A stretch of 64,000 nt of DNA. Origin: a bacterium BMS3Bbin10. Its GTDB lineage: Bacteria; Pseudomonadota; Alphaproteobacteria; Rhizobiales; Methyloligellaceae. Location of the stretch: assembly GCA_002897995.1 (NCBI GenBank), contig BDTT01000113.1, forward strand, positions 33,932-97,931. Reading direction: 5' to 3'. The translations under genes were made by a program, and so were the position numbers. Positions 1 through 64,000 of this stretch are shown here, piece after piece. How positions within the stretch are numbered: position 1 is the stretch's first letter; each line of letters begins with the position of its first letter. Under the pieces are notes generated by a model. That model saw only the letters and a list, made by a program, of their open reading frames with translations, was not told where the DNA came from and made no database searches.

Positions 1-2292
1 CGCAACCGCCATGGCGGACCAGGCTTCGCTCACCGAACAGAACTGAACGTCCAGTTTGCTCCAGTGAACCTGGTGGCAGAATTCCATATGCCGCATGACG
101 GCTGCCGCATTGGCGGTGGTGACGGTGATGAAATAATGATTTTCCGCCAGCCGCGAAACGGTGCCGTCGTCGAACACCATGGCGTCCTCGCGCAGCATCA
201 CCCCGTAGCGCGCGCGGCCAATTTTCATTTTTGAAAAGCCGCCCGTATAGAGCCGGTCGAGAAACGCGCCCGCATCGGGGCCTTTGAGTTCAATCTTGCC
301 GAGTGTGGAGACATCAACCATCCCCACCCGCGTCCTGACGGCGGTCACCTCGCGATTGACGGCGGCCGCAAAGTCCTCGCCACCTCGCGGATAATAATAG
401 GGACGCATCCACAGCCCGGCCTGGGTAAACACCGCGCCGTGTTTCTCATGCCAGTCCTGCATGGCGCTGTAGCGCACCGGCGCAAATTCGCCCGCGCGCC
501 TCTGCCCGGCGAGCGCACCGAGCGCAACCGCGGAGTAAAGCGGGCGGAAGGTCGTCGTGCCGGTCTCGTCGAGGGTTCTGCCCTGCAACTCCGCCAGAAT
601 GCCGAGCGCGTTCACATTGGAGAGCTTGCCCTGATCGGTAGCCATGCCGAGAGTGGTGTAGCGTTTCGCCTGGTCGGCGTGGCCGAAGCCTTCGCGCTGC
701 GCCAGCTCCAGATCGCAAACCGTAACGTCATTCTGCAAATCGACGAAACTTTTGGCGCCGCTCGAGAGCTCTTGCGGCAGGCGCCAGAGGGGCGTCACCC
801 CATAGGCCTGCGTGCCCTCAAGCGCGGGAAGGATTGCCTTCCCCCTTGCGCGGAAGCCGCACGCGCCGGCGGCGTTGCGTCCAGCCCCGGCGGCATCGCT
901 CAAGGCGGATCCCAAATCGAATATGCCCGCCGCGCCGCCCGCCACATGCGCCCCCTCGCCCGGGTCTGGCATCGTGTAGGCGGCAATTGCGTTATCCCAG
1001 GCCGGTTTGCGCCCGAGATGGGAGAGCAGATGGGTGGTCGGATTCCACCCCCCCGAAATGCAGATGAGATCGCAGCGCCTCGGCTGCCCGCCGATATGTC
1101 CCGCATCGCCGTTCAATGGGGCGATTATGGCGGAGTGGACATGTTTGCGCCCGCCCGTATCGATAATGGCGTGACCGTAGTGGACATCGACACTGGCCGG
1201 GAGCATTTCCGCGCCCGCGGCTTTTTCCCTTGTGTCGACAACCGCGACCGCCGCCCCGGCCCGCGCCAGATCGCGGGCCGTGAGATAGGCGTCGTCATTA
1301 TTGGTGAAAACCAGGACTTCGCGCCCCGGCAGAACGCCATAGCGGTTCAGATAGCTGCGCGCGGCGCCCGCTAGCATGATGCCCGGCCGGTCGTTATTGG
1401 CGAATATGAGCGGCCGCTCGATCGCCCCGGCGGCGCAGATGAATTGTTTGGCATGAATTGTCCAGAAGCGCTGGCGCGGGAGGCCGCCCGTTTCGCCCAA
1501 ATGGTCGCTCACCCGCTCGAGCGCGCCGAATGTCATTCCGTCATAGCGCCCGAAAACGCTTGTGCGCGCCAGAATGCGCACATTCTCCATCCCGCCTAAT
1601 TCGCCAGCAACCGCCCCGGCCCACGCCGCGCCGCCCTTGCCGTCAATCTCCAGTTGCTCATCGGCGAGATGCCCGCCAGGCTCCGCCCGCTCGTCAACCA
1701 GCAGGACACGCGCACCGGCGCGCGCGGCTTCGCGCGCCGCGACAAGGCCCGCGGGACCCGCGCCGGCGACCAGCACATCGGCGTGCAAATGGCCATGCTC
1801 ATAGCGATCCGGATCGGGCGCATCGGCAAGCCTGCCCAGCCCGGCGGCGCGCCGAATAATAGGCTCGTAAAGCCGGTACCAGAAGGCGCGCGGCCACATG
1901 AATGTCTTGTAGTAAAAGCCCGCCGGGAAAAACGGCTTCAATGCCGAGGTGACCGCCATCAGATCGAAACCCAGCGACGGCCAGCGGTTCTGGCTGCGCG
2001 CCTCAAGGCCATCGAACAGCTCTATGGTGGTCGCCGGGACATTGGGTTCGCTGCGCCCGCCCCGGCCCAGCGTCACCAGCGCATTGGGCTCTTCAGGTCC
2101 AGCGGTGTAAATGCCGCGCGGGCGGTGATATTTGAAGCCGCGGCCGGTGAGATGCACGCCATTGGCGAGGAGGGCCGAGGCCAGGGTGTCGCCGGGGTGG
2201 CCGGTGAGGGCCCGCCCGTCAAAGGTGAAGCGCAGTGCGCGGGAGCGCTCGACAAGCCCGCCTTCGGGCAATCTGTGACTCTGGCGGCTCAT
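1..2292 (-). CDS. soxA: Sarcosine oxidase alpha subunit (C-terminus truncated by window edge)
   Basis: Manual minus-strand translation MSRQSHRLPEGGLVERSRALRFTFDGRALTGHPGDTLASALLANG..., FAD/NAD motif VLVAGAGPAGLVAAREAARAGARVLLVDE and aminomethyltransferase-like C-terminus; not listed as one ORF in the track because it is open at the edge. Confidence 0.9.
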   Translation of the reverse strand, partial: MSRQSHRLPEGGLVERSRALRFTFDGRALTGHPGDTLASALLANGVHLTGRGFKYHRPRGIYTAGPEEPNALVTLGRGGRSEPNVPATTIELFDGLEARSQNRWPSLGFDLMAVTSALKPFFPAGFYYKTFMWPRAFWYRLYEPIIRRAAGLGRLADAPDPDRYEHGHLHADVLVAGAGPAGLVAAREAARAGARVLLVDERAEPGGHLADEQLEIDGKGGAAWAGAVAGELGGMENVRILARTSVFGRYDGMTFGALERVSDHLGETGGLPRQRFWTIHAKQFICAAGAIERPLIFANNDRPGIMLAGAARSYLNRYGVLPGREVLVFTNNDDAYLTARDLARAGAAVAVVDTREKAAGAEMLPASVDVHYGHAIIDTGGRKHVHSAIIAPLNGDAGHIGGQPRRCDLICISGGWNPTTHLLSHLGRKPAWDNAIAAYTMPDPGEGAHVAGGAAGIFDLGSALSDAAGAGRNAAGACGFRARGKAILPALEGTQAYGVTPLWRLPQELSSGAKSFVDLQNDVTVCDLELAQREGFGHADQAKRYTTLGMATDQGKLSNVNALGILAELQGRTLDETGTTTFRPLYSAVALGALAGQRRAGEFAPVRYSAMQDWHEKHGAVFTQAGLWMRPYYYPRGGEDFAAAVNREVTAVRTRVGMVDVSTLGKIELKGPDAGAFLDRLYTGGFSKMKIGRARYGVMLREDAMVFDDGTVSRLAENHYFITVTTANAAAVMRHMEFCHQVHWSKLDVQFCSVSEAWSAMAVA

Positions 2293-2567
2293 TTCTTGCC
2301 CTCCCGCATTTGCGGGGCGGCCAGGGCGACATGCTCAATCTCGTGGGTCACCGTATCGCGCGTCACGATGAGCCAGCAGCGGCACCCGGACCCATGGTGC
2401 CAGTATTCCCTGTGCCGCCCGGCGGGATTTTTGCGCAGATACACATAGTCCATCCAGGTTTCGAGACCGGCGGCCTCGGGCGCTTTGGGCCGTGTTTTGG
2501 CGGCATCGCCGCCATAGGTGAATTCGCTTAAGGGTCTTGGGCCGCACCAGGGGCAAGCTATGCGCAT
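2289..2567 (-). CDS. soxD: Sarcosine oxidase delta subunit
   Basis: MRIACPWCGPRPLSEFTYGGDA...YVYLRKNPAGRHREYWHHGSGCRCWL, typical SoxD; start trimmed from the longer ORF. Confidence 0.9.
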   Translation of the reverse strand: MRIACPWCGPRPLSEFTYGGDAAKTRPKAPEAAGLETWMDYVYLRKNPAGRHREYWHHGSGCRCWLIVTRDTVTHEIEHVALAAPQMREGKK

Positions 2568-2577
2568 TTGCCGCTCC

Positions 2578-3834
2578 TCAGTGCCTGCCGGGGCACGGAC
2601 CGGCCCCGTTTTCATTGATGACAAGCCCGGTCTCGAAGCGCGAAAGCGTAAAACCGGACGCCAGTTCATGGGGCGCGTCATTGGCGATGAGATGGGCCAT
2701 GGTCCAGCCCGAAGCAGGCGTGCCCTTGAAGCCGCCATAGCACCAGCCGCCATTGAAATAGAGACCCTTTACGGGCGTCTTCGTGATGATCGGGCTGCCG
2801 TCCATGGTCATGTCGTTGATGCCGCCCCAATGGCGCAGCAGGCGCAGGCGCGAGAAACAGGGCATGAAGGACGCGGCGGCGGCCGCCACGTCCTCCAGCG
2901 CCTCCATATTGCCGCGCTGGGCATAGCTGTTATAGCCGTCGAGAGAACCGTTGAAGACAAGCCCGCCCTTGTCCGACTGGACGACGGCGAAATGGGCCGC
3001 GCCGAAACTGACAACCGTATCGAGAACGGGTTTGACCGGCTCGGTGACGAAGGATTGCAGCACATGGCTCTCGATGGGCAGCCGCAACCCGGCCATGCCG
3101 GCCACCAGGGTCGAGTGCCCGGCGACGATAATGGCGACCTTTTTGGCCCTGATGGAGCCGCGGTTTGTCTCCACTGCGCGCACGCGGCCCTTGCCGGTTT
3201 TGATGCCGGTCACTTCGCAATTCTGGATGATGTCGACGCCGCGCGCATCGGCGCTGCGGGCATAGCCCCAGGCGACGGCGTCATGGCGCACGCTTCCACC
3301 ACGCGGCTGAAGCAGGCCGCCAAGTATGGGGAAGCGTGCGCTGGGAGAAAAGTCGATGATCGGCACCAGCTTGCGCACTTCTTCGCGGCCGAGCAGCACC
3401 GCATCGACGCCATTCAGCCGCATGGAATTGCCGCGCCGGATGGCGGCGTCGCGCTGCGCGGGGGTATGGAAGGTGACGAGTACGCCGCGCTGGCTCAGCA
3501 TCACATTGTAATTGAGGTCGCCCGAGAGCCCTTCCCACAGTTTGAGCGAATGCTCGTTGAAGGCAATATTGTCCGGGCACAGGTAATTGGAGCGCACAAT
3601 CGTCGTGTTGCGCCCGACATTGCCGTTGCCGAGATAACTCTTCTCCAGCACGGCCACATTGGTCACCCCGTGATTGCGCGCCAGATAATGTGCCGTTGCC
3701 AGGCCATGCCCGCCGCCGCCGATGATAACCACGTCATAGGCGGGTTTGGGTTCGGGCTCGCGCCAGACCCGGGGCCAGCGCCTGTGGCCCGTGAAGGCAT
3801 TGCGAATGAGCGACACGGCGGAATAGCGCATCAC
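2578..3834 (-). CDS. soxB: Sarcosine oxidase beta subunit (FAD-dependent)
   Basis: 418 aa, DVVIIGGGGHGLATAHYLARNHGVTNVAVLEKSYLGNGNVGRNTTIVRSNY. Confidence 0.92.
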   Translation of the reverse strand: MMRYSAVSLIRNAFTGHRRWPRVWREPEPKPAYDVVIIGGGGHGLATAHYLARNHGVTNVAVLEKSYLGNGNVGRNTTIVRSNYLCPDNIAFNEHSLKLWEGLSGDLNYNVMLSQRGVLVTFHTPAQRDAAIRRGNSMRLNGVDAVLLGREEVRKLVPIIDFSPSARFPILGGLLQPRGGSVRHDAVAWGYARSADARGVDIIQNCEVTGIKTGKGRVRAVETNRGSIRAKKVAIIVAGHSTLVAGMAGLRLPIESHVLQSFVTEPVKPVLDTVVSFGAAHFAVVQSDKGGLVFNGSLDGYNSYAQRGNMEALEDVAAAAASFMPCFSRLRLLRHWGGINDMTMDGSPIITKTPVKGLYFNGGWCYGGFKGTPASGWTMAHLIANDAPHELASGFTLSRFETGLVINENGAGPCPGRH

Positions 3835-5213
3835 CCTTCGCCCCTCAAAATTCCGCTCACGGAGTCCGCGCGCTCAATGCTCCAGAGAGCGGACAGGAGC
3901 GTTTCGCAGCGCTCGCGCGGCCACCCGGCAAAGTCGCAGCAGTCGCGGAATTTTTCCGACAGCGCTTCATCGCTCAGCGGATTTTCAGGCATTCCGGCCG
4001 GCGCACCCAGGAAACCCGACACTTCGCGCCCCTCCCGCGTCACAAGTGTTACGCGCGCACATTCAGGATAGCGGGGCTGATACTCTTCACCGTTCAGATC
4101 TTCGGCTTCGGCCATCTCCACGCGTTCCATGGCGGCGCGCAGCCGTGCATCGGCAAGGCTTTCAGCGGAAATCTGCCCCGGCCCGAGCGCGCCATAGGCC
4201 AGGATGCAGCCAATCGCAAAGGGCATCGAGAACTGCGCCTGCGCGGGGGTGGCGGGCGTATCGTGCACCAGGCTGATCTTGACGAGGCGGGGCACCTCGC
4301 AGCGCACGGACGCGATATGCTCGCGGTCCAGTTTATTTTCCGCGATTAAAGTCCCGGTGAGTTCCATTGCCGCCTGCGCGGCGGAACACACCGGGTGACG
4401 CTTGATGGCGATACCCGGTTCCATCAAGCGCCATGTCTGGCCCAACTCTTCAAGACCGGCCGCATCCGCCCTGCCCTCATTCATCAGCGCCAGAAGCCCG
4501 CGCGGGTCCTCGAAGACCTGGAGCGGAGCGCTGTGGCCCTGTGCGGCAAGCAATGCGGACTCAACCCCAAGGCGGGCGGCCTGCCCGGCGAGAATGGGCT
4601 TGGCGTCGGTGCCGAGCATGGCGACCATGCCATGGGCTCCAAGCGCGGCCAGCGCGATCGCGCGCGCGGTAGCGTCCGCGTCCAGTCCCCCGGCTTTGGC
4701 GGCGCCCGCCGCCGCGCCGATGGCGCCAAGCGTGCCGGTGGCCCACCAGCCGCGCATATAGTGAGTGTCGGTGAGCGTCAGCCCCAGCGCATAGGCGGCT
4801 TCCGATCCGGCAATAAAGGCTTCCAGAAATTGCCCGCCCGCAATGTCCGCCTGCTGCGCCGCGGCCAGCACGGCGGGGAGGACAATGGTCGAGCCATGAA
4901 GCACGCCGGCATAGCTTGTGTCGTCGAAGTCGAGGGCATGGGCGGCGGTGCCGTTGGCCAGCGCCGCACCGAGGGCCGATGCGCTGTGCGCCGTGCCGAG
5001 CAGGGTGCAGGCTCCCGATCCATACTGGCCCGAGACATGCGCGCGGAGCCGTTCGGCCACCCCCGTCCGGCTGCCGGCAATGGCAACGGCGCTGGTATCG
5101 ATAATGCAGCGCCGGGCGACGTGAAGCGCCGCTTCGGGCACATGGCTCAGCGAAAGGCCCGAGACCCATGCGCCGAGACGCTCTGCAATGCCTGCTGAAT
5201 GGACTTTACGCAC
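3831..5213 (-). CDS. MmgE/PrpD family protein
   Basis: 460 aa; HALDFDDTSYAGVLHGSTIVLPAVLAAAQ motif of the MmgE/PrpD family; overlaps soxB by 4 bp. Confidence 0.85.
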   Translation of the reverse strand: MRKVHSAGIAERLGAWVSGLSLSHVPEAALHVARRCIIDTSAVAIAGSRTGVAERLRAHVSGQYGSGACTLLGTAHSASALGAALANGTAAHALDFDDTSYAGVLHGSTIVLPAVLAAAQQADIAGGQFLEAFIAGSEAAYALGLTLTDTHYMRGWWATGTLGAIGAAAGAAKAGGLDADATARAIALAALGAHGMVAMLGTDAKPILAGQAARLGVESALLAAQGHSAPLQVFEDPRGLLALMNEGRADAAGLEELGQTWRLMEPGIAIKRHPVCSAAQAAMELTGTLIAENKLDREHIASVRCEVPRLVKISLVHDTPATPAQAQFSMPFAIGCILAYGALGPGQISAESLADARLRAAMERVEMAEAEDLNGEEYQPRYPECARVTLVTREGREVSGFLGAPAGMPENPLSDEALSEKFRDCCDFAGWPRERCETLLSALWSIERADSVSGILRGEG

Positions 5214-5241
5214 GCGCCCCGTTCCCGGCCCTTGATTCTAT

Positions 5242-5259
5242 TTGAAACATATGTTTCAA
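5242..5259. promoter_or_regulatory. Perfect 18-bp palindrome TTGAAACATATGTTTCAA in divergent intergenic region
   Basis: Read directly; lies between the minus-strand sox/MmgE genes and the plus-strand RpiR regulator. Confidence 0.6.
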
Positions 5260-5316
5260 TTATGATTAGACAATAATACATATATTACGAGTAAGACAAT
5301 CAAGTCCATTGGCAAA

Positions 5317-6213
5317 TTGGGAAAACGCCAGTTGCAGACAGTAGAATCGATACAGGACCGGGTCATGACCCGGATGGACGAGCTCAGCCCGAAATTGCGG
5401 AGCGCGGCCGAGTTTGTCGTGGCGCACCCCGATGAGGTCGCGACGCGCACGCTCCGCCAGGTCGCCAAGGCGGCGAAGCTGACCCCGCCGACCCTGTCGC
5501 GGCTCGCCCGCGCGCTCGACTGCGACACTTACGAGGATTTGCGCGAAATCTGCCGCGGCGAGCTGAAGCGCCGCAACCGCGTCCTCGCCGACAAGGCGCA
5601 GGAGCTGTTGCAGCTCTCATCGGGCAATGGCCAGGCGGGCAAACCCGGCGTGTTTCTGGTTCAGGCCCGCTCGGCCATGGAAAACGTTCAGGAACTGATG
5701 GAGACGATTGAACTGGACAGGCTGCGCGCGGCGGCCGACGCCCTCGCCAATGCCCGCAAGGTTGTGCTGCTCGGCGCCACCAGCGGGCTGGCCATGGTCA
5801 GCTATTTCCGCTGCATGGCGAGCATGGCATTCGATAACTGGCGGGTCGCGGGAGCCGACGGCGCTTTCTGGGCGACGGAGATCGCCAAGCTCGGACCTGA
5901 AGATGCGGTCTTTTTCGTTTCACTGCGGCCCTATGCGGACCAGCCGGTTCGCGCGGCGCAGATCGCCGCCGAGACCGGGGCGCAGATAATAGCGGTTACC
6001 GACAGCCTCAAGTCTCCCCATGCCCGTGTCGCGACGCACTGTTTCATCGTGGAGACCCAGAGCCCGCAATTTTTCCCCTCTCATGTGGCGCCGCTGGTGC
6101 TGATCGAGGGCCTGATGGGCATGGTCGTGCGGCGCGCCGGGAAGCAGGCCGCCGCGCGCATACAGTCGTCAGAATCAACGGGACATGTATTGCAGGAGTA
6201 TTGGGTCACTTAG
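5317..6213 (+). CDS. MurR/RpiR family transcriptional regulator
   Basis: HTH_6 N-terminus plus SIS domain (KVVLLGATSGLAMVSYFRCMASMAF). Confidence 0.85.
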   Translation: MGKRQLQTVESIQDRVMTRMDELSPKLRSAAEFVVAHPDEVATRTLRQVAKAAKLTPPTLSRLARALDCDTYEDLREICRGELKRRNRVLADKAQELLQLSSGNGQAGKPGVFLVQARSAMENVQELMETIELDRLRAAADALANARKVVLLGATSGLAMVSYFRCMASMAFDNWRVAGADGAFWATEIAKLGPEDAVFFVSLRPYADQPVRAAQIAAETGAQIIAVTDSLKSPHARVATHCFIVETQSPQFFPSHVAPLVLIEGLMGMVVRRAGKQAAARIQSSESTGHVLQEYWVT

Positions 6214-6426
6214 GCGGCCCGGCAAAAATAGAGAGTCGACATCTCAGGGGTTTGAGGAGACTATTTTTTCTACGAATACCCGGTCAGGAGCAAAAATCCA
6301 TTTTTCCGGCCGGGGGTTTAGCTGGTGCCGCGATCGATTGAAAATGCCGAATGGCAGCATGACCGCAGCACTGAAATTTTGCAGGGGCCGAAGTTGGCCC
6401 GAATTTCGAGTAGGGAGGAAGTCAGC

Positions 6427-7272
6427 ATGAAGTTGAAAAAGACAGCCATTATCGCCGGCGTGGCGGCGGCGCTCACCCTGGGCGTTGCGATGACGAAGGC
6501 GGATCAGGCCTATGCCGGAAACGACCGTTTCAAAAAAGTTCTGGCGCGCGGCGAACTCGTCGTCGGCGTCAAGGCCGACTACAAGCCCTGGGGCTTTCGC
6601 GATTCCAGCGGCAAGATCGTCGGCATGGAAATCGACATGGCCCAGGACGTCGCCAAGGCGATGGGCGTCAAGCTGAAGCTCATTCCGGTGCAGTCGTCGA
6701 ACCGCATGCAGTTCCTGCAGCAGGGCAAGATCGATCTGATGATCGCGACCATGTCGGACAAGGCCAACCGCCGCAAGGTCGTTGGCATCGTTGACCCCAA
6801 TTACTACACCTCCGGCACCAATGTTCTGGCCAAGAAGGGCGTGGTCAAACAGTGGTCGGATTTGAAGGGCAAGCCCGTTTGCGGCAAGCAGGGCGCCTTC
6901 TACAACAAACAGGTGTCCAGCCGCTATGGCGCCAAGATCGTCGCTTTTGTCGGCAACGCGGAAGCCAAGCAGGCGCTGCGCGACGGCAAATGCGTGGCTT
7001 GGGTCTATGACGATTCATCGATCATGGCCGACCTGGCGTCGGGTCAGTATAATGACTATGAAATGCCGATGAAGACGGAAGACGACACCCCCTGGGGTCT
7101 CGCGGTTCCGCTGGATGAAAAGGGGAGCATCTGGGGAAATTTCATGTCCGGCATGATCTATAACTGGCACCGTACTGGCCGGCTCATCGAGCTTGAGAAG
7201 AAGTGGGGCATCCAGCCCACCGCCTATCTCGTGACAATGAAGAAGAAGTTCGAAGCCTACCAGCCTAAATAG
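6427..7272 (+). CDS. Polar amino acid ABC transporter substrate-binding protein
   Basis: Signal peptide MKLKKTAIIAGVAAALTLGVAMTKADQAYA then SBP_bac_3 fold (GELVVGVKADYKPWGFRDSSGKIVGMEIDMAQDVAKAMG). Confidence 0.9.
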   Translation: MKLKKTAIIAGVAAALTLGVAMTKADQAYAGNDRFKKVLARGELVVGVKADYKPWGFRDSSGKIVGMEIDMAQDVAKAMGVKLKLIPVQSSNRMQFLQQGKIDLMIATMSDKANRRKVVGIVDPNYYTSGTNVLAKKGVVKQWSDLKGKPVCGKQGAFYNKQVSSRYGAKIVAFVGNAEAKQALRDGKCVAWVYDDSSIMADLASGQYNDYEMPMKTEDDTPWGLAVPLDEKGSIWGNFMSGMIYNWHRTGRLIELEKKWGIQPTAYLVTMKKKFEAYQPK

Positions 7273-7286
7273 GCAGGCAATGAATT

Positions 7287-7316
7287 GGCGCGGCTCCCGC
7301 ATGAGGGAGCCGCGCC
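7287..7316. promoter_or_regulatory. 12-bp perfect stem-loop between substrate-binding protein and permease genes
   Basis: GGCGCGGCTCCC-gcatga-GGGAGCCGCGCC. Confidence 0.65.
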
Positions 7317-7368
7317 GGATTCATCGGCGGAATTCCTTTGCCGGGCTTTTATAGGAGGGGGGTCGCTC

Positions 7369-8109
7369 TTGGAACTGTTCGGCGACTTTTTCAAACAGCT
7401 CTACGACACGACGGGCTGGAACTTTGTGATCTTTTACGATCAGGTCGAGTGGGACCGGTTCATCGCCGCCATCTGGACGACGATCAGGCTCATCATCGCC
7501 TGCCTGATCTTCAGCGTTATCGTCGGCTTCGCCGGAGCCTGGGCGCAGGGGGCGAAGTCCAGAATCATCCGTTACGGCATGGCCGGATATATCCAGTTCT
7601 TCCGCAACACGCCGCCCTTCGTGCAGATTCTTTTCTTCTATTTCGTGGTTGGAAACCTCACCCCCTCCTATGACGCGGGCGGCTATCAGCAGGCCTATAT
7701 TGGCAGTTTCGGCTGGGCGGTTATTTCACTGGGGTTTTTTGCCGGCGCCTTCAATACCGAAATTTTCCGCTCGGGCATCGAGGCCGTTCCTGAATCGACG
7801 GTCGAAGCAGCCTCCTCGCTGGGCTACACGCGGCTGCAATCCTACATCTATGTCGTCTTTCCGCTCGCTTTCAGGGTCTGCCTGCCGGCGCTCAACAACA
7901 ACCTCGTCAATCTGCTCAAGACCACGACGCTGGCCTATGGCATCGCGGTGCCTGAAATGATGTACACCGCCAACCAGATCTGGTCGGACAATGTCAATGT
8001 GCCGGAAATGATGATTGTCCTGTTTTTATTCTATGTCGGGCTGGTCGCCGTTCTGGTCTGGGGCATGCACCGGTGGGAGAAGGCCATGAAAATTCCGGGG
8101 TATGGCTGA
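7369..8109 (+). CDS. Amino acid ABC transporter permease
   Basis: HisM-type permease with EAA loop (EAVPESTVEAASSLGYTRLQSYIYVVFPLAFR); TTG start after AGGAGG proposed instead of ORF start 7285, which lies inside the hairpin. Confidence 0.85.
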   Translation: MELFGDFFKQLYDTTGWNFVIFYDQVEWDRFIAAIWTTIRLIIACLIFSVIVGFAGAWAQGAKSRIIRYGMAGYIQFFRNTPPFVQILFFYFVVGNLTPSYDAGGYQQAYIGSFGWAVISLGFFAGAFNTEIFRSGIEAVPESTVEAASSLGYTRLQSYIYVVFPLAFRVCLPALNNNLVNLLKTTTLAYGIAVPEMMYTANQIWSDNVNVPEMMIVLFLFYVGLVAVLVWGMHRWEKAMKIPGYG

Positions 8110-9044
8110 TGGCTGCGCCCGGAACCAGGGACGCCTCCGGCGATCGCACGGCCGCGATACCCGAAAAGAAACGAATGGATGTGCTGCTGCCCATCGCGCG
8201 CCGTCAGCAATCCCAGGCAATGATCGAACGGCTGGAAGGCACTTTCCGGCTCAATCTTCAGCCGCACCACGCCATCTGGATGCTGCTTCTGTTCGTGCTG
8301 ACCGTCGGCACCGCGCAGGCGCAGGCGCCCAAGGAGCTCATCAGCCCCATCGAGGCGCTGATCAAATGGATGCCGTTCATTCTGTGGGGGCAGGAAGGAA
8401 CGCTGAACGGTTTCGCGCTCAATCTCATGATCTCCTTTTTTGCCATGCTTTTCGGCACGGTTGCCGGCGTAACGCTCGGGCTGATGCAGATCTCACTGCT
8501 GCTGCCGGTGCGCAAGGGCTCCTGGCTCGTCACCCAGTTCTTCCGCAACTCGCCCTGGCTGGTGCTGCTGTTCACCATCATGCTGCTGTTTCCCTTCGAG
8601 ATCGATCTGGGTTTTGCGATCATTCCGGTTCCCGACTGGATGAAGGCGGTGATCGGATTTGCGCTGCCGGTGATGGCGAATATTTCCGAGGTCGTGCGCG
8701 GCGCGGTTCGCTCGCTGCCCACGGGCCAGTGGGAGTCCGCCGAGAGCCTGGCCTTCAGCCGGCGTCAGACCCTGTGGATGATCATTCTGCCGCAATGTTT
8801 CAAGCGGATGATCCCGCCGTGGATCAACTGGTACTGCATCCTGGCCATGGCGACGCCGCTGGCCTCGATCATGGGCGTTGAGGAATCCGTTTCCTACACG
8901 GCGCAGGCGATGAACGCGGAAGGCGACCGGCCGGAGCTGCTGCCCGTCTTCTATCTGTTCCTGCTGGTCATCTTTTTTGTCTACACCTACCCGATTGCGC
9001 GCTGGTCGATCCGGCTTGAGAAGAAGTTCACGATCAAGACGTAA
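8109..9044 (+). CDS. Amino acid ABC transporter permease
   Basis: ATGA overlap with upstream gene; permease motif [37 protein letters not shown]. Confidence 0.87.
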
Positions 9045-9076
9045 CGGCGCCAGACCCTATAAGGGGAGTTCGAAAA

Positions 9077-9844
9077 ATGAGTGATGCGAAAAAAGCAGCC
9101 GGATGGACACCCGAACAGCCGATGGTCTCCATCAAGGACCTGCACAAGTCGTTCGGCGACCTGGAGGTGCTGAAGGGCATCTCGCTGGACGTCATGAAGG
9201 GCGAATGCATTTGCATCATCGGCCCGTCGGGGTCGGGAAAGTCGACGCTGATCCGCTGTGTGAACGCCCTCAACGACATCCAGAAGGGGTCCATTCTGGT
9301 CGAGGGCCAGGAGGTCAACGACCCCGACCTCGACAAGCTGGAATTGCGCAAGAAAGTCGGGATGGTGTTCCAGCAATATAATCTGTTTCCCCACAAGACG
9401 GCGATCGAAAACATCATGATGGCGCCGATCACGGTGCTCAAACAAGACAAGGAAGACGTCGCAAAGCACGCAAAAAGCCTCATCAGGAAGGTGCGCCTGG
9501 AGGGCAAGGAAGACAGCTACCCGGGCGAGCTTTCAGGGGGCCAGCAACAGCGCGTCGCCATCGCACGCGCACTCGCCATGACCCCCGATGTGATGCTGTT
9601 CGACGAGGTGACGGCGGCGCTCGATCCCGAAACCGTCAAGGAGGTGCTGGTCACCATCCAGGAGCTGGCCGAGGAGGGCATGACCTGCATTCTCGTGACC
9701 CACGAGATGGGCTTCGCCAAGGAGGTCGCGGACCATATCTATTTTACCGACCGCGGCGTGATCGTGGAGCATGGACCGCCCAAAACCTTCTTCAAGAAGG
9801 CCAAGGACCCCAGGACAAAGGAATTTCTGAGCCAGATCCTGTAG
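9077..9844 (+). CDS. Amino acid ABC transporter ATP-binding protein
   Basis: Walker [10 protein letters not shown], signature [16 protein letters not shown], Walker [15 protein letters not shown]. Confidence 0.95.
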
Positions 9845-9853
9845 AGTGCCCGC

Positions 9854-11092
9854 ATGGGCGATCCGTCACCGAATGCGAGTTTTGTTTCCCATCTGGAATG
9901 CAGCCGCACGGGCGCGCGCTACAGCCATGACCGCTTCCGCTTCGTATCGGATGCGGGCGCGCCCCTGCTCGTGCGCTATGATCTGGAAGCCCTGAAGGGC
10001 GCAATCACCAAAGAGAAACTGGCCGGGCGGGCGCCCGACATGTGGCGCTATCTGGAATGGCTCCCCCTCGCCAGCCGCGACGACATTGTCAGCCTCGGCG
10101 AGCAGATCACGCCGCTCCTCCCCCTGCCCCGCCTGGGCGCGGAACTCGGGGCCGGTGAAATCCTCGTGAAAGACGAAGGCCGCCTGCCGACGGGAAGTTT
10201 CAAATCGCGCGGCATCGCGGTTGCCGTGTCGATGGCCAAGGCCTTCGGCGTGAAACATATCGCCATGCCGACGGCCGGAAACGCCGGCGCGGCGCTCGCC
10301 GCCTATTGCGCGCGGGCCGGGATTGAAAGCACCGTATTCTGCCCCGACGACGCGCCTGAAATCACCATCCGCGAAATCGCCTATCACGGAGCGCGGACCT
10401 ATCGCGTCAACGGGCTGATCAATCATTGCGGCGAGATCGTCGCCGCCGGGACTGAGGAAATGGGCTGGCTCGACCTTTCGACCCTGAAGGAGCCCTACCG
10501 CATCGAGGGCAAGAAGACGATGGGGCTGGAGCTCGCCGAACAGTTGGGCTGGGCGCTTCCCGATGTCATCTTCTACCCCACCGGAGGCGGGACCGGGCTC
10601 ATCGGCATGTGGAAGGCGTTCGAGGAACTGGGGGCCATGGGATGGATTGGCGCAAAACGCCCGCGCATGGTCGCGGTGCAGTCGACCCGCTGCGGTCCTC
10701 TCGTCAAAGCCTTCGATGCGGGCCATGATGAAGTCATGGAACCCTGGGAGCCGGCCGATACGCTGATCCACGGCGTGCGCGTGCCAAAGCCGTTCGGCGA
10801 CCGGCTGTGCCTGAAAGTCATGCGAGACAGCGGGGGCTTCGGGTCGATGGTGGATGATGAGGAAGTGATCGCGGCGCGGGCCGAAATCGCGCGCGCCGAA
10901 GGCGTGCATCTGTCTATTGAAGGCGCGGCCTGTTTCGTCGCCTTCCGGCAGGAACTCAAGAGCGGCAGGGTATCGAAGAGCGAGCGCGCCGTGCTGTTCA
11001 ACTGCGCCAGCGGCCTCAAGGCCGAACTTCCCCCCGCCGGGACCCGCATCGACCGGCATAAACCACTCGATTTTACAAAATCAGGACCTTAA
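9854..11092 (+). CDS. Threonine synthase-like PLP-dependent enzyme
   Basis: KDEGRLPTGSFKSRG PLP lysine motif; PTAGNAGAALAAYCARAG; PTGGGTGLIGMWKAFEELG. Confidence 0.8.
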   Translation: MGDPSPNASFVSHLECSRTGARYSHDRFRFVSDAGAPLLVRYDLEALKGAITKEKLAGRAPDMWRYLEWLPLASRDDIVSLGEQITPLLPLPRLGAELGAGEILVKDEGRLPTGSFKSRGIAVAVSMAKAFGVKHIAMPTAGNAGAALAAYCARAGIESTVFCPDDAPEITIREIAYHGARTYRVNGLINHCGEIVAAGTEEMGWLDLSTLKEPYRIEGKKTMGLELAEQLGWALPDVIFYPTGGGTGLIGMWKAFEELGAMGWIGAKRPRMVAVQSTRCGPLVKAFDAGHDEVMEPWEPADTLIHGVRVPKPFGDRLCLKVMRDSGGFGSMVDDEEVIAARAEIARAEGVHLSIEGAACFVAFRQELKSGRVSKSERAVLFNCASGLKAELPPAGTRIDRHKPLDFTKSGP

Positions 11093-11097
11093 CGACC

Positions 11098-12024
11098 ATG
11101 TTCACATCCCTATCCCCGACATTTCTCGGACAGCCCCAACTCTCCATCGAGGATGTTCAGCCCGGCGATCTGGTCATTCTGGGCGTGTGCGAAGCAACGC
11201 CTTATACCCCGGGCCAGACGTCCCATGCGGCGGGCGGCCCCTCCGCGGTGCGGCAGGCGCTCGCCAAATATGCGGGCTGGACCGGCCATTATGATTTCGA
11301 TTTCGGCGCACCGGTGATCGGCGGCGGCGGCCGCCGGATTGTCGATATCGGAAATCTGGACGGCGACCCCGGCGCGCCGGAGGAAAACCGGACCCGCATC
11401 ACCGCCGCCGTGGCGCAAATCCTCGGTGCCGGGGCGACCCCTCTGGTGATCGGCGGAGACGATTCCGTGCCCATTCCCCTGCTGGCGGCCTATGAGGCGC
11501 AGGACCCCTTCCACCTTGTCCAGATCGACGCCCATCTCGACTGGCGCCATGAACGCAAGGGCGTCACGATGGGCTGGAGCAGCCCCATGCGCCGCGCCTC
11601 GCAAATGGCGTGGGTCGAAGGCATTGTGCAGGCCGGGCTGCGCGGACCGGGAAGCGCGCGGCCCGAAGACGTGCGCGACGCGCAGCGCTACGGCGCTTCC
11701 ATATTCACCGCCAGGGACATTCACACCCATGGCGTGGGCCCCGTGGCCGAAGCCGTTCCTCAAGGGAGCCGCTGCTTTATCACCATCGATTGCGACGGGC
11801 TCGACCCCGGCGTCATACCCGCCGTGCTGTCCCCGGTCCCCGGCGGGCTGACCTACTGGCAGGTCGTCGAGCTCATTGAAACCTTGAGCGAGCGGGCCGA
11901 AATCATTGGCTTCGACCTGGTCGAGCTGGTGCCTGAGCGCGACCTCAACGGCGTGGGCGCCCTCACCGCGGGGCGCATTATCTGCAATCTGTGCGCGGCC
12001 CTTTCCAGGGCGCGGTCCCGCTGA
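11098..12024 (+). CDS. Agmatinase/arginase family ureohydrolase (GGDDS variant)
   Basis: LVQIDAHLDWRH and FITIDCDGLDPGVIPA metal motifs; first motif reads GGDDS. Confidence 0.85.
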   Translation: MFTSLSPTFLGQPQLSIEDVQPGDLVILGVCEATPYTPGQTSHAAGGPSAVRQALAKYAGWTGHYDFDFGAPVIGGGGRRIVDIGNLDGDPGAPEENRTRITAAVAQILGAGATPLVIGGDDSVPIPLLAAYEAQDPFHLVQIDAHLDWRHERKGVTMGWSSPMRRASQMAWVEGIVQAGLRGPGSARPEDVRDAQRYGASIFTARDIHTHGVGPVAEAVPQGSRCFITIDCDGLDPGVIPAVLSPVPGGLTYWQVVELIETLSERAEIIGFDLVELVPERDLNGVGALTAGRIICNLCAALSRARSR

Positions 12025-12030
12025 GTTTTC

Positions 12031-12522
12031 CTAGATCCGCCAGATCCAGCGCGGTGTGCGGGCCGCGTAGGCGTCCCAGGCAGCGCCGAATTTCGCCGCC
12101 AGATGAACTTCCTCGCGGCGGATGGCGAGGATGTGAGTCAGAACCGCGCCGGCCAGCGCGCAGGGCAGGAACCATGGCGCGGCAAACGCCGGGGCGGCCC
12201 CCGCGAGCAGGAGTGTATTGCCGAGATAGATCGGGTTGCGGGAGAAGGAGAAGGGGCCGGACGTGATGAGTTTTTCGGCCGCGCGATGGGGCAGGAAATT
12301 TGTGCGATGGCGCGACATCGTCGCGATCGACCAGATGTCGAGGCCGGCGCCCGCCGCCATGAGCGCCCAGCCCAGAGCGGGCAAGGCCCCGAACCCCGCC
12401 GGGGGCCAGGGAATGACACCGGGCGCAAGCCGCTCCAGGATCAATGCCGCGGCGGCCATGCCCACCAGAATAATCGGCGGCCAGGGGATGCGGTTGGGGC
12501 TCGATATCAGATCAAGGTTCAT
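12031..12522 (-). CDS. Isoprenylcysteine carboxyl methyltransferase-like membrane protein
   Basis: LITSGPFSFSRNPIYLGNTLLLAG motif, multi-TM, 163 aa. Confidence 0.75.
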   Translation of the reverse strand: MNLDLISSPNRIPWPPIILVGMAAAALILERLAPGVIPWPPAGFGALPALGWALMAAGAGLDIWSIATMSRHRTNFLPHRAAEKLITSGPFSFSRNPIYLGNTLLLAGAAPAFAAPWFLPCALAGAVLTHILAIRREEVHLAAKFGAAWDAYAARTPRWIWRI

Positions 12523-12756
12523 GGCGCCGCCGGAATGAAGGAGCCCCCGGCCAGGGGGCTGGGCCTTGGGCCTGTGGGGTCACAGATAGCATGCCTGAAA
12601 CATGTTTGTCTTCCTGCGGTCCGTTGACCTCCGTCAATGCAATGGACGCGAAAACCTGAAACTCCTGTCCGGAGGAACAGTGCCGATCCGATGGAGGTCA
12701 CGGTTTCGGCGAACCGGCCGGGCCGGAACCGAAACGCGAACCGAACGGAAGAAGCC

Positions 12757-13398
12757 ATGAAGCCACATGATGCCGCCAGCGATGCGAATGCGCCCGAATC
12801 CGGCGATCGTTCGCCGGGCCTGGTCGAGTTGATTATGTCCAGACGCTCTGTATCTCCCAAGTGGCTGGACCAGCCCGGACCAACGCCGGGCGATATCATG
12901 CGGATAATCGGCGCGGCCATAACGGCGCCGGATCATGACGCCCTGTGCCCCTGGCGGTTCCTGGCGATAAGCGGTCCGGCCCGCGAAAAGCTCGCTGACG
13001 TTTTTGCCCAGGCCAAACGCCTTCGCTCCCCTGACGCGGAGGAGGCCGATATCGGGCGTGAAAGGGAGCGCGGGCGCCAGGCTCCCCTGACGCTGGCGGT
13101 CATAGCGCGTCCCGTGAGGGACAACCCGAAAGTGCCCGTGCGCGAGCAATATGTATCGGTCGGCGCGGCTATTCAGAACATCCTGCTTGTGTGCCACGCG
13201 CTTGGCTTTGGGGCCAAGACGCTGAGCGGAGCGAAAGTGCACGATACCTGCATTCGCGATGCCCTTGGCGTCGGACCCGAAGAGGAGCTTATCGCCTTCA
13301 TCTGCGTCGGCACGCCGCAGGCGCCGCCCAAGGAGCGGCCACGGCCGCATATCAAAAACCATTTCGCCGAGTGGACCGGAGCGGCCTCAAAGAGTTAA
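12757..13398 (+). CDS. Nitroreductase family protein
   Basis: MSRRSVSPKWLDQPGP...IIGAAITAPDHDALCPWRFLAI...VSVGAAIQNILLVCHALGFGAKTLSG. Confidence 0.8.
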   Translation: MKPHDAASDANAPESGDRSPGLVELIMSRRSVSPKWLDQPGPTPGDIMRIIGAAITAPDHDALCPWRFLAISGPAREKLADVFAQAKRLRSPDAEEADIGRERERGRQAPLTLAVIARPVRDNPKVPVREQYVSVGAAIQNILLVCHALGFGAKTLSGAKVHDTCIRDALGVGPEEELIAFICVGTPQAPPKERPRPHIKNHFAEWTGAASKS

Positions 13399-13565
13399 TA
13401 CCAAGGGTCATTGATACCGGCTCATAGCCGATGCTTCGAGACGCGCCCTTACGGGCGCTCCTCAGCATGAGGTATGTATCTGTTTTTCTGTCACAAACCT
13501 CATCCTGAGGAGGCGCGTCAGCGCCGTCTCGAAGGATGCGCGGATCGGTCAATGCTAACGACCCC
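13397..13565. repeat. Dispersed intergenic repeat family 1, copy A
   Basis: ACCAAGGGTCATTGAT...GCCGATGCTTCGAGACGCGCCCTTACGGGCGCTCCTCAGCATGAGG...CTCATCCTGAGGAGGCGCGTCAGCGCCGTCTCGAAGGATG; reverse complement of copy at 41985-42229. Confidence 0.85.
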
Positions 13566-13622
13566 TCGTATTAACGCGGCACCGCTTCCCAAAAAAATCG
13601 GCCAACGCGTCCTGTTCTCTTT

Positions 13623-13832
13623 TCAGGAACGGCCGCCGCGCCGGATGGAGCCGATCAGGTAGAGCAGCAGCCCGGTCCCGAGGAGTACGGCGTGGAAAGG
13701 GACGACCTCGAAACCGTCGCGCCACGACAACATGATGTTCAGCCACCCCAGAATGACCAGGATGACGCCGAATATCCGGAAAATGGCGCCGCGGCTGTTG
13801 CCGCCGGGCAGGTCCGCAGCCTCGTCCCTCAT
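13623..13832 (-). CDS. Small two-TM membrane protein at the end of the respiratory cluster
   Basis: MRDEAADLPGGNSRGAIFRIFGVILVILGWLNIMLSW...; overlaps upstream gene. Confidence 0.6.
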   Translation of the reverse strand: MRDEAADLPGGNSRGAIFRIFGVILVILGWLNIMLSWRDGFEVVPFHAVLLGTGLLLYLIGSIRRGGRS

Positions 13833-15376
13833 GACGCCTCATCCTCGCTCCGGGCCGCCGCGCTGCGGCCCCACCAGATCAGGATACCGCCGATAAGCAG
13901 CGTGACGATGATGGCCAGTATCATCGGCCTGGCGCCTTGCGAGGGTTTCAGCAGGAGCCAGTACCAGGTTGTCATGGCGTGGCGCAGGCCGGCCTCGGAG
14001 TTGGAACCGTCCCAGGTGAAAAATGCGATGGGGATGAAAAGGCCTTCCTCGAATTGCAGGTCCTTGTCCACTGCCCCCGTCGTCAGCGGCCGGGTCATGA
14101 CGACCCGCCAGGTTCCGGCCTTGTAACTGCCCGTGGCGGTGAGCCCGGCGGAGGTCTCGCGTATTTGCTGCGCGCCGATTCCACTGGCGTCGATGAGCGC
14201 CACGCTCTGGGGCTTTTGCGTCGTGCCGCTGGACCAGCGCCAGAGATTGACCGGCTTGACCGCGCTGCCCATGAGAAAATAGGGCTTTTCCATGCCATAG
14301 GGGATTTTTCTCGGGAACTGAACGGCTATGGCGTCTTCGGCAAGTTCCTCGTCGGAAACTTTCTGGGCGTTGGCGTCGCCGGGGATACTTTTCGTGCGGT
14401 CATCCCATTCCAGATGAAGGCTCACATTCTTTTCGTTATAGAGGGCGCGCACGCTGACAGTGTCGTTGGCGGTCTTGAAAAAGCGCGGCCCGACGACAAT
14501 CTGGGGGACCATGAAGAAGGTCGACGGCGGCGCATTGTCCCAGGCCGGATCGTCCGGCGAAGCGGGAAGCTCGCCCTCGATGCGGGCGGCCTGGATAACC
14601 GTGTTTTCGGGCCGCACCACCCTCTCGGTCTTCGCCAGGGACGCCACATAGTTGGCGACGTTCCAGCGCTCCTCGATGCTCAGCTTCTTCTTGCTCTTGG
14701 GGTCGGCGAATGACGGCATCTGGGTCGTCGGAATGCCCGCCGATATGCGGGTGAAGATGTCCTTGGGATCGTTGCTGGCGCGGAAAGTCCAGGGCTTGGT
14801 CAGATTTCGGGGCCAGGTCCGCTCGCCATTGTCATCCTTCAGCTTTTTGATGGCGTCGCCCTTGCCCTCGACGCCGTGGCATTCCGTGCACCGGTCGCCG
14901 GCGAGAAAGAGCTTCTTGCCCGCGGCGATGCTTTCGGGTGAGGATTTCACTTGGGCGCCGTAATCCACCTGTCCTTCGGGCTCCCCCTCCAGTTCGGCGA
15001 AGGTCTTGATATAGGCGATGACATCCCACATGTCCTGATCCGACAGCATGTCGCTCCAGCCGGGCATGGCCGTGCCGGGCATGCCGTCGCGGACCATGCG
15101 GAACAGGTCTTCATCATTGGGGAGATCGGCGTCGAAGGCCGATGAGATGATCTTGTAAAGTCCAAGCGTGAAGTCGCGGGGCGAGGGGTTCAGGCGTTCA
15201 GCAGCCGGGCCAAGACCGTCCCCCTCCTTGCCGTGGCATTGCAGGCAGCGCATGGCGTAAATCGCCTCGCCCTTCTCCACGTCACCCGGCTTGGCCAGCG
15301 CCGGACCATGGGGGAGCGCCAGCAGCAAGGCGGCGGCCAGCAAAAAAAGTGTTTTCACCAAACCACTTCCCATCAT
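13829..15376 (-). CDS. Di-heme cytochrome c with ethylbenzene-dehydrogenase-type heme-binding domain and C-terminal TM (module A)
   Basis: CLQCH and CTECH; EB_dh-like C-terminal region; C-terminal TM anchor; paralog of 20514-22172. Confidence 0.8.
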   Translation of the reverse strand: MMGSGLVKTLFLLAAALLLALPHGPALAKPGDVEKGEAIYAMRCLQCHGKEGDGLGPAAERLNPSPRDFTLGLYKIISSAFDADLPNDEDLFRMVRDGMPGTAMPGWSDMLSDQDMWDVIAYIKTFAELEGEPEGQVDYGAQVKSSPESIAAGKKLFLAGDRCTECHGVEGKGDAIKKLKDDNGERTWPRNLTKPWTFRASNDPKDIFTRISAGIPTTQMPSFADPKSKKKLSIEERWNVANYVASLAKTERVVRPENTVIQAARIEGELPASPDDPAWDNAPPSTFFMVPQIVVGPRFFKTANDTVSVRALYNEKNVSLHLEWDDRTKSIPGDANAQKVSDEELAEDAIAVQFPRKIPYGMEKPYFLMGSAVKPVNLWRWSSGTTQKPQSVALIDASGIGAQQIRETSAGLTATGSYKAGTWRVVMTRPLTTGAVDKDLQFEEGLFIPIAFFTWDGSNSEAGLRHAMTTWYWLLLKPSQGARPMILAIIVTLLIGGILIWWGRSAAARSEDEAS

Positions 15377-16140
15377 TCACTCTCCCAGGATCGCGGGTGA
15401 TGGCCCGTATAGTCATAGAGATAAAGGATCACCTTCCAGATTTCGTCTTCCTTGAGAAAATCCTGCCAGACCGGCATCGACGAAATCCAGGGCGCCGCTT
15501 CCTTCGGCAGCCCCGGGCCGCCCGTGGCTATGCGCCAGAACAGATAGGATTCCTGAAGCTGTGCGATGGTGCCCACATCCTGGAAGTTGAGCGGCGTCGG
15601 GTTGAGCCCGGCAGCGTAGGGCCCCTTGCCGTCGAGTTTGTCGCCGTGGCAATACTGGCAGTTCTGAATGTAGACGATGGCGCCCTCCTCCACCAGTTCG
15701 CGGAACTTCTCCGGGTCTTCCTTTTCGAACTTCCGGTAAGGGTTCTCCAGCTTCAGGAGATTGACCCGCTTGCCGAATATCTTCGCCGTGGTCGGGGGCG
15801 CGGGATGGATGGTTCGAAGCTCCAACGGCGCCTCGAAACTGGGCTGCATCTGCATATAGGCGCCCGCACCCGCCACCAGCGGCACGACGGCGAAGACGAT
15901 GTTGCGCCAGATGCGCTTTGACGGGTCCTCGACCAGGGCCTTGATGGGGGCCACCAGTTCGCGCGTCTGATCCTCGTCATAGGTAAACACCATGAACACG
16001 CCGGCGACGACGAAGAACATGTACATGGCGAGCAGGCTGGAGGGAATCACCGCATCGAGGAGAATGTCGAAGACGATGATAAATCCGTAATAGACCCCGG
16101 CAAGGACCAGCACGGCCTGCAGCAATCTGGGTATTTTCAT
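15373..16140 (-). CDS. Membrane-anchored mono-heme cytochrome c (module A)
   Basis: N-terminal TM segments; CQYCH; YLFWRIATGGPGLP shared with the module B paralog. Confidence 0.85.
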   Translation of the reverse strand: MKIPRLLQAVLVLAGVYYGFIIVFDILLDAVIPSSLLAMYMFFVVAGVFMVFTYDEDQTRELVAPIKALVEDPSKRIWRNIVFAVVPLVAGAGAYMQMQPSFEAPLELRTIHPAPPTTAKIFGKRVNLLKLENPYRKFEKEDPEKFRELVEEGAIVYIQNCQYCHGDKLDGKGPYAAGLNPTPLNFQDVGTIAQLQESYLFWRIATGGPGLPKEAAPWISSMPVWQDFLKEDEIWKVILYLYDYTGHHPRSWESE

Positions 16141-16153
16141 TGCCCTCGCCTCC

Positions 16154-16981
16154 TCACTTCAGTCCAGCCAGGAAACTCACCAGGACTTCCAGTTCCGAAA
16201 CATACAACTGCTCGCCCATGCCCTCCGGCATCTGGTCCGGCTCGAAGCCCTCGGCAATATCGGCGTTGGGATCGAGGATTGAACGGCGCAGATAATCCCG
16301 GTTGCGGAGGGCGCCGATCTTGGAGAGGTCCGGCCCGATCTCGCCGCCCACGCCATTGATCATGTGGCACGCGTCGCAGGTGAACATGGCGATCAGTTTC
16401 TCGGGATCGCTGATTGCTTCGCGCGGCTCGGCCTCTGCCACGTCGGCTTCTTCACCGCCTTCTTTTTTCTTCCCCAGATCCTTGGGAATCTCGACGGTGA
16501 CCTCGGCGCCGCTGCTGTCCTGGAGATAGGCGACGACGGCGGTAATTTCGGCTTCATCAAGGCGAATGCTGCCGCCGGACACATCCGGCATGGGGCTTTC
16601 GGCGTCGTTGGTGCCCTTCTTGCCAAACCCGGCGACGACAAAGGCCGAAGGCTTGACCAGGGACTCAATCAGATATTCCTCGATGTTCGTCGCTTCACCC
16701 TTGTAGCGGGGGTCCTTGAGCCGCTGCTGCGCAACTTCGCCGATCGTATCCAGCAGGGGCGCGCGGCCAAGATTATTGTGGCAGAGCGTGCAGGTGCCCT
16801 TGCCGCTGAAAAGCTTCTCGCCCACGGCGATGAACTGATCCATGGTCATCGAGCCGAGGTCGAGCTTTTCCTCCTTGGGCGGCGGCGCCGGCTCGATCTG
16901 CGGTATGCCGAAGTTGGAATACCCGGCGAAGAAGCCAATGGTCAGCAGCGAAAAAACTATTACGGAGAGGAACTGCCGCAT
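16154..16981 (-). CDS. Di-heme cytochrome c (module A)
   Basis: CTLCH and CDACH; N-terminal TM/signal. Confidence 0.85.
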   Translation of the reverse strand: MRQFLSVIVFSLLTIGFFAGYSNFGIPQIEPAPPPKEEKLDLGSMTMDQFIAVGEKLFSGKGTCTLCHNNLGRAPLLDTIGEVAQQRLKDPRYKGEATNIEEYLIESLVKPSAFVVAGFGKKGTNDAESPMPDVSGGSIRLDEAEITAVVAYLQDSSGAEVTVEIPKDLGKKKEGGEEADVAEAEPREAISDPEKLIAMFTCDACHMINGVGGEIGPDLSKIGALRNRDYLRRSILDPNADIAEGFEPDQMPEGMGEQLYVSELEVLVSFLAGLK

Positions 16982-16987
16982 CGCCGC

Positions 16988-18829
16988 CTACTCCTTCCAA
17001 TACCCGGCCGGCAGCGTCTTGTTGCCGCTGACCTGGGCGATCCAGAAGACGAAAATCACCATGGCCATGAAAATGATGGCCGCGACGGAAACCACGTTGG
17101 CCGCATAGCCCAGCGTCGGCGTGAAAGCATCCGGCGACGCATCGCGCATGATGTCGACCACGTGCCAGTGCTGGCGGATGCCGGAGCGAATATATCCCAT
17201 CAGGCCCATGAGCCAGGTGAAGGAGACGGCCAGCAGGAACAAGGCGTACTGGGCCCGCCCGGGGATGCGCCCCCAATGCAGCGGCCCCACTTGCTTGCCG
17301 CCACGGTAGATGAAGGAATCGAGGGTAATGCTGCCGACGATGACGATCAGCGTGGTCAACACCTGCGGGATCGAAGCCGCCACCTTGTAGACGGTGTTGG
17401 TGAAGTATCCGTGGTAGATGCCGAGGAACAGGATATTGGCGATACCGGCTGTATAGAGCGCCACCTGAATTGCGTTGCCGGCGTTCACCCAGGACACGGT
17501 GGCGATCTTGTTGGCGCGCCGGTAGAACATGAAACTGAGCGCGGTGAAGATGATCATCACATTCACCGCCGTGTTCTTCGCCGGCATGATGCCCAGCGGC
17601 CCGAGATACTTGTGATACGGACCGCCCAGCGCTTTGAGCTCCTCGTTTGTGAGCACCAGGGTATGCGGCGTAAACCAGACCAGGAACGCGCCGACCAGAA
17701 CGATGGCGATATACTTGATATATTTGGTGTAGCGCTTGGCGCCGTCGCTGCGCCCCATGCCGCACCACAGATAATAGTTGGCGGACAGGAACAGCGTCCC
17801 GATCAGCACCGCCTGAATGATGAACAGCCAGGCGAAAATGCCGCCCATGAGGGTAATCCCCATCTGCTGGCTGTAAGCGTAAATCTCGGCCGCCAGGTAA
17901 TAGCCGGCGAAGGGCAGCGGCAGTAATGCGCAGATGGCGATGAAGTTGGCGTTGTAGCCCATCCAATCGTAATGGGCCCGCTCCTGTTTGGTCGTGGCGG
18001 TGAGGAACTTGAAGGCCGCGTAGGCGCCGACGATGGAGCCGCCATAGGCGATGTTGGCGACGAAACGATGGATGTTGATGGGGTTCCAGAGGAAGTTGTG
18101 GATCGCCGCCCAGGCATCGCCGCTGAAAACGCCGGCGGCGTCGACGCCCGCCGGGCTCATCATGAAGGTCAGCCAGGAATTGGCGAGCAGCATGAGCGTC
18201 GTGCCCACCGCGTTGAGAACGAGGCCCAGCGTCAAATGCACCCACTTCTTGAAGCCGCCCTGCAGCCAGTGCCAGCCGTAATAATAGATGTAGAGGGCGG
18301 CGCTTTCGGCGAAGAACAGGAGCGCATAATAGATCATGCTCTCTTTGAAGATGGTCGAGAGATAGGTGAACAGATGCGGATAGAACAGGATCAGGGAGAA
18401 CAATAAAGCCCCGCCCAGCACGGCCGTCAGCGAATAGGCGGTGATGGAGACCTTGATGAATTCATAGGCCATGTCGTCATAGCGCTTGTCGCGGGTGCGC
18501 ATGCCGATCGCTTCGATGATGAAGACGAAAATCGGCACGGCCAGGACAAAGGCCGCGAACCAGAGATGCAACTGGGCGAATATCCAGACCGCGACCCGGC
18601 TGTTGATGCCGGCGATGGACGGATAATCCGCGGCCGTGAGTTTCGGCGCCGGCCCGTAGGGACTGGCGGCGGCGGCATCGGCGGCCACCTCCTGTTCAGC
18701 GGCTATGGCGCCGAGTTGATCGAAACCGGAAAGGGCGAAGGCCACAAGGGCTACGACGAATCCGAAGGTCACCAGCAACAACCCGGTTTTTACGGTCCGT
18801 CCGGTCTTTCTGGAACGAGGTCCGTTCAT
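16988..18829 (-). CDS. Cytochrome bd oxidase subunit I (CydA)-like multi-TM protein (module A)
   Basis: AQLHLWFAAFVLAVP, FFAESAALYIYYYGW, MLLANSWLTFMMSP, NPINIHRFVANIAYGG; homologous to 24187-26325. Confidence 0.8.
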   Translation of the reverse strand: MNGPRSRKTGRTVKTGLLLVTFGFVVALVAFALSGFDQLGAIAAEQEVAADAAAASPYGPAPKLTAADYPSIAGINSRVAVWIFAQLHLWFAAFVLAVPIFVFIIEAIGMRTRDKRYDDMAYEFIKVSITAYSLTAVLGGALLFSLILFYPHLFTYLSTIFKESMIYYALLFFAESAALYIYYYGWHWLQGGFKKWVHLTLGLVLNAVGTTLMLLANSWLTFMMSPAGVDAAGVFSGDAWAAIHNFLWNPINIHRFVANIAYGGSIVGAYAAFKFLTATTKQERAHYDWMGYNANFIAICALLPLPFAGYYLAAEIYAYSQQMGITLMGGIFAWLFIIQAVLIGTLFLSANYYLWCGMGRSDGAKRYTKYIKYIAIVLVGAFLVWFTPHTLVLTNEELKALGGPYHKYLGPLGIMPAKNTAVNVMIIFTALSFMFYRRANKIATVSWVNAGNAIQVALYTAGIANILFLGIYHGYFTNTVYKVAASIPQVLTTLIVIVGSITLDSFIYRGGKQVGPLHWGRIPGRAQYALFLLAVSFTWLMGLMGYIRSGIRQHWHVVDIMRDASPDAFTPTLGYAANVVSVAAIIFMAMVIFVFWIAQVSGNKTLPAGYWKE

Positions 18830-18851
18830 GCTTTTTTCAATCCCTCATCCC

Positions 18852-18974
18852 TCATTTGTAAAATATCAGGCTCAGGCCCTGCATGTTCATGATGGCCATA
18901 TCGAACAGCAGGAAGGCCACCAAAAAGACGGCCAGAGCGCCGGCGAAGGGCAGCAGATAGCCTTTGATATCCAT
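18852..18974 (-). CDS. 40-aa single-TM peptide
   Basis: Manual translation MDIKGYLLPFAGALAVFLVAFLLFDMAIMNMQGLSLIFYK; GGAAGGGAG upstream; absent from ORF track (below size cutoff). Confidence 0.6.
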   Translation of the reverse strand: MDIKGYLLPFAGALAVFLVAFLLFDMAIMNMQGLSLIFYK

Positions 18975-19001
18975 GATGCGTCTCCCTTCCAGCGTTCACG
19001 C

Positions 19002-19112
19002 CTAGGCCTGAACGAACCACCAGAAAAATGCGATCAGCAGGACCAGAACAATAATGAACAGGGCCGGCCCGGCCCAGGGAAAACGTTCGGGTTTGCTGTC
19101 TGTCTTGGTCAT
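19002..19112 (-). CDS. 36-aa single-TM peptide
   Basis: Manual translation MTKTDSKPERFPWAGPALFIIVLVLLIAFFWWFVQA; GAGGG upstream. Confidence 0.6.
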   Translation of the reverse strand: MTKTDSKPERFPWAGPALFIIVLVLLIAFFWWFVQA

Positions 19113-19190
19113 CCCTCAACTCCGCCGAAAATCGGCCTGATCCGGTTCGAATCTATGGACGGAACACCGTTCGTCGGATAGGGTTCCGCC

Positions 19191-19292
19191 ATGTTACCGC
19201 CGAGGAAACGCATTGCCGACATCGTCATCTTTATCGGGATGGCCGTGAATGTCGTGGTCATCGCGCTGATCCTCTATTTCTACGTTTTCTAG
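19191..19292 (+). CDS. 33-aa single-TM peptide on opposite strand
   Basis: MLPPRKRIADIVIFIGMAVNVVVIALILYFYVF; weak RBS. Confidence 0.4.
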   Translation: MLPPRKRIADIVIFIGMAVNVVVIALILYFYVF

Positions 19293-19389
19293 TGCGTATC
19301 ACCGGTAAGCGGGAACCGGTTACCGGAAAAACGATACGCATAAACAAAAAACTGGATCGCGGTTTCGATTCCATCAAAACATGAAGCGG
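19293..19389. repeat. Dispersed intergenic repeat family 2, copy 1
   Basis: GTGCGTATCACCGGTAAGC...ACGATACGCATAAACAAA...GATCGCGGTTTCGATTCCATCAAAACATGAAGCG; shared with 43576-43605 and 60515-60642. Confidence 0.8.
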
Positions 19390-19419
19390 TCCAGGCGGCT
19401 TCTTCGGCCGCGCCGTCTC

Positions 19420-19788
19420 TTATCCCTGTTTTCCCTTGCACTTGCAGAGTTTACGCAAATGCTTGATCAGCCCGTCGACCTGCTCGGACGTCAGGGTCTT
19501 GCCCCAGGGCGGCATGAGCGGTGACTTGCTGACCGCCGGCCCGCCATCCAGGATGACGTTCTTCATGTCCGCGTCGGAGAGTTTGTCCATCTCCTTGGCG
19601 CTGGTGAAATCGCGCGGGGTGACGGGGAAGTCCTTGGTGACATTGGGACCGTCACCCTTGCCGCCCAGGCCATGGCACTGGGCGCAATAGAATTTGAACA
19701 CCGTTTCCGTTTCCGCCGACCATGCCGGCGCACCGCCTATGGAGGAAGCAAGGACAAACGGCACAAAGAGAACCAAAAATCGTTTCAT
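19420..19788 (-). CDS. Mono-heme cytochrome c
   Basis: Signal peptide, FKFYCAQCHGLGGKGDGPN. Confidence 0.88.
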   Translation of the reverse strand: MKRFLVLFVPFVLASSIGGAPAWSAETETVFKFYCAQCHGLGGKGDGPNVTKDFPVTPRDFTSAKEMDKLSDADMKNVILDGGPAVSKSPLMPPWGKTLTSEQVDGLIKHLRKLCKCKGKQG

Positions 19789-19803
19789 ATCCGGTTTCCT
19801 TCC

Positions 19804-20478
19804 CTACTTCTTCTTCGCTTTGAAATTGGACACATAGGTCGCCACGTTTTTGATGTCCTTGTCCTTGAGAATGCCGGCGAAGGTGGGCATGGCCTTGACC
19901 GGTTTGAAGACGGTGGGATTTTTCAGGTAAGCGTATATCCAGTCCGGATTGAGACGCTCGCCCGCGCCAACCAGGGAGGGACCGCTGCGCCCGCCCGATA
20001 TCTTTCCCTTGCGGCCCGATGCCTGGTGACAGCCGCTGCACGGCATCTTCTTGATGAAGATCTGCTTACCCTTGACGTTCCTCTTTGGCTTGATGACGCC
20101 CGCCTCGACCGCATCCACGGTCAGGCTCATGAGGAAATCCGTCACATTGGCGGCGTCATCGCCCGCCAGCTTGGGGTGATCGTCGGCATTCTCTTCGTCA
20201 AGGCTGTTGAACTTCAGGGGGCGGATCGGTTTCGGGTCGGCAAGCCACCCGGCCAGCCAGCCCTTCTGGAATTTGGACCCGGCGTACCAGAGCTCCGGCC
20301 CTTTCTTGGCCAGCTGGTCGTCGATGGTTTTCTCCCTGGCCGGGCCGTCCGTATAGTGGCATTGGGCGCAGCCCTTGGCCTCGAAGACGGCCTTTCCGGC
20401 GGCAGGTTCAGCTGAACTGGATGACGCCGCGGCAATCAGGAAGGCCGTACTCAGGGCCGCTTTGAGTATAGATTTCAT
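19804..20478 (-). CDS. Di-heme cytochrome c
   Basis: Start trimmed to MKSILKAALSTAFLIAAASSSSA; CAQCH and CSGCH. Confidence 0.85.
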   Translation of the reverse strand: MKSILKAALSTAFLIAAASSSSAEPAAGKAVFEAKGCAQCHYTDGPAREKTIDDQLAKKGPELWYAGSKFQKGWLAGWLADPKPIRPLKFNSLDEENADDHPKLAGDDAANVTDFLMSLTVDAVEAGVIKPKRNVKGKQIFIKKMPCSGCHQASGRKGKISGGRSGPSLVGAGERLNPDWIYAYLKNPTVFKPVKAMPTFAGILKDKDIKNVATYVSNFKAKKK

Positions 20479-20513
20479 GACGTTCTCTCCTCCAATTCGT
20501 ACATCCGGCGGGC

Positions 20514-22172
20514 TCACGCTTTTGCCTCCGCCGTCTCCTCTTCGTTCTCCGCCCTGCGCATCAGCCATACCCCCGCGCCGCCCGCAATCAGGAAAGCCAG
20601 GATGGCGTAGATATAGACGCTGATGGGCGTCGGAGCCTCCAGGGTCACATAGTGCCAGGTGCTGAGGCTCATGATCAGGCCATGCTCGCCGTTGGAGCCG
20701 TCCCAGGCGTTGGCGGACATGGGAATGAACACGCCCCTCTCGAAGCGCACGTCATTCTTCTCGCCGGTCACCAGCGGCCGTTTCATGACCACGCTCCAGC
20801 GGCCCTGATCCCATTTCGCCTTGCCGCTGACCTGCTGGCTGTCTTCGGCCTGTATCTTGATGGGCTGCTTCCAGCCGCGCGCGTTGCCTTCCTGCGTACC
20901 TCGCTTGCCGGCCTCGGCCAGATCCGCCTTCCAGACCCACAGCTGCACCTGATCAGAGGAGCTTCCGCGGAAAAAATGCGGCTTCTTGGTGCCCTGAGGC
21001 GGCTTCACCGGAAATTGCAGCGCTACGGAATCGCGAAAGGTTTCCAGCTCCCGCGACACCATGCCGTTGGCTTCCACGTAGGAATTGAAACCGCCCACCT
21101 TGGATATCTCGGCGGTTTTGAATTCCTTCGATTTGTCATGGACGACGTCCTTGAAGGGGTCGTCCCAGGTGAGCCGGAAGGCGATGTCCTTGTCATTGAA
21201 CAGCGCTTTCACGGTCACCATCTCGATGCTCGGATTCTGCCAGCGCGGCGGCGCCACCACCTGGCCGGTCAGCCGCATGTCCATGGATTCGGCTGCATCC
21301 CAGGCCGCGTCCTCCGGGCTTTCCGGCAGTTCCCCCTGGACAGGCTTCGCCTTCAGGGCCTGATTGGTGGTCAGTTTATGCTGAAGCGACTTGATGTAGT
21401 TGGCCAGATCCCAGCGGTCCCCCTCGCTCAGGGTCTTGATGAAGGACGGCATGGGCGTGCCGCTGATGCCGGTCGTGAACCGCATATAGATATTCTCGAC
21501 GTCCGTCCCCGCCTTGATCTTCCAGGGATGGGTGACGTTGCGGATACGGATCGGGAAGCCCCAGTCGTCCTTGCGGAACTCCTTGTTTCCATCGCCGCGG
21601 CCGAGTTTGCCGTGGCAGCTCCAGCACTTGGCCCTTTCGAACACTTCCTTGCCCCTGGCGATGGTTTCATCGTTGTAGGGCGCGCGGTTGGCGGGCAGCG
21701 CGACGACCTTGCCGGTCTTCACCGGATCGAGCTCGGGGTCGTCGAATTCCGGGGCGAAGGTCTTGATGTAGCCAATCACCGCCCAGCGGTCGGCCTCGCT
21801 GAGGCCGTTCTTGATCAGGTCCCTGTCGAAGGACTGCATGGCCGTGCCCGGCAACCCCCGGCTGACCGTCCGGAACAGGTCCTCATCGGTGGGCAGCTCG
21901 CCGCTTTGCGTGGTCCGGAACTTGTAGGTGCCAAGCGTAAAGTCGCGGGGCCTGGGGTCCAGATACTTGGCGGCCGGCCCCTCGCCGTCGCCCAGCAGGC
22001 CGTGGCAGAAGCTGCAGCGCCTGAAATAGATCGCGCGGCCTTTTTCCAGCAGCTCCTCGGTCGCCTCGGGCATGGGCTTGCTCGGCGTCTCGGCAGCCAT
22101 GACCGGGCCTGACATCCACAGGACGGCGAAAGCGGCAATGGCGGCGGCGAGCATTTTATGGGCGGTCCGCAT
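20514..22172 (-). CDS. Di-heme cytochrome c with EB_dh-type heme-binding domain and C-terminal TM (module B)
   Basis: Start trimmed to MRTAHKMLAAAIAAFAVLWMSG; CSFCH, CWSCH; paralog of 13829-15376. Confidence 0.82.
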   Translation of the reverse strand: MRTAHKMLAAAIAAFAVLWMSGPVMAAETPSKPMPEATEELLEKGRAIYFRRCSFCHGLLGDGEGPAAKYLDPRPRDFTLGTYKFRTTQSGELPTDEDLFRTVSRGLPGTAMQSFDRDLIKNGLSEADRWAVIGYIKTFAPEFDDPELDPVKTGKVVALPANRAPYNDETIARGKEVFERAKCWSCHGKLGRGDGNKEFRKDDWGFPIRIRNVTHPWKIKAGTDVENIYMRFTTGISGTPMPSFIKTLSEGDRWDLANYIKSLQHKLTTNQALKAKPVQGELPESPEDAAWDAAESMDMRLTGQVVAPPRWQNPSIEMVTVKALFNDKDIAFRLTWDDPFKDVVHDKSKEFKTAEISKVGGFNSYVEANGMVSRELETFRDSVALQFPVKPPQGTKKPHFFRGSSSDQVQLWVWKADLAEAGKRGTQEGNARGWKQPIKIQAEDSQQVSGKAKWDQGRWSVVMKRPLVTGEKNDVRFERGVFIPMSANAWDGSNGEHGLIMSLSTWHYVTLEAPTPISVYIYAILAFLIAGGAGVWLMRRAENEEETAEAKA

Positions 22173-23137
22173 CAGTGACCCTCCGGTATGCGCGGCGTCT
22201 TCTGGGCCAGGTCGTACTCGGCGAGGATGATCTTCCAGCGCTCTTCCTCGGTGAGGCTGAGCTTCCATTCAGGCATGGCCGAATCCCACGGCGTCGCCTC
22301 AGGGGGCAGGCCCGGACCGCCATTGGCGACCCGCCAGAACGTGTAGCCCACGACGATGGTTTCGATGGTGCCGTTGTCGTTGAAATTGAGGGGCCTGAGC
22401 TTGAACCCGTCGGCCATCGGACCATCGCCGGCGACGCTGTCGCCGTGGCAGGCCCGGCAATTCATGGAATACAGGGCGCGGCCCTCGAACAGGTTCTTCT
22501 CCATGAGCGCCGCTTTTGCCGTCTCGGCATCCACCTTGCCGGATTTCAACTGCGCCAGGAACTTCTTCATCGGCTCCACGGGGACGAACTCGAGCACATG
22601 GCCCGGGTCGGTTTCTTCCATCCAGCGCTCCACGTCCTCGCGCACCTGCGGGACGAATTCGATCTCGTTAGCCTTGGCCTGTTCGACAAAGGCGCTGACG
22701 TCGGCGTCCGTGGGGTTGGTAAACGGGTTCTCCTTCGTCTCAAAACTCCTCGGGAAGTTCGACGATGGATGCTGGATGCGCAGCGACGCCGGCACTTCCG
22801 CCTTCGGCACCTTGATCTCATAAACCTGCCAGCCAACCAGCACCGGCACCGCCGCCAGGATCACGGTGCGGGGGATTTTGCCGTAGCCGCCGCGCAGGAA
22901 CTTCCTGACCGGCCTGAGGAAGTCACTGAGTCCCTCGTCGGAAAAGGTGACGAACAAGAACAGCGCGATGATGGTGAGCACCATATAGATGAACATCAAG
23001 GCGCCGGGGACAGGCAGCGGGAAGGGCAGCGTCGTGACCTCGCGGGAGACGGCGGGGATGCCCCACTTCACCAGCGCGTAGACGAGCACCAGAGTTATCA
23101 CCATCGACAGAAAGCTGCCAATTTTCAGTTTCTTCAT
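22172..23137 (-). CDS. Membrane-anchored mono-heme cytochrome c (module B)
   Basis: TM segments; CRACH; TFWRVANGGPGLPPEATPW shared with module A. Confidence 0.85.
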   Translation of the reverse strand: MKKLKIGSFLSMVITLVLVYALVKWGIPAVSREVTTLPFPLPVPGALMFIYMVLTIIALFLFVTFSDEGLSDFLRPVRKFLRGGYGKIPRTVILAAVPVLVGWQVYEIKVPKAEVPASLRIQHPSSNFPRSFETKENPFTNPTDADVSAFVEQAKANEIEFVPQVREDVERWMEETDPGHVLEFVPVEPMKKFLAQLKSGKVDAETAKAALMEKNLFEGRALYSMNCRACHGDSVAGDGPMADGFKLRPLNFNDNGTIETIVVGYTFWRVANGGPGLPPEATPWDSAMPEWKLSLTEEERWKIILAEYDLAQKTPRIPEGH

Positions 23138-23192
23138 GACCGCTCGCCCATGACTGGTTTTTCCAAAACTTGCGCCATCGGATTTCCCTCGC

Positions 23193-24182
23193 CTATTGCT
23201 CCGCCTTCGGTTTCGGCTTTTGCAGCATCAGGAAGGATAAAATGTCCTGATAGTCCTTGACCGTCATGGCCTCGGCCAGGTCGTCCGGCATGACGCTCTT
23301 GGTCTCGTCCGTCTTGATTTGCTTGATATTCTCCTTGAGAATCGTGACCACGTCGCCATTCGCCTTGGTGATGTCTATCTCGCCGGCCTCGTCGCGGGTC
23401 TTCAGCCCGATGGTCTGGCGGCCTTCCTTGTCGATGACGACATAGGTCTCGAAGCCCTTGGTCAATGATTTCGCCGGCCGCAGGATAGATTCAGAGATAA
23501 ATTTCAGTCCCTTGGCGCTGATACCGGAAAGATCGGGGCCGACCTCGCCGCCTTCCCCGTTCAATGTATGGCAATCCAAGCAGTTGTCCTCAAAGACGAC
23601 AGCGCCTTCGCCCGGGTCGCCGCCGCCGGCCGCTGCCGCCGCCTTGATCTTGGAGTAGAATTTCTGTGTGACCTCGCTTGGCGCAGTGTCAATCGCCTCC
23701 ATGTCGAGATCACCGCCCAGCGACATCATATAGGCGGTCACCGCCTTGATTTCCTTCAGGCTCAAGGAGATGGGGGGCGCGTAAACGACCGCCATTTCGT
23801 TCTTGTAGCCCTTGACCACATAGGCGCCGGGACTGGCCAAACTCTCGACGATGTAATCGACAGCGGTGAATTTTGTTCCTTCCTTTTCCGCACGCTCCTT
23901 GGCCCGCTCCACGGCCCGCGCGCCCATTGGCAGTGGGAACTTCTCGCCGAACTGGCCATGATTGGGGCCGCGAACGGCGCTCCCCTGACCGCCGACGCTG
24001 TGACAGGTGAAGCAGCGGCCCTTGCCCCAGTAAATGGCCTCGCCGCCTTCCGGGCTGATATCAACCGCAGCGCTGGTTCTTTTGCCGCCGCCGATGAGCT
24101 GGGTAACGGAATAGCCGATCCACAGATACACTCCAAGCACGACGAGCAGGAAAGGAAAAACCCGGGTAACCACGACATTCAT
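23193..24182 (-). CDS. Di-heme cytochrome c (module B)
   Basis: CFTCH and CLDCH, DNCLDCHTLNGEGGEVGPDLSGI; start trimmed to MNVVVTRVFPFLLVVLG. Confidence 0.85.
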   Translation of the reverse strand: MNVVVTRVFPFLLVVLGVYLWIGYSVTQLIGGGKRTSAAVDISPEGGEAIYWGKGRCFTCHSVGGQGSAVRGPNHGQFGEKFPLPMGARAVERAKERAEKEGTKFTAVDYIVESLASPGAYVVKGYKNEMAVVYAPPISLSLKEIKAVTAYMMSLGGDLDMEAIDTAPSEVTQKFYSKIKAAAAAGGGDPGEGAVVFEDNCLDCHTLNGEGGEVGPDLSGISAKGLKFISESILRPAKSLTKGFETYVVIDKEGRQTIGLKTRDEAGEIDITKANGDVVTILKENIKQIKTDETKSVMPDDLAEAMTVKDYQDILSFLMLQKPKPKAEQ

Positions 24183-24186
24183 GGCG

Positions 24187-26325
24187 TCATTCCTCCTTCT
24201 TGGAGGCGACACCGCCGAGCCAGAACATAAAGGCGCAGCCGATCATGAACAGGAGCACGGCCGCGCCGACCTGCTGCGTCATAACGAAATTACTCGGCGT
24301 ATAGGCCCATTCGGAGGTGTCGCGCATAACCCCGAAAATGTGCCAGTCGCCGCGCAGCCCGGACCGGATGAAGCCCATGAGGCCCATATTCATGGTGATG
24401 ATGAATGTGAGCAGCAGCAGCGCGTATTGCGAGCGATTGCTCATCCTGCCCCATTGGAATTCACCTAAGGATTTCGCCCGCTTGAACAGGAAGACGTCGA
24501 TGACGGAAACCAGGATCAGGCAGCTTATCAACTGAATGAACTGCGCGACGGCGACGTTGCGGAGCACCGGCGAGGCCTTCTCCATGACGACGAAGCCCCA
24601 GACGCCCAGGAACACCGCGACGTTAAAGGCGGTGACGGCCAGATAGAGCACCTGCCCCAGTTTGCCCCGGTCCATCAGCGCCAGAACGATGGCAACCACA
24701 CCGACGGCGGCCTCGAAGACCAGCAGATAGCCGATCATGCGGATGTACTGGGCCCGGTCGGCCGGCAGATCGAGCGAGCCGGGATCCATGGTCAGCATGG
24801 TCACCGCGTATTGCAGCACCAGCGCGATCGCCGCCAGGCCGACGACAAGGATGGTGATCCGGGCGCCCCTGCCCTGGTCGCGTATGGAGACGACCTCCAG
24901 CATATTGCCCCGGCGATAGAGCAGGAAGGAGAAGAATGTCGCCAGGATGATCAGGTTGACCACCGCGTTTTTGGCCGGCATCAGCCCCAGATATTTGAGC
25001 ATGGGATGGAACTGGCTGCCGCCCATTTCACCGACCTCCTGGCCGCTCAGCGGCAGGTTGTGAGGAGTCAGCCAGATGGCGAATGAGAGGATCAGCGCCA
25101 GCAATATGTATTTGATGAACTTGTAATAGCGTTCGGCGCCCGGGATGCGGGTCATGCCGCTCCACAGATAATAGTTGGAGATGACGAACAGCGAGCCCAC
25201 CAGCATGGCCTGGATGATGAAGGTCCAGGAAAAATCGCCGCCCATCATGTTGTTGCCCATGATTGCGCTGGTCGAATAAACTTCGCGGCCAAGATAATAG
25301 CCGGCAAAGGGCAGCGGGATCAGCGCCGCGATGGCGACCAGATTGGAAATGTAACCCATCCAGTCATAGTGCGCCTTCTCCTCCATCGTCTTGGCGCTGA
25401 GGAACTTGACGGCGGCATAGGAACCCGCGACCAGTCCGCCGAAGGCCATATTGCCGAGCATGCGATGGACCGCGATGGGGGTGGCCAGGATGTTCTCAAA
25501 GGCCTCCCAGACGGTGCCGACAAAGTTTCCTTCCCCGTCGACGCCGACGGGACTCATCATGAAGCCGGCCCAGCTGTTGGCCAGTTGCATGATGGCGGTG
25601 CCAAATACGTTCAGGAGAATGCCGATAAAGATGTGGGATGATTTAAGATCCTTGATGATCAGCAGCCCGACGGCCGTCGGCGCGATATAGAGAAGCAGGA
25701 TGAACCAGCGCGTATCGACCCGCATCTCCCCGCCGATCAGGCCGAATGCAAAAGCCACTCCGAACGCGCCCACGATCAGCCCAAGGGCTTTGAACAGCCG
25801 CTGAAGATTCGGCGCGAACGGCTTGTCGCTGCTCAGCAGTTTCCAGCCGTAATAATAGAGATAGAGCGCGAAGGTCTCGCCGAAGAACAACAGCGCATAC
25901 ATGAACATGACGTCTTTGAAGATGCCCGCCATATAGCCCATGAATGTCGGGTAGAGAGTGAACAGCGCAAAGGCCAGCAGCCCGCCCAGCGCCGCCGTGG
26001 TGGCGTAGGCGACGCTCAGCAGGCTGGTGAATTCATAGGCCAGCTTGTCGAATTTGGGATCTTTTTTCTTCCAGCCGATGACCTCGATGATCACCGCGAA
26101 CAACGGCACGCCGAGGACGAATGCGCCGAAGAACAGATGCATCTGCGCCAGGAACCAGACGAGACGCCGGGAATCGAGCCCGACGAACTGGCGGTAGACA
26201 TTCTCCTCCTGGGCGAAAGCCGGGGCCGTGAGGACGAACATTGCGACCGCGCCAGACACGATGGCGCACCATGCCAGATAGCGGCGCGTGGAAATGGCGC
26301 CTTTGCCGTGTCGATCTGCCATCAT
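24187..26325 (-). CDS. Cytochrome bd oxidase subunit I (CydA)-like multi-TM protein (module B)
   Basis: AQMHLFFGAFVLGVP, FFGETFALYLYYYGW, ANSWAGFMMSPVGVD, TPIAVHRMLGNMAFGG. Confidence 0.8.
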   Translation of the reverse strand: MMADRHGKGAISTRRYLAWCAIVSGAVAMFVLTAPAFAQEENVYRQFVGLDSRRLVWFLAQMHLFFGAFVLGVPLFAVIIEVIGWKKKDPKFDKLAYEFTSLLSVAYATTAALGGLLAFALFTLYPTFMGYMAGIFKDVMFMYALLFFGETFALYLYYYGWKLLSSDKPFAPNLQRLFKALGLIVGAFGVAFAFGLIGGEMRVDTRWFILLLYIAPTAVGLLIIKDLKSSHIFIGILLNVFGTAIMQLANSWAGFMMSPVGVDGEGNFVGTVWEAFENILATPIAVHRMLGNMAFGGLVAGSYAAVKFLSAKTMEEKAHYDWMGYISNLVAIAALIPLPFAGYYLGREVYSTSAIMGNNMMGGDFSWTFIIQAMLVGSLFVISNYYLWSGMTRIPGAERYYKFIKYILLALILSFAIWLTPHNLPLSGQEVGEMGGSQFHPMLKYLGLMPAKNAVVNLIILATFFSFLLYRRGNMLEVVSIRDQGRGARITILVVGLAAIALVLQYAVTMLTMDPGSLDLPADRAQYIRMIGYLLVFEAAVGVVAIVLALMDRGKLGQVLYLAVTAFNVAVFLGVWGFVVMEKASPVLRNVAVAQFIQLISCLILVSVIDVFLFKRAKSLGEFQWGRMSNRSQYALLLLTFIITMNMGLMGFIRSGLRGDWHIFGVMRDTSEWAYTPSNFVMTQQVGAAVLLFMIGCAFMFWLGGVASKKEE

Positions 26326-26349
26326 CAGGTTCCCGGCCTTCTTTCAGCG

Positions 26350-27129
26350 CTATTCCGAGTACTCGAAATTAGCGTCGACTGTCCCCTTCGCCGAAACCTT
26401 GATCTTGGTTTTCTTGACGCCGTAACGCGGATGCCACGCCTTCAGCGTGTATTCGCCGGGCGGAATGTTATCGATGGAGAATGACCCGTCATCGCCGACG
26501 ACCACGGCATAGGGATGCGACGGCGCCAGCAGGTAACCGAACATGAAGTTATGGGCTTCGCAGTTGATGCCGATATAGGACGAGCGCCGTGGCTTGATCT
26601 TGTCCCTGAGGTCGCCGGGTTCAGGCTGGCCGAAGTTGAACAGGGTCTTCTTGACCACGCGGCCCTTCTCGACACCGATCAGCTCGCGAGCGTTGATGTT
26701 ATGAAGCACGCCGAGGTCGGAATTGCGAATGACGATGGGGCCGGGCCGCACGACCTGGGCCCAGGGGAGGAACCGGCAGCCCTTTTGATCGACCATATAT
26801 TCGCCGAACTCGGGCTTCTCCCATTTTTTGCCCTCTTTGATCTTGCTGATGAAAACGAAGACGCTGCGCAGCGCGCCGTCCTTGACGTCGACCCAGACGA
26901 CCTCGCGCTCGCCCTTGCCGCAAACGTCGGCATTCTTGGTGATGAGAATCTTCTCAATGCCGTCGGAGGGTACATCGCCCTTGAAGGTCACCTTGCCCTT
27001 GACGGTGCCGCCATCGGCAACATTCACTTCCTTGTATTTGCCGGGCTTGGCTGCATCCGCCGGCGCCACGAACGCAACCGACGCGAAAGCGGCGAGTATG
27101 AGACTGGTGATAAATCTGCTGGATTTCAT
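26350..27129 (-). CDS. Exported protein with carboxypeptidase-regulatory/cupredoxin-like features
   Basis: Signal peptide MKSSRFITSLILAAFASVAFVAPADA; VLHNINA...INCEAHNFMFGYL (CxxHxxM); C-terminal YTLKAWHPRYGVKKTKIKV beta-sandwich-like. Confidence 0.65.
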   Translation of the reverse strand: MKSSRFITSLILAAFASVAFVAPADAAKPGKYKEVNVADGGTVKGKVTFKGDVPSDGIEKILITKNADVCGKGEREVVWVDVKDGALRSVFVFISKIKEGKKWEKPEFGEYMVDQKGCRFLPWAQVVRPGPIVIRNSDLGVLHNINARELIGVEKGRVVKKTLFNFGQPEPGDLRDKIKPRRSSYIGINCEAHNFMFGYLLAPSHPYAVVVGDDGSFSIDNIPPGEYTLKAWHPRYGVKKTKIKVSAKGTVDANFEYSE

Positions 27130-27143
27130 GGGAATTACCTCCG

Positions 27144-29405
27144 TTATCCTTGTCCTTCGCGATCCGGAACCTCCGCGGTCCGAACCGGATGTGAACAGTT
27201 CAGTTCCTCCAATGCTTCGATGGCGACGGACCAAATTCGCTTGCGATCGGGGTTCTGGAGTATATCGACAAACTGGGCGCTGGCCCGGGTGGCGTCCAGA
27301 TCCCGCAACAAACGGGCTGCCAGCCGCCCGTGATAGCCCTCGAATGAGAGGGCAAAATCGACCAACAGCTCGACAGTGCCGTCGCCACCGACGCCGGCAA
27401 TGGCTTCCGCGGCGCTCAGGCGCACGGATGGATCGGGATCGTCGAGCAGCGCCTCGATCTCCGAACCGACCCGGCCCAGGCGGAAAAGCGCACGAACCGT
27501 TTCGGTGCGTACAAAACTGTCTTCATCGCCGATCTGCTCGACCAGAAAAGCCGGCGCCGCTTCGCCGCCAGCCGCGGCCAGGGCGCGGATCAGGAGAAGT
27601 TTCAGGTCCCGGTCCGCCTCCGCCGCCGTGGCCATCAGGATTTCCGTGACCGTATCGGGAAGCGGACTTAAATGCTCGCCAATGCGGGCCAGCGAGTCAG
27701 CCGCCGCCAGACGCAGCTCGGCGTCTCCGTTTTCGAGAGCGCCCGCCAGTTCATGTGCCACGTCGGCATGATGAAGATCCCCCAGAACCCTGGCTGCAAA
27801 GTGGCGGATATCTTCATGCAGCACCACATCCGGCGACAGCGGCATGCGTTTTTTGCCCCTGATGCGCTTCGCCAGGGCCAGGCGCTCCATGTCCATCGGA
27901 GTCAATTCGACGCCTTCTTCCGGCAACCCCACAACCTCGCGCATTTCGGGCGCGTCGTCGAGGATTGCGCTCATGGTCGAAGTCGGAAACGCACCGGCGT
28001 CCTCTTCGTTTTCCGCCACGCTCGCTGACGCGGGCTCGCCCTCTTCTTCGCCCGGATCTTTCGGGGCGGCGGTCCCGGCTTCCGTGTCATCGCCGGCCTC
28101 GGGCTCGTAACCGCCCCGCAGGGCGAAAAGCAGCGCCTCACCGGCGGCGTTGGGCCAAACTGTATCGGCCCGGGCCAGCCGCGCCAGGGCCGGCATGGTT
28201 TCCAGGCGGATCGGCCGCTCCTCGTCACCGATCATGCCCGCAAGCGCTTCCACCGCCCGCTCGCCGCCGGCCGCGGCCAGCCCCTGGAGCGCACCACGGC
28301 GGGCGTCAATGGGCCTGGCGGTGTCGCCAAGCAATGGGATCAGGTCGTCCGCCGCCTCTTGCGGTACGAGCGCGGCAAGGGCGCGGGCGGACGCCGCCGC
28401 GACCGCGCCGGTTCCTTCTTCCAGCTTTTCCCGGAGCGCCGCGACCAGAGCTTCGTCCGCGGGTAAATCCTGTGTGTCCCTGAGTGCCCTCAGAACCGCC
28501 AGCTGCACGGAATTCGAGGTGTCGTCGATCATGGCCGCGAGGCGGTCCGGATGCTGCCCGCCGATAAGGCGAACGGCCTCGGCGCGGACCGTTGCGTCGG
28601 GATCTTCGAGCAGCGCCGCCAGGCGGCCGTCCGCCGGATCCCGCGCCACCAGCGCTTCCATGGCGGCGCGGCGCACTTCGGCGGACTGATCGGCGAAAGC
28701 GCGCGCCAGCGGGCCGGCCGCTTCCGCGGTGCCGGAGGCGGCCAGGGCCGCCGCGGCGCGGCGGCGCAGGCGCACGGAATCTTCGTCAAGAAAACAGGCG
28801 AGCGCCTCGATGCCCGGCTGTCCCATCCGTGCCAGAGCCTTAAAAGCCGCCTCGGTCATGTCCTGGCCATCTTCGAGCTGCATGGCTGCGACGATATCGG
28901 GCACGGCCTCGCCGGCGTCAAGTTCCGCCAGTGCGTCAACCGCCTTGATCTGGATATCGACCCAATCGTCCCAGCCGCTGGAGTAGAATTCCTCTTCATC
29001 CCAGATGATTTCTTCGTCGCGTCCCTTGACCATGCGCTGAAGCCAGGGAATGACCCGCTTGTCCTGCAGTTTCGCCAGCGTCTCGATGGCCGCCAGCTTG
29101 ACCTCCGTACAGGGATCGCCGAGCAGGTTCTCGAAGAGCTGCTGGCCGGCCTGCGGATCGGCCAGTTCCGAAAGCGCCTCGGCGGCATCGGTGCGGACGT
29201 CTTCGTCTTCGTCCAGCAGGGCCGCGATCAGGGGCTGAACGGCGGCCGGAGCCCCGATGCGCCCGGAGGCCCGGGCCGCCAGACAGCGGTGCACGTCGAC
29301 ACCATCACTGAGGATCCCGTTCAGCACCTGGCATACTTCGTCCAGTACCGGCTGGGAAACCGGCGCCTTTTCCCGGTCCGTAGGGTCCTTGTGATGGATA
29401 TTCAT
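27144..29405 (-). CDS. HEAT/PBS-lyase repeat protein
   Basis: Repeated units such as VQPLIAALLDEDEDVRTDAAEALSELAD and LLDDPDPSVRLSAAEAIAGVGG; no signal peptide; start trimmed. Confidence 0.85.
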   Translation of the reverse strand: MNIHHKDPTDREKAPVSQPVLDEVCQVLNGILSDGVDVHRCLAARASGRIGAPAAVQPLIAALLDEDEDVRTDAAEALSELADPQAGQQLFENLLGDPCTEVKLAAIETLAKLQDKRVIPWLQRMVKGRDEEIIWDEEEFYSSGWDDWVDIQIKAVDALAELDAGEAVPDIVAAMQLEDGQDMTEAAFKALARMGQPGIEALACFLDEDSVRLRRRAAAALAASGTAEAAGPLARAFADQSAEVRRAAMEALVARDPADGRLAALLEDPDATVRAEAVRLIGGQHPDRLAAMIDDTSNSVQLAVLRALRDTQDLPADEALVAALREKLEEGTGAVAAASARALAALVPQEAADDLIPLLGDTARPIDARRGALQGLAAAGGERAVEALAGMIGDEERPIRLETMPALARLARADTVWPNAAGEALLFALRGGYEPEAGDDTEAGTAAPKDPGEEEGEPASASVAENEEDAGAFPTSTMSAILDDAPEMREVVGLPEEGVELTPMDMERLALAKRIRGKKRMPLSPDVVLHEDIRHFAARVLGDLHHADVAHELAGALENGDAELRLAAADSLARIGEHLSPLPDTVTEILMATAAEADRDLKLLLIRALAAAGGEAAPAFLVEQIGDEDSFVRTETVRALFRLGRVGSEIEALLDDPDPSVRLSAAEAIAGVGGDGTVELLVDFALSFEGYHGRLAARLLRDLDATRASAQFVDILQNPDRKRIWSVAIEALEELNCSHPVRTAEVPDREGQG

Positions 29406-29481
29406 GGATAAAATCCTCGGTCCAAACGCAGTTACGGGCCCGGCTGGACGCAATGGCCCCCAGCCGAGCCCGCAATAACTA

Positions 29482-32157
29482 TCAGATGATGTCCCTCGGT
29501 GCGAACGACATCGAACGGAATGTTCTCTTGTAGGGTGACTCGCCGATCTTCTTCACATTGGCGACCCCCATCTTGTAGTTGTAGTTACCGCTGATCCAAT
29601 CGACGATACGGCCTTCCAGGGCATTCGCCGGTTGCGACGTATGCAGGAAGTCCATGTAGATGATGCCCTTCTTGATGTGGCGCGTGACCATGGCGACACC
29701 GGTGACGGCGGCCCGTGTCAGTTCCACATTTCCGGCTTTCATCTGACCGGAGAAGGAATAGTCGCTCCCCTCCACGCCAAGGATCGTTTCCTTCAGGGAC
29801 GGCACGCGGTCGGAATAGACCATCAGCATGTCGCCGCTCTCGATACCGCGTTCCTTCGCGTCATCGGGATGCATTTCGACATAATTGTCGGGCCAGCGCT
29901 GAACGATGTAGGGCCTGCGCCGGTCGTCGAAACCGGACTGCCAGCGTTCGTTGGTGCGCCCGGACGTGCACCACAGTTCACTGCCCTTCGGCTTCATCCA
30001 TTCCCAATAGTCCGAGAACAGGGACCAGGGCGACTTCTGGATGTTGCAGCGACCGGTCTGGCTGTTGAAGTGCGTCAGCTTCTTGTTGAACATGTTGGCG
30101 CCCCTGGGACCGGTTCCCTTCAATTTGAGCGTCGTGTCGTGAAGCCGTTTGGAACCGACCAGGGAACCGTCGTCCCTCATGAAGACAGGCCCCTGGATTC
30201 CGTTGGTGCCGAATTCACCAAGCTTCTGATGCAGGGTCTTGCCCTCGCGGTGGGCGGCGACCTTGATCATGTTGAAGTCCTTGCGGCTGCCGCGCGAGAA
30301 GCGCGCCGATTCCTCGGCGACGTCGTTGGTGTCCTTCCAGTCGAAGCCGTCGAAGCCCATGCGCTTCGCCAGTTGGGCGATGATCCACCAGTCCGGCTTG
30401 GCCTCGCCGGGCGGATCGTAGAACTGGTTGTAGAGCCGGAGACGCCTCTCCCCGTTGGCCCGCATGAAGGTGTCCTCGCCCCATGTGGCCGCCGGGAAGA
30501 TAATGTCGGCGTAGCGGTTGCCGATCGGATCAACCAGATAAATGTCCTGGTTAATGACCACCATGCCGCCGGAGTCGGCGCGCTTTTTCAGGGTTTCGAT
30601 GATGTCCTGCTTGTCGTAGGAGCGCACCTGATGGGGATTGGCCACGGTCAGTTCCTCGAACCGCTTGGCCAGTTGCTGCGAACCGCACATGGCCTGGATC
30701 CATGTCGTGCCGATGACATGCGCGAAGCGCGTATGCCCCGACATCAGCCAGGTATCGGTATCCAGGGCGCGACGCCTGCGTCCGGGCACCTTCATCGGCG
30801 ACTTGTTGCGCGGGTATTTGCCGCCGCGCTGACCGCCGCGCTGATGACCGCCCGCCCTGCCGACAACCTGGCCGGGCCTGCCGCCGGCGCCGACGATGAT
30901 GGCCAGGGCCCCGATCGCCTCGGTGTTGCCGGTGTTATTGGACCAGTAGAAGCCCTTCTCGATCATGATCGAGGTTTTCGGCCGCTTGCCGTTCTTCTTC
31001 GGCTTGGCCATCCATTCGGCCGCCGTCTGGATCTTCGCCACGTCGATGCCGGCCAGCCTGGCGGCGTTTTCAGGCTTGAATTCGTCCTGGGCCAGGAGCC
31101 ACTTCTTCCAGTCCTCGTATCCCTTGGTCTGGAATTTGCCCCAGGTGGTGCGCCACTGCCACGGCGTGTTGCGGGTGCCCTGACCGAAGCCGGAGCTGGA
31201 GCCCCACTTGTTGTTGACCCAGTCCTTGATCCATTTCGCATCCTGCCAGCCATTCTCGGCAATGATCCGCGCAATGGCGTTGACGACCAGCAGATCGGTG
31301 CCGAGATTGACATCGAGCCACAGTCCGCCGTTCTTTTCCGCATAGGCCACGCCGGCGGTGCGGCGCGGGTTCATCATGATGCATTTCTGACCGTTCTGGA
31401 TGCCCTTCATAATCCACTGGGTCCAGAGGATGGTCTTTGTCTCATAGGGGTCCGTGCCGCAGATCAACAGAGTCTCGGCATTCATCCAATCCTCGTAGGC
31501 CGGGCCGAAATTATCGAAACCGGCGTCACGGAAGCCCGGCGTCGAGGACACGTCGGAGGGCGTGTCGTGGAAGGTGAAGTTGGCCGTGTTGATGTGGCGC
31601 AGTGCGAATTTGGTGATGGCGTAGGTGTTCTCGATGAACTGATAGGAGTAGGTCTTGACGCCAAAAGCGTTGGCGCCGTGCTTCGTGCGCACGTAATTGC
31701 CGACCTCCGCCGCAATATCGAGAGCGAAATCCCACGGAACCGGCTGAAGGATGCCGTAGATTCGCAACATCGGCGAACTCAACCGGTCACGGGTGGGGGT
31801 TTGCGGATTGTAGCATTTCTGCGCGATGCAGCCGCCGCGCAGGCTCGAATCGCCGTCGGTATTGACGAACTTCGTATCCTTGTCGGGAACGATCACGACG
31901 TGGTTCGGTTTGCCGTTATGCAGCACAATATTATGCTGGTTGGGCGCCACCCAGGGGCCCAGTACTTCTACCGGAAAATCGACCCCGAAGGCATTCTGAT
32001 CGGCCTTTGGACCGCCTTTGTTATTGCCCGCTACAGGCCAACGATAGACCTTGAAGCCGCAGGCGACAATGCAGTAGTCGCAGGCCGTGGTGATCACTTC
32101 CGCGCCCTTGGGAGGGAGGGGAACATTGGTTTCTGGAATATAGTACGGAGTAGACAT
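29482..32157 (-). CDS. Molybdopterin oxidoreductase, arsenite oxidase/iodate reductase (AioA/IdrA) family catalytic subunit
   Basis: N-terminal TACDYCIVACGFKVYRWP (CxxCxxxC), SLRGGCIAQKCYNPQTPTRDRL, AGGHQ segment, 891 aa, adjacent Rieske subunit. Confidence 0.85.
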   Translation of the reverse strand: MSTPYYIPETNVPLPPKGAEVITTACDYCIVACGFKVYRWPVAGNNKGGPKADQNAFGVDFPVEVLGPWVAPNQHNIVLHNGKPNHVVIVPDKDTKFVNTDGDSSLRGGCIAQKCYNPQTPTRDRLSSPMLRIYGILQPVPWDFALDIAAEVGNYVRTKHGANAFGVKTYSYQFIENTYAITKFALRHINTANFTFHDTPSDVSSTPGFRDAGFDNFGPAYEDWMNAETLLICGTDPYETKTILWTQWIMKGIQNGQKCIMMNPRRTAGVAYAEKNGGLWLDVNLGTDLLVVNAIARIIAENGWQDAKWIKDWVNNKWGSSSGFGQGTRNTPWQWRTTWGKFQTKGYEDWKKWLLAQDEFKPENAARLAGIDVAKIQTAAEWMAKPKKNGKRPKTSIMIEKGFYWSNNTGNTEAIGALAIIVGAGGRPGQVVGRAGGHQRGGQRGGKYPRNKSPMKVPGRRRRALDTDTWLMSGHTRFAHVIGTTWIQAMCGSQQLAKRFEELTVANPHQVRSYDKQDIIETLKKRADSGGMVVINQDIYLVDPIGNRYADIIFPAATWGEDTFMRANGERRLRLYNQFYDPPGEAKPDWWIIAQLAKRMGFDGFDWKDTNDVAEESARFSRGSRKDFNMIKVAAHREGKTLHQKLGEFGTNGIQGPVFMRDDGSLVGSKRLHDTTLKLKGTGPRGANMFNKKLTHFNSQTGRCNIQKSPWSLFSDYWEWMKPKGSELWCTSGRTNERWQSGFDDRRRPYIVQRWPDNYVEMHPDDAKERGIESGDMLMVYSDRVPSLKETILGVEGSDYSFSGQMKAGNVELTRAAVTGVAMVTRHIKKGIIYMDFLHTSQPANALEGRIVDWISGNYNYKMGVANVKKIGESPYKRTFRSMSFAPRDII

Positions 32158-32170
32158 CTTTTGTGTCTCC

Positions 32171-32761
32171 CTATCCTTGCAGATTGTCGTAACGGCCGTA
32201 GATCAGGCCAAACACGCCAACGGCGTAGATGTCGTCACCATCGAGCTCAAGCAGCACCTGCGGAAGGCTTTGGTAGGCCTGACCGGAAATCAGAATGCCG
32301 TGCCGGGTCAGGTCGTAAGTGGAAAGATGCAGCGGGCAGGCGCCCATCGACTTGGTTTCCCCCTTGTAGGAACCCGCCAGATCGCCTCCCTGATGCGTAC
32401 AGAAGGAATTGAAAGCGACCACGTCTTTCTGCGGCCCGATGCCGCCGCCGGCCTCCGTACCGAGCTTGACCAGCATGGATTGTGCGTATTCGCCTTTGTC
32501 GGGATACTCGAATTCGACCGGTACGTCATCTTTCAGTTCACTCAACTTGGCGATCTTCTTGCGCGGATAGGTGGCGACCTCCGCCGGCACCTTGGCCGCC
32601 ACTGAAGTGCCCGGATTCAGGGTGACTATGACCGTAGCCGACGCCAGACCGGAGGAGAGCAGAAACTTCCGCCGTGACATCAGGCATTTTCCAGCCGGGC
32701 TGTCCTTCTTCGATGGCGCTTTGGGCGCGCCGGGTTCGTGGGTCTTTATCTGATCTGTCAT
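32171..32761 (-). CDS. Rieske [2Fe-2S] small subunit, AioB/IdrB-like, Tat signal
   Basis: SRRKFLLSSGLASATVIV Tat-type signal; CTHQGG ... CPLHLSTYD. Confidence 0.88.
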   Translation of the reverse strand: MTDQIKTHEPGAPKAPSKKDSPAGKCLMSRRKFLLSSGLASATVIVTLNPGTSVAAKVPAEVATYPRKKIAKLSELKDDVPVEFEYPDKGEYAQSMLVKLGTEAGGGIGPQKDVVAFNSFCTHQGGDLAGSYKGETKSMGACPLHLSTYDLTRHGILISGQAYQSLPQVLLELDGDDIYAVGVFGLIYGRYDNLQG

Positions 32762-32775
32762 TTTTCAAATTCCCT

Positions 32776-33939
32776 TTAATTCGTATTCGCTACGGCAGGC
32801 AGCGGCGCATAGGGAGGAAGTTTCGGTGTCGGAATCTTGATCTCCTCGCCACTCAGCGATTCCAGGAAGGCAATCAGATCTTCCTTCTCCTTGTCGCCCA
32901 GCTTCAGCGGCTTCAGGAGTTTCGCCTTGTTCTTCGCCATGGTGCCGTCGGTGAACTCGTTGGACCCGCCTCCCGCATTGTAGAATTCGACGATTTCATC
33001 GAAATCGAAGAAGGAGCCATTGTGCATGAATGGCGCCGTGTAGGCGGTGTAGCGCAACGGAGCCGTGCGGAATTTGCCCAAGTCGGATTTCTGCTTGGTC
33101 CTGTAATAGAGCCCCGCATCATCCTTGATCTTGCGGTACATTTCCTCGGTCACGCCCTTGGCGTACTGCTCGTAGCGGAAGGTGACCTGGGCCATGCCGT
33201 TATCCAGCCATTCCTCGGCGCGCGGAACGCCAAGGTTGTAATATTTCTGGTCGCTCAGCAGCGGACCGTTATGGCACTCGACGCACCTGGCCTTGCCCTG
33301 GAACAGCTTGAGGCCGCGTTTCTGCTGTTTCGTCAGCGCGTCCTTGTCGCCGCGCATATATTTGTCGAACGGCGTATTGTTGTGAATCATCGTCCGCTCG
33401 AAGGCGGCGATCGCCTTCCAGGCGTTGTTCACCTTGGGCCAGTCGTCGCCGAACACCTCGTTGAAGCGCTTGACATATTCGGGGATAAAGGCGAGCCGCG
33501 CCTCGATCATGTCCCGCTCGCCGTTGCCGGATATCGCGCCCAGCGCCGCGCTCGGCGCCTGCTTTTCAAGCGATCCGGAAGAGCCGGCCCAGAACAGCTT
33601 GCCGAGATAAGCGGAGTTGACGACCGTCTGGCTGTTGCGCCAGTGGACCACGCCCGGATAGCCGCGCGATAGCGGATCGTTGAAGCCCCAGCCCTGTTTC
33701 TGCGCATGGCAATCGGCGCAGGAAACGGATGCGTCGCCGCCGATACGCGTATCGAAGAACAACAGCTTGCCAAGTTCAATTTTCTCCGGGGTTTGCTTGT
33801 TATCGAGTGGAATCGGTGGCGGCCCGAGGGCGGCCAGCGGTGGGTTCACATCGGCTGACGCGGGGGATCCAAGCCCTAGGCCCGCGAGGCCGAAGGAAGT
33901 TGCGATGATCGCGAGGGATAGTGTCTTGCCCTTTTTCAT
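32776..33939 (-). CDS. Di-heme cytochrome c peroxidase/MauG family (IdrP-like)
   Basis: VSCADCHAQKQGWG, ARCVECHNGPLLSDQKYYNLGVP, PLRYTAYTAPFMHNGSF. Confidence 0.88.
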   Translation of the reverse strand: MKKGKTLSLAIIATSFGLAGLGLGSPASADVNPPLAALGPPPIPLDNKQTPEKIELGKLLFFDTRIGGDASVSCADCHAQKQGWGFNDPLSRGYPGVVHWRNSQTVVNSAYLGKLFWAGSSGSLEKQAPSAALGAISGNGERDMIEARLAFIPEYVKRFNEVFGDDWPKVNNAWKAIAAFERTMIHNNTPFDKYMRGDKDALTKQQKRGLKLFQGKARCVECHNGPLLSDQKYYNLGVPRAEEWLDNGMAQVTFRYEQYAKGVTEEMYRKIKDDAGLYYRTKQKSDLGKFRTAPLRYTAYTAPFMHNGSFFDFDEIVEFYNAGGGSNEFTDGTMAKNKAKLLKPLKLGDKEKEDLIAFLESLSGEEIKIPTPKLPPYAPLPAVANTN

Positions 33940-33949
33940 TGCCTTGTTC

Positions 33950-35122
33950 CTAATTCCTCTTGTTCAGCCAATCTTTGATCGCCGTGTAATTCACGTTGAT
34001 CTTTTCTTTCCAGACATGCTCCGGCCCGGTCAGGGGCTCTCCTGAAAGGGACTTCAGGAAGACCACCAGATTGGCCTGTTCTTCCCTGCTCAGGTTGAGC
34101 GGTTTGATGCGCGGATCCTTGTTGGGATCACTGCCGCCGCCCCGGTTGTAGAAGGCGACAACGTCTTCCAGCGTCTTGATCATGCCGTTGTGCATATAGG
34201 GCGCCGTCTGGGTCAGCTCGCGGAGCGTCGGCGTCATGAATTTGCCGATATCCGTGCCGTCCGACTTGTGGGTGCGGACGTGAGCTCCGACATCGCGGCG
34301 GATATTCATGTAATTCTCGATGCCCATGAACATGCTGAACGACACATAGGTGATATGCCGCATGGGATTCGACCAGATTTCCGGATTTTCAGGCACACCC
34401 GTATTATGCGCCTTGTCGTCGGAAAACCTCGGTCCGGAGTGGCATGCGGCGCAGCCGGCCTTGCCCTTGAACAAATCGAAGCCGCTCTTGGCGGCGTCCG
34501 ACAGATTTCCGGTATCGAAGGGCGCGCCCCGTGAGGTGAGGGTTTTCAGATACTCGGGAATCGCCTTGCGGATAGAGCCGTTGGAGGGTTCGCCGTAACC
34601 CGCCTCCTTGAACATCTTCACATAGATCGGGTCCTGTTTGACGCGCTCCTGCATCAGGCGCATGTCCATGTTCATGGAGTAGGTCTCGGTGATCGATTCG
34701 CGCGTTACGTCATTGAGGTTGGTGCCGATCCGCCCGTCATGGAACCACGCCGCTTTTTGCGCGGTGTTAATAAGCGTCGGCGTGTTCCGGAAGCCATCCG
34801 ACCCCGGATAGGCCTTGGACAGCGCCAGGCCGTCAGCAAATCCTTTTGCCGGAATATGGCATGTGGAACAACTGATTGCGGCGTCACCGGACAGCCGCGG
34901 ATCGAAAAACAGCCGCTTGCCCAGAGCTGCTTTTTTTGCGTCGACCTTCATCTGCTTCACGGGACCGAAATCACTCGCCAATACCGGCGATGCGGCAATT
35001 GCGACGCCCACCGCCAAGGCGATGCGCCAACCAATTCCCGACGAAATTCTTCTATTCATCGCTAAACCCTTCCAAAAAAGAATGACCGCACCGAAAAACA
35101 CTCTCTTCGCGTTTTCGGGCAT
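33950..35122 (-). CDS. Di-heme cytochrome c peroxidase/MauG family (IdrP-like)
   Basis: ISCSTCHIPAKGFADG, GCAACHSGPRFSDDKAHNTGVP, PTLRELTQTAPYMHNGMI. Confidence 0.88.
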   Translation of the reverse strand: MPENAKRVFFGAVILFWKGLAMNRRISSGIGWRIALAVGVAIAASPVLASDFGPVKQMKVDAKKAALGKRLFFDPRLSGDAAISCSTCHIPAKGFADGLALSKAYPGSDGFRNTPTLINTAQKAAWFHDGRIGTNLNDVTRESITETYSMNMDMRLMQERVKQDPIYVKMFKEAGYGEPSNGSIRKAIPEYLKTLTSRGAPFDTGNLSDAAKSGFDLFKGKAGCAACHSGPRFSDDKAHNTGVPENPEIWSNPMRHITYVSFSMFMGIENYMNIRRDVGAHVRTHKSDGTDIGKFMTPTLRELTQTAPYMHNGMIKTLEDVVAFYNRGGGSDPNKDPRIKPLNLSREEQANLVVFLKSLSGEPLTGPEHVWKEKINVNYTAIKDWLNKRN

Positions 35123-35383
35123 CTAGCCATCCGTTTCCGCCTTATCCTTCGCCGGTAGGGGAACGCCACTGATGCGTTCCAAAAACTCCTTCATTTCCGA
35201 CAGGCTCTGGAAGTAAGTTTCCTCTTCCCCCTGAACATGCCGAATGTGTCCGCGCCAGATCGGATTGTCTGCCGACTCCCCTTCCAGCCAGATACGCACT
35301 ACGAACGACCCTTGTGTTCCTGGACCGACCATTTTGCTTCCGCTGTTTCCTACCGGTGTCCTGCTCCGGCGGAGCAAGTCCAT
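35123..35383 (-). CDS. Small conserved-looking protein at head of respiratory cluster
   Basis: MDLLRRSRTPVGNSGSKMVGPGTQGSFVVRIWLEGESADNPIWRGHIRHVQGEEETYFQSLSEMKEFLERI; the longer ORF to 35488 reads through direct repeats, so a shorter start is preferred. Confidence 0.55.
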   Translation of the reverse strand: MDLLRRSRTPVGNSGSKMVGPGTQGSFVVRIWLEGESADNPIWRGHIRHVQGEEETYFQSLSEMKEFLERISGVPLPAKDKAETDG

Positions 35384-35400
35384 TGTCACCAAATCATCAA

Positions 35401-35486
35401 CCGGTAACCTCCCGGTAACACCTGCGGCACACGCGCATCCGTGCGGTTTTTCAGCAGTGTGCATCCGCCGGTAACACACCGGTGAC
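35401..35486 (-). promoter_or_regulatory. Two pairs of 11-bp-phased GTYACCGG direct repeats (minus-strand sense)
   Basis: CCGGTAAC at 35401, 35412, 35468 and CCGGTGAC at 35479 (plus-strand coordinates); each pair 11 bp apart. Confidence 0.65.
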
Positions 35487-35547
35487 ACGGACGCGGATTC
35501 AGGCGGGATGGGGAAAATAGAGGGGGAAGCGGCAGGCGGTCAGAAGG

Positions 35548-36711
35548 TCAGGCGCTGTTTCTGACCTTGAGAATCCGGTCGTGGAGTTGCAGCGTCTCAT
35601 GGGTCGGTTCAAGGCCGTATTCCTCGCGCAGTTCGCGCCGCCAGGAGCGGAAATGCGATTCGGCCCAGTCCGGGCGGCCAAGGGCGACAAGGTTCTCCAT
35701 CAGGTGGCGCATAAAGTTCTCGCGGCAGGGATCGCGGAACAGCGCCGTGCGGCAAACCTGCGCAGCTTCGGAGAATTTCCGCTGATCGCCATAGCATTGC
35801 GCCAGGCCGGCCAGCATTTCCAGATGGATTTCGCGCAGACGCTCGCGTTCCCCGGCACACCAGTCGGCGTAGGGCTCGTCCTCCAGATAGTCGCCGCGGC
35901 AAAGGTCCCGGGCTTCCTCGAAATGGGCCAATGCCTCCTGCAAATCCCCATTGTGCAGCCGGTCCCAGCCGTCCGATACGAGCGTGATGAAGATATCCGA
36001 ATCAAGCCATATTGCATCGCGCCGCAGGAGATACGACTTGCCCACGGTTTCGATCGCTTCATTTTTGAAGCTGCCGGCACGCAGTTTGCTCCGCAAAAAC
36101 GAAACCGTTACCTTGAGCCGCTCCCACCCGCGATCCGGGTCGGTATCGGGCCACAACCATTCCATCAGCCGGTCGCGGTGAACCGGGCGGCCCACATGAC
36201 TGATCAGGATTTTCAGCAGGGTCGCCGCCTGTTTCCGTCTCCATTTGTCGACATCCAGTCCCGCGCCGGCGACGGCGAGAGCGAAATGCCCCAGGGCGAA
36301 TATGCGCAAAGGCTGCGACCGGGGTCCATCGGCCTTGATGGCGCCGGGAGCACGTATGAAGATGACCGCCACCGCGGCGCCATTGTCGGGATCGCGGACA
36401 TTCCCCGGCACGACCAGGGTGCTGAAACCGGCGGGGATCATGTTTCCGTCCTTGTGACGCACCCGGCAGGCCGACATCGACCATTTCTCCCCGAGCGCCA
36501 GGCAGGACTTGCCCTCGCACAATGCCGAACACAGGGGTTCGCCGCTGGTGTAGAGCGCCTGCAGGATCTGGCCGCATTTCTTGCCCAGCGCTTCCTCGGT
36601 CGAATACCCCAGGAGGCTCCGTGCGCTCGCGTTCCAGGCGACGATGCGCAGGTTTTCATCGACTGCGAATGCCGGGTCGGACGCAATCTCAACCAGATCG
36701 GTCGTTTTGAT
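35548..36711 (-). CDS. PAS-BTAD (SARP-like) transcriptional regulator
   Basis: ORF track begins at 36522 (TTG), but the frame stays open upstream giving PAS-like DPAFAVDENLRIVAWNASARSLLGYSTEEALGKKCGQILQ; then winged helix (RRKQAATLLKILISHVGRPVHRDRLMEWLWPD) and BTAD domain. Confidence 0.75.
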   Translation of the reverse strand: MKTTDLVEIASDPAFAVDENLRIVAWNASARSLLGYSTEEALGKKCGQILQALYTSGEPLCSALCEGKSCLALGEKWSMSACRVRHKDGNMIPAGFSTLVVPGNVRDPDNGAAVAVIFIRAPGAIKADGPRSQPLRIFALGHFALAVAGAGLDVDKWRRKQAATLLKILISHVGRPVHRDRLMEWLWPDTDPDRGWERLKVTVSFLRSKLRAGSFKNEAIETVGKSYLLRRDAIWLDSDIFITLVSDGWDRLHNGDLQEALAHFEEARDLCRGDYLEDEPYADWCAGERERLREIHLEMLAGLAQCYGDQRKFSEAAQVCRTALFRDPCRENFMRHLMENLVALGRPDWAESHFRSWRRELREEYGLEPTHETLQLHDRILKVRNSA

Positions 36712-36886
36712 GTCTTTTCCTCCCTTACCTCACCGCGGGACAACAGGGTGAGGCGACTAAACGTGTTTCTCTTCCGGAAACAGCAAATAGTCCAAAAGAA
36801 TGCCGGAGAAGTAAACCCTATAATCATTCTAATTGGCAATGTCCGCATTTCCCCGCCGGCGTTCCGCAAACCGGATTACGGTTCAT

Positions 36887-36916
36887 GTTACCGGCGTGTT
36901 ACTGCTGCTTGTTACC
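36887..36916 (+). promoter_or_regulatory. GTTACC direct-repeat series upstream of USP operon
   Basis: GTTACCGG at 36887, GTTACTGC at 36898 (11 bp), GTTACC at 36911 (13 bp). Confidence 0.5.
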
Positions 36917-37047
36917 AATTCCGCAAACGCTTTCAGCGCCGGATTACTGCGGTTTTCCGGGTGTTGCCAAAGAGAAATCAGCTCGTGGCCCGGCGCGTGC
37001 GAAACCGCACCGTGGCGGGTCGAAGAGAACAGGGACAAGGGATTATC

Positions 37048-38727
37048 ATGACCCCACAAGCAACAGGCGCCGCGCATCAACTGGCGGATGACAGCTCCCG
37101 GACGCCGGAAGCCGCCGCGGTTACATTCAAGCGGATGCTCGTCTGCCTCGATGCATCGGATTACGCCAACCGGGCGCTGAGCGAATCCGTGCGCCTTGCC
37201 GGGTCGGCCGAAGGGACGGTCATAGGCATTCACGCCTATGCCGCCAAACTGCACGATCACCGCTTCCGTCAGATGGAAGGCGGCCTGCCCGAACGCTACC
37301 GCAAGGAGCAGGAGATGGAGAACCAGCGCGAGGTCCACGACACGCTGATCACCCGCGGGCTCGGGCTCATTTCGGACAGCTATCACGATGAAGCGCAGAT
37401 CGTGTGCGACGCCGGCGGCGTACCGCTTGAGCGCCTGAGCCCGGAAGGCAAGAATTACCGCCGTATCGTCGAAGCGGCCGCAAGCGGCGATTACGACGTC
37501 ATTGCACTGGGAGCGCATGGGCTCGGTATCGTGCCGGGGGCTTCGGTTGGCACCGTTTGCGAACGTGTCGTTCGCCGCGTCCCCATCGACGCGCTTGTGA
37601 TCCGGGACCCCGAGCGCGCCATAGGCGACGGCCCGCTGGTGGTCGGCATGGATGGCTCTCCGCGCTCCTTCGGCGCCTTGATGCTGGCTTTCGATATTGC
37701 GCGCCGCACCGGCGCGCAAGTGCATGCGGTCGCCGCCTATGATCCCTTTTACCATTATGTGGCGTTTGAGAAGATCGCCGGCGCGCTCAGCAAGGAAGCG
37801 GCTGAGGAGTTCCGCTTCAAGGAACAGGAATCGCTGCATGAGGAAATCATCGATTCCGGCATCGCGCGCATCTATCAGTCCCATCTCGACGTCGCCAAAA
37901 CCGTCGCCGGGGACGAGGGCGTGGAACTGACGACGGAGCTGCTGGAAGGCAAGCCCTACCAGACGATCATCAAATATCTGCATCAGGTGAACGCCAGCCT
38001 GCTGCTGGTCGGCAAGACGGGTGTCCATGCCGATCCGGACCTCGATATCGGCGGCACGTCGGAGAACCTGCTCCGCAAGGCGCCCTGCCATATCTGGCTC
38101 GGGCAGAACACCTATACGCCGCCCTTCGAGGCGGTGGCGCGCGAGACCATCACCTGGACCGAGGAAGCCGAGGTGAAGATGGAAAACGTGCCGGAGACGG
38201 CACGCTCCATGGTCCGCATCGCAATATTGCGGCTGGCGCAGGAAAGCGGCCACACGGTCATCACATCGAATTTGATTGATGAGGCAACCGCGCGCTTTTG
38301 TCCTGATCGCGGCGGACGCATGGAAACGCACAACCCCACTCCCTGGTCGAAAGAGGCCAAGGTCCTGCTCGACAAGATCGGCGATCCGATGGCGGCGCCC
38401 AGCGTTCGTCTTCGGGCCGAGAAACGCGCCCGCCGCGAGAATTCAGACACGGTTGAAGCGGATCATGTGCGCCCCTTCCTCGAAGAGGGGGCGGCGGAAA
38501 CTCCGGACTGGGAGACCGCGGCCCTGGCGCGTTTGTCGCGTGTGCCGGAAATGGTGCGCGGAGCGGTCCGGCGCCGGGCGGAAGCCTATGCCATTGAATC
38601 GGATGCGGCCCGGGTCTCGCTTGAAATCGCCGAAGAGGCGATTGCCGAATCCAGGGAAGTCATGGGCGATACGATGTGCGCCGGCGGGCACAAGCTTGGC
38701 GCGTCCTGTCCGGCCGGCGAGTCATGA
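37048..38727 (+). CDS. Tandem universal stress protein fused to C-terminal PCP_red-like repeats
   Basis: Two USP domains (FKRMLVCLDASDYANRAL; PLVVGMDGSPRSFGALMLAFDIARRTGA) followed by WTEEAEVKMENVPETARSMVRIAILRLAQESGHTVIT and two further similar segments; ATG at 37048 chosen over the long ORF start. Confidence 0.8.
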   Translation: MTPQATGAAHQLADDSSRTPEAAAVTFKRMLVCLDASDYANRALSESVRLAGSAEGTVIGIHAYAAKLHDHRFRQMEGGLPERYRKEQEMENQREVHDTLITRGLGLISDSYHDEAQIVCDAGGVPLERLSPEGKNYRRIVEAAASGDYDVIALGAHGLGIVPGASVGTVCERVVRRVPIDALVIRDPERAIGDGPLVVGMDGSPRSFGALMLAFDIARRTGAQVHAVAAYDPFYHYVAFEKIAGALSKEAAEEFRFKEQESLHEEIIDSGIARIYQSHLDVAKTVAGDEGVELTTELLEGKPYQTIIKYLHQVNASLLLVGKTGVHADPDLDIGGTSENLLRKAPCHIWLGQNTYTPPFEAVARETITWTEEAEVKMENVPETARSMVRIAILRLAQESGHTVITSNLIDEATARFCPDRGGRMETHNPTPWSKEAKVLLDKIGDPMAAPSVRLRAEKRARRENSDTVEADHVRPFLEEGAAETPDWETAALARLSRVPEMVRGAVRRRAEAYAIESDAARVSLEIAEEAIAESREVMGDTMCAGGHKLGASCPAGES

Positions 38728-40031
38728 CCGGAACGGTCGAGGCCCCCTTTCTGGTGGCGCTCAACCTGACGCGCCGGTGCAATCTGAAATGCGCCCATTG
38801 CTATCTCGATGCCGGAACACTCGAGCGCGGCGACGCCGATGAACTCGCCACATCGGAAGTTTATGCGCTCCTGGACGAAATCGTGGCGCTGTCGGAAGAA
38901 ACCATGGTGGTGCTGACGGGCGGCGAGCCTCTGCTGCGCCCGGACATCATGGAAATCGCCGCCCACGCATCGGGTTTGGGTCTGATGGTGGTGATGGGCA
39001 CCAACGGCGTGCTGCTTACCGGCAAGCGGGTTGCCGCCCTCAGACAAGCCGGCGTCAGCGCGGTCGGGATCAGCGTCGATTCTCTCGACGCCGGCCATCA
39101 TGACGGATTTCGCGGCGCGCCCGGCTCATGGGCCAAGACGATTTCAGGGATAGACGCCTGCCGCCGCGCGGGCCTGATGTTTCAGGTTCACTTCTCGGTC
39201 ACCGACGACAACGCCCATGAACTGGAATCGATGATCGAGTTTTGCCGGTCTTCGGGCGCGGCCGTTCTGAATGTATTTTTTCTGGTTTGCACCGGACGCG
39301 GCGAGACCTACACCAACATTTCCCTCGAAACTTACGAAAATGTCCTGCGGCGGGTGGCGCAAGCCGCGCGCGATGAGAAGCAATTGCTCGTCCGGGCCCG
39401 CTGCGCGCCACATTTCAAGCGCATGGCTCTGGAGATGGACCCGCCGCTGCCGGTTACACTGATTCACGGCTATGAAGCCGGGGGATGTATTGCGGGCACG
39501 CGCTATTGCCGGGTCACGCCCACGGGGGGAATTACCGCCTGTCCCTATATCGAGGACTCCGTTGGCTCGGTACGCGATACGCCTTTTGCGGAAATCTGGC
39601 GCGATGCGCCCATGTTCAACGCCCTGCGCGCGCCCAAACTGGAGGGCCGCTGCGGGACTTGCGAATATTCGAAACTCTGCGGAGGATGCCGCGCCCGCCC
39701 GTTTGCCAAAACCGGCGACTTGATGGGCGAGGATTTTCTTTGCGGGTATCAGCCCGCAGGCGGCGGCACAATCGAACCCATGCTGGCGCAGAGCGGCGTT
39801 CCCTGGACCAGCGAGGCCGAAGACCGCCTGGCGCAGGTGCCCGGCTTCGTGCGCCGCTTTGTGAGGATGCGGGCCGAAACCCATGCGCGGGAAATCGGCG
39901 CCGATACCGTAACGGCGGGGCATCTGGATGAGCTCGCCAGAAGGCGGTTTGGCGATGCCCTGCCCTTCAGGCGGCCCGAGGCAATGGCGAAAGGCTCTCC
40001 CCCGCCGGCAGGCGAGAGCGGACGCAAATGA
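38724..40031 (+). CDS. Radical SAM/SPASM protein (NirJ/AhbC/AhbD-like) with C-terminal PCP_red-like domain
   Basis: LTRRCNLKCAHCYLDA; GRCGTCEYSKLCGGCRARPFAKTGDLMGEDFLCGY; VPWTSEAEDRLAQVPGFVRRFVRMRAETHAREIGADTVTAGHLDELAR. Confidence 0.85.
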   Translation: MTGTVEAPFLVALNLTRRCNLKCAHCYLDAGTLERGDADELATSEVYALLDEIVALSEETMVVLTGGEPLLRPDIMEIAAHASGLGLMVVMGTNGVLLTGKRVAALRQAGVSAVGISVDSLDAGHHDGFRGAPGSWAKTISGIDACRRAGLMFQVHFSVTDDNAHELESMIEFCRSSGAAVLNVFFLVCTGRGETYTNISLETYENVLRRVAQAARDEKQLLVRARCAPHFKRMALEMDPPLPVTLIHGYEAGGCIAGTRYCRVTPTGGITACPYIEDSVGSVRDTPFAEIWRDAPMFNALRAPKLEGRCGTCEYSKLCGGCRARPFAKTGDLMGEDFLCGYQPAGGGTIEPMLAQSGVPWTSEAEDRLAQVPGFVRRFVRMRAETHAREIGADTVTAGHLDELARRRFGDALPFRRPEAMAKGSPPPAGESGRK

Positions 40032-41443
40032 TCGACACACTCATCATCGGCGGCGGCATATCGGGCCTGACGCTCGGCCATGAACTTTTGCGCCGGGGAC
40101 GCAACGTGGTGCTGCTGGAGCGCCAGGTTTCCGTTGGCGGAAACGCCATGTCGGAGCGTATCGGCGGCTATCTGATGGAGCATGGGCCAAGCTCCCTGAA
40201 CGCCACCGCCGAAGACCCGGGCCGGCTTTCAACACGCCTGGGACTGGATGAGAAGCGTGTTTTTCTCGGGCCCGATGTCAAATACCGCTACCTCACGAAG
40301 AACACGCAGCTTTCGGGCATCCCCATCCATCCCCTGGGATTTTTCACCTCGTCCTACCTTTCCCGCCGCGGGCGTCTGGCCATGGCGGGCGAGCTCTTCA
40401 AACCGGCCCGGCAAGAGGGACATGACGAATCCGTCGATGCATTTTTCCGCCGCCGTTTCGGCGCGGAATTTGCCGAACGGGTTATCGACCCGCTGACGGG
40501 CGGGCTGTTTGGCGCGCGATCCACCGACCTCTGCGCCGAAGCGACCTTTCCGGCGCTAGTGGACATGGAGCAACGCCATTCCTCAATCACGGCGGCGGCA
40601 TTTTCGCGCCGTCTGGCGGGCCGGAAAATGCCGGCGCGGCAGCTCTATTCCTGGAGCGGCGGAGTGGGCGCGTTGCCGCGAGCGCTGGCGGCGCAGATGA
40701 ACCGCTGCATTCGCACCGGTATCACCGTCAGGCGAATTGAGGCTCTGCCATGGGGCTTCCGGGTCGACGCGGGGGCCGCGGGCATGATCGAGGCGCGATC
40801 CGTCGTTCTCGCCACCCAGCCCCATGTCGCGGGCATGCTGCTCGAGACAATCGATGAAACCGCCGCGCGGGCCGCGCTCGAAATCCCGGCCCCGCCGATT
40901 GCCGTCGTCTTTCTGGGTTACCGGCGCGCCCAGGTCGCTCATCCCCTGCACGGATTGGGTTATCTCACGCCCGAGAGCGAAGGCCGGCTGGTCAGCGGCG
41001 CGTTGTTCCCCTCCTCCATGTTTGCCGGCCGCGCGCCGTCAGGTCATGTGGCGCTCGCCGCTTATGTCGGCGGGTCGCGGGCGCCGGACCTTGCGCTGGC
41101 ATCGAAAAATTCACTGATCGGCATTGCGCGCGATGAATTCAGGGATCTCCTGGGTGCAACCGGTGAACCTCAGATCGCGCATGTCAAACAATGGCCGATG
41201 GGGCTGCCGCAGACTTCACTCGGTCATCGCGAAAGGCTGGAGGCGTTCGCCGATGCGGAACATGCGCTGCCGGGCCTGTTTCTGACCGGCAATTATTTCA
41301 CCGGGCCCGGCGTCGCCCACTGTGTGACCCGCGCGTTCGATACCGCCCGCCGGGTCGAGCGGCATCTCCAGTCCGCCGGTGCGGGGACTTCCGCTGCCGG
41401 CGTCCGGCAAGGCAGTGAGCTGCAAGACGCGGCTGAGGGTTAG
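40028..41443 (+). CDS. Protoporphyrinogen/coproporphyrinogen oxidase-like FAD protein
   Basis: IIGGGISGLTLGHELLRRGRNVVLLERQVSVGGNAMSERIGGYLMEHGPSSL; HemY/HemG-type architecture; 4-bp overlap with upstream gene. Confidence 0.82.
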   Translation: MIDTLIIGGGISGLTLGHELLRRGRNVVLLERQVSVGGNAMSERIGGYLMEHGPSSLNATAEDPGRLSTRLGLDEKRVFLGPDVKYRYLTKNTQLSGIPIHPLGFFTSSYLSRRGRLAMAGELFKPARQEGHDESVDAFFRRRFGAEFAERVIDPLTGGLFGARSTDLCAEATFPALVDMEQRHSSITAAAFSRRLAGRKMPARQLYSWSGGVGALPRALAAQMNRCIRTGITVRRIEALPWGFRVDAGAAGMIEARSVVLATQPHVAGMLLETIDETAARAALEIPAPPIAVVFLGYRRAQVAHPLHGLGYLTPESEGRLVSGALFPSSMFAGRAPSGHVALAAYVGGSRAPDLALASKNSLIGIARDEFRDLLGATGEPQIAHVKQWPMGLPQTSLGHRERLEAFADAEHALPGLFLTGNYFTGPGVAHCVTRAFDTARRVERHLQSAGAGTSAAGVRQGSELQDAAEG

Positions 41444-41580
41444 GTCATGACCTAGGTCCTGCCCGCCCGGCGGCGGGGGGTTGACAGAGGCCGTGATCGT
41501 GTCGATCTGTTCGTTCAAAAGGGGGGAATTCCGGCTATTCGCGATGCGGATAGGGTATCATGCGTTCCAGGAGGTTTGTG

Positions 41581-41946
41581 ATGCTGTATATCGATATCGA
41601 CAAAGAAAACGCCCTCGTGACGATCAGTCCGCGCAGCGCGCTGGAGCGCGGGGATTTTGTAAACCTTGTCGAGGAAGTCGACCCTCTGATCGAGGAAAAG
41701 GGGGCGCTGTCCGGCCTTATCATAAATGCCGAGCATTTCCCCGGCTGGCATGATTTCGGCTCTCTTCTCGCCCATCTCAAATTTGTTGAAGACCACCACC
41801 GGAAAATCAAAAAGGTCGCGATCGTCTCCGACAGTGCGGTCCTGGGCATACTGCCGAAAATTACAGATCATTTTGTCGCCGCCGACGTAAGGCATTTCGA
41901 TCAGGACCAGCTCGACGCCGCGAAAGCGTGGTGCCTGGAGGACTGA
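41581..41946 (+). CDS. STAS/SpoIIAA-like protein
   Basis: MLYIDIDKENALVTISPRSAL...GLIINAEHFPGWHDFGSLLAHLKFVEDHHRKIKKVAIVSDSAVLGILP. Confidence 0.75.
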   Translation: MLYIDIDKENALVTISPRSALERGDFVNLVEEVDPLIEEKGALSGLIINAEHFPGWHDFGSLLAHLKFVEDHHRKIKKVAIVSDSAVLGILPKITDHFVAADVRHFDQDQLDAAKAWCLED

Positions 41947-41984
41947 CAAAAAACCGCGGGACCTTCGGCGTGCCCTTTTACCGG

Positions 41985-42229
41985 GGGGTCGTTAGCATTG
42001 ACCGATCCGCACATCCTTCGAGACGGCGCTGACGCGCCTCCTCAGGATGAGGCTTCGAGGTGGCGCGTTGCGCCTCCTCAGGATGAGGCTTCGAGATGGC
42101 GCGTTGCGCCTCCTCAGGATGAGGTTTTGTGATAGAAAAACAGATACATACCTCATGGCTCGGAGCGCCCGTAAGGGCGCGTCTCGAAGCATCGGCTATG
42201 AGTCCGGAATCAATGACCCTTGGTATTAT
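41985..42229. repeat. Dispersed intergenic repeat family 1, copy B, with internal 36-bp tandem expansion
   Basis: Reverse complement of 13397-13565 at both ends; internal unit GCGCCTCCTCAGGATGAGGCTTCGAGRTGGCGCGTT starts at 42034, 42070, 42106. Confidence 0.85.
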
Positions 42230-42525
42230 TGGGGGGTGCGCTGAAGGCGTTTGAGCTGGTTTTTCAGATCTTCGATTTGCGACATGAGTTCGAGCGCAAG
42301 GGCCGCCCCGGCGGGGTTCAGGCGTAAATCCTGTTCCAGCCGGTGCGCCTTCTGGATCTGAACCACGCTGACCTCGGAAAACCGCCAGCGTGCGATATCA
42401 TCGCCACGAACCTCGACCACGCCTTCCTGGATGTAGGCCCTGACCTTTGATTCCGGCAGCCCGCAGTGCTCGCAAATGTCTTTCAGCGCCAGCTTGCGGT
42501 CTTCGCTCAGTATTTCACCGCTCAT
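42226..42525 (-). CDS. cbpM: Chaperone modulator CbpM-like
   Basis: 99 aa MerR-like HTH adjacent to CbpA. Confidence 0.75.
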   Translation of the reverse strand: MSGEILSEDRKLALKDICEHCGLPESKVRAYIQEGVVEVRGDDIARWRFSEVSVVQIQKAHRLEQDLRLNPAGAALALELMSQIEDLKNQLKRLQRTPQ

Positions 42526-42537
42526 GACATGCGTCCT

Positions 42538-43530
42538 TCATTTTGATCCGGCCCGGGCGTGGCTGCCTTTGCCGGCCTTGCGCAGCAGGTCTCCGCGCGG
42601 ATCGAAGTCAAGCTCCCGCGCCATCGTCCGATAGAGTTTTTTCGCTTTGGCATTGTCGGCCGGCGGCAGCACGATCTGCAAGGTGACATAGAGATCGCCC
42701 GGCGGTTTTGCCGGTATGCCGCGCCCCTTCAGGCGCATTTTGCGGCCCTGCTTCGAGCCTGCCGGAATGTTCAGATCGACTATTCCGCCGGGCGTCGGCA
42801 CTTTGACCTTGCCTCCCAGAGCCGCCTCCCACGGCGCCACCGGAAGGTCGAGATGAAGATCGGCGCCCTCGGCCTGATAAACGGGATGCGCCCTGAAGGC
42901 GATCTCGATGTAAAGATCGCCCGCCCCGCCATCGCCCAGGCCCGGCGCGCCCTGGCCCTTCAGCCGGATATGCTGTCCCTCCCGCACGCCTTTGGGGATG
43001 GTGACCTCGAGCTTGCGGTCCCTGACGGCCAGATGCCCGTTTTCGGTGAGTTCGGGGACCTTCAGGACAATTGTGCGCCTGGCGCCATGGATGGCGTCTT
43101 CCAGATCAATGAGCACCTTGGCATGATGGTCCTGTCCCCGGGCGTGAAAACGCGCCCTGGCGCCGGTGGCGCGTTGCTGGCGGTGGGCATCGCCGAACAG
43201 GGTTTCAAAAAAGTCCGAGAAATCCTGCTCCCGCGCCCCTCCGCCGGCGGGGGAATCGGAAAACTCAAACCCCGCATCCCAGTCCGGCGGCGGGCGAAAG
43301 TCCTGTCCCGGCCGGTAGGCCTTCCCCAACTGGTCATAGGCGGCCCGCTTTTCCGGGTCGCTCAGGACTTCGTTGGCTTCGCCGATTTCCTTGAATTTCG
43401 CTTCGGCGCCGGAATCCTTGTTCAGGTCCGGATGAAATTTGCGCGCGAGCTTTCTGTAAGCACGCTTGATTTCATCCTGCGTGGCCGATTTTTCGACCCC
43501 AAGAAGCGCATAATAGTCCTTGTATTCCAT
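42538..43530 (-). CDS. cbpA: DnaJ-class chaperone CbpA-like
   Basis: J domain YYALLGVEKSATQDEIKRAYRKLARKFHPDLNKDSGAEAKFKEIGEANEVL and DnaJ C-terminal domain, no zinc finger. Confidence 0.9.
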   Translation of the reverse strand: MEYKDYYALLGVEKSATQDEIKRAYRKLARKFHPDLNKDSGAEAKFKEIGEANEVLSDPEKRAAYDQLGKAYRPGQDFRPPPDWDAGFEFSDSPAGGGAREQDFSDFFETLFGDAHRQQRATGARARFHARGQDHHAKVLIDLEDAIHGARRTIVLKVPELTENGHLAVRDRKLEVTIPKGVREGQHIRLKGQGAPGLGDGGAGDLYIEIAFRAHPVYQAEGADLHLDLPVAPWEAALGGKVKVPTPGGIVDLNIPAGSKQGRKMRLKGRGIPAKPPGDLYVTLQIVLPPADNAKAKKLYRTMARELDFDPRGDLLRKAGKGSHARAGSK

Positions 43531-43575
43531 GACCCCGCCGTTCCCGCCGCCATTTGTGCCATCCCTAGGGTCTTT

Positions 43576-43605
43576 TCGATCTTGATTCCATCAAAACATG
43601 AAGCG
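43576..43605. repeat. Dispersed intergenic repeat family 2, short copy
   Basis: CGATCTTGATTCCATCAAAACATGAAGCG flanked by an 11-bp direct repeat CCCTAGGGTCT (43563-43573, 43606-43616). Confidence 0.7.
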
Positions 43606-43607
43606 CC

Positions 43608-43982
43608 CTAGGGTCTCTCTACAAGCGAACCCGTGTCCGGATCGATGGCGACGTAGGGCAAACCGGCCTTCTTCCATTCGCCGAAGCCGCCTTCCATATG
43701 GGCGAGCACCTCAATGCCGGCATCCGCGCACCGTTGGGCCGCTTTATGGGAACGCTTGCCCGAACCGCAATGCAGCACAATCGGTTTTGTGTTCTGGGCG
43801 GGCAGTTTGGCGGGGTCGAAGCGCGACAGGGGGAACAGAAGCGCGCCCGGAATATGCTCGAATTCATACTCGGCGGGCGTCCGCACATCGATGAGGATAA
43901 TGTCGTTTCTGTCGAAACGCTGCACGACCTCCTCCGGCGTCAGAACATCGAGTTCCATCGATCCAAGGGTCTCCGTTTTCAT
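43608..43982 (-). CDS. Rhodanese-like protein
   Basis: IILIDVRTPAEYEFEHIPGALLFPLSRFDP...PIVLHCGSGKRSHKAA. Confidence 0.88.
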   Translation of the reverse strand: MKTETLGSMELDVLTPEEVVQRFDRNDIILIDVRTPAEYEFEHIPGALLFPLSRFDPAKLPAQNTKPIVLHCGSGKRSHKAAQRCADAGIEVLAHMEGGFGEWKKAGLPYVAIDPDTGSLVERP

Positions 43983-44040
43983 TTCATCCGCTCCTCGTTA
44001 CCATTCCATATCCTCGGGGAGGTCCGGTCCGGACCGGGCT

Positions 44041-45354
44041 TCACCGTTTTGCAGTCATGTGCGCGTCTACCGCTTCCAGCAGACTCTCGATTGGCTTTTT
44101 CCATTTGAAATGCTGCGCGCCGCGCGTGAACTGGAGACGGCACTGTCCGCAGCTTGTGAAGAAGTGTTCGGCCTTCGTCGCCTCGACCTGTGATTTTTTC
44201 AGCTCGAACGCCTTCAGCCTCAGTGGCTCCGCGCGCGCGTTGGCCAGGACGCCGCCGCCGCCGCCGCAGCAAAACGCCGTTATTCCGTGGTCTTCAAGCT
44301 CGCGCAGATCGAACCCGAGCGCCTCCAGAATAACCCGCGGCGCACGCTCCAGCCCGCCGCGCCGGATGAGCTGGCACGGGTCGTGGAAGGTGGCGCTGCC
44401 CTTCGCCTTTTTGAGCTCGATGGCGCCGGATTCGATGCGATCGGCCAGGAACTCGATCATATGCAGAATCCGCACGCCCGTCGGCCCGCCATACCATTGC
44501 GCCGCCTCCCAGCGCGCCGCGCCATAGGCATGGCCGCATTCGGGAAGAAGGATCGTATCCGCGCCGATCTCGCGGGCCTTGTCGATGAGCCGGCAAGTCA
44601 GCTCCTTCTGAAGCTCCATATTGCCGGACAGGTAGCCGAAATTGGTGGCCTCGAAAGCATCGGAAGAAAACGTCCATGAAATCCCGAGACGATTGAGAAT
44701 GCGCGCCGCCGCCGCCACGGATTGCGGGTTGTCTTCAAGATCGCCCGGCGCCGTCGTCAGCAGCAAATCCGCCCGTTTCGCATCGAGCGGTATCTTGACC
44801 TTATGCTGCTTGGCGATCTTGCGCACCGTGCGGCGGAAGTCCGCCGGCTCGCCAAACGGGCTGTGCTTCACCTCCGCATTGCGCACGATATGGGCCAGCC
44901 GGTCCGGCACGAGGCCGGCGCTGTACATGCCGTGGCGTGCCTCTTTCACCAGTTCGGCAATGTCTATCCCCATGGGACAGGCAAGGGTGCACCGCCCGCA
45001 CAATGTGCAACTGTCATAGATCAGCTCTTCCCAGCGCTCCAGCTCCTCCAGGTTCACCGGCGGCGTCAGCCCGAGAAAGCGGTAAAGCGGCGCGAAGGGA
45101 CCGGCGTGGCGCAGATAGGCCTGCTCGAAGGGGCGTATCTTGTGGATCGGGGTATATTTTTCATCCCCCGTGGTGAGATAGAAATGGCAGGCTTCCGCGC
45201 ACAGGCCGCATCTGACGCAGGACTCCATATAGCTCGCGGCGCGCGAGCCGAACTCGCTGATGAAGGCCTGCATTGCGCTGGCATGGCGTTCAGCGTCCGG
45301 CAGATCGCCCTGTTTGTCGAAATTGCTGACCGCTGCGCTCTTGGTATTATTCAT
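44041..45354 (-). CDS. Heterodisulfide reductase HdrD/DsrK-like iron-sulfur protein
   Basis: CVRCGLCAEACHFY and CTLCGRCTLACPMG ferredoxin clusters; CCG domain AFCCGGGGGVLAN...FTSCGQCRLQF. Confidence 0.85.
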   Translation of the reverse strand: MNNTKSAAVSNFDKQGDLPDAERHASAMQAFISEFGSRAASYMESCVRCGLCAEACHFYLTTGDEKYTPIHKIRPFEQAYLRHAGPFAPLYRFLGLTPPVNLEELERWEELIYDSCTLCGRCTLACPMGIDIAELVKEARHGMYSAGLVPDRLAHIVRNAEVKHSPFGEPADFRRTVRKIAKQHKVKIPLDAKRADLLLTTAPGDLEDNPQSVAAAARILNRLGISWTFSSDAFEATNFGYLSGNMELQKELTCRLIDKAREIGADTILLPECGHAYGAARWEAAQWYGGPTGVRILHMIEFLADRIESGAIELKKAKGSATFHDPCQLIRRGGLERAPRVILEALGFDLRELEDHGITAFCCGGGGGVLANARAEPLRLKAFELKKSQVEATKAEHFFTSCGQCRLQFTRGAQHFKWKKPIESLLEAVDAHMTAKR

Positions 45355-45373
45355 CGAACAGCCCTCGGGCTTG

Positions 45374-46018
45374 TCAGGCGCGAATGCCGCGCCGGCCAAA
45401 CAGCGCGCCGCTGTAACCGCGCGAGAGTGGCCAGGTGAAGGTGTGGAACAGGCTGGAGAAGGGGAAATAGACGAGCCAGAGCTCGACAAATCCCATATGC
45501 AGCCCGCGCAAAAAGACGCTTTGCTGACCCAGCGCCAGACAGCCGGTCAGCATGACGATGAATGTCAGGCCAGCGGCAAGATGGTCATCAAGGCGTGAAA
45601 TCAGACGCGTAACCGGATCGACGAAGCGGCGGATCCACAGCAGGAGCAACCCTGCAAAGGCGATTTCCGCCGTCACGATAAAGCCCCAGTATGGCATCGG
45701 CGTCCAGCCGAAGCCGAGCAGCTTCTGTTCGATGAAATCGACATGGGGCGCGGCGAACAGCAACACTGCGAACAGACCCAGATGGAAGGCGTAACCGGCG
45801 AGCGCCACGAACCAGACCTTGCCGCGCTTCAGGAACGCACCTCTGGGAGCCAGATCGACAAATATATTCCTGATGGCGCCGGCGGCGGCGGAGGCGCGCG
45901 CCGGCGATTTGTGCTTGTCGCCGCCCATCAGCAGCACCCAACCGAGCCGCCAGAGAGAAAAGACCACAAAAATTGTCAGCGCCGCATACCATGCCGGGCC
46001 TTCTATGAACGCGATCAT
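45374..46018 (-). CDS. NarI/DsrM-like membrane cytochrome b
   Basis: Multi-TM, respiratory nitrate reductase gamma-like; LMGGDKHKSPARASAAAGAIRNIFVDLAPRGAFLKRGKVWFVALAGYAFHLGLF. Confidence 0.75.
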   Translation of the reverse strand: MIAFIEGPAWYAALTIFVVFSLWRLGWVLLMGGDKHKSPARASAAAGAIRNIFVDLAPRGAFLKRGKVWFVALAGYAFHLGLFAVLLFAAPHVDFIEQKLLGFGWTPMPYWGFIVTAEIAFAGLLLLWIRRFVDPVTRLISRLDDHLAAGLTFIVMLTGCLALGQQSVFLRGLHMGFVELWLVYFPFSSLFHTFTWPLSRGYSGALFGRRGIRA

Positions 46019-46036
46019 GCCGCAAACCTCCGTTTC

Positions 46037-47107
46037 TCATTCCGCCGGCGCCGTGCGCCCGGCCGTCTCTTCGGCCTCTGTTTCAGGTGAGGCCTCTGTT
46101 TCAGGTGAGGCCTCTGCCCATAATTCATGATGCTCGCGCGCCCAGGTTTCATCGACTTTGCCCGACACCATGCTGTCCAGCGCGCCTTCCACGCCGGCAG
46201 TGCCGAGATAGATGTGGGCGATGGCCCCGGCGATGGCGATCAGCGCCCCGGAGACATGAATGAAATGCGCGATCTGCAATTGCGACAGATCGGTGGCCAG
46301 AAAGGAGAAATCCAGAAGCAGGCCGGATGCCGATATGGCGACACCGGTTATGATGACCACCCAGAACCAGATTTTCTCTCCGGCATTGAATTTCCAGGAG
46401 GGGACATGGCGGCCGGTTAACACTCCCGCCCCGGTCACGAGCCATTTGAAATCCACGCGTTTTGGCAGATTGTCGCCGCCGAACAGGACAAGCATTGCAA
46501 TAACGCCAAGGGCGAACAGCGGGCCGAACAGATTGTGCCCGTGAAGCGCGGCGGTCGCGAACACCGCCAGTCCCTGCTTGCCGACCAGCGGAACCAGAAT
46601 AATGCGCCCGAACAGCAATATCAGGCCGGTTACGCCGAGAAACAGAAACACCACCGCCAGATACCAGTGAACCACCCGCTCGGAGAGTGTGAACCGCTCG
46701 ATGAGGCGGCCGGTGCGTTCCCTCTTCAGGCGAATGCGCCCGCGAAGGAGCCAAAACAGAATGACGGCCAGTGCGGAGAGCCCGAGCAGATAAGCCCCAT
46801 ATGTCTGAAGAAGCGTGCTTCGGGCGGCGCGCCAGAGCTGACCTTCCGACTGGACCAAAACGGGAGTGCCAAGCGACTTGGAGCTGAGCGTGCCCCGCTC
46901 GCCCATCCTGACGCCGCGCCATATTTGCGAGATGTCGTCGCGCCCCCGGTGCAGGAGACGTTGCTCCGGGTGCACCAGTTCAGGCGGGGTAACAGCCGTG
47001 CCCGAAGGCCCGCTTCTGGCAACGGGCGCCTTGAAGTCCTGCGCAGACACCGCCGAGGGTGCGGCGAAAACCATCATTACCAGCGCTATTATCGTGAGCA
47101 TCCTCAT
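46037..47107 (-). CDS. Formate dehydrogenase gamma subunit-like cytochrome b556
   Basis: RIRLKRERTGRLIERFTLSERVVHWYLAVVFLFLGVTGLILLFGR ... TAALHGHNLFGPLFALGVIAMLVLF. Confidence 0.85.
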   Translation of the reverse strand: MRMLTIIALVMMVFAAPSAVSAQDFKAPVARSGPSGTAVTPPELVHPEQRLLHRGRDDISQIWRGVRMGERGTLSSKSLGTPVLVQSEGQLWRAARSTLLQTYGAYLLGLSALAVILFWLLRGRIRLKRERTGRLIERFTLSERVVHWYLAVVFLFLGVTGLILLFGRIILVPLVGKQGLAVFATAALHGHNLFGPLFALGVIAMLVLFGGDNLPKRVDFKWLVTGAGVLTGRHVPSWKFNAGEKIWFWVVIITGVAISASGLLLDFSFLATDLSQLQIAHFIHVSGALIAIAGAIAHIYLGTAGVEGALDSMVSGKVDETWAREHHELWAEASPETEASPETEAEETAGRTAPAE

Positions 47108-47212
47108 CGAACAAGCTCCCCGGCGGGACACCGGTCCCGGCCGATCGTTTCTGCGGAAGAGGTTCGCATTCCGGAAATTGGGGCTATGAAACATCTTTGC
47201 CAAACTCTTTCT

Positions 47213-47226
47213 TTGATCCTGGTCAA
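47213..47226. promoter_or_regulatory. FNR/DNR-like box TTGATCCTGGTCAA
   Basis: One mismatch to TTGAT-N4-ATCAA; about 106 bp upstream of the 47107 start. Confidence 0.5.
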
Positions 47227-47389
47227 AGCCGGGGAAGCGTCACACTCGAAGATTCCCGGAGCAGACGCACATCTCCTGATTTGAAATGCACACTGTCCGG
47301 CATCGGGAAATCGCTGACCACTCCAAACCGCAATCGGGTTTCTTCGCGGCGGCCGGCCAGGGCGCTCCGGGCGGAGGCGGCCCTGCCCT

Positions 47390-47719
47390 TCAGATGAAGT
47401 AGCCCGCGATAATCGCCCCGCTGATGACGGTCGCTCCCACGACGGTGGCGATGAGGGCGTTGCCGGTCATACGGATACCGCCGCCCATCCGGCTCAGTAC
47501 GGCTCCAAGCGCCACAAAGACGATCACGTCCAGCAAACCATGTGTCACCCAGTGGTGGCCCGTGATGGCGACCATCAATCCGTGCACGCCCTCGTTACTC
47601 TCCTTGAGCACGACGAGGAGTGCGCTCAAAATACTGGTGACCGCATAGGAAATGCCATACCCGGTCACTTTCGCGCTGACGGTATCGGCCGCTCCTGCTT
47701 GATGCGTAGTCATATCCAC
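47390..47719 (-). CDS. Small multi-TM membrane protein
   Basis: 109 aa hydrophobic ORF with RBS, directly follows 47726-48190. Confidence 0.65.
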   Translation of the reverse strand: MDMTTHQAGAADTVSAKVTGYGISYAVTSILSALLVVLKESNEGVHGLMVAITGHHWVTHGLLDVIVFVALGAVLSRMGGGIRMTGNALIATVVGATVISGAIIAGYFI

Positions 47720-47725
47720 ATCTCC

Positions 47726-48190
47726 TTATATCTGGTTGGCGAGCAGGGCGACTTTGGCCCCCATGCTGATGAACGCGCCCGCGCCTTCCATTGCGAGACC
47801 CAGGAGAACCACCAGAGCGGATGTCCACAGGACGAGATTTCGCGTCGCCGATTTCTTCACGACCTCGCCGTAGGCGGCAATCGGAAGATATGTGGCCAGG
47901 AGCAGCAGCATGAGAAACACATGCTCCTTGGTCTCCATGAAGAAGCTATGCGCGAAAGGCCACGGACCGGCTTTGATAAGGGTCTTGTCGCCGCCGTAAA
48001 AGACCACATACCAGTAGCCGCCGACGATGTAGGCCGACCACATCAGAATGGCCGCCAGAACGCTTGCGTTGCGAAGGCGGACGATGTTGGCATCGCTCGC
48101 GTTCAATGCCTCGACGAACACCCAGACAGAGGCAATGATCGCGAGAACGCCGAATGTCGGATGCAGCATCAGTATTAATTCTTTGGACAT
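47726..48190 (-). CDS. Multi-TM membrane protein
   Basis: 154 aa, four or so hydrophobic segments. Confidence 0.7.
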   Translation of the reverse strand: MSKELILMLHPTFGVLAIIASVWVFVEALNASDANIVRLRNASVLAAILMWSAYIVGGYWYVVFYGGDKTLIKAGPWPFAHSFFMETKEHVFLMLLLLATYLPIAAYGEVVKKSATRNLVLWTSALVVLLGLAMEGAGAFISMGAKVALLANQI

Positions 48191-48769
48191 TACATATCTC
48201 CTTTTTCAACCCGCCTGACAGCGGGGCCGGTCGCGGAAAATGTGCATGACGAGCGCCGCTGAAAACCCGAGAGGTTGCGCCGGACGGAAATGCTTCGGCG
48301 TATCCTGGATTTATGCGAGAGGGTTCGGCGAGGGCGGGCCGTCCGGCGGCGCTGCCGGCGTGAACTGCGGCGCGCGGCGAACCGCTTCTTTCCGGTCCCG
48401 GCCGCAAATGCCGATCGAACCGGTTCCTCTCTTTTGAGCCAGGGTACTCTTTTGAGCCAGGGCACGTCATCTCACCTTCTCACTCGTAACAATTCCGGCG
48501 CCGGGCGTATTTCAGAAGCCGCTTCACCGCTTTGGCGATGTCCTGAAGAACTCCCTTGGACCGTTCGGCAAAATCCAGAATCCTATTCTCGAACTCCCGG
48601 ATCCCGCTGCGTCGAATGCGCCTCACATGCTTCAGTATTTGCAGGTACAATGGCCGGTGTCTGTGACCTAGGTATCAGTTCCTCCCAGGTCCATTCACAT
48701 TGTTTCCGCGGCTGCCGGGAATTTGGCGGGCATGCATCCGGCAAGGACATGTTCAGGAGGAATCGCAGT

Positions 48770-49483
48770 ATGAAAAATCTTTCGGCCGCCCGCGGCGTGC
48801 TTCAAGGTTCCGGGCTGTTCCGCCAGGTCGATAACGCACTGCTTGACGACCTGCTGCCCCGTTTCCATCGGGAAACCTGGGCGCGCAAACGCTCCGTTCC
48901 GGCCGAAGCCGTAAAGGAGCGTTTTCACGTCATCGTCTCGGGCCGGCTTCAGGTTTTGCAGATAAATGAAGAGACCGGACGGATGGTCACCATTTTCCTG
49001 CATGCCCCCGGCGACGCTTTCGATCTGCTTCAGCTCCTGACCGGCCAGCCCTGCGAAGGGGTATTCGAAGCGCGCGACGATCTGGATCTTCTAACCCTTC
49101 CGGTCAGTGAGGTCCGTGCGTGGATATCCCGGCATCCGGAATTCAACCGCAATCTTTTTCCCTATCTTGGCGAGCAGATACGCGGCCTGGCCCAGCTTGC
49201 CGGAGATCTCGCGCTGCACGATACCGAAACCCGGCTGGCCCACCTGATTATGCGCAATCTCGATGACCAGGACCCTCAACGCTACGACCTGAAGCTCATC
49301 AATGACCTATCGCACGAGGTGCTGGCGGAAATGATTGGCAGTGTTCGCGCGGTCGTCAATCGCCAATTGCAGCACTGGCGCAAACAGGGAATTATCAGCC
49401 TGGATCACGGGCACATACACATCAAGAAACTCGATGCGCTGCTGAGCCGGACCAGGCAGTATAAGTTGCCCCCGCCGGCGTAA
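48770..49483 (+). CDS. Crp/Fnr family transcriptional regulator
   Basis: AGGAGG upstream of MKNLSAARG; cNMP-binding fold and C-terminal HTH (DLSHEVLAEMIGSVRAVVNRQLQHWRKQGII). Confidence 0.85.
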   Translation: MKNLSAARGVLQGSGLFRQVDNALLDDLLPRFHRETWARKRSVPAEAVKERFHVIVSGRLQVLQINEETGRMVTIFLHAPGDAFDLLQLLTGQPCEGVFEARDDLDLLTLPVSEVRAWISRHPEFNRNLFPYLGEQIRGLAQLAGDLALHDTETRLAHLIMRNLDDQDPQRYDLKLINDLSHEVLAEMIGSVRAVVNRQLQHWRKQGIISLDHGHIHIKKLDALLSRTRQYKLPPPA

Positions 49484-49525
49484 CGCGGGCGATGCATGTT
49501 AAGCGGTATGTGAGGGGGCAGGGTC

Positions 49526-50830
49526 ATGCATAAATCAGGGAACGCCGTTTCGTTCTGGTCCGCGGTGTCCATGGGCATCGGCGCGATGGTCGGCGCCGGC
49601 ATTTTTGCATTGCTTGGCCAGGCGGGGCTGATCGCCGGCAGCGCGGTCTGGCTGTCATTTATTGCCGGGGGCGTGATCGCCCTTCTGTCGGGCTATTCCA
49701 TGGGCCGGCTGGGCGCGCGCTTTCCCTCAAGCGGCGGGCTTGTCGAATATCTGGTGCAGGGCTACGGCGAAAACATGTTCTCCGGGGGCATCAGCGTGAT
49801 GATGTATATCGCGGCGCTGGTTTCAATTTCACTGGTCGCCCGGACATTCGGCACCTATGCCTATGAACTGCTTCCCTCCGGGTCGCCGCATATCTGGGTG
49901 GAGGTTTTTGCCGCCGGGATCGTGGCGGTTTTCATGCTGGTCAATCTGAATGGCCCGGGCAGCATGGCGCGAGTGGAAAACCTCGTGGTTCTTCTGAAAA
50001 TGCTTGCGCTTGGCATATTCGCCATTGCCGGAATCGCCACCATGGATCCGGCAAGACTGTCCCCCGCAACTTACCCGCCGGCGCAGACGGTGCTGTTCTC
50101 GCTGGCCATCACCTTCTTCGCCTATGAAGGGTTTCGGATCATCACAAACGCGGCGGAAGACATGCCCGACCCCGCCAGGATTCTGCCGCGCGCCATGATG
50201 ACCGCCATTGCCATTGTCATGGTGATCTATGTGGCCGTGGCCATAGCCGTCTTCGGCAATCTATCGGCGGCGGAGGCGGTGAAAGCGCAGGACTATGCGC
50301 TGGCGGAGGCCGCGCGCCCGGCTTTCGGCGCAACCGGATTTACCATTATGGCGCTGGCCGCCCTGCTGTCCACGTCGTCGGCGATCAATGCCAGCCTGTA
50401 TGCGGTAACCAACATCACCTATCAGCTGGCCCGGCTCGGCGAACTGCCCGGCAAATTCGGGCAGCCAATCGCGCATTCCCGACAGGGGCTCATCATCTCT
50501 TCGGCCGCCATCATGGGAATGGCGGTGTTTTTCGATCTCTCCTCGATCGCCTCTATCGGCGCCGTTTCCATGCTGATGATTCATATGATCGTGCATATCG
50601 GACATTTGCGCCTGCTGGACAAAACCGGAGCTTCGCGGCTGATGGTGGCCGCGGCCATTGCCGCCAATCTCGGCGCAATCCTGCTGTCGGCCATCTATCT
50701 CGGCAACAACCGGCCCTCCATTCTGCTCTGGATAGCCGGGTTTTTCCTGACCGCTTTCATGTTCGAGAAGGCCTTGCGCGTCGTCACCGGACGGGTCGTC
50801 GTCAAACGCACGCCCCTTCGCGGCGCCTGA
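49526..50830 (+). CDS. APC family amino acid permease
   Basis: GIGAMVGAGIFALLGQAGLIAGSAVWLSFIAGGVIALLSGYSMGRLGARFPSSGG. Confidence 0.88.
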   Translation: MHKSGNAVSFWSAVSMGIGAMVGAGIFALLGQAGLIAGSAVWLSFIAGGVIALLSGYSMGRLGARFPSSGGLVEYLVQGYGENMFSGGISVMMYIAALVSISLVARTFGTYAYELLPSGSPHIWVEVFAAGIVAVFMLVNLNGPGSMARVENLVVLLKMLALGIFAIAGIATMDPARLSPATYPPAQTVLFSLAITFFAYEGFRIITNAAEDMPDPARILPRAMMTAIAIVMVIYVAVAIAVFGNLSAAEAVKAQDYALAEAARPAFGATGFTIMALAALLSTSSAINASLYAVTNITYQLARLGELPGKFGQPIAHSRQGLIISSAAIMGMAVFFDLSSIASIGAVSMLMIHMIVHIGHLRLLDKTGASRLMVAAAIAANLGAILLSAIYLGNNRPSILLWIAGFFLTAFMFEKALRVVTGRVVVKRTPLRGA

Positions 50831-50977
50831 GACGCCGCCGCGCTTCCAGCTCATCAATAATTTTCAATCTGATACCCAGGTAGCAGCCTTTCGTCGGTTC
50901 CGGGCTCAAAAACGGGTCAGACAGAGGCGTTCACGCGCTGTCGTAAGGAAAACGTCCAACTCAAAGGAGATGCGACA

Positions 50978-51481
50978 ATGCTTGATCTCAAATCACTCAT
51001 TCCCTTTCACCACAAATCCCGGAAAGTCGCCAAACCGTCCGATGCTCCCCGCGAGCCGTTCCTCGCTTTTCGGCAGGAAATGGACCACCTGTTCGACAGC
51101 TTCTTCAATGGCAGCGCGCTCATCCCCCGGGAGAGTGCGTGGAGCGCCGCCATGCCGAAACTGGAGATTACCGACGGTGAGAAGGAGCTGACCATCGCCG
51201 CGGAACTTCCCGGCATGGAAGAAAAGGATGTCGACCTGAAAATCAGCGGCGACCTGCTCACAATTGAAGGAGAAAAAAGCGAGGAGAGCGAGAAAGAAGA
51301 AGGTGAGCGCACCTATAGCGAGCGCCATTACGGCTATTTCTCGCGCACCATCCGCCTGCCCTTCACCGTGACCGACCAGAAGGTCGACGCCAGATTCGAT
51401 AAAGGCGTTCTGACCATCAAGCTGGAGAAACCGGCCGAGCAGCAGCAAGGCGTCAAACATGTGGAAATCAAGAGCGCCTGA
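50978..51481 (+). CDS. Hsp20/alpha-crystallin family small heat shock protein
   Basis: LEITDGEKELTIAAELPGMEEKDVDLKISGDLLTIEGEKSEE...FDKGVLTIKLEKP. Confidence 0.93.
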   Translation: MLDLKSLIPFHHKSRKVAKPSDAPREPFLAFRQEMDHLFDSFFNGSALIPRESAWSAAMPKLEITDGEKELTIAAELPGMEEKDVDLKISGDLLTIEGEKSEESEKEEGERTYSERHYGYFSRTIRLPFTVTDQKVDARFDKGVLTIKLEKPAEQQQGVKHVEIKSA

Positions 51482-51577
51482 ACAGCGCGTTTGACGCACA
51501 AATCGCATTTCTCTTCCGCGCCGCCATCTGCCGGTTGCGGGTGGCGGCGCGGAATTGGCGGGAAAGGAGATGAAAAA

Positions 51578-52969
51578 ATGTCGAGGATTTTTATGCGGCT
51601 CGCCGGCGTGTTCGCCATTTTGGTATTTCTCGCCGCTCCCCTTGGCGGGGGCGCCATCGCGCGCTCATTGCTGCTGGATGAAAGCCGCGGGGTTATGACC
51701 CTTGCCCCGGTTCTGGAAAAAGTCACGCCGGCGGTTGTCAATATCGCTGTCGAGAGTCACCGGGTTGCGCGCGAAAACCCGCTGATGCGCGACCCCTTCT
51801 TTCGTCATTTCTTTGACCTGGAAAAGCCCGAGCAGATACCGCGGCGCAAAACCATGGCGGCCGGCTCCGGCGTCATCGTTGACGCTGCAAAGGGCTATGT
51901 TCTCACCAACCATCATGTGGCCAACAATGCCGACGTCATCCGCATCACGCTGAAGGACGGCCGAACGTTCAAGGCCAGGCTGATCGGCTCCGATCCGGGG
52001 ACGGATATCGCCCTTGTCCAGATCAAGGCGCGCGGCCTCGCACAGGTGCCGCTCGGCGATTCCGACACATTGAAAGTCGGCGACTTCGTACTCGCCATCG
52101 GCAATCCCTTCGGCCTCGGCCAGACCGTAACCTCGGGGATTGTCTCGGCGCTTGGCCGCAGCACGGTCGGGGCCGAGAAATACGAAGACTTCATTCAGAC
52201 CGACGCCTCGATAAATCCGGGCAATTCGGGCGGTGCGCTGGTCAATTCCAAAGGCGAATTGATGGGCATCAACACAGCCATCATCGCTCCGGGAGGCGGC
52301 AATGTGGGCATTGGATTCGCCGTACCCGTCAACATGGCGCGCGCGGTGATGCGCCAGCTCATCAAATATGGCGAAGTGCGCCGCGGCAGAATCGGCATCG
52401 AGATACAAACGCTGACCAAAGACATCGCCGAAGCGCTCGGTCTGAAAACGACGAATGGCGCCGTAATCAACCGGGTCGTGAAAGGCGCCCCGGCGGATAA
52501 GGCCGGACTGAAAGCGGGAGACATCATTACCTCGATAAATGGCCGGCCGGTGTCCGACGCCGACGATGTGCGCAACCGCGTCGGGCTGATGGAACGCGGC
52601 GCGCGCATCGAGGTCGGAATCGTCCGCAACGGCGTTGCCAGAACCGTAACGGTCACAATCGGCAAGGTTCAGGAAACGGCGCGCGTGGATGGCCGCACCA
52701 TCGCGCAGTTCGAGGGCGCGACGTTCTCCAACCTGCCGGCCGACCATCCGGCGCGGGGCAAGGTCAAGGGCGTGCTCGTCGAGCGCGTCGAGCGCGCCAG
52801 CCCCGCCGCGGCGCTCGGGTTGCGCGCCGGCGACATCATCACCGCTGTCAACCGGCAGCCGGTCTCGTCGGTCGGCGACCTCGAGCGGATCGCCAATGCG
52901 AGCAAGGACGGCGTGATCGCCCTCAATATCTGGCGCGACGGATCGGAACTGTTCGTGTTCGTCAGATAG
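51578..52969 (+). CDS. DegP/DegQ (Do-like) serine protease with two PDZ domains
   Basis: LTNHHVANNADVI, DPGTDIALVQIKA, TDASINPGNSGGALVN; PDZ1/PDZ2 segments. Confidence 0.93.
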   Translation: MSRIFMRLAGVFAILVFLAAPLGGGAIARSLLLDESRGVMTLAPVLEKVTPAVVNIAVESHRVARENPLMRDPFFRHFFDLEKPEQIPRRKTMAAGSGVIVDAAKGYVLTNHHVANNADVIRITLKDGRTFKARLIGSDPGTDIALVQIKARGLAQVPLGDSDTLKVGDFVLAIGNPFGLGQTVTSGIVSALGRSTVGAEKYEDFIQTDASINPGNSGGALVNSKGELMGINTAIIAPGGGNVGIGFAVPVNMARAVMRQLIKYGEVRRGRIGIEIQTLTKDIAEALGLKTTNGAVINRVVKGAPADKAGLKAGDIITSINGRPVSDADDVRNRVGLMERGARIEVGIVRNGVARTVTVTIGKVQETARVDGRTIAQFEGATFSNLPADHPARGKVKGVLVERVERASPAAALGLRAGDIITAVNRQPVSSVGDLERIANASKDGVIALNIWRDGSELFVFVR

Positions 52970-52976
52970 GCCCCCT

Positions 52977-53012
52977 GATCTCCAGCTTCCCTCCCCCGGG
53001 AAGCTGGAGATC
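52977..53012. terminator. Perfect 15-bp stem-loop after degP-like gene
   Basis: GATCTCCAGCTTCCC-tccccc-GGGAAGCTGGAGATC; no poly-T tract follows. Confidence 0.55.
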
Positions 53013-53081
53013 GCCATAGATGCAAACTGACATATGGAGAAAACCGGAAAACCGGACTTTCCAGCAAGAAGCGGCGAATGG

Positions 53082-53510
53082 ATGAAAACTCAGATAAAGG
53101 TTTGCTGTATCGCTATTCTGGTCAGCAGGAGCCATGTAGCCGCTGCGCGGCATGCGTTGCGCCAGGGCCAGGCCGGCGGCCTTTCCCAATCGCTCCTGCG
53201 CAAGCCGGGTTGCGATGACCGGGGAGCGCGCATCTACCGTCTGCCGGTCGTGGGGGCGGTCATTGGCGAAGGGCCGATCGTCCGGTTTCTGGAGACCGGA
53301 TGTCCCGATCAGAGCCACAAGCTCATCGACAGATCCTGCGTGCTTTTTGACGACATCGGCATTCCTGAAACACGTCATCCAATTTATCTGAACGCCCTGA
53401 AGGCGGGGCATGCCCTGATGATCCTGCAAGGCCCCGCGAGCGAGTTGAGGAAAGCATGCGAGATCCTCGAAGACATCTGCCTGGAAAAACCGGTTCTTTG
53501 CTTCAGCTGA
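53082..53510 (+). CDS. Hypothetical protein, possibly divergent general-stress-like
   Basis: MKTQIKVCCIAILVSRSHVAAARHAL...; RBS unclear; alternative start inside 53034-53510. Confidence 0.4.
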   Translation: MKTQIKVCCIAILVSRSHVAAARHALRQGQAGGLSQSLLRKPGCDDRGARIYRLPVVGAVIGEGPIVRFLETGCPDQSHKLIDRSCVLFDDIGIPETRHPIYLNALKAGHALMILQGPASELRKACEILEDICLEKPVLCFS

Positions 53511-53561
53511 GGCGGCCCGGGAAAACGCAATTGCGCCATTAGCCTGAGGAGACCTTTTGTA

Positions 53562-54137
53562 ATGCCTTTTGTCACAAAACAAGCCGCGATCTCGATTCAA
53601 TTCGACCCGGCATTCCTGAAACGGTTCCGCAAACTCAGCCTGATCGTCGGCGTCCTGCTGGTGATCGTGGGTCTCGCGGGCGCGGCAGTCCCCCAAATCA
53701 TGTCGCTGGTTGTGGTCATCTTTCTCGGCTGGCTACTGATTTGCGCCGGAATCCTGAGCGCTTACCTGGTGTTTCTGAGCCGGGGCCGGTCCATGATCGC
53801 CTGGCTGAAACCGGTATTGCTGGCCCTGATCGGCACCTTGTTTCTGATGAATCCGGCGGCCGGTGTGGCCACGCTGGCGCTCCTGCTTTCGATCTATTTG
53901 CTGCTTGACGCATTTGGCGGCCTGGGTCTCGCCCACGATCTGTATCCGCACAGGGGATGGGGCTGGATGGCGGCAAATGGAGTCATGTCGCTTATTCTTG
54001 CGGCCATCCTCCTTTTCGGCTGGCCGGTGGAATCGCCGACCCTTGTCGGGATATTCCTCGGTCTCTCCCTGGCTTTCGACGGCCTCGCGCTGGTTTTGAT
54101 CGGGTTGCTGTCAGCAAGCGATGAGCCGTCGCGATAA
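53562..54137 (+). CDS. HdeD family (DUF308) membrane protein
   Basis: 191 aa, six-TM pattern with VILVIVGLAGAAVPQIMSLVVVIFLGWLLICAGIL. Confidence 0.75.
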   Translation: MPFVTKQAAISIQFDPAFLKRFRKLSLIVGVLLVIVGLAGAAVPQIMSLVVVIFLGWLLICAGILSAYLVFLSRGRSMIAWLKPVLLALIGTLFLMNPAAGVATLALLLSIYLLLDAFGGLGLAHDLYPHRGWGWMAANGVMSLILAAILLFGWPVESPTLVGIFLGLSLAFDGLALVLIGLLSASDEPSR

Positions 54138-54194
54138 ACGAGGCGCCGCCGGCGAGTATCTGATCCAAGGCAATAAACTGGAAGGGATGACACC

Positions 54195-54326
54195 GTGTTT
54201 CCAATCAGGACGACCGTCGCAACTCTTGAGATGATGAAGCTCTACCCGCAACCCACCAAGAGCATTCCCAGCGTGGAATATCTGCCAATCCCCCATCCCG
54301 CAACACCGGGCAAGAGCCCGAGCTGA
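54195..54326 (+). CDS. 43-aa proline-rich peptide (tentative)
   Basis: GTG start after GAAGGGA; FPIRTTVATLEMMKLYPQPTKSIPSVEYLPIPHPATPGKSPS. Confidence 0.3.
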   Translation: MFPIRTTVATLEMMKLYPQPTKSIPSVEYLPIPHPATPGKSPS

Positions 54327-54344
54327 CAACGGAGGAAACAGGAG

Positions 54345-54770
54345 ATGTTCAAGATACTTCCCGAAAGCAAGGGCGCGCTGCTGGCAATCCAGGCGAGTGG
54401 CGAACTGACTGTCGAGGATTATGAAAAAATCCTCGTTCCGAAGCTCAGGGCGTTGTTTGCGGAACATTCAAAACTGCGGATTCTGATCGAATTCGCCGAT
54501 GACTTTTCATGCTGGGCCTCGCCCGGCGCCGCCTGGGACGACATGAAGATCGGTCTGCGCCATGGCGGCGATTTCGAGAAGATCGCGCTTGTCGGCGCGC
54601 CGGACTGGGTCGAATGGGGCATGAAATTCTACGGGCTGTTTGTCAGGGGAGAAATAAGAGCGTTTCCGGCAGGCGCCAGAGAGCAGGCTCTCGGCTGGCT
54701 CGCGCAGATGCCCGATCAAGGAAACTCAGGAGAAATGGAAAACGAAGGAAACCGAGATGACATCAAATGA
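54345..54770 (+). CDS. STAS/SpoIIAA-like protein
   Basis: LLAIQASGELTVEDYEKILVPKLRALFAEHSKLRILIEFADDFSCWASPGAAWDDMKIGL. Confidence 0.8.
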   Translation: MFKILPESKGALLAIQASGELTVEDYEKILVPKLRALFAEHSKLRILIEFADDFSCWASPGAAWDDMKIGLRHGGDFEKIALVGAPDWVEWGMKFYGLFVRGEIRAFPAGAREQALGWLAQMPDQGNSGEMENEGNRDDIK

Positions 54771-55404
54771 GCATAAGCATGAAAACCCGGGAGACCCATA
54801 CAAGGTTCGGGAAGTGGTCGCGGTTTTTGACAGTGCCGAGGAACTGGAAGACGCCGTCGAAAAGCTGCAGGAGAGCGGCGTCGCCCGGCCAGATGTTTCC
54901 CTGCTGGCCACGGATAAGGCGATCATGGACAAACTTGGCCGCCATTTCAGGAAGGTGAGCGAGCTTGAGGATAATCCGCTCACGCCACAGGCTGCGTTTG
55001 TCAGTTCAGCCGATATTGCCGAAGAGGAAGCTGTCCTTGTCGGCGTCCCGCTCTATATCGGGGCCGTGGCCGGGACGCTCGCGGTTGTCGCTTCGGGAGG
55101 TGCGCTGGGCTTTATTTTGGCGGCCGCCGCCGCTGGTGGCGCCGGCGGGGCGGCAATCGGCGCCCTGGCCGCCAGGGCGCTCGGCAAGCAGCATGCAAAA
55201 AACCTCGAGGAACAATTGAAGCGGGGCGGTCTGCTGCTTTGGGTCAGGGTGAGGGACAACACGCGCCAGGACGATATCGAAGCCATCCTTTCAGGCGCGG
55301 GCGGGCGGCATGTGCACGCTCATGACCTTGAACGCATGTGGGGGGAAAAGGATATCCCGCTGCATGATTTCAATCCCGATCCTCTTTTGGGAAAGGAGCA
55401 ATGA
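54757..55404 (+). CDS. General-stress-type protein with Gly-zipper membrane segment
   Basis: EVVAVFDSAEELEDAVEKLQESGVARPDVSLLA; GGALGFILAAAAAGGAGGAAIGALAARALGKQHA. Confidence 0.7.
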   Translation: MTSNEHKHENPGDPYKVREVVAVFDSAEELEDAVEKLQESGVARPDVSLLATDKAIMDKLGRHFRKVSELEDNPLTPQAAFVSSADIAEEEAVLVGVPLYIGAVAGTLAVVASGGALGFILAAAAAGGAGGAAIGALAARALGKQHAKNLEEQLKRGGLLLWVRVRDNTRQDDIEAILSGAGGRHVHAHDLERMWGEKDIPLHDFNPDPLLGKEQ

Positions 55405-55515
55405 GGAACAACGGCAGCTCCCTTCAGATGACCACTGCCGGTTCGCCTGAATCGGGAATGGCGTTCCATCGCCTTTTCTCCCGATGAGTAAACAGCCAAC
55501 GGAAACGGAGAGTCT

Positions 55516-56049
55516 GTGATGACAAAGAAAATTCTGGTCGCCTTTGACGGGTCGGATCATGCCGATCGCACGCTGCGGCGGGCCGCCGAACTGGCAGTCG
55601 CGGAGAACGCGGAGATGATTATTCTTCATGCGGTCGTGCCGCATCATCTGTCGGATGAAGAGATCGCTTATGCCGAAGAAAGATGCGGCAACGAGTATCG
55701 CGAGCGCATGCGCCATGCCAGCAGGGTAAGGTTGCCATTGGAAGATATGGCTGAAGAACGGCCGGTTCGCCAATATATCGAGGCACGCGACATCTTCTAT
55801 CGCGTCTTGGGCGAGGACATTCTTAAACGCGCGGAAACGCGCGCGAAAGAACTCGGGGTTCGGACCGTCAAAACCGAACTGGAGTTTGAGCACCCCGCGA
55901 AAGCAATATTGGACGCCGCCCGGCGGAAGGATGTGGATATGATCGTTATGGGAAGGAAAGGACATAACCGGATCGCGGAGTTCTTTCTCGGCAGCACCGC
56001 GCAACATGTCATTCAACATGCCGAACGCTCTGTCCTGATGGTTGCATGA
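55516..56049 (+). CDS. Universal stress protein
   Basis: MTKKILVAFDGSDHADRTLRRAAELA; VDMIVMGRKGHNRIAEFFLGSTAQHVIQHAERSVLMV. Confidence 0.92.
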   Translation: MMTKKILVAFDGSDHADRTLRRAAELAVAENAEMIILHAVVPHHLSDEEIAYAEERCGNEYRERMRHASRVRLPLEDMAEERPVRQYIEARDIFYRVLGEDILKRAETRAKELGVRTVKTELEFEHPAKAILDAARRKDVDMIVMGRKGHNRIAEFFLGSTAQHVIQHAERSVLMVA

Positions 56050-56197
56050 TCGTGCCCGACGAAGAAAATTTCATGTGATCGAGGGATCAGCTCCGTGTTT
56101 GCGGGGCCGCGAAGGCCTTTCCTTCGTCTGACCCGCCGCTTTTGCATAGGGTTCGGGAGGGCCGGTCTCCCGGTATCGTCTCGAGCGTAAATCAACG

Positions 56198-57379
56198 ATG
56201 AAGTCGGAGGGCAGGCTGATGGGTTTGGGTAGTTTGAAAATCGGCATCGCGGTTCTTGCAACACTCGCTTTCCTGGGAGGCGGGGCTTACCTGCGCCTGG
56301 AGCGAATTGCGGAGCGCGAGGCAATCCCGCCACCGGTGCAGCATCCGTGGGCGCTTCATACGGTTAAAGTCAGGCAGGGCACGGTTACGGAAGGATTTCC
56401 GGTTCTGGCGACCCTGTCCTCCAGCGATGAGATCTCGATCAAGCCGCAAATCGGCGGCGTCATCCATAAGATCGGACCGCGCGAGGGAAAAAGGGTCGAA
56501 AAGGGGATGCTGCTCGCCCTTGTCGATACGGTTGAACTGAAGACGGAACTGGCGGCGCTCAGGGCTTCGCTCACGGCGGCGGCGGCCGAAGAAAAACTCC
56601 AGAGAATCCAACTGAAGCGGATAGAAAAACTGGTGCCATTGGGTTTTGCGACACCGGAAAAGCGCGACCAGCTCATCGCCGCGGTGGAAGTCGCCTCCGG
56701 GAAAAGAAAGCAGCTTTTGGCGCAGATCGCCGAAGTCGAAACGAGAATTGGCTATGGCGTGATCAGATCGCCCGTGAACGGCCAGGTTGTCGCGAGAAAC
56801 CAGACGATCGGAGATCTCGCCAGTCCGGGTAAGGAGATTTACCGGATCAACGCCGCTTCCGGCGCCAAGGTCAAGATTGTCGTACCGCAGGAAATACTTG
56901 CCGGGCTTCATACCGGCTCCGATGTCGTCCTGACCTATGCCGGAAAATCGAAGACCGTCCGGTTAACCCGGCTGTACCCGGCGCTTGACGCATTATCAAT
57001 GGGGACCGCCGAAGCTGATCTCGAGCATGCGCCCTTCTCCCTTCCGAGCGGCGCGCGCGTCGCGGCCCGGGTGATCACCAGGAGTTATCCGGAGGTGACC
57101 ATCCTGCCGCTGTCGGCTGTGGCGCGATCCGCTGACGGCCGCCGCGGAACGGTCTTCAAGGTCGAGAATAGCGCCAGCGGCGATGTTGCGCGCCTAAAAA
57201 AGATTGCCGTTGACATTGAGGCGCGCGGTTTCGAGGGCCTTGCCGTGAAAGGAGACATCGCCCGCGGTGATGCCGTCGTCACCGCGCATGAAAGCGTATT
57301 GCTGCGCCTGCAAGACGCAGACCCCGTGCTGCCGGTCCCTGAGGAGCCCGGGGAGCAGGCAAAGCGGAAGGAGACATAG
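56198..57379 (+). CDS. RND efflux periplasmic adaptor (HlyD/MFP family)
   Basis: DEISIKPQIGGVIHKIGPREGKRVEKGMLLALVDT; YGVIRSPVNGQVVARNQTIGDLASPGKEIYRI. Confidence 0.9.
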   Translation: MKSEGRLMGLGSLKIGIAVLATLAFLGGGAYLRLERIAEREAIPPPVQHPWALHTVKVRQGTVTEGFPVLATLSSSDEISIKPQIGGVIHKIGPREGKRVEKGMLLALVDTVELKTELAALRASLTAAAAEEKLQRIQLKRIEKLVPLGFATPEKRDQLIAAVEVASGKRKQLLAQIAEVETRIGYGVIRSPVNGQVVARNQTIGDLASPGKEIYRINAASGAKVKIVVPQEILAGLHTGSDVVLTYAGKSKTVRLTRLYPALDALSMGTAEADLEHAPFSLPSGARVAARVITRSYPEVTILPLSAVARSADGRRGTVFKVENSASGDVARLKKIAVDIEARGFEGLAVKGDIARGDAVVTAHESVLLRLQDADPVLPVPEEPGEQAKRKET

Positions 57380-57382
57380 TTC

Positions 57383-60300
57383 ATGGAACGGCTCCTGTCC
57401 TATCCCCATGCAATGATCGCCTTCTATATTCTCCTGGTCATTGCCGGCGTCCTTGGTTTTCAGAGCTTGCCCCTGAAGCTGTTCCCCGACACCAACAGGC
57501 CCATGGTGTCTGTCATCGTGCAATGGCCCGGCGCGGCGGCGTCGGATGTCGCCCGCGACGTCACGCACCCGATAGAAGTGCGCATGTCCGCCATCGACGG
57601 TGTTCGCAAGGTCACTTCGACCTCCCGCGATGAGGTATCCGCCGTCAAGGTCGAGTTTGAATACGGAATTGATATTGAAGACGCCGCAATGCGCGTGAAT
57701 ACGGAACTGCCCCGCGTGGCCGGCAGCCTGCCGGAAGGCATAAAAACACCCCTAATTCTGAAAATTACGGATGCCGCGCGTCCGGTCATGGTGCTGGCGG
57801 TCAGAGCGGCCGACGGTTACGATCTCAATCTCGGGCAGGTCCGGCGCATTGTGGAAAACCCTGTGCGCGATGCCTTCCTGCGAATTCCCTCTGTCGCGGA
57901 AGCGGAAGTTTTCGGCGGCGACAAACTCCAGGTTGAGGTCAAACTTGACCGCAACAAGCTCGAAGCCCATGGCGTCAGCATTGCCGCGGTGGCGGCGGCG
58001 CTCGTGGAAAGTAATCTTGCGGTGCCCGCCGGGCTCATTCACAGAGAATCGCAGCGCTTCCTGCTGACGGTCAAGCATCTTGCGGCTCTGCCCGCCGATA
58101 TCGGGAATATCCTCGTTCCACTGAGAGGCGGCAGATATGTGAGGGTGCGTGATCTGGGGGAAGTTCAATGGAGCGCTTCCGATCCGACATCGCTTTATTT
58201 CGGGAACGGCCGGGAGGCGGTCGCGCTTTCGCTGCTGCGGTCGGAGGAGGGAAACACAAGCAGTGTCATCGGGAAGATCAACAAGGCTTTGCCGCGGCTG
58301 ATCCAGGAATTTCCGATGCTCAATATTGAAGTGGCCGATACGCAGGAGCGATTGATCAATTTAACGGTCGGAACGATGCTTTCATCCCTGCGCGATGCCG
58401 TCATCATGACCCTCGTGGTCATTTTGCTGTTTCTGGGGAACTCGCGCGCCGCCTTCATTACTGCCCTGTCTATTCCTTTCACATATCTGATAACTTTCGC
58501 CGTCCTGAAGTTTATCGGCTATGAGCTGAATATGGTGACGCTTACGGCCGTCATTATCGCCGTTGGCCTGCTTGCTGACGATGCGATCGTCGTGATTGAA
58601 AATATCGAGCGGCGCATGCGCGAGACGGGCGAAACAGGGATAAAGGCCGCCGCCCGGGGCACCGGCGAGATACTTCTGGCCGACACGTCGGGAACCATAA
58701 CGACAATCGCCGTCCTCGTGCCGATCATGTTTATCGGCGGTTTCGTTCAAACGGTGCTCAGACCGCTGACGGTAACCTTGTCGGTGGCGCTCGCCGCATC
58801 GCTTCTCGTGTCCGTCACCATCATCCCGCTATTGGTTCCCTGGCTTCTGAAACCGGGTCAAAGGGATCCGCTCGCTTTTATTCTCAGGCCGTTCGCCCGG
58901 TTTGCCGTGGATCCGCTGCGGCGTTTTTTCGTGGCGCTTCTGGAATGGGGGCTCCGATGGCCGGCAACGCTTCTTACATCTTTTGCCGTGCTGTTCGCCC
59001 TGGCCGTGCCGCAGATCCCCATACTCGGCCGTGAATTGATGCCCGTTATGGATACCGGCGTGAGTGAAATCAGATTTGAAGCCGCGCCCGATACCGATGT
59101 TCGCGAGATGAAGAAAATTGTCGGCGCGATTGAAGAGACAATACGCGCCGAAATCCCGAAAGAATGGATCATCAGTTCATCGACGGTCACCGGCGCGGAA
59201 GCCGGCGTCAAATCCTTCGGCGCCGAGCGCGTGTTTCAGCAGGGTATGGTCACCTTGAATCTTGTTGATCGCCACGAGCGGGAGCGGTCGATTTTCGAAA
59301 TCGAGCAAAATCTGCGCGACAAGCTCCATGCAATCCCGAATCTCATTTCGGTGAATGTCTCGGAATTCGGCGCGAACGTGCTGAGCTCCATTCGCGGCAC
59401 GGTGGATGTAATGATCACCGGGCCCGACCAGGGAATGCTTGACAGGCTTGCCGATGATGTCATGGCCCGGCTGAATACCGTCCGGGGGCTGACCGGTGTC
59501 GAGCGGTCCTGGCAGGGACACGCCTTGCGCGTAAATCTGAATGTCGATCCGGCCAAAGCAAGACTCTACGGCCTTACCGCGCAGGACATCGCCAGGCAGG
59601 TGGCCGCCCAGGTTGAGGGCGTGCCGGGGGGAGGCCTTCGTGTCCCGGGGGAAAACGCCGTACCCATCTGGGTGCGGCTCAAACAATCCCAGCGCTCGAG
59701 CGCGGAGGCCATCAGCGCGCTGCAGATCAAGGCTTCGAACGGCGCCAGTCTTCCGTTGGCGCTGCTCGCCCGCCCGCTCATATACTCAAGTGCGGCCGCG
59801 CAAACCCATGAGGCCCTGCTGCCGACCGTTGATGTGATCGGCTATCGCAGGAATATTGCCGTAACCCATCTGCACGAAAATGTCGTCAAGGCCCTTGAGG
59901 GTCTCGATCTTCCGCGCGGCTACGCGCTCAGCTTTGAAGGGGAGCAGAAACAGGCCGTCGAGTCCTTCACGCGGCTCAGGGCATCGCTTGGACTCGGTCT
60001 GGTCTTCCTTTTTGTCATGCTCGTCGTCACGTTCAGATCGTTCCTCGATCCTTTCGCGGTCATGGCGTCCCTTCCCCTGGCCGTGATCGGTGCTGTTTTC
60101 GCTATGCTGCTGGCGGGAAAACACGGCTCCATGCCCGCTTTCATGGGTTTGATCCTGTTGATGGGCATTGCCGTGAACAATGGCATTCTGCTGATCGACT
60201 TTACGAAACAGGCGCGCAAGGCGGGCAAATCACTGGAAGATGCTCTCATCCAGGCGGTGGAGTTGCGGACGCGTCCCATTCTGATGACGGCAGGAGCCTC

Positions 60301-60490
60301 TTCAGTCGGAATGGTTCCCATCGCATTTGAATGGGCGGTCGGCATCGAGCGTCTCTCTCCCCTGGCGGTCGTCGCCATTGGCGGGCTCATCGCCGGGACA
60401 TTTCTGACGCTGGTCGCCGTGCCGGTTCTTTATTATCTGATTGAACGCGGCCGGGATTCCATCATGTCTTTTCGTATAACGCGGACATGA
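57383..60490 (+). CDS. RND family efflux permease
   Basis: 1035 aa AcrB-like; LADDAIVVIENIERRM; two TM halves. Confidence 0.92.
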   Translation: MERLLSYPHAMIAFYILLVIAGVLGFQSLPLKLFPDTNRPMVSVIVQWPGAAASDVARDVTHPIEVRMSAIDGVRKVTSTSRDEVSAVKVEFEYGIDIEDAAMRVNTELPRVAGSLPEGIKTPLILKITDAARPVMVLAVRAADGYDLNLGQVRRIVENPVRDAFLRIPSVAEAEVFGGDKLQVEVKLDRNKLEAHGVSIAAVAAALVESNLAVPAGLIHRESQRFLLTVKHLAALPADIGNILVPLRGGRYVRVRDLGEVQWSASDPTSLYFGNGREAVALSLLRSEEGNTSSVIGKINKALPRLIQEFPMLNIEVADTQERLINLTVGTMLSSLRDAVIMTLVVILLFLGNSRAAFITALSIPFTYLITFAVLKFIGYELNMVTLTAVIIAVGLLADDAIVVIENIERRMRETGETGIKAAARGTGEILLADTSGTITTIAVLVPIMFIGGFVQTVLRPLTVTLSVALAASLLVSVTIIPLLVPWLLKPGQRDPLAFILRPFARFAVDPLRRFFVALLEWGLRWPATLLTSFAVLFALAVPQIPILGRELMPVMDTGVSEIRFEAAPDTDVREMKKIVGAIEETIRAEIPKEWIISSSTVTGAEAGVKSFGAERVFQQGMVTLNLVDRHERERSIFEIEQNLRDKLHAIPNLISVNVSEFGANVLSSIRGTVDVMITGPDQGMLDRLADDVMARLNTVRGLTGVERSWQGHALRVNLNVDPAKARLYGLTAQDIARQVAAQVEGVPGGGLRVPGENAVPIWVRLKQSQRSSAEAISALQIKASNGASLPLALLARPLIYSSAAAQTHEALLPTVDVIGYRRNIAVTHLHENVVKALEGLDLPRGYALSFEGEQKQAVESFTRLRASLGLGLVFLFVMLVVTFRSFLDPFAVMASLPLAVIGAVFAMLLAGKHGSMPAFMGLILLMGIAVNNGILLIDFTKQARKAGKSLEDALIQAVELRTRPILMTAGASSVGMVPIAFEWAVGIERLSPLAVVAIGGLIAGTFLTLVAVPVLYYLIERGRDSIMSFRITRT

Positions 60491-60514
60491 TGGCAACAAG
60501 TCTTCGCCAGCGCC

Positions 60515-60642
60515 TTAGATCGCTTCATGTTTTGATGGAATCAAAACCGCGATCTTGGCTTTGTTTATGCGTATCATTTCTCCGATAACCGGTTCCCATC
60601 CCCGCCTTCGCGGGGACATGCTTATCGGTGATACGCCTTAGA
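60515..60642. repeat. Dispersed intergenic repeat family 2, long copy
   Basis: CGCTTCATGTTTTGATGGAATCAAAACCGCGATC...TTTATGCGTATC...CTTATCGGTGATACGC; reverse complement of 19293-19389. Confidence 0.8.
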
Positions 60643-60686
60643 ACCACGAAATCGCCTGGCACAAAGATGCCTGGGAGGGAGACCTG

Positions 60687-63656
60687 TTAATCCGCAAGCG
60701 CCGTCGGCTGCGCCCTGTCACGGTCATGTGGCGACATAAACGGAACTGATTCAGGTCCCCTCATTCGCCATTCCTCTAACGTCACCATCCTCAGACCCAG
60801 CCGGCCATAATCCACCATGTAATATCCGCTTTGGTGCAGGCTGACCGCATCATGCAGGTTTGGATCAGCCAACAGGTCCTGCGCCATGACGCCGACATGG
60901 CGCGTTTCATCCCACAGGTACCGGAAACTATAGAGCCTGATGCCGTTCGAAAGCGTGGCGAGATGCGTCACGTCGCGCTTCAGACGGATATCGGAGAATT
61001 GCTGGAGCAGATTATTGATACCTTGCTGCAATTGCTGGTTTTGCTGATTCTGCGGCTGCCCCTGCGGCTGCTGTTGCTGCTGTTGCTGTTGCGGCTGAGC
61101 CTTTGGCTGGATGAACTGCTTCAGAATATCCTGCGCCTTCGGGTTGCGGCATTTGCCCTTCCGCCAGACCTTGCCGCCCGTACAGACGCATTGGCCATTC
61201 TGGTTGGCGGCACGCCCGCCGGTACAGGCGATCTGCTGCTGCAATTGCTGCTGTTGCCGGTTCTGGCCACTGCCTTGCGCAATACATTTCTTGCCGTTCC
61301 AGACTGTCTTGGACGGGCATTGGCATAAACCTGCAATATTGTTCACTGCACCGCCCGTGCAAACCTGCTTTTTCCCGCGGGTTTTTTGAGATGAGGGAAT
61401 GCATCTGACGTTCGGGTTTGTTGCTTGTGAATCGGAAAATCCAAGATCACTGCATCTGTATTTTTTCATATCCTTGAACTGGACGCATTTGTTGCCAACC
61501 CTGGGCAGGTCACCGCAATCACACTGGCCCGATGTGGTTATTCGCATGAACGGATCGGGACACTTCTTGGACGTGGCGGACATGATCGGCGTCTGCGTCT
61601 TGTCACCGGGCAGGGCGCAACCCTGATTGCCTATACCGGTTCCTGCTTTCGTGATTTCGACAAGGCCGGACGGACAGCCGCAGGAACGGACACTTGTGCC
61701 GCCATCCTTGTTGATCATGCCGCGAACGCACGCGAATTCGCATCTGCCGCCCCTTCCTCTCACAAGGCCGTAACTACATCTGCATCGACCGTTAGAGCCC
61801 ATGACTTCACGAAGCGGGCAAGCCGTTCCAGTCTGTTTCCCGGTAGTGATTGTCGTGTTCCGCCCGCCGCCTTTCCGCGGTTTCTTGCCGAAGGTGAACG
61901 GCGGTGCGGGATTGGTCTGCACGCAATTGGTTCCCACCCGGAACGTGCCGGAAGGACAGGCGATTCCAGCGCCGCCGCGTTTTGTCTCGAAGGCCGGGTC
62001 GTTCTCCTTGATGCACTGGCTGCCGACGCGCACGCTGTCGCCGGGGCAATCGTCCACGCCCGCGTAACAGCGGTTGTTGTACCAATAGGGCTTGGATGAG
62101 GGGCACAGGCACAGCTTGCGGGACTTGGAATAATAGCGCCCGCCAGTGCAGTTGCGCGTCTTGCGCGGCACGCAGGTCTTTCCGGTCCACACCGGAACGG
62201 CCGGCGGACACACGCATTTGCCCCCTTTGCGCAAACGCCCGTCAGCACAGTATTGCGCCTGCGGCTTTGGTGTGAGTGCAACTGGCGCGGCGATCACGGC
62301 CGATCCTGCACAGGCCTGATCGTTCGCCGGATTGGCATCGCCGGCACGCGGCGTCGTGAACAAGGCCAGTATCAACGGCAAATCAATTTCACCCGTTGCC
62401 TGCAAGCCATTCTGAGACTGGAATTGGCGGATCGCGTTGGCGGTCTTGCGGCCCGGCCGGCCGTCGGCCGGACCGGCGTTGAAGCCGCGCTGGTTGAGCG
62501 CCTGCTGGATATCGCGCACGCCGCTTGCCGTTGGTGTGCCGCCCCACGATATGCTGGCACATGCCGTCACCTGGCCTCCAGCTTTACGCGGCAGCGAAAA
62601 GGTCATCGGAACAAAGATCGACTGGCCGGGCGGGATGTTCGCTGTGAAATTCGAACAGACCGCGCCGCCGCCCATGCCCTGGCAGCTCCACGGAGCAATG
62701 CCGGACCCCTGGAGTGTCGCTCCGCCGGGCGTGACGGAATTGGCGATGACAAGCTGCCCCGTGAATGGCTGGCCACCCATATTGGTCGCTGTGACGGTTA
62801 CGGAACAGCTCTGCCCGCCGCGGCAGGTCCCTTGCGATGTCATCGCGAGGGAAATATCAGCTGGCGCAGGTGGTGGAGATGGCAAGGCATTTGCCGTGCC
62901 CGAGGGAGGCGCGGGAAGAGGTGCCGCCCTATTCGTCCCGGCACCCAGCCGCTTCAGATAGGCGCGCGCGAGGTCAGCCCGGAAGCCTTTGGAAAAGTTA
63001 TTCAGGAAGGCTTCCCAAGCCTCGATGGTGCCAAGCTCCTTGGCGGCCTCATAGGCTTCCTTCTCGGAAATACCGGCCCGGGCGGTCGGCGCCTGCGCAG
63101 CCGACACCGGTGACAGAGCTTTGGCATAGGACCGGCAGGCCTCGATGAATTTCTTTATCGCGCCATGCCCGTCCTTAAGTTTGAGCTTCGAGGCCGTATA
63201 TCCCGGCACGAGATAATCGATGGACTCATTTTCCATCAGAGCTGCCCAGAGACGGTCGTCGTTCCTGACATCAAGACGCACGCCCGTGATGTTCCGCTCG
63301 GCGTTCGCGCCGTGGACTGACCCGCTGATGAAGTGATTGAAGCCACCCCCGGTGAAGCGCAGATTGACAGTTGCACCCTCGGAAAGATTGCCGATATCGG
63401 CCCCAAAAATAAGGCTGGCGGATGAAACGCCGGTGCCGCTCCTAGCTTCGCAGACGCCGCTCACCCGAGCTTTGCCGGTTTCGGGCGCGCCATAAGCCAG
63501 CCGCGCGGTCATGCGGCCCTTGTTGCCGGGATCGTTACCTTCGGAAAAGCTCCAAACCATGCCATCGGCGGCATAGGCAGGCGGAATAAAAAGAAGCATC
63601 AAAAGGGCGGAGAGAAACGCTGAAAACCGCAAAGCTTTATGAGCCCTAAAAGGCAT
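60687..63656 (-). CDS. Exported Cys-rich protein with peptidoglycan-binding domain, poly-Q segments and C-terminal S74/intramolecular-chaperone-like domain
   Basis: Signal peptide MPFRAHKALRFSAFLSALLMLLFIPPAYA; VRDIQQALNQRGFNAGPADGRPGRKTANAIRQFQSQNGL; repeated C-x-C-rich units; SDIRLKRDVTHLATLSNGIRLYSFRYLWDETRHVGVMAQDLL. Confidence 0.8.
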   Translation of the reverse strand: MPFRAHKALRFSAFLSALLMLLFIPPAYAADGMVWSFSEGNDPGNKGRMTARLAYGAPETGKARVSGVCEARSGTGVSSASLIFGADIGNLSEGATVNLRFTGGGFNHFISGSVHGANAERNITGVRLDVRNDDRLWAALMENESIDYLVPGYTASKLKLKDGHGAIKKFIEACRSYAKALSPVSAAQAPTARAGISEKEAYEAAKELGTIEAWEAFLNNFSKGFRADLARAYLKRLGAGTNRAAPLPAPPSGTANALPSPPPAPADISLAMTSQGTCRGGQSCSVTVTATNMGGQPFTGQLVIANSVTPGGATLQGSGIAPWSCQGMGGGAVCSNFTANIPPGQSIFVPMTFSLPRKAGGQVTACASISWGGTPTASGVRDIQQALNQRGFNAGPADGRPGRKTANAIRQFQSQNGLQATGEIDLPLILALFTTPRAGDANPANDQACAGSAVIAAPVALTPKPQAQYCADGRLRKGGKCVCPPAVPVWTGKTCVPRKTRNCTGGRYYSKSRKLCLCPSSKPYWYNNRCYAGVDDCPGDSVRVGSQCIKENDPAFETKRGGAGIACPSGTFRVGTNCVQTNPAPPFTFGKKPRKGGGRNTTITTGKQTGTACPLREVMGSNGRCRCSYGLVRGRGGRCEFACVRGMINKDGGTSVRSCGCPSGLVEITKAGTGIGNQGCALPGDKTQTPIMSATSKKCPDPFMRITTSGQCDCGDLPRVGNKCVQFKDMKKYRCSDLGFSDSQATNPNVRCIPSSQKTRGKKQVCTGGAVNNIAGLCQCPSKTVWNGKKCIAQGSGQNRQQQQLQQQIACTGGRAANQNGQCVCTGGKVWRKGKCRNPKAQDILKQFIQPKAQPQQQQQQQQPQGQPQNQQNQQLQQGINNLLQQFSDIRLKRDVTHLATLSNGIRLYSFRYLWDETRHVGVMAQDLLADPNLHDAVSLHQSGYYMVDYGRLGLRMVTLEEWRMRGPESVPFMSPHDRDRAQPTALAD

Positions 63657-63662
63657 CACTCT

Positions 63663-63675
63663 CCCCCCCCCCCCC
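63663..63675. repeat. 13-nt homopolymer (C13 on plus, G13 on minus) just upstream of the S74 protein start
   Basis: CTCCCCCCCCCCCCCAAGTC read directly. Confidence 0.85.
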
Positions 63676-63891
63676 AAGTCTTATCAGCTCACTGATAAAG
63701 CCGGATCAACTGTCCACAATGAAATAAACCTTGGCAAGTCAAAATTGGATGCAATGTCAGCTGTTGGCGCGAAGCGGATTCTCTAAGCGGCCTCGTCGCA
63801 CGCCCCATATTGAGGAAAAGCAAAGCTTCCTCACAGCGATTTAACAATTCAACGAATTCCGCATGGAAACTGTACTAGGGTCTGTGGACAT

Positions 63892-64000
63892 TTAGCGCAA
63901 TGCGATGATGGTTGCGGCGATGGACCAGGTTGCTTCGTAGCTTGTGTCGGTTTTGTCGTATCTGGTGTTCACGCCTCTGAACTCCTTGATTTTGCTGAAA
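63892..64000 (-). mobile_element. C-terminus of an IS5-family-like transposase; IS end near 63878
   Basis: Minus-strand reading FSKIKEFRGVNTRYDKTDTSYEATWSIAATIIALR*; adjacent GGTCTGTGGACAT terminal-like sequence. Confidence 0.75.

Follow-up and report, generated by a model that had tools for sequence, protein, structure and literature searches.

The minus-strand gene block of about 22 kb at 13623-35383 of the window, the 64,000-nucleotide stretch of DNA from a marine bacterium analysed here, appears to join a periplasmic iodate reductase (Idr) to an electron-transfer complex of the membrane distinct from classical oxidases. The membrane part is encoded by a four-gene module, present twice, which we read as a conduit for high-potential periplasmic enzymes; we hold this view with confidence just short of even. 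New here are a radical-SAM heme enzyme tied to the module, genomes that carry the module with a clade III lactonase-type nitrous-oxide reductase (L-NosZ) and no Idr, two conserved tiny membrane ORFs, and the finding that both CydA-like proteins have lost E99, E445 and the quinol loop. In the literature searched we found no paper describing a link between Idr and the module.

A single-strand block of two parts

In the ORF listing all genes of the block lie on one strand, and their junctions measure -97 to +55 nt. The sole exception is a 590-nt gap (18830-19419) that contains two conserved mini-genes, each encoding a single-transmembrane (TM) peptide; ORF 'n_97' (18826-19119) was rejected, being out of frame with both. 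One part of the block is idrP-idrP-idrB-idrA with a HEAT-repeat gene. The other is the duplicated module, a set of CydA-like protein, diheme cytochrome c, membrane monoheme cytochrome c and diheme-c/EB_dh protein (h-i-j-k and o-p-q-r). The linked gene set reaches beyond 35383, to a regulator and a plus-strand usp-radicalSAM-hemY trio (37033-41443). The genes are as follows.

37033-38727, plus: universal-stress protein with PCP_red domains (PF00582 123.5 bits, PF08369 89 bits); linked to the module
38676-40031, plus: radical-SAM/SPASM protein, NirJ2/AhbD-like, with PCP_red (TIGR04055 321 bits, TIGR04545 311 bits, both below the cut-off of 500)
40028-41443, plus: HemY-type protoporphyrinogen oxidase (TIGR00562 239.7 bits, cut-off 97.85)
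35548-36522, minus: BTAD/OmpR-type regulator, head of block (Pfam BTAD 86.5 bits; same place in 14 loci)
35123-35488, minus: small gene 'a', no family, conserved in window-type loci (tblastn matches in 16 loci)
33950-35122, minus: idrP, di-heme CCP/MauG family, 2 CXXCH (PF03150 130.7 bits; synteny)
32776-33939, minus: second idrP, di-heme CCP/MauG, 2 CXXCH (PF03150 140.6 bits)
32171-32761, minus: idrB, Rieske subunit (TIGR02694 119.7 bits, cut-off 95.65; Tat-type signal SRRKFLL read directly)
29482-32157, minus: idrA, molybdopterin catalytic subunit, C-x2-C-x3-C, no signal peptide (PF00384/PF18465; IdrA clade)
27144-29453, minus: HEAT-repeat protein, nine repeats (PF13646; found in 85 loci)
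26350-27234, minus: secreted beta-sandwich, putative type-1 copper protein (weak CarboxypepD_reg-like matches only)
24187-26325, minus: CydA-like 'h', 712 aa, module 1 (PF01654 43.4 bits; AF2 pLDDT 82.9; Foldseek top matches all bd CydA)
23193-24212, minus: diheme cytochrome c 'i', module 1 (PF00034 54 bits; TIGR02603 104.3 bits)
22172-23137, minus: membrane-anchored monoheme cytochrome c 'j', module 1 (PF13442; hydropathy)
20514-22268, minus: diheme-c + EB_dh 'k', 584 aa, alternative-NxrC-like, module 1 (PF09459 73.3 bits, Cytochrom_C twice; C-terminal TM segment)
19804-20568, minus: diheme cytochrome c 'l' (PF00034 63.4 bits)
19420-19788, minus: monoheme cytochrome c 'm' (PF13442 41.9 bits)
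19002-19112, minus: mini-gene n1, 36-aa single-TM peptide (..PWAGPALFII..WWFVQA), conserved in L042, L045, L046, L051, L162 and L166
18852-18974, minus: mini-gene n2, 40-aa single-TM peptide (MDIKGYLLPF..MNMQGLSLIFYK), conserved in L046 and L162
16988-18829, minus: CydA-like 'o', 613 aa, module 2 (PF01654 57.7 bits; AF2 pLDDT 80.3; Foldseek to bd CydA)
16154-16981, minus: diheme cytochrome c 'p', module 2 (PF00034 46 bits)
15373-16140, minus: membrane-anchored monoheme cytochrome c 'q', module 2 (PF13442 33.1 bits)
13829-15376, minus: diheme-c + EB_dh 'r', module 2 (PF09459 88.8 bits, Cytochrom_C twice)
13623-13832, minus: 69-aa two-TM ORF, last gene of the block, with its stop at 13623 (translation)

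The original prediction had described a single-strand supercluster with 17 CXXCH motifs. Both points were borne out, the motif count exactly: two each in both peroxidases, i, k, l, p and r, and one each in j, m and q. HMM searches likewise recovered the peroxidases, Rieske and molybdopterin subunits, HEAT, CydA-like and EB_dh proteins and cytochromes of its inventory (CCP_MauG twice, Rieske, molybdopterin with Rieske_3, HEAT, Cyt_bd_oxida_I twice, EB_dh twice, many Cytochrom_C). The cupredoxin it had listed, at 26350-27234, has no cupredoxin Pfam match, its type-1-copper-like C-x2-H-x2-M string being seen by eye only. The model for DMSO-reductase type II gamma subunits, TIGR03477, gave 88.6 and 107.6 bits, below its cut-off of 169.85; the domain PF09459 itself was matched. 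No Rfam family was found at 12000-42000.

CydA-like proteins without a recognised quinol site

AF2 models and Foldseek assign the CydA fold to both h and o, with about 17 long helices in h and about 14-15 in o, and H19, E107, H126 and H186 are retained. E99, E445, K252 and E257, all present in 29 of 29 canonical CydA proteins, occur in none of 33 bd-like homologues, which have an invariant tyrosine at the E99 position; h and o have no acid at that of E445. The Q-loop residues Lys252 and Glu257 are missing from both h and o. The predicted 'CydA-like integral membrane proteins' thus keep their family (PF01654) and fold, having lost the quinol loop and two glutamate ligands of the di-heme O2 site. 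Since the Q-loop is absent, no quinol site is recognised, and a conduit to the quinone pool is without support at the level of residues. Canonical cytochrome bd (CydAB/X) shares with the window the fold and the four retained residues, and the tiny TM peptides recall CydX; the window differs in having no CydB, no Q-loop, no recognisable M393, and neither E99 nor E445. For the loss of the Q-loop and of the two glutamate ligands of the di-heme site, we reject a canonical quinol bd oxidase.

Could the module still be a terminal reductase, cytochrome-c-dependent and bd-like, with high affinity for O2 or possibly NO? The bd-like oxygen reductases of OR-N type (CydAA'), which PMC10839748 calls putative O2 reductases oxidising cytochrome c, likewise have a pair of CydA paralogues and no quinol site; the window's proteins differ in their tyrosine for E99 and in lacking E445. 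Scavenging of O2, together with use of the same cytochrome pool at the oxic-anoxic edge, would then explain why such an enzyme lies beside the O2-sensitive Idr and L-NosZ. This is unlikely, though it carries real weight: the bd CydA fold and the paralogue pair agree with it, as do the dedicated heme genes, the NtrC-like two-component system accompanying some stand-alone modules, and the low O2 favoured by Idr activity and expression (PMC11445184). It must contend with the window's tyrosine for E99 and absent E445, changes common to all 33 homologues at positions that matter for the heme b595/d site (PMC6853902), with the retention of a related NXR-side cluster in strictly anaerobic anammox bacteria (PMC3578206), and with a host that already has three heme-copper oxidase subunits I. 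The altered di-heme site may still reduce O2, as the OR-N relatives putatively do, and this weighs against a conduit.

Likeness to the cluster beside NXR

Judged by analogy in gene content and architecture, the module is of the 'bd-like oxidase / alternative NxrC' type, hitherto known chiefly from the neighbourhood of nitrite oxidoreductase (NXR) in Nitrospira, Nitrospina and Kuenenia. Common to both are a bd-like protein lacking the Q-loop, mono- and di-heme cytochromes c, a diheme-c protein with a heme-b domain, and cupredoxin-like genes (the window's by eye only). The bd-like gene is duplicated in the window as in Nitrospira. The NXR-side bd-like protein has 14 TM helices and no quinol residues (PMC3578206), and is characterised by TM helices at the site of the Q-loop; alt_NxrC_2 lies with bd-like_3 and two membrane cytochromes c in a cluster that has a downstream duplicate and is conserved in anaerobic anammox bacteria (PMC6606698). 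The partners differ: NXR in Nitrospira, Nitrospina and Kuenenia, but in loci of the window type either L-NosZ or Idr, which belongs to the Aio branch of the DMSO-reductase family. The linked radical-SAM trio also sets the window type apart. Nine of 10 module genomes, but none of 280 others, encode the radical-SAM heme enzyme (p=2.8e-16), a co-occurrence from which one would expect either an uncommon heme or a heme route of the module's own.

Co-conservation and separability

Because the same genes recur in the same order in loci L045, L046, L051, L058-L064, L128 (SAR324) and others, the block is not a chance assembly. It is found whole in L046 and G342, and with changes in L128; a type II arrangement, in alpha- and gammaproteobacteria, has o-p-q-r upstream of idr. 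The 290 genomes sampled include 11 with IdrA, 10 with the module and 7 with both (p=1.2e-9). The molybdoenzyme and the CydA/cytochrome genes are thus co-conserved, where the original prediction had named their never occurring together as the outcome that would overturn it.

Each part is also found alone. Idr lacks the module in Ruegeria, Roseibium, Pseudovibrio and on an Azonexus plasmid, and the module lacks Idr in G139, G113, G103, G378 and G587. Of 16 module genomes, 11 have IdrA, three L-NosZ, two neither and none both. Two of the three L-NosZ proteins score 785.8 and 753 bits (cut-off 700), and the G139 copy is 78% identical to the first; the module adjoins L-NosZ, with no idr, in G378 and G587. 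The supercluster is real, as predicted, and co-conserved, but the 'complete electron-transfer chain' need not be an obligate single chain. In G103 and G113, both drafts (G113 87% complete), the module is present and neither Idr nor L-NosZ was found, which speaks against a conduit. None of the plasmid records searched carries the CydA-like protein, and no relative was found in the viral contigs scanned.

Separability invites the idea of two unrelated respiratory units on one mobile island, the module having its own task and its link to Idr reflecting joint horizontal transfer. IdrA identities of 91-93% across different families and genera suggest transfer, and G139 keeps k-r (k truncated) with the idr-to-j segment missing. 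Yet two different arrangements, found across SAR324, Alpha- and Gammaproteobacteria, preserve order, strand and overlapping junctions, and the module trait changes only about five times on the IdrA tree. We consider joint transfer of unrelated units decidedly unlikely.

Identity and direction of the molybdoenzyme

ORFs, Pfam matches and locus comparison reveal idrABP1P2 synteny in the window. The idrP-P-B-A order is kept in nearly all of about 90 loci and in the Azonexus plasmid as well, and in almost every alphaproteobacterial idr locus the HEAT gene comes after idrA. Signals read by eye are Tat for IdrB, none for IdrA and Sec-type for IdrP. The idrABP1P2 loci of Pseudomonas sp. SCT, Denitromonas sp. 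IR-12 and Aromatoleum TC-10 have the four genes in the same order, a Rieske/Tat small subunit, a signal-less large subunit and kinship with AioA; the window-type clade adds the HEAT, copper-like and CydA/EB_dh/cytochrome genes. The nearest relative of the SCT, IR-12 and TC-10 clade that was compared, the Azonexus plasmid copy, is 48% identical and has two-component, cytochrome c and moaA genes in place of the module; its accessory genes match those given for confirmed iodate reducers (PMC8801600). Window IdrA is 74-93% identical to marine IdrA. A tree separates IdrA from AioA with support of 100, its IdrA clade being anchored on synteny and the Azonexus copy and free of experimentally tested IdrA sequences.

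Tested Idr enzymes reduce iodate (PMC8692401, PMC11445184). Where tested, Idr alone is enough for iodate reduction, a further point against a conduit. Might the enzyme here work oxidatively, turning iodide to iodate and passing electrons through EB_dh proteins and cytochromes to the bd-like complex and O2, as with nitrite in nitrite oxidisers? A gene set of the same type lies beside NXR (PMC3578206, PMC6606698), the IO3-/I- couple (+0.72 V) lies below O2/H2O (+0.82 V) (PMC8801600), the module-bearing IdrA clade has no clearly tested strain, its named loci coming from uncultured MAGs, and the window genome has form I RuBisCO. Besides the reductive activity of tested enzymes, this reading faces an alternative partner, L-NosZ, that is a reductase, and a genome whose NapA and NarG-type nitrate reductases fit an anaerobic respirer. 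RuBisCO shows no association with the module (2/10 versus 16/280, p=0.12), and autotrophy as a rule for module carriers is not supported. Oxidation seems to us quite improbable.

The molybdoenzyme passes the cut-offs of the curated NCBIfam models for arsenite oxidase, TIGR02693 (418.7 bits against 359.05), which evidently also takes in IdrA, and TIGR02694 (119.7 against 95.65). At the As-site residues of AioA, which we take to be His195, Glu203, Arg419 and His423, the window has Pro, Asn, Arg and His, so that two are lost; the His195 position is Pro in 88 of 90 IdrA. An arsenite oxidase is scarcely credible and is rejected on these residues, on its separate clade, on 33-34% identity to AioA-like proteins and on the idrP genes at the locus. 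On sequence, the enzyme is better classed with Idr than with Aio, and iodate-reducing activity is predicted. The Aio/Idr type originally proposed is thereby narrowed, and the substrate, of which iodate was a listed candidate, is less open than had been held, because synteny, tree and lost As-site residues point to Idr.

Proposed role

As far as sequences can establish them, the gene identities, co-conservation, repeated module set, heme-trio linkage, separability from Idr and loss of ligands and Q-loop are established. On the conduit reading, IdrAB and the two di-heme peroxidases would form a periplasmic iodate reductase joined to the membrane complex. The CydA-like proteins would serve as b-heme membrane conduits, possibly as a heterodimer of h and o to which the mini-peptides contribute CydX-like subunits, and the EB_dh/cytochrome proteins and putative copper protein would shuttle electrons between this complex and IdrB. 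At low O2, iodate would most likely receive the electrons in these alphaproteobacteria; N2O would do so in some genomes that have the module but no Idr. The arrangement may work much as is proposed for Nitrospira, where a complex would anchor nitrite oxidoreductase and link it to the quinone pool. More broadly, the module may form a separate and portable respiratory complex, related to bd but no oxidase and equipped with heme-making enzymes of its own. It would couple several high-potential periplasmic enzymes (Idr, L-NosZ and the NXR of nitrifiers and anammox bacteria) to the membrane, perhaps conserving energy and running in either direction. This we regard as possible, if on the unlikely side.

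The function of the bd-like / alternative-NxrC cluster is not established in the literature consulted, and its hosts, nitrite oxidisers and anammox bacteria, do not lend themselves readily to manipulation. The occurrence of a set of this type in Proteobacteria, next to Idr and N2O reductase, limits the cluster's function to a trait common to high-potential periplasmic redox enzymes and makes it accessible to genetics. The pairing with Idr recurs across many uncultured marine bacteria and offers a handle on the role of the membrane complex. Marine idr carriers fall into two types whose energetics may differ, a point relevant to iodide production in oxygen minimum zones.

Results

The CydA-like/cytochrome block

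The single-strand layout claimed in the original prediction was borne out: the genes from 35488 down to 13623 share the minus strand, neighbours are separated by -97 to +55 nt except at one 590-nt gap, and our CXXCH recount gave the same total, 17. The gene families proposed agree with profile searches, save the 'cupredoxin', whose sole sign is a C-x2-H-x2-M string seen by eye. The gap, which lies between genes m (monoheme cytochrome c) and o (CydA-like), contains two previously missed mini-genes. Both encode single-TM peptides conserved in related loci, possibly CydX-like subunits:

19002-19112, minus strand: mini-gene
18852-18974, minus strand: mini-gene

The source contig, C113, belongs to a 3.18-Mb draft genome (137 contigs, 98% complete), to judge by its named relatives that of an alphaproteobacterium. 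This genome also encodes NarG, NapA and a form I-like RuBisCO (L171, L172, L178).

The block holds one four-gene set twice, as h-i-j-k and as o-p-q-r. This set, hereafter the module, encodes a CydA-like protein, a diheme cytochrome c, a membrane monoheme cytochrome c and a diheme-c plus EB_dh protein. Nitrospira, Nitrospina and Kuenenia are described as having the same set next to nitrite oxidoreductase (NXR), and Nitrospira has a duplicate of its bd-like gene; a role of that set as NXR anchor or quinone-pool route has only been suggested (PMC6606698, PMC3578206). Compared by published description, the two sets are alike in gene content and architecture. We found no paper joining idrA with a cytochrome bd term in the open-licence PMC literature.

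AF2 models of h and o (pLDDT 82.9 and 80.3) confidently match bd oxidase subunits only, and, aligned with a profile of 29 canonical CydA and the E. coli protein, o matches over nearly its full length (97.5% probability). In alignment to canonical CydA, H19, E107, H126 and H186 are retained. E99 is Tyr in 33/33 bd-like proteins, and neither K252, E257 nor an acid at E445 was found in them. E99 and E445 have been linked to the b595/d hemes (PMC6853902). By alignment, these losses make it less likely that the proteins oxidise quinol or reduce O2 in the classical way; altered chemistry may remain.

The predicted iodate reductase

Nearly all of the ~90 loci listed in our genome scan have the order idrP-idrP-idrB-idrA, followed in most alphaproteobacterial ones by a HEAT gene:

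27144-29453, minus strand: HEAT-repeat gene, after idrA

All IdrA, including the 48% identical Azonexus copy, split from AioA-like proteins with support 100. At the aligned positions that we take to be the arsenite-site His and Glu ligands of AioA, 88/90 IdrA have Pro and the window IdrA has Asn, respectively. The window protein exceeds the NCBIfam arsenite-oxidase cut-off, so automatic annotation will mislabel it. Among the matches listed, relatives with 74-93% identity are spread over many alphaproteobacterial families. One genome, G012, has two IdrA copies (C29, C174; 87% and 83% identity to the window's). Published criteria for Idr are idr synteny, the pattern of signal peptides and kinship (PMC8692401); idr-bearing marine aerobic alphaproteobacteria reduce iodate at low O2 (PMC11445184).

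Co-conservation and partner switching

Molybdoenzyme and CydA/cytochrome genes are co-conserved, as predicted: among 290 genomes of the class, drafts and MAGs included, 11 have IdrA, 10 CydA-like o and 7 both (p=1.2e-9, kinship ignored). The 87 IdrA rows listed comprise 35 loci with module genes, 4 others with the linked trio (below) alone, 31 without module or trio genes within at least ~8.5 kb each side, and 17 too short. The module lies downstream of idr in window-type loci, including SAR324 locus L128; in type II loci (Alpha- and Gammaproteobacteria), o-p-q-r lies upstream. On the IdrA tree the trait takes ~5 changes and appears on several deep branches. Among the matches listed, named carriers are MAGs by record title, and isolates (Ruegeria, Labrenzia, Pseudovibrio, others) have no module.

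In two idr-less genomes, G378 and G587, the module has a clade III lactonase-type N2O reductase (L-NosZ) as its neighbour, at 785.8 and 753 bits, above the cut-off of 700:

L193, 14949-16706: L-NosZ
L195, 14857-16632: L-NosZ

Idr-less G139 has L-NosZ (78% identity to the first of these) on a separate contig from its module. At the module locus (L162, G139:C75) a regulator and small gene a run directly into a truncated k, followed by l-r, which looks like loss of everything from idr to j; misassembly is possible. Idr and L-NosZ occur together in 0/16 module genomes examined, and neither was found in the drafts G113 and G103. Weak 30% L-NosZ matches elsewhere are probably ordinary NosZ. At L164 and L196 the module, with no idr nearby, lies behind a histidine-kinase/NtrC-like pair; L196 also has usp.

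A heme-enzyme trio flanks the module in many loci, including idr-less L162 and L163:

37033-41443, plus strand: usp/PCP_red, radical-SAM (NirJ2/AhbD-like) and hemY

The radical-SAM gene (38676-40031) tracks the module almost perfectly: it occurs in 9/290 genomes, every one among the 10 with the module (p=2.8e-16, kinship ignored), and in 0/4 with IdrA but no module. Its product scores best against the NirJ2 and AhbD models, below both cut-offs. We infer a heme-related task for the module.

Discussion

What does the module do? The main rival to the electron conduit that we favour is a cytochrome-c-dependent bd-like reductase, a possible but rather unlikely reading. That Idr and module are linked by joint transfer only seems improbable. 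Less probable still is that Idr in this clade oxidises iodide: this is energetically possible, but the known Idr direction runs otherwise, the module's link to L-NosZ counts against it, and no association between module and RuBisCO was supported.

We prefer, tentatively and at little short of even confidence, the conduit: the module would conduct electrons between the membrane and a high-potential periplasmic enzyme, and in this organism they would run to iodate.

Follow-up and report, generated by a model that had tools for sequence, protein, structure and literature searches.

PCP_red is a domain known from chlorophyll synthesis, and the SPASM architecture of radical SAM enzymes is frequent in peptide maturases. 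NirJ and AhbC have been reported to carry a SPASM motif of the form CX2CX5CX20C (PMC12505453), and hemY next to ahbD is a known gene arrangement for heme b (PMC10548856). The gene order of the iodate reductase cluster idrABP1P2 is an IdrA-like gene and a Rieske gene, followed by two di-heme peroxidase-like genes (PMC8692401). According to PMC10839748, which cites Murali 2021, the non-quinol families of the bd superfamily (OR-C and OR-N) are predicted oxygen reductases that lack experimental confirmation.

We analyzed a stretch of 64,000 nucleotides, termed the window, whose start is contig base 33932; matches in the genome were converted to window coordinates on this basis. New here are a conserved cassette of genes for a tandem universal stress protein (USP), a radical SAM/SPASM protein (rSAM protein) and a HemY-type porphyrinogen oxidase (PPO), and the link of this cassette to a gene set for a CydA-like protein and an EB_dh protein. 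The role of the cassette may be to synthesize a dedicated heme for an uncharacterised bd-type cytochrome complex, or to deliver one to it. Literature searches on PCP_red and on the USP/PPO/rSAM combination returned nothing relevant, and no description of the cassette was found in them.

Results

Three overlapping genes and their PCP_red domains

The three genes lie on the plus strand and overlap by ATGA. The USP gene (37048-38727) shares 38724-38727 with the rSAM gene (38724-40031), which in turn shares 40028-40031 with the gene for the HemY-type oxidase (40028-41443). Three genes joined by 4-bp overlaps had been described in the first-pass annotation, and this description is correct. Divergent from the cassette, a BTAD-domain regulator is encoded on the minus strand (35548-36522); it also adjoins the cassette in four other loci (L129, L134, L137 and L139).

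The first gene product (559 aa) is a tandem USP with three C-terminal PCP_red domains. Pfam gave Usp in two stretches (1.2e-35) and PCP_red (PF08369) in three (2e-25, 89 bits), and the closest folds in Foldseek were the tandem USPs Rv2623 and TTHA0350. The PCP_red domains of the USP are encoded at 38155-38286 (42.6 bits), 38344-38472 (26.9 bits, E 1.9e-5) and 38509-38640 (41.8 bits). The rSAM protein carries another one at 39804-39932 (55.3 bits), which also matches PDB 2kru and 2ynm by sequence; all four are on the plus strand. Because the gathering cut-off of PF08369 is 32.5 bits, three of the four single domains pass and the middle copy of the USP falls below it, while the USP and rSAM proteins both pass as wholes (rSAM protein, 1.4e-13, 51 bits). 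Thus, the four PCP_red-like segments noticed in the first-pass annotation were recovered by the HMM at exactly the same starts, with the reservation that the middle USP copy is weak. In an AF2 model, all three segments of the USP, the weak one included, have the same three-helix pattern.

A genome scan showed that these four segments are the sole significant PCP_red matches in the genome; the next match has an E value of 0.14. Since nothing else matched PCP_red below E 0.1, the genome has neither BchB nor BchZ, and a BchB-type origin of the domain was rejected for this reason. Homologues of the USP have PCP_red in two copies in 44 proteins, three in 10, four in 18 and five in 1. Among 74 USP homologues, the ATP motif G-2X-G-9X-G-S/T is present in 71. 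In 27 of the 74, the C-terminal 60 residues include a Cys-Pro pair that recalls the heme regulatory motif; such a motif in the USP tail was set aside, because it is limited to these homologues. In other genomes of the class, two further kinds of protein carry PCP_red at the C-terminus, a DUF169 protein (L064:1695-2765) and a flavin-reductase-like protein (L066:8839-9639), and this speaks against a function of the domain that is limited to porphyrins.

The rSAM protein falls with NirJ2/AhbD heme enzymes

Pfam confirmed both the Radical_SAM and the SPASM domain in the second gene product (435 aa). The CX3CX2C motif of the radical SAM cluster (C19, C23 and C26; 38778-38801) and the SPASM region from C255 to C340 (39486-39743), with CX2CX5CX20C (C310, C313, C319 and C340), are on the plus strand and are invariant in alignment A1. 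The best NCBIfam scores were those of NirJ2 (TIGR04055, 321 bits) and AhbD (TIGR04545, 311 bits), whereas the PqqE and mycofactocin maturase families gave 126 bits or less. Because both scores are below the equivalog cut-offs (500 bits for each family), the protein is an orthologue of neither NirJ2 nor AhbD. In a tree of 27 rows with long branches and no verified AhbD sequence, the rSAM clade joined the NirJ2-type enzyme of a Paenibacillus ahbAB-nirJ1-nirJ2 operon with support of 87/86, away from NirJ/AhbC-type and PqqE/Nif11 enzymes. Foldseek did not discriminate: the best matches of the rSAM model (mean pLDDT 71.5) were PqqE, SkfB and SuiB, and no heme rSAM enzyme was among the PDB matches listed. 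Judged by HMM ranking, tree and the CX2CX5CX20-21C motif, the protein belongs to the heme-type rSAM/SPASM enzymes (AhbC/AhbD/NirJ), and its relatives are NirJ2 and AhbD rather than PqqE or Nif11-type peptide maturases. The resemblance to heme enzymes suspected in the first-pass annotation is therefore borne out. The protein may act on a tetrapyrrole side chain.

The cassette duplicates or exceeds ordinary heme synthesis

The third gene product (471 aa, plus strand) is a HemY-type FAD porphyrinogen oxidase, which scored 239.7 bits against the protoporphyrinogen oxidase family TIGR00562 (cut-off, 97.85 bits). It is the only HemY-type copy in the genome. HemF, HemN, HemJ and the ferrochelatase HemH are all encoded elsewhere, and therefore the cassette is surplus to, or a duplicate of, ordinary heme synthesis. 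HemQ was not found in the genome. A coproporphyrin-dependent pathway is not assembled here, as the genome is without ChdC/HemQ and the ferrochelatase gene is away from the cluster. Of the heme d1 pathway, which pairs NirJ with nir partner genes, the rSAM part was covered: a search of the genome for a second NirJ/Ahb-type rSAM enzyme, with E up to 1e-40, found none. With the housekeeping enzymes encoded elsewhere, no HemQ and no second enzyme of the NirJ/Ahb type, the cassette constitutes an extra branch.

Respiratory genes beside the cassette

Two paralogous sets of cytochrome genes, identified by Pfam, lie on the minus strand of the window and are likely clients. The set nearer to the cassette (20514-26325) encodes a CydA-like protein (24187-26325), two c-type cytochromes (23193-24212 and 22172-23137) and a cytochrome c-EB_dh protein (20514-22268); it recurs beside the cassette in other genomes. 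The other set (13829-18829) likewise encodes a CydA-like protein (16988-18829), two c-type cytochromes (16154-16981 and 15373-16140) and a cytochrome c-EB_dh protein (13829-15376). The two CydA-like proteins are about 51% identical over the best-aligned stretch. As compared with E. coli CydA, equivalents of His19 and Glu107 are kept but the quinol residues K252/E257 are not; the C-terminal half of this alignment is uncertain. These features fit the non-quinol bd-superfamily families, as PMC10839748 describes them.

Also on the minus strand, genes for an AioA/IdrA-like protein, a Rieske protein and two MauG-like di-heme proteins (29482-35122) have the idrABP1P2 gene order, and an iodate reductase is predicted here. 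A HEAT-repeat protein is encoded at 27144-29453 (minus strand), and in many genomes it recurs in the interval that separates IdrA from the cassette.

The cassette is conserved and follows the CydA-like set

When one genome per species was scanned, 332 rSAM relatives were obtained, and 80 loci were kept, whose titles are nearly all alphaproteobacterial. The USP, rSAM and PPO genes are directly adjacent in 71 of these 80 loci. Where at least 5 kb of upstream sequence is available (58 loci), a partner cluster, whole or in part, is present in 57: the CydA-like set and/or Idr genes in 54 and only EB_dh or HEAT/o26 parts in 3, with nothing in the remaining one. Three contexts are observed beside the cassette. 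These are the CydA-like gene with two c-type cytochromes and the cytochrome c-EB_dh protein; idrABP1P2 (more than 20 loci) with the HEAT-repeat protein; and, in about six loci (L095, L110, L115, L119, L128 and L148), type II DMSO-reductase-like alpha/beta genes with an EB_dh protein. More divergent cassettes elsewhere in the phylum (L196 and L198) both have the CydA set. At L197, rSAM and USP genes occur alone, and the 18 kb fetched contain neither a PPO nor a CydA gene; the PPO gene is absent from L069, L112 and L113, where there is room for it. Plasmids queried with CydA and the USP gave no match.

Among 385 genomes of the class, the cassette is present in 11 and the CydA-like gene in 11, and 10 have both (Fisher p 7e-18, with shared ancestry ignored). 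G294 and G372 were left out of the cassette count because their PCP_red domains are on DUF169 and flavin-reductase proteins, and G238, a short contig with a weak USP match only, was also left out. One genome (G044) has CydA but no PCP_red, and its contig ends exactly where the cassette would begin. IdrA is encoded in 12 genomes, eight of which have the cassette. The other four lack CydA as well as the cassette, and several cassette genomes lack Idr. G059 encodes IdrA and, where a contig ends, part of the cassette, and it gave no CydA match. Because the distribution of the cassette matches that of the CydA-like set better than that of Idr, we rejected Idr as the sole client.

Discussion

We tentatively propose, at close to an even chance, that the operon encodes a module for tetrapyrrole processing that is dedicated to a cytochrome-c-type CydA-like complex of the bd superfamily with EB_dh heme subunits. 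This reading is based on the placement of the rSAM protein with NirJ2/AhbD by HMM, tree and motif, on the adjoining HemY-type gene and on the position of the cassette as an extra branch. The CydA-like set is the probable client because of the synteny (a partner cluster, whole or in part, in 57/58 loci), the co-occurrence (10 of 11 for each partner) and the absence of CydA from the cassette-less Idr genomes. In the proposed mechanism, the HemY-type oxidase would convert a porphyrinogen, most likely coproporphyrinogen III from the normal pathway, to the aromatised form. After iron insertion, the NirJ2/AhbD-like rSAM protein would cleave or decarboxylate propionate side chains, and this would give heme b, here by a separate route, or else a heme with modified side chains. 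Because PCP_red is common to the rSAM protein (one copy) and the ATP-binding tandem USPs (two to five copies), we guess that it serves as a tether or for tetrapyrrole hand-over, by which the cofactor would reach the client complex and not the general pool. The first-pass annotation had suggested a tetrapyrrole-modifying system that could supply a modified heme to adjacent cytochromes, with PCP_red as a porphyrin/protein-interaction module on a stress sensor. Synteny and co-occurrence back the supply to adjacent cytochromes, and the DUF169 and flavin-reductase carriers speak against a strictly porphyrin-specific PCP_red; that the cytochromes are a CydA-like/EB_dh set had not been recognized.

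In the main rival explanation, the cassette is a second route to ordinary heme b and boosts the heme supply of a cytochrome-rich respiratory island. Such a hybrid route would combine HemY as coproporphyrinogen oxidase, the housekeeping ferrochelatase and the rSAM protein as an AhbD-type coproheme decarboxylase, and no modified heme would be formed. The AhbD-type scores, the known co-localisation of hemY and ahbD for heme b (PMC10548856) and the many c- and b-type cytochromes nearby are all consistent with this explanation. However, HemF, HemN, HemJ and HemH are already in the genome, and a general heme supply explains neither the closer tracking of the CydA-like set than of Idr nor the PCP_red and USP parts; we consider it rather unlikely. 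We think it quite improbable that the substrate of the rSAM/SPASM protein is a peptide or a protein, such as a cytochrome subunit, with PCP_red as a general docking domain that has no tetrapyrrole role. The frequency of SPASM among peptide maturases, the Foldseek matches and the DUF169 and flavin-reductase proteins with PCP_red would agree with such a role, whereas the HMM scores, the tree and the neighboring porphyrinogen oxidase oppose it, and no conserved small precursor was noticed among ORFs of at least 80 aa.

The USP-PCP_red protein might instead act in regulation or quality control in a heme/ATP-dependent manner, with the enzymes recycling or detoxifying porphyrins in connection with oxyanion (iodate) respiration. 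The ATP motif in 71/74 USPs, the Cys-Pro pair in 27/74 tails and the frequent idrABP1P2 neighbors suit this idea. Nevertheless, four Idr genomes are without the cassette, several cassette genomes are without Idr and the Cys-Pro motif is not general, and hence we judge it very improbable. The linkage can also stem from the transfer of a respiratory island as a unit, with no biochemical need behind it. The reading of the operon as a dedicated module is itself weakened by the loci that lack PPO (L069, L112, L113 and L197), by L197 and G059 without CydA, by G044 without PCP_red and by the DUF169 and flavin-reductase carriers of the domain.

We know of no assigned heme types for non-quinol bd-superfamily complexes. 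It is possible, though in our view unlikely, that a cytochrome-c-linked bd-superfamily reductase has as its cofactor an undescribed side-chain-modified heme, which the cassette would make on a scaffold of PCP_red and the USP. If so, this class of oxidase would have a cofactor pathway of its own, much as cytochrome cd1 does with heme d1. A cassette that tracks a bd-superfamily complex and encodes predicted heme-tailoring enzymes offers a testable route to the cofactor of that complex. Moreover, it places PCP_red in a non-phototroph, where a simple system of two proteins allows the function of the domain to be tested.

Comparison with known systems

AhbD (heme b synthase) and NirJ2 are the best-scoring families for the rSAM protein and have the CX3CX2C and CX2CX5CX2C...C motifs in common with it. 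In contrast to them, it falls short of both cut-offs by about 180 bits, has an extra C-terminal PCP_red domain and has no AhbA/B/C partners seen alongside. The coproporphyrin-dependent pathway (HemY/CgoX, CpfC, and ChdC or AhbD) resembles the locus in that hemY adjoins an ahbD-like gene (PMC10548856), but this cluster is without ferrochelatase or HemQ and the full protoporphyrin pathway is encoded elsewhere in the genome. The non-quinol OR-C/OR-N members, as described in PMC10839748, resemble the sets found here in a CydA-like protein with the His19 and Glu107 equivalents, in unconserved quinol residues and in c-type cytochromes alongside. PCP_red of the DPOR subunits BchB/ChlB and of BchZ (PDB 2kru, 2l09 and 2ynm) is the same domain, both by HMM and by sequence match to solved structures. 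Here, however, its carriers are a USP and an rSAM protein, the tandem copies number up to five among homologues, and the genome has neither BchB nor BchZ. The tandem USPs Rv2623, TTHA0350 and UspE have the fold and the ATP motif in common with the USP protein, to which the present system adds a C-terminal PCP_red array and an operon with tetrapyrrole enzymes.
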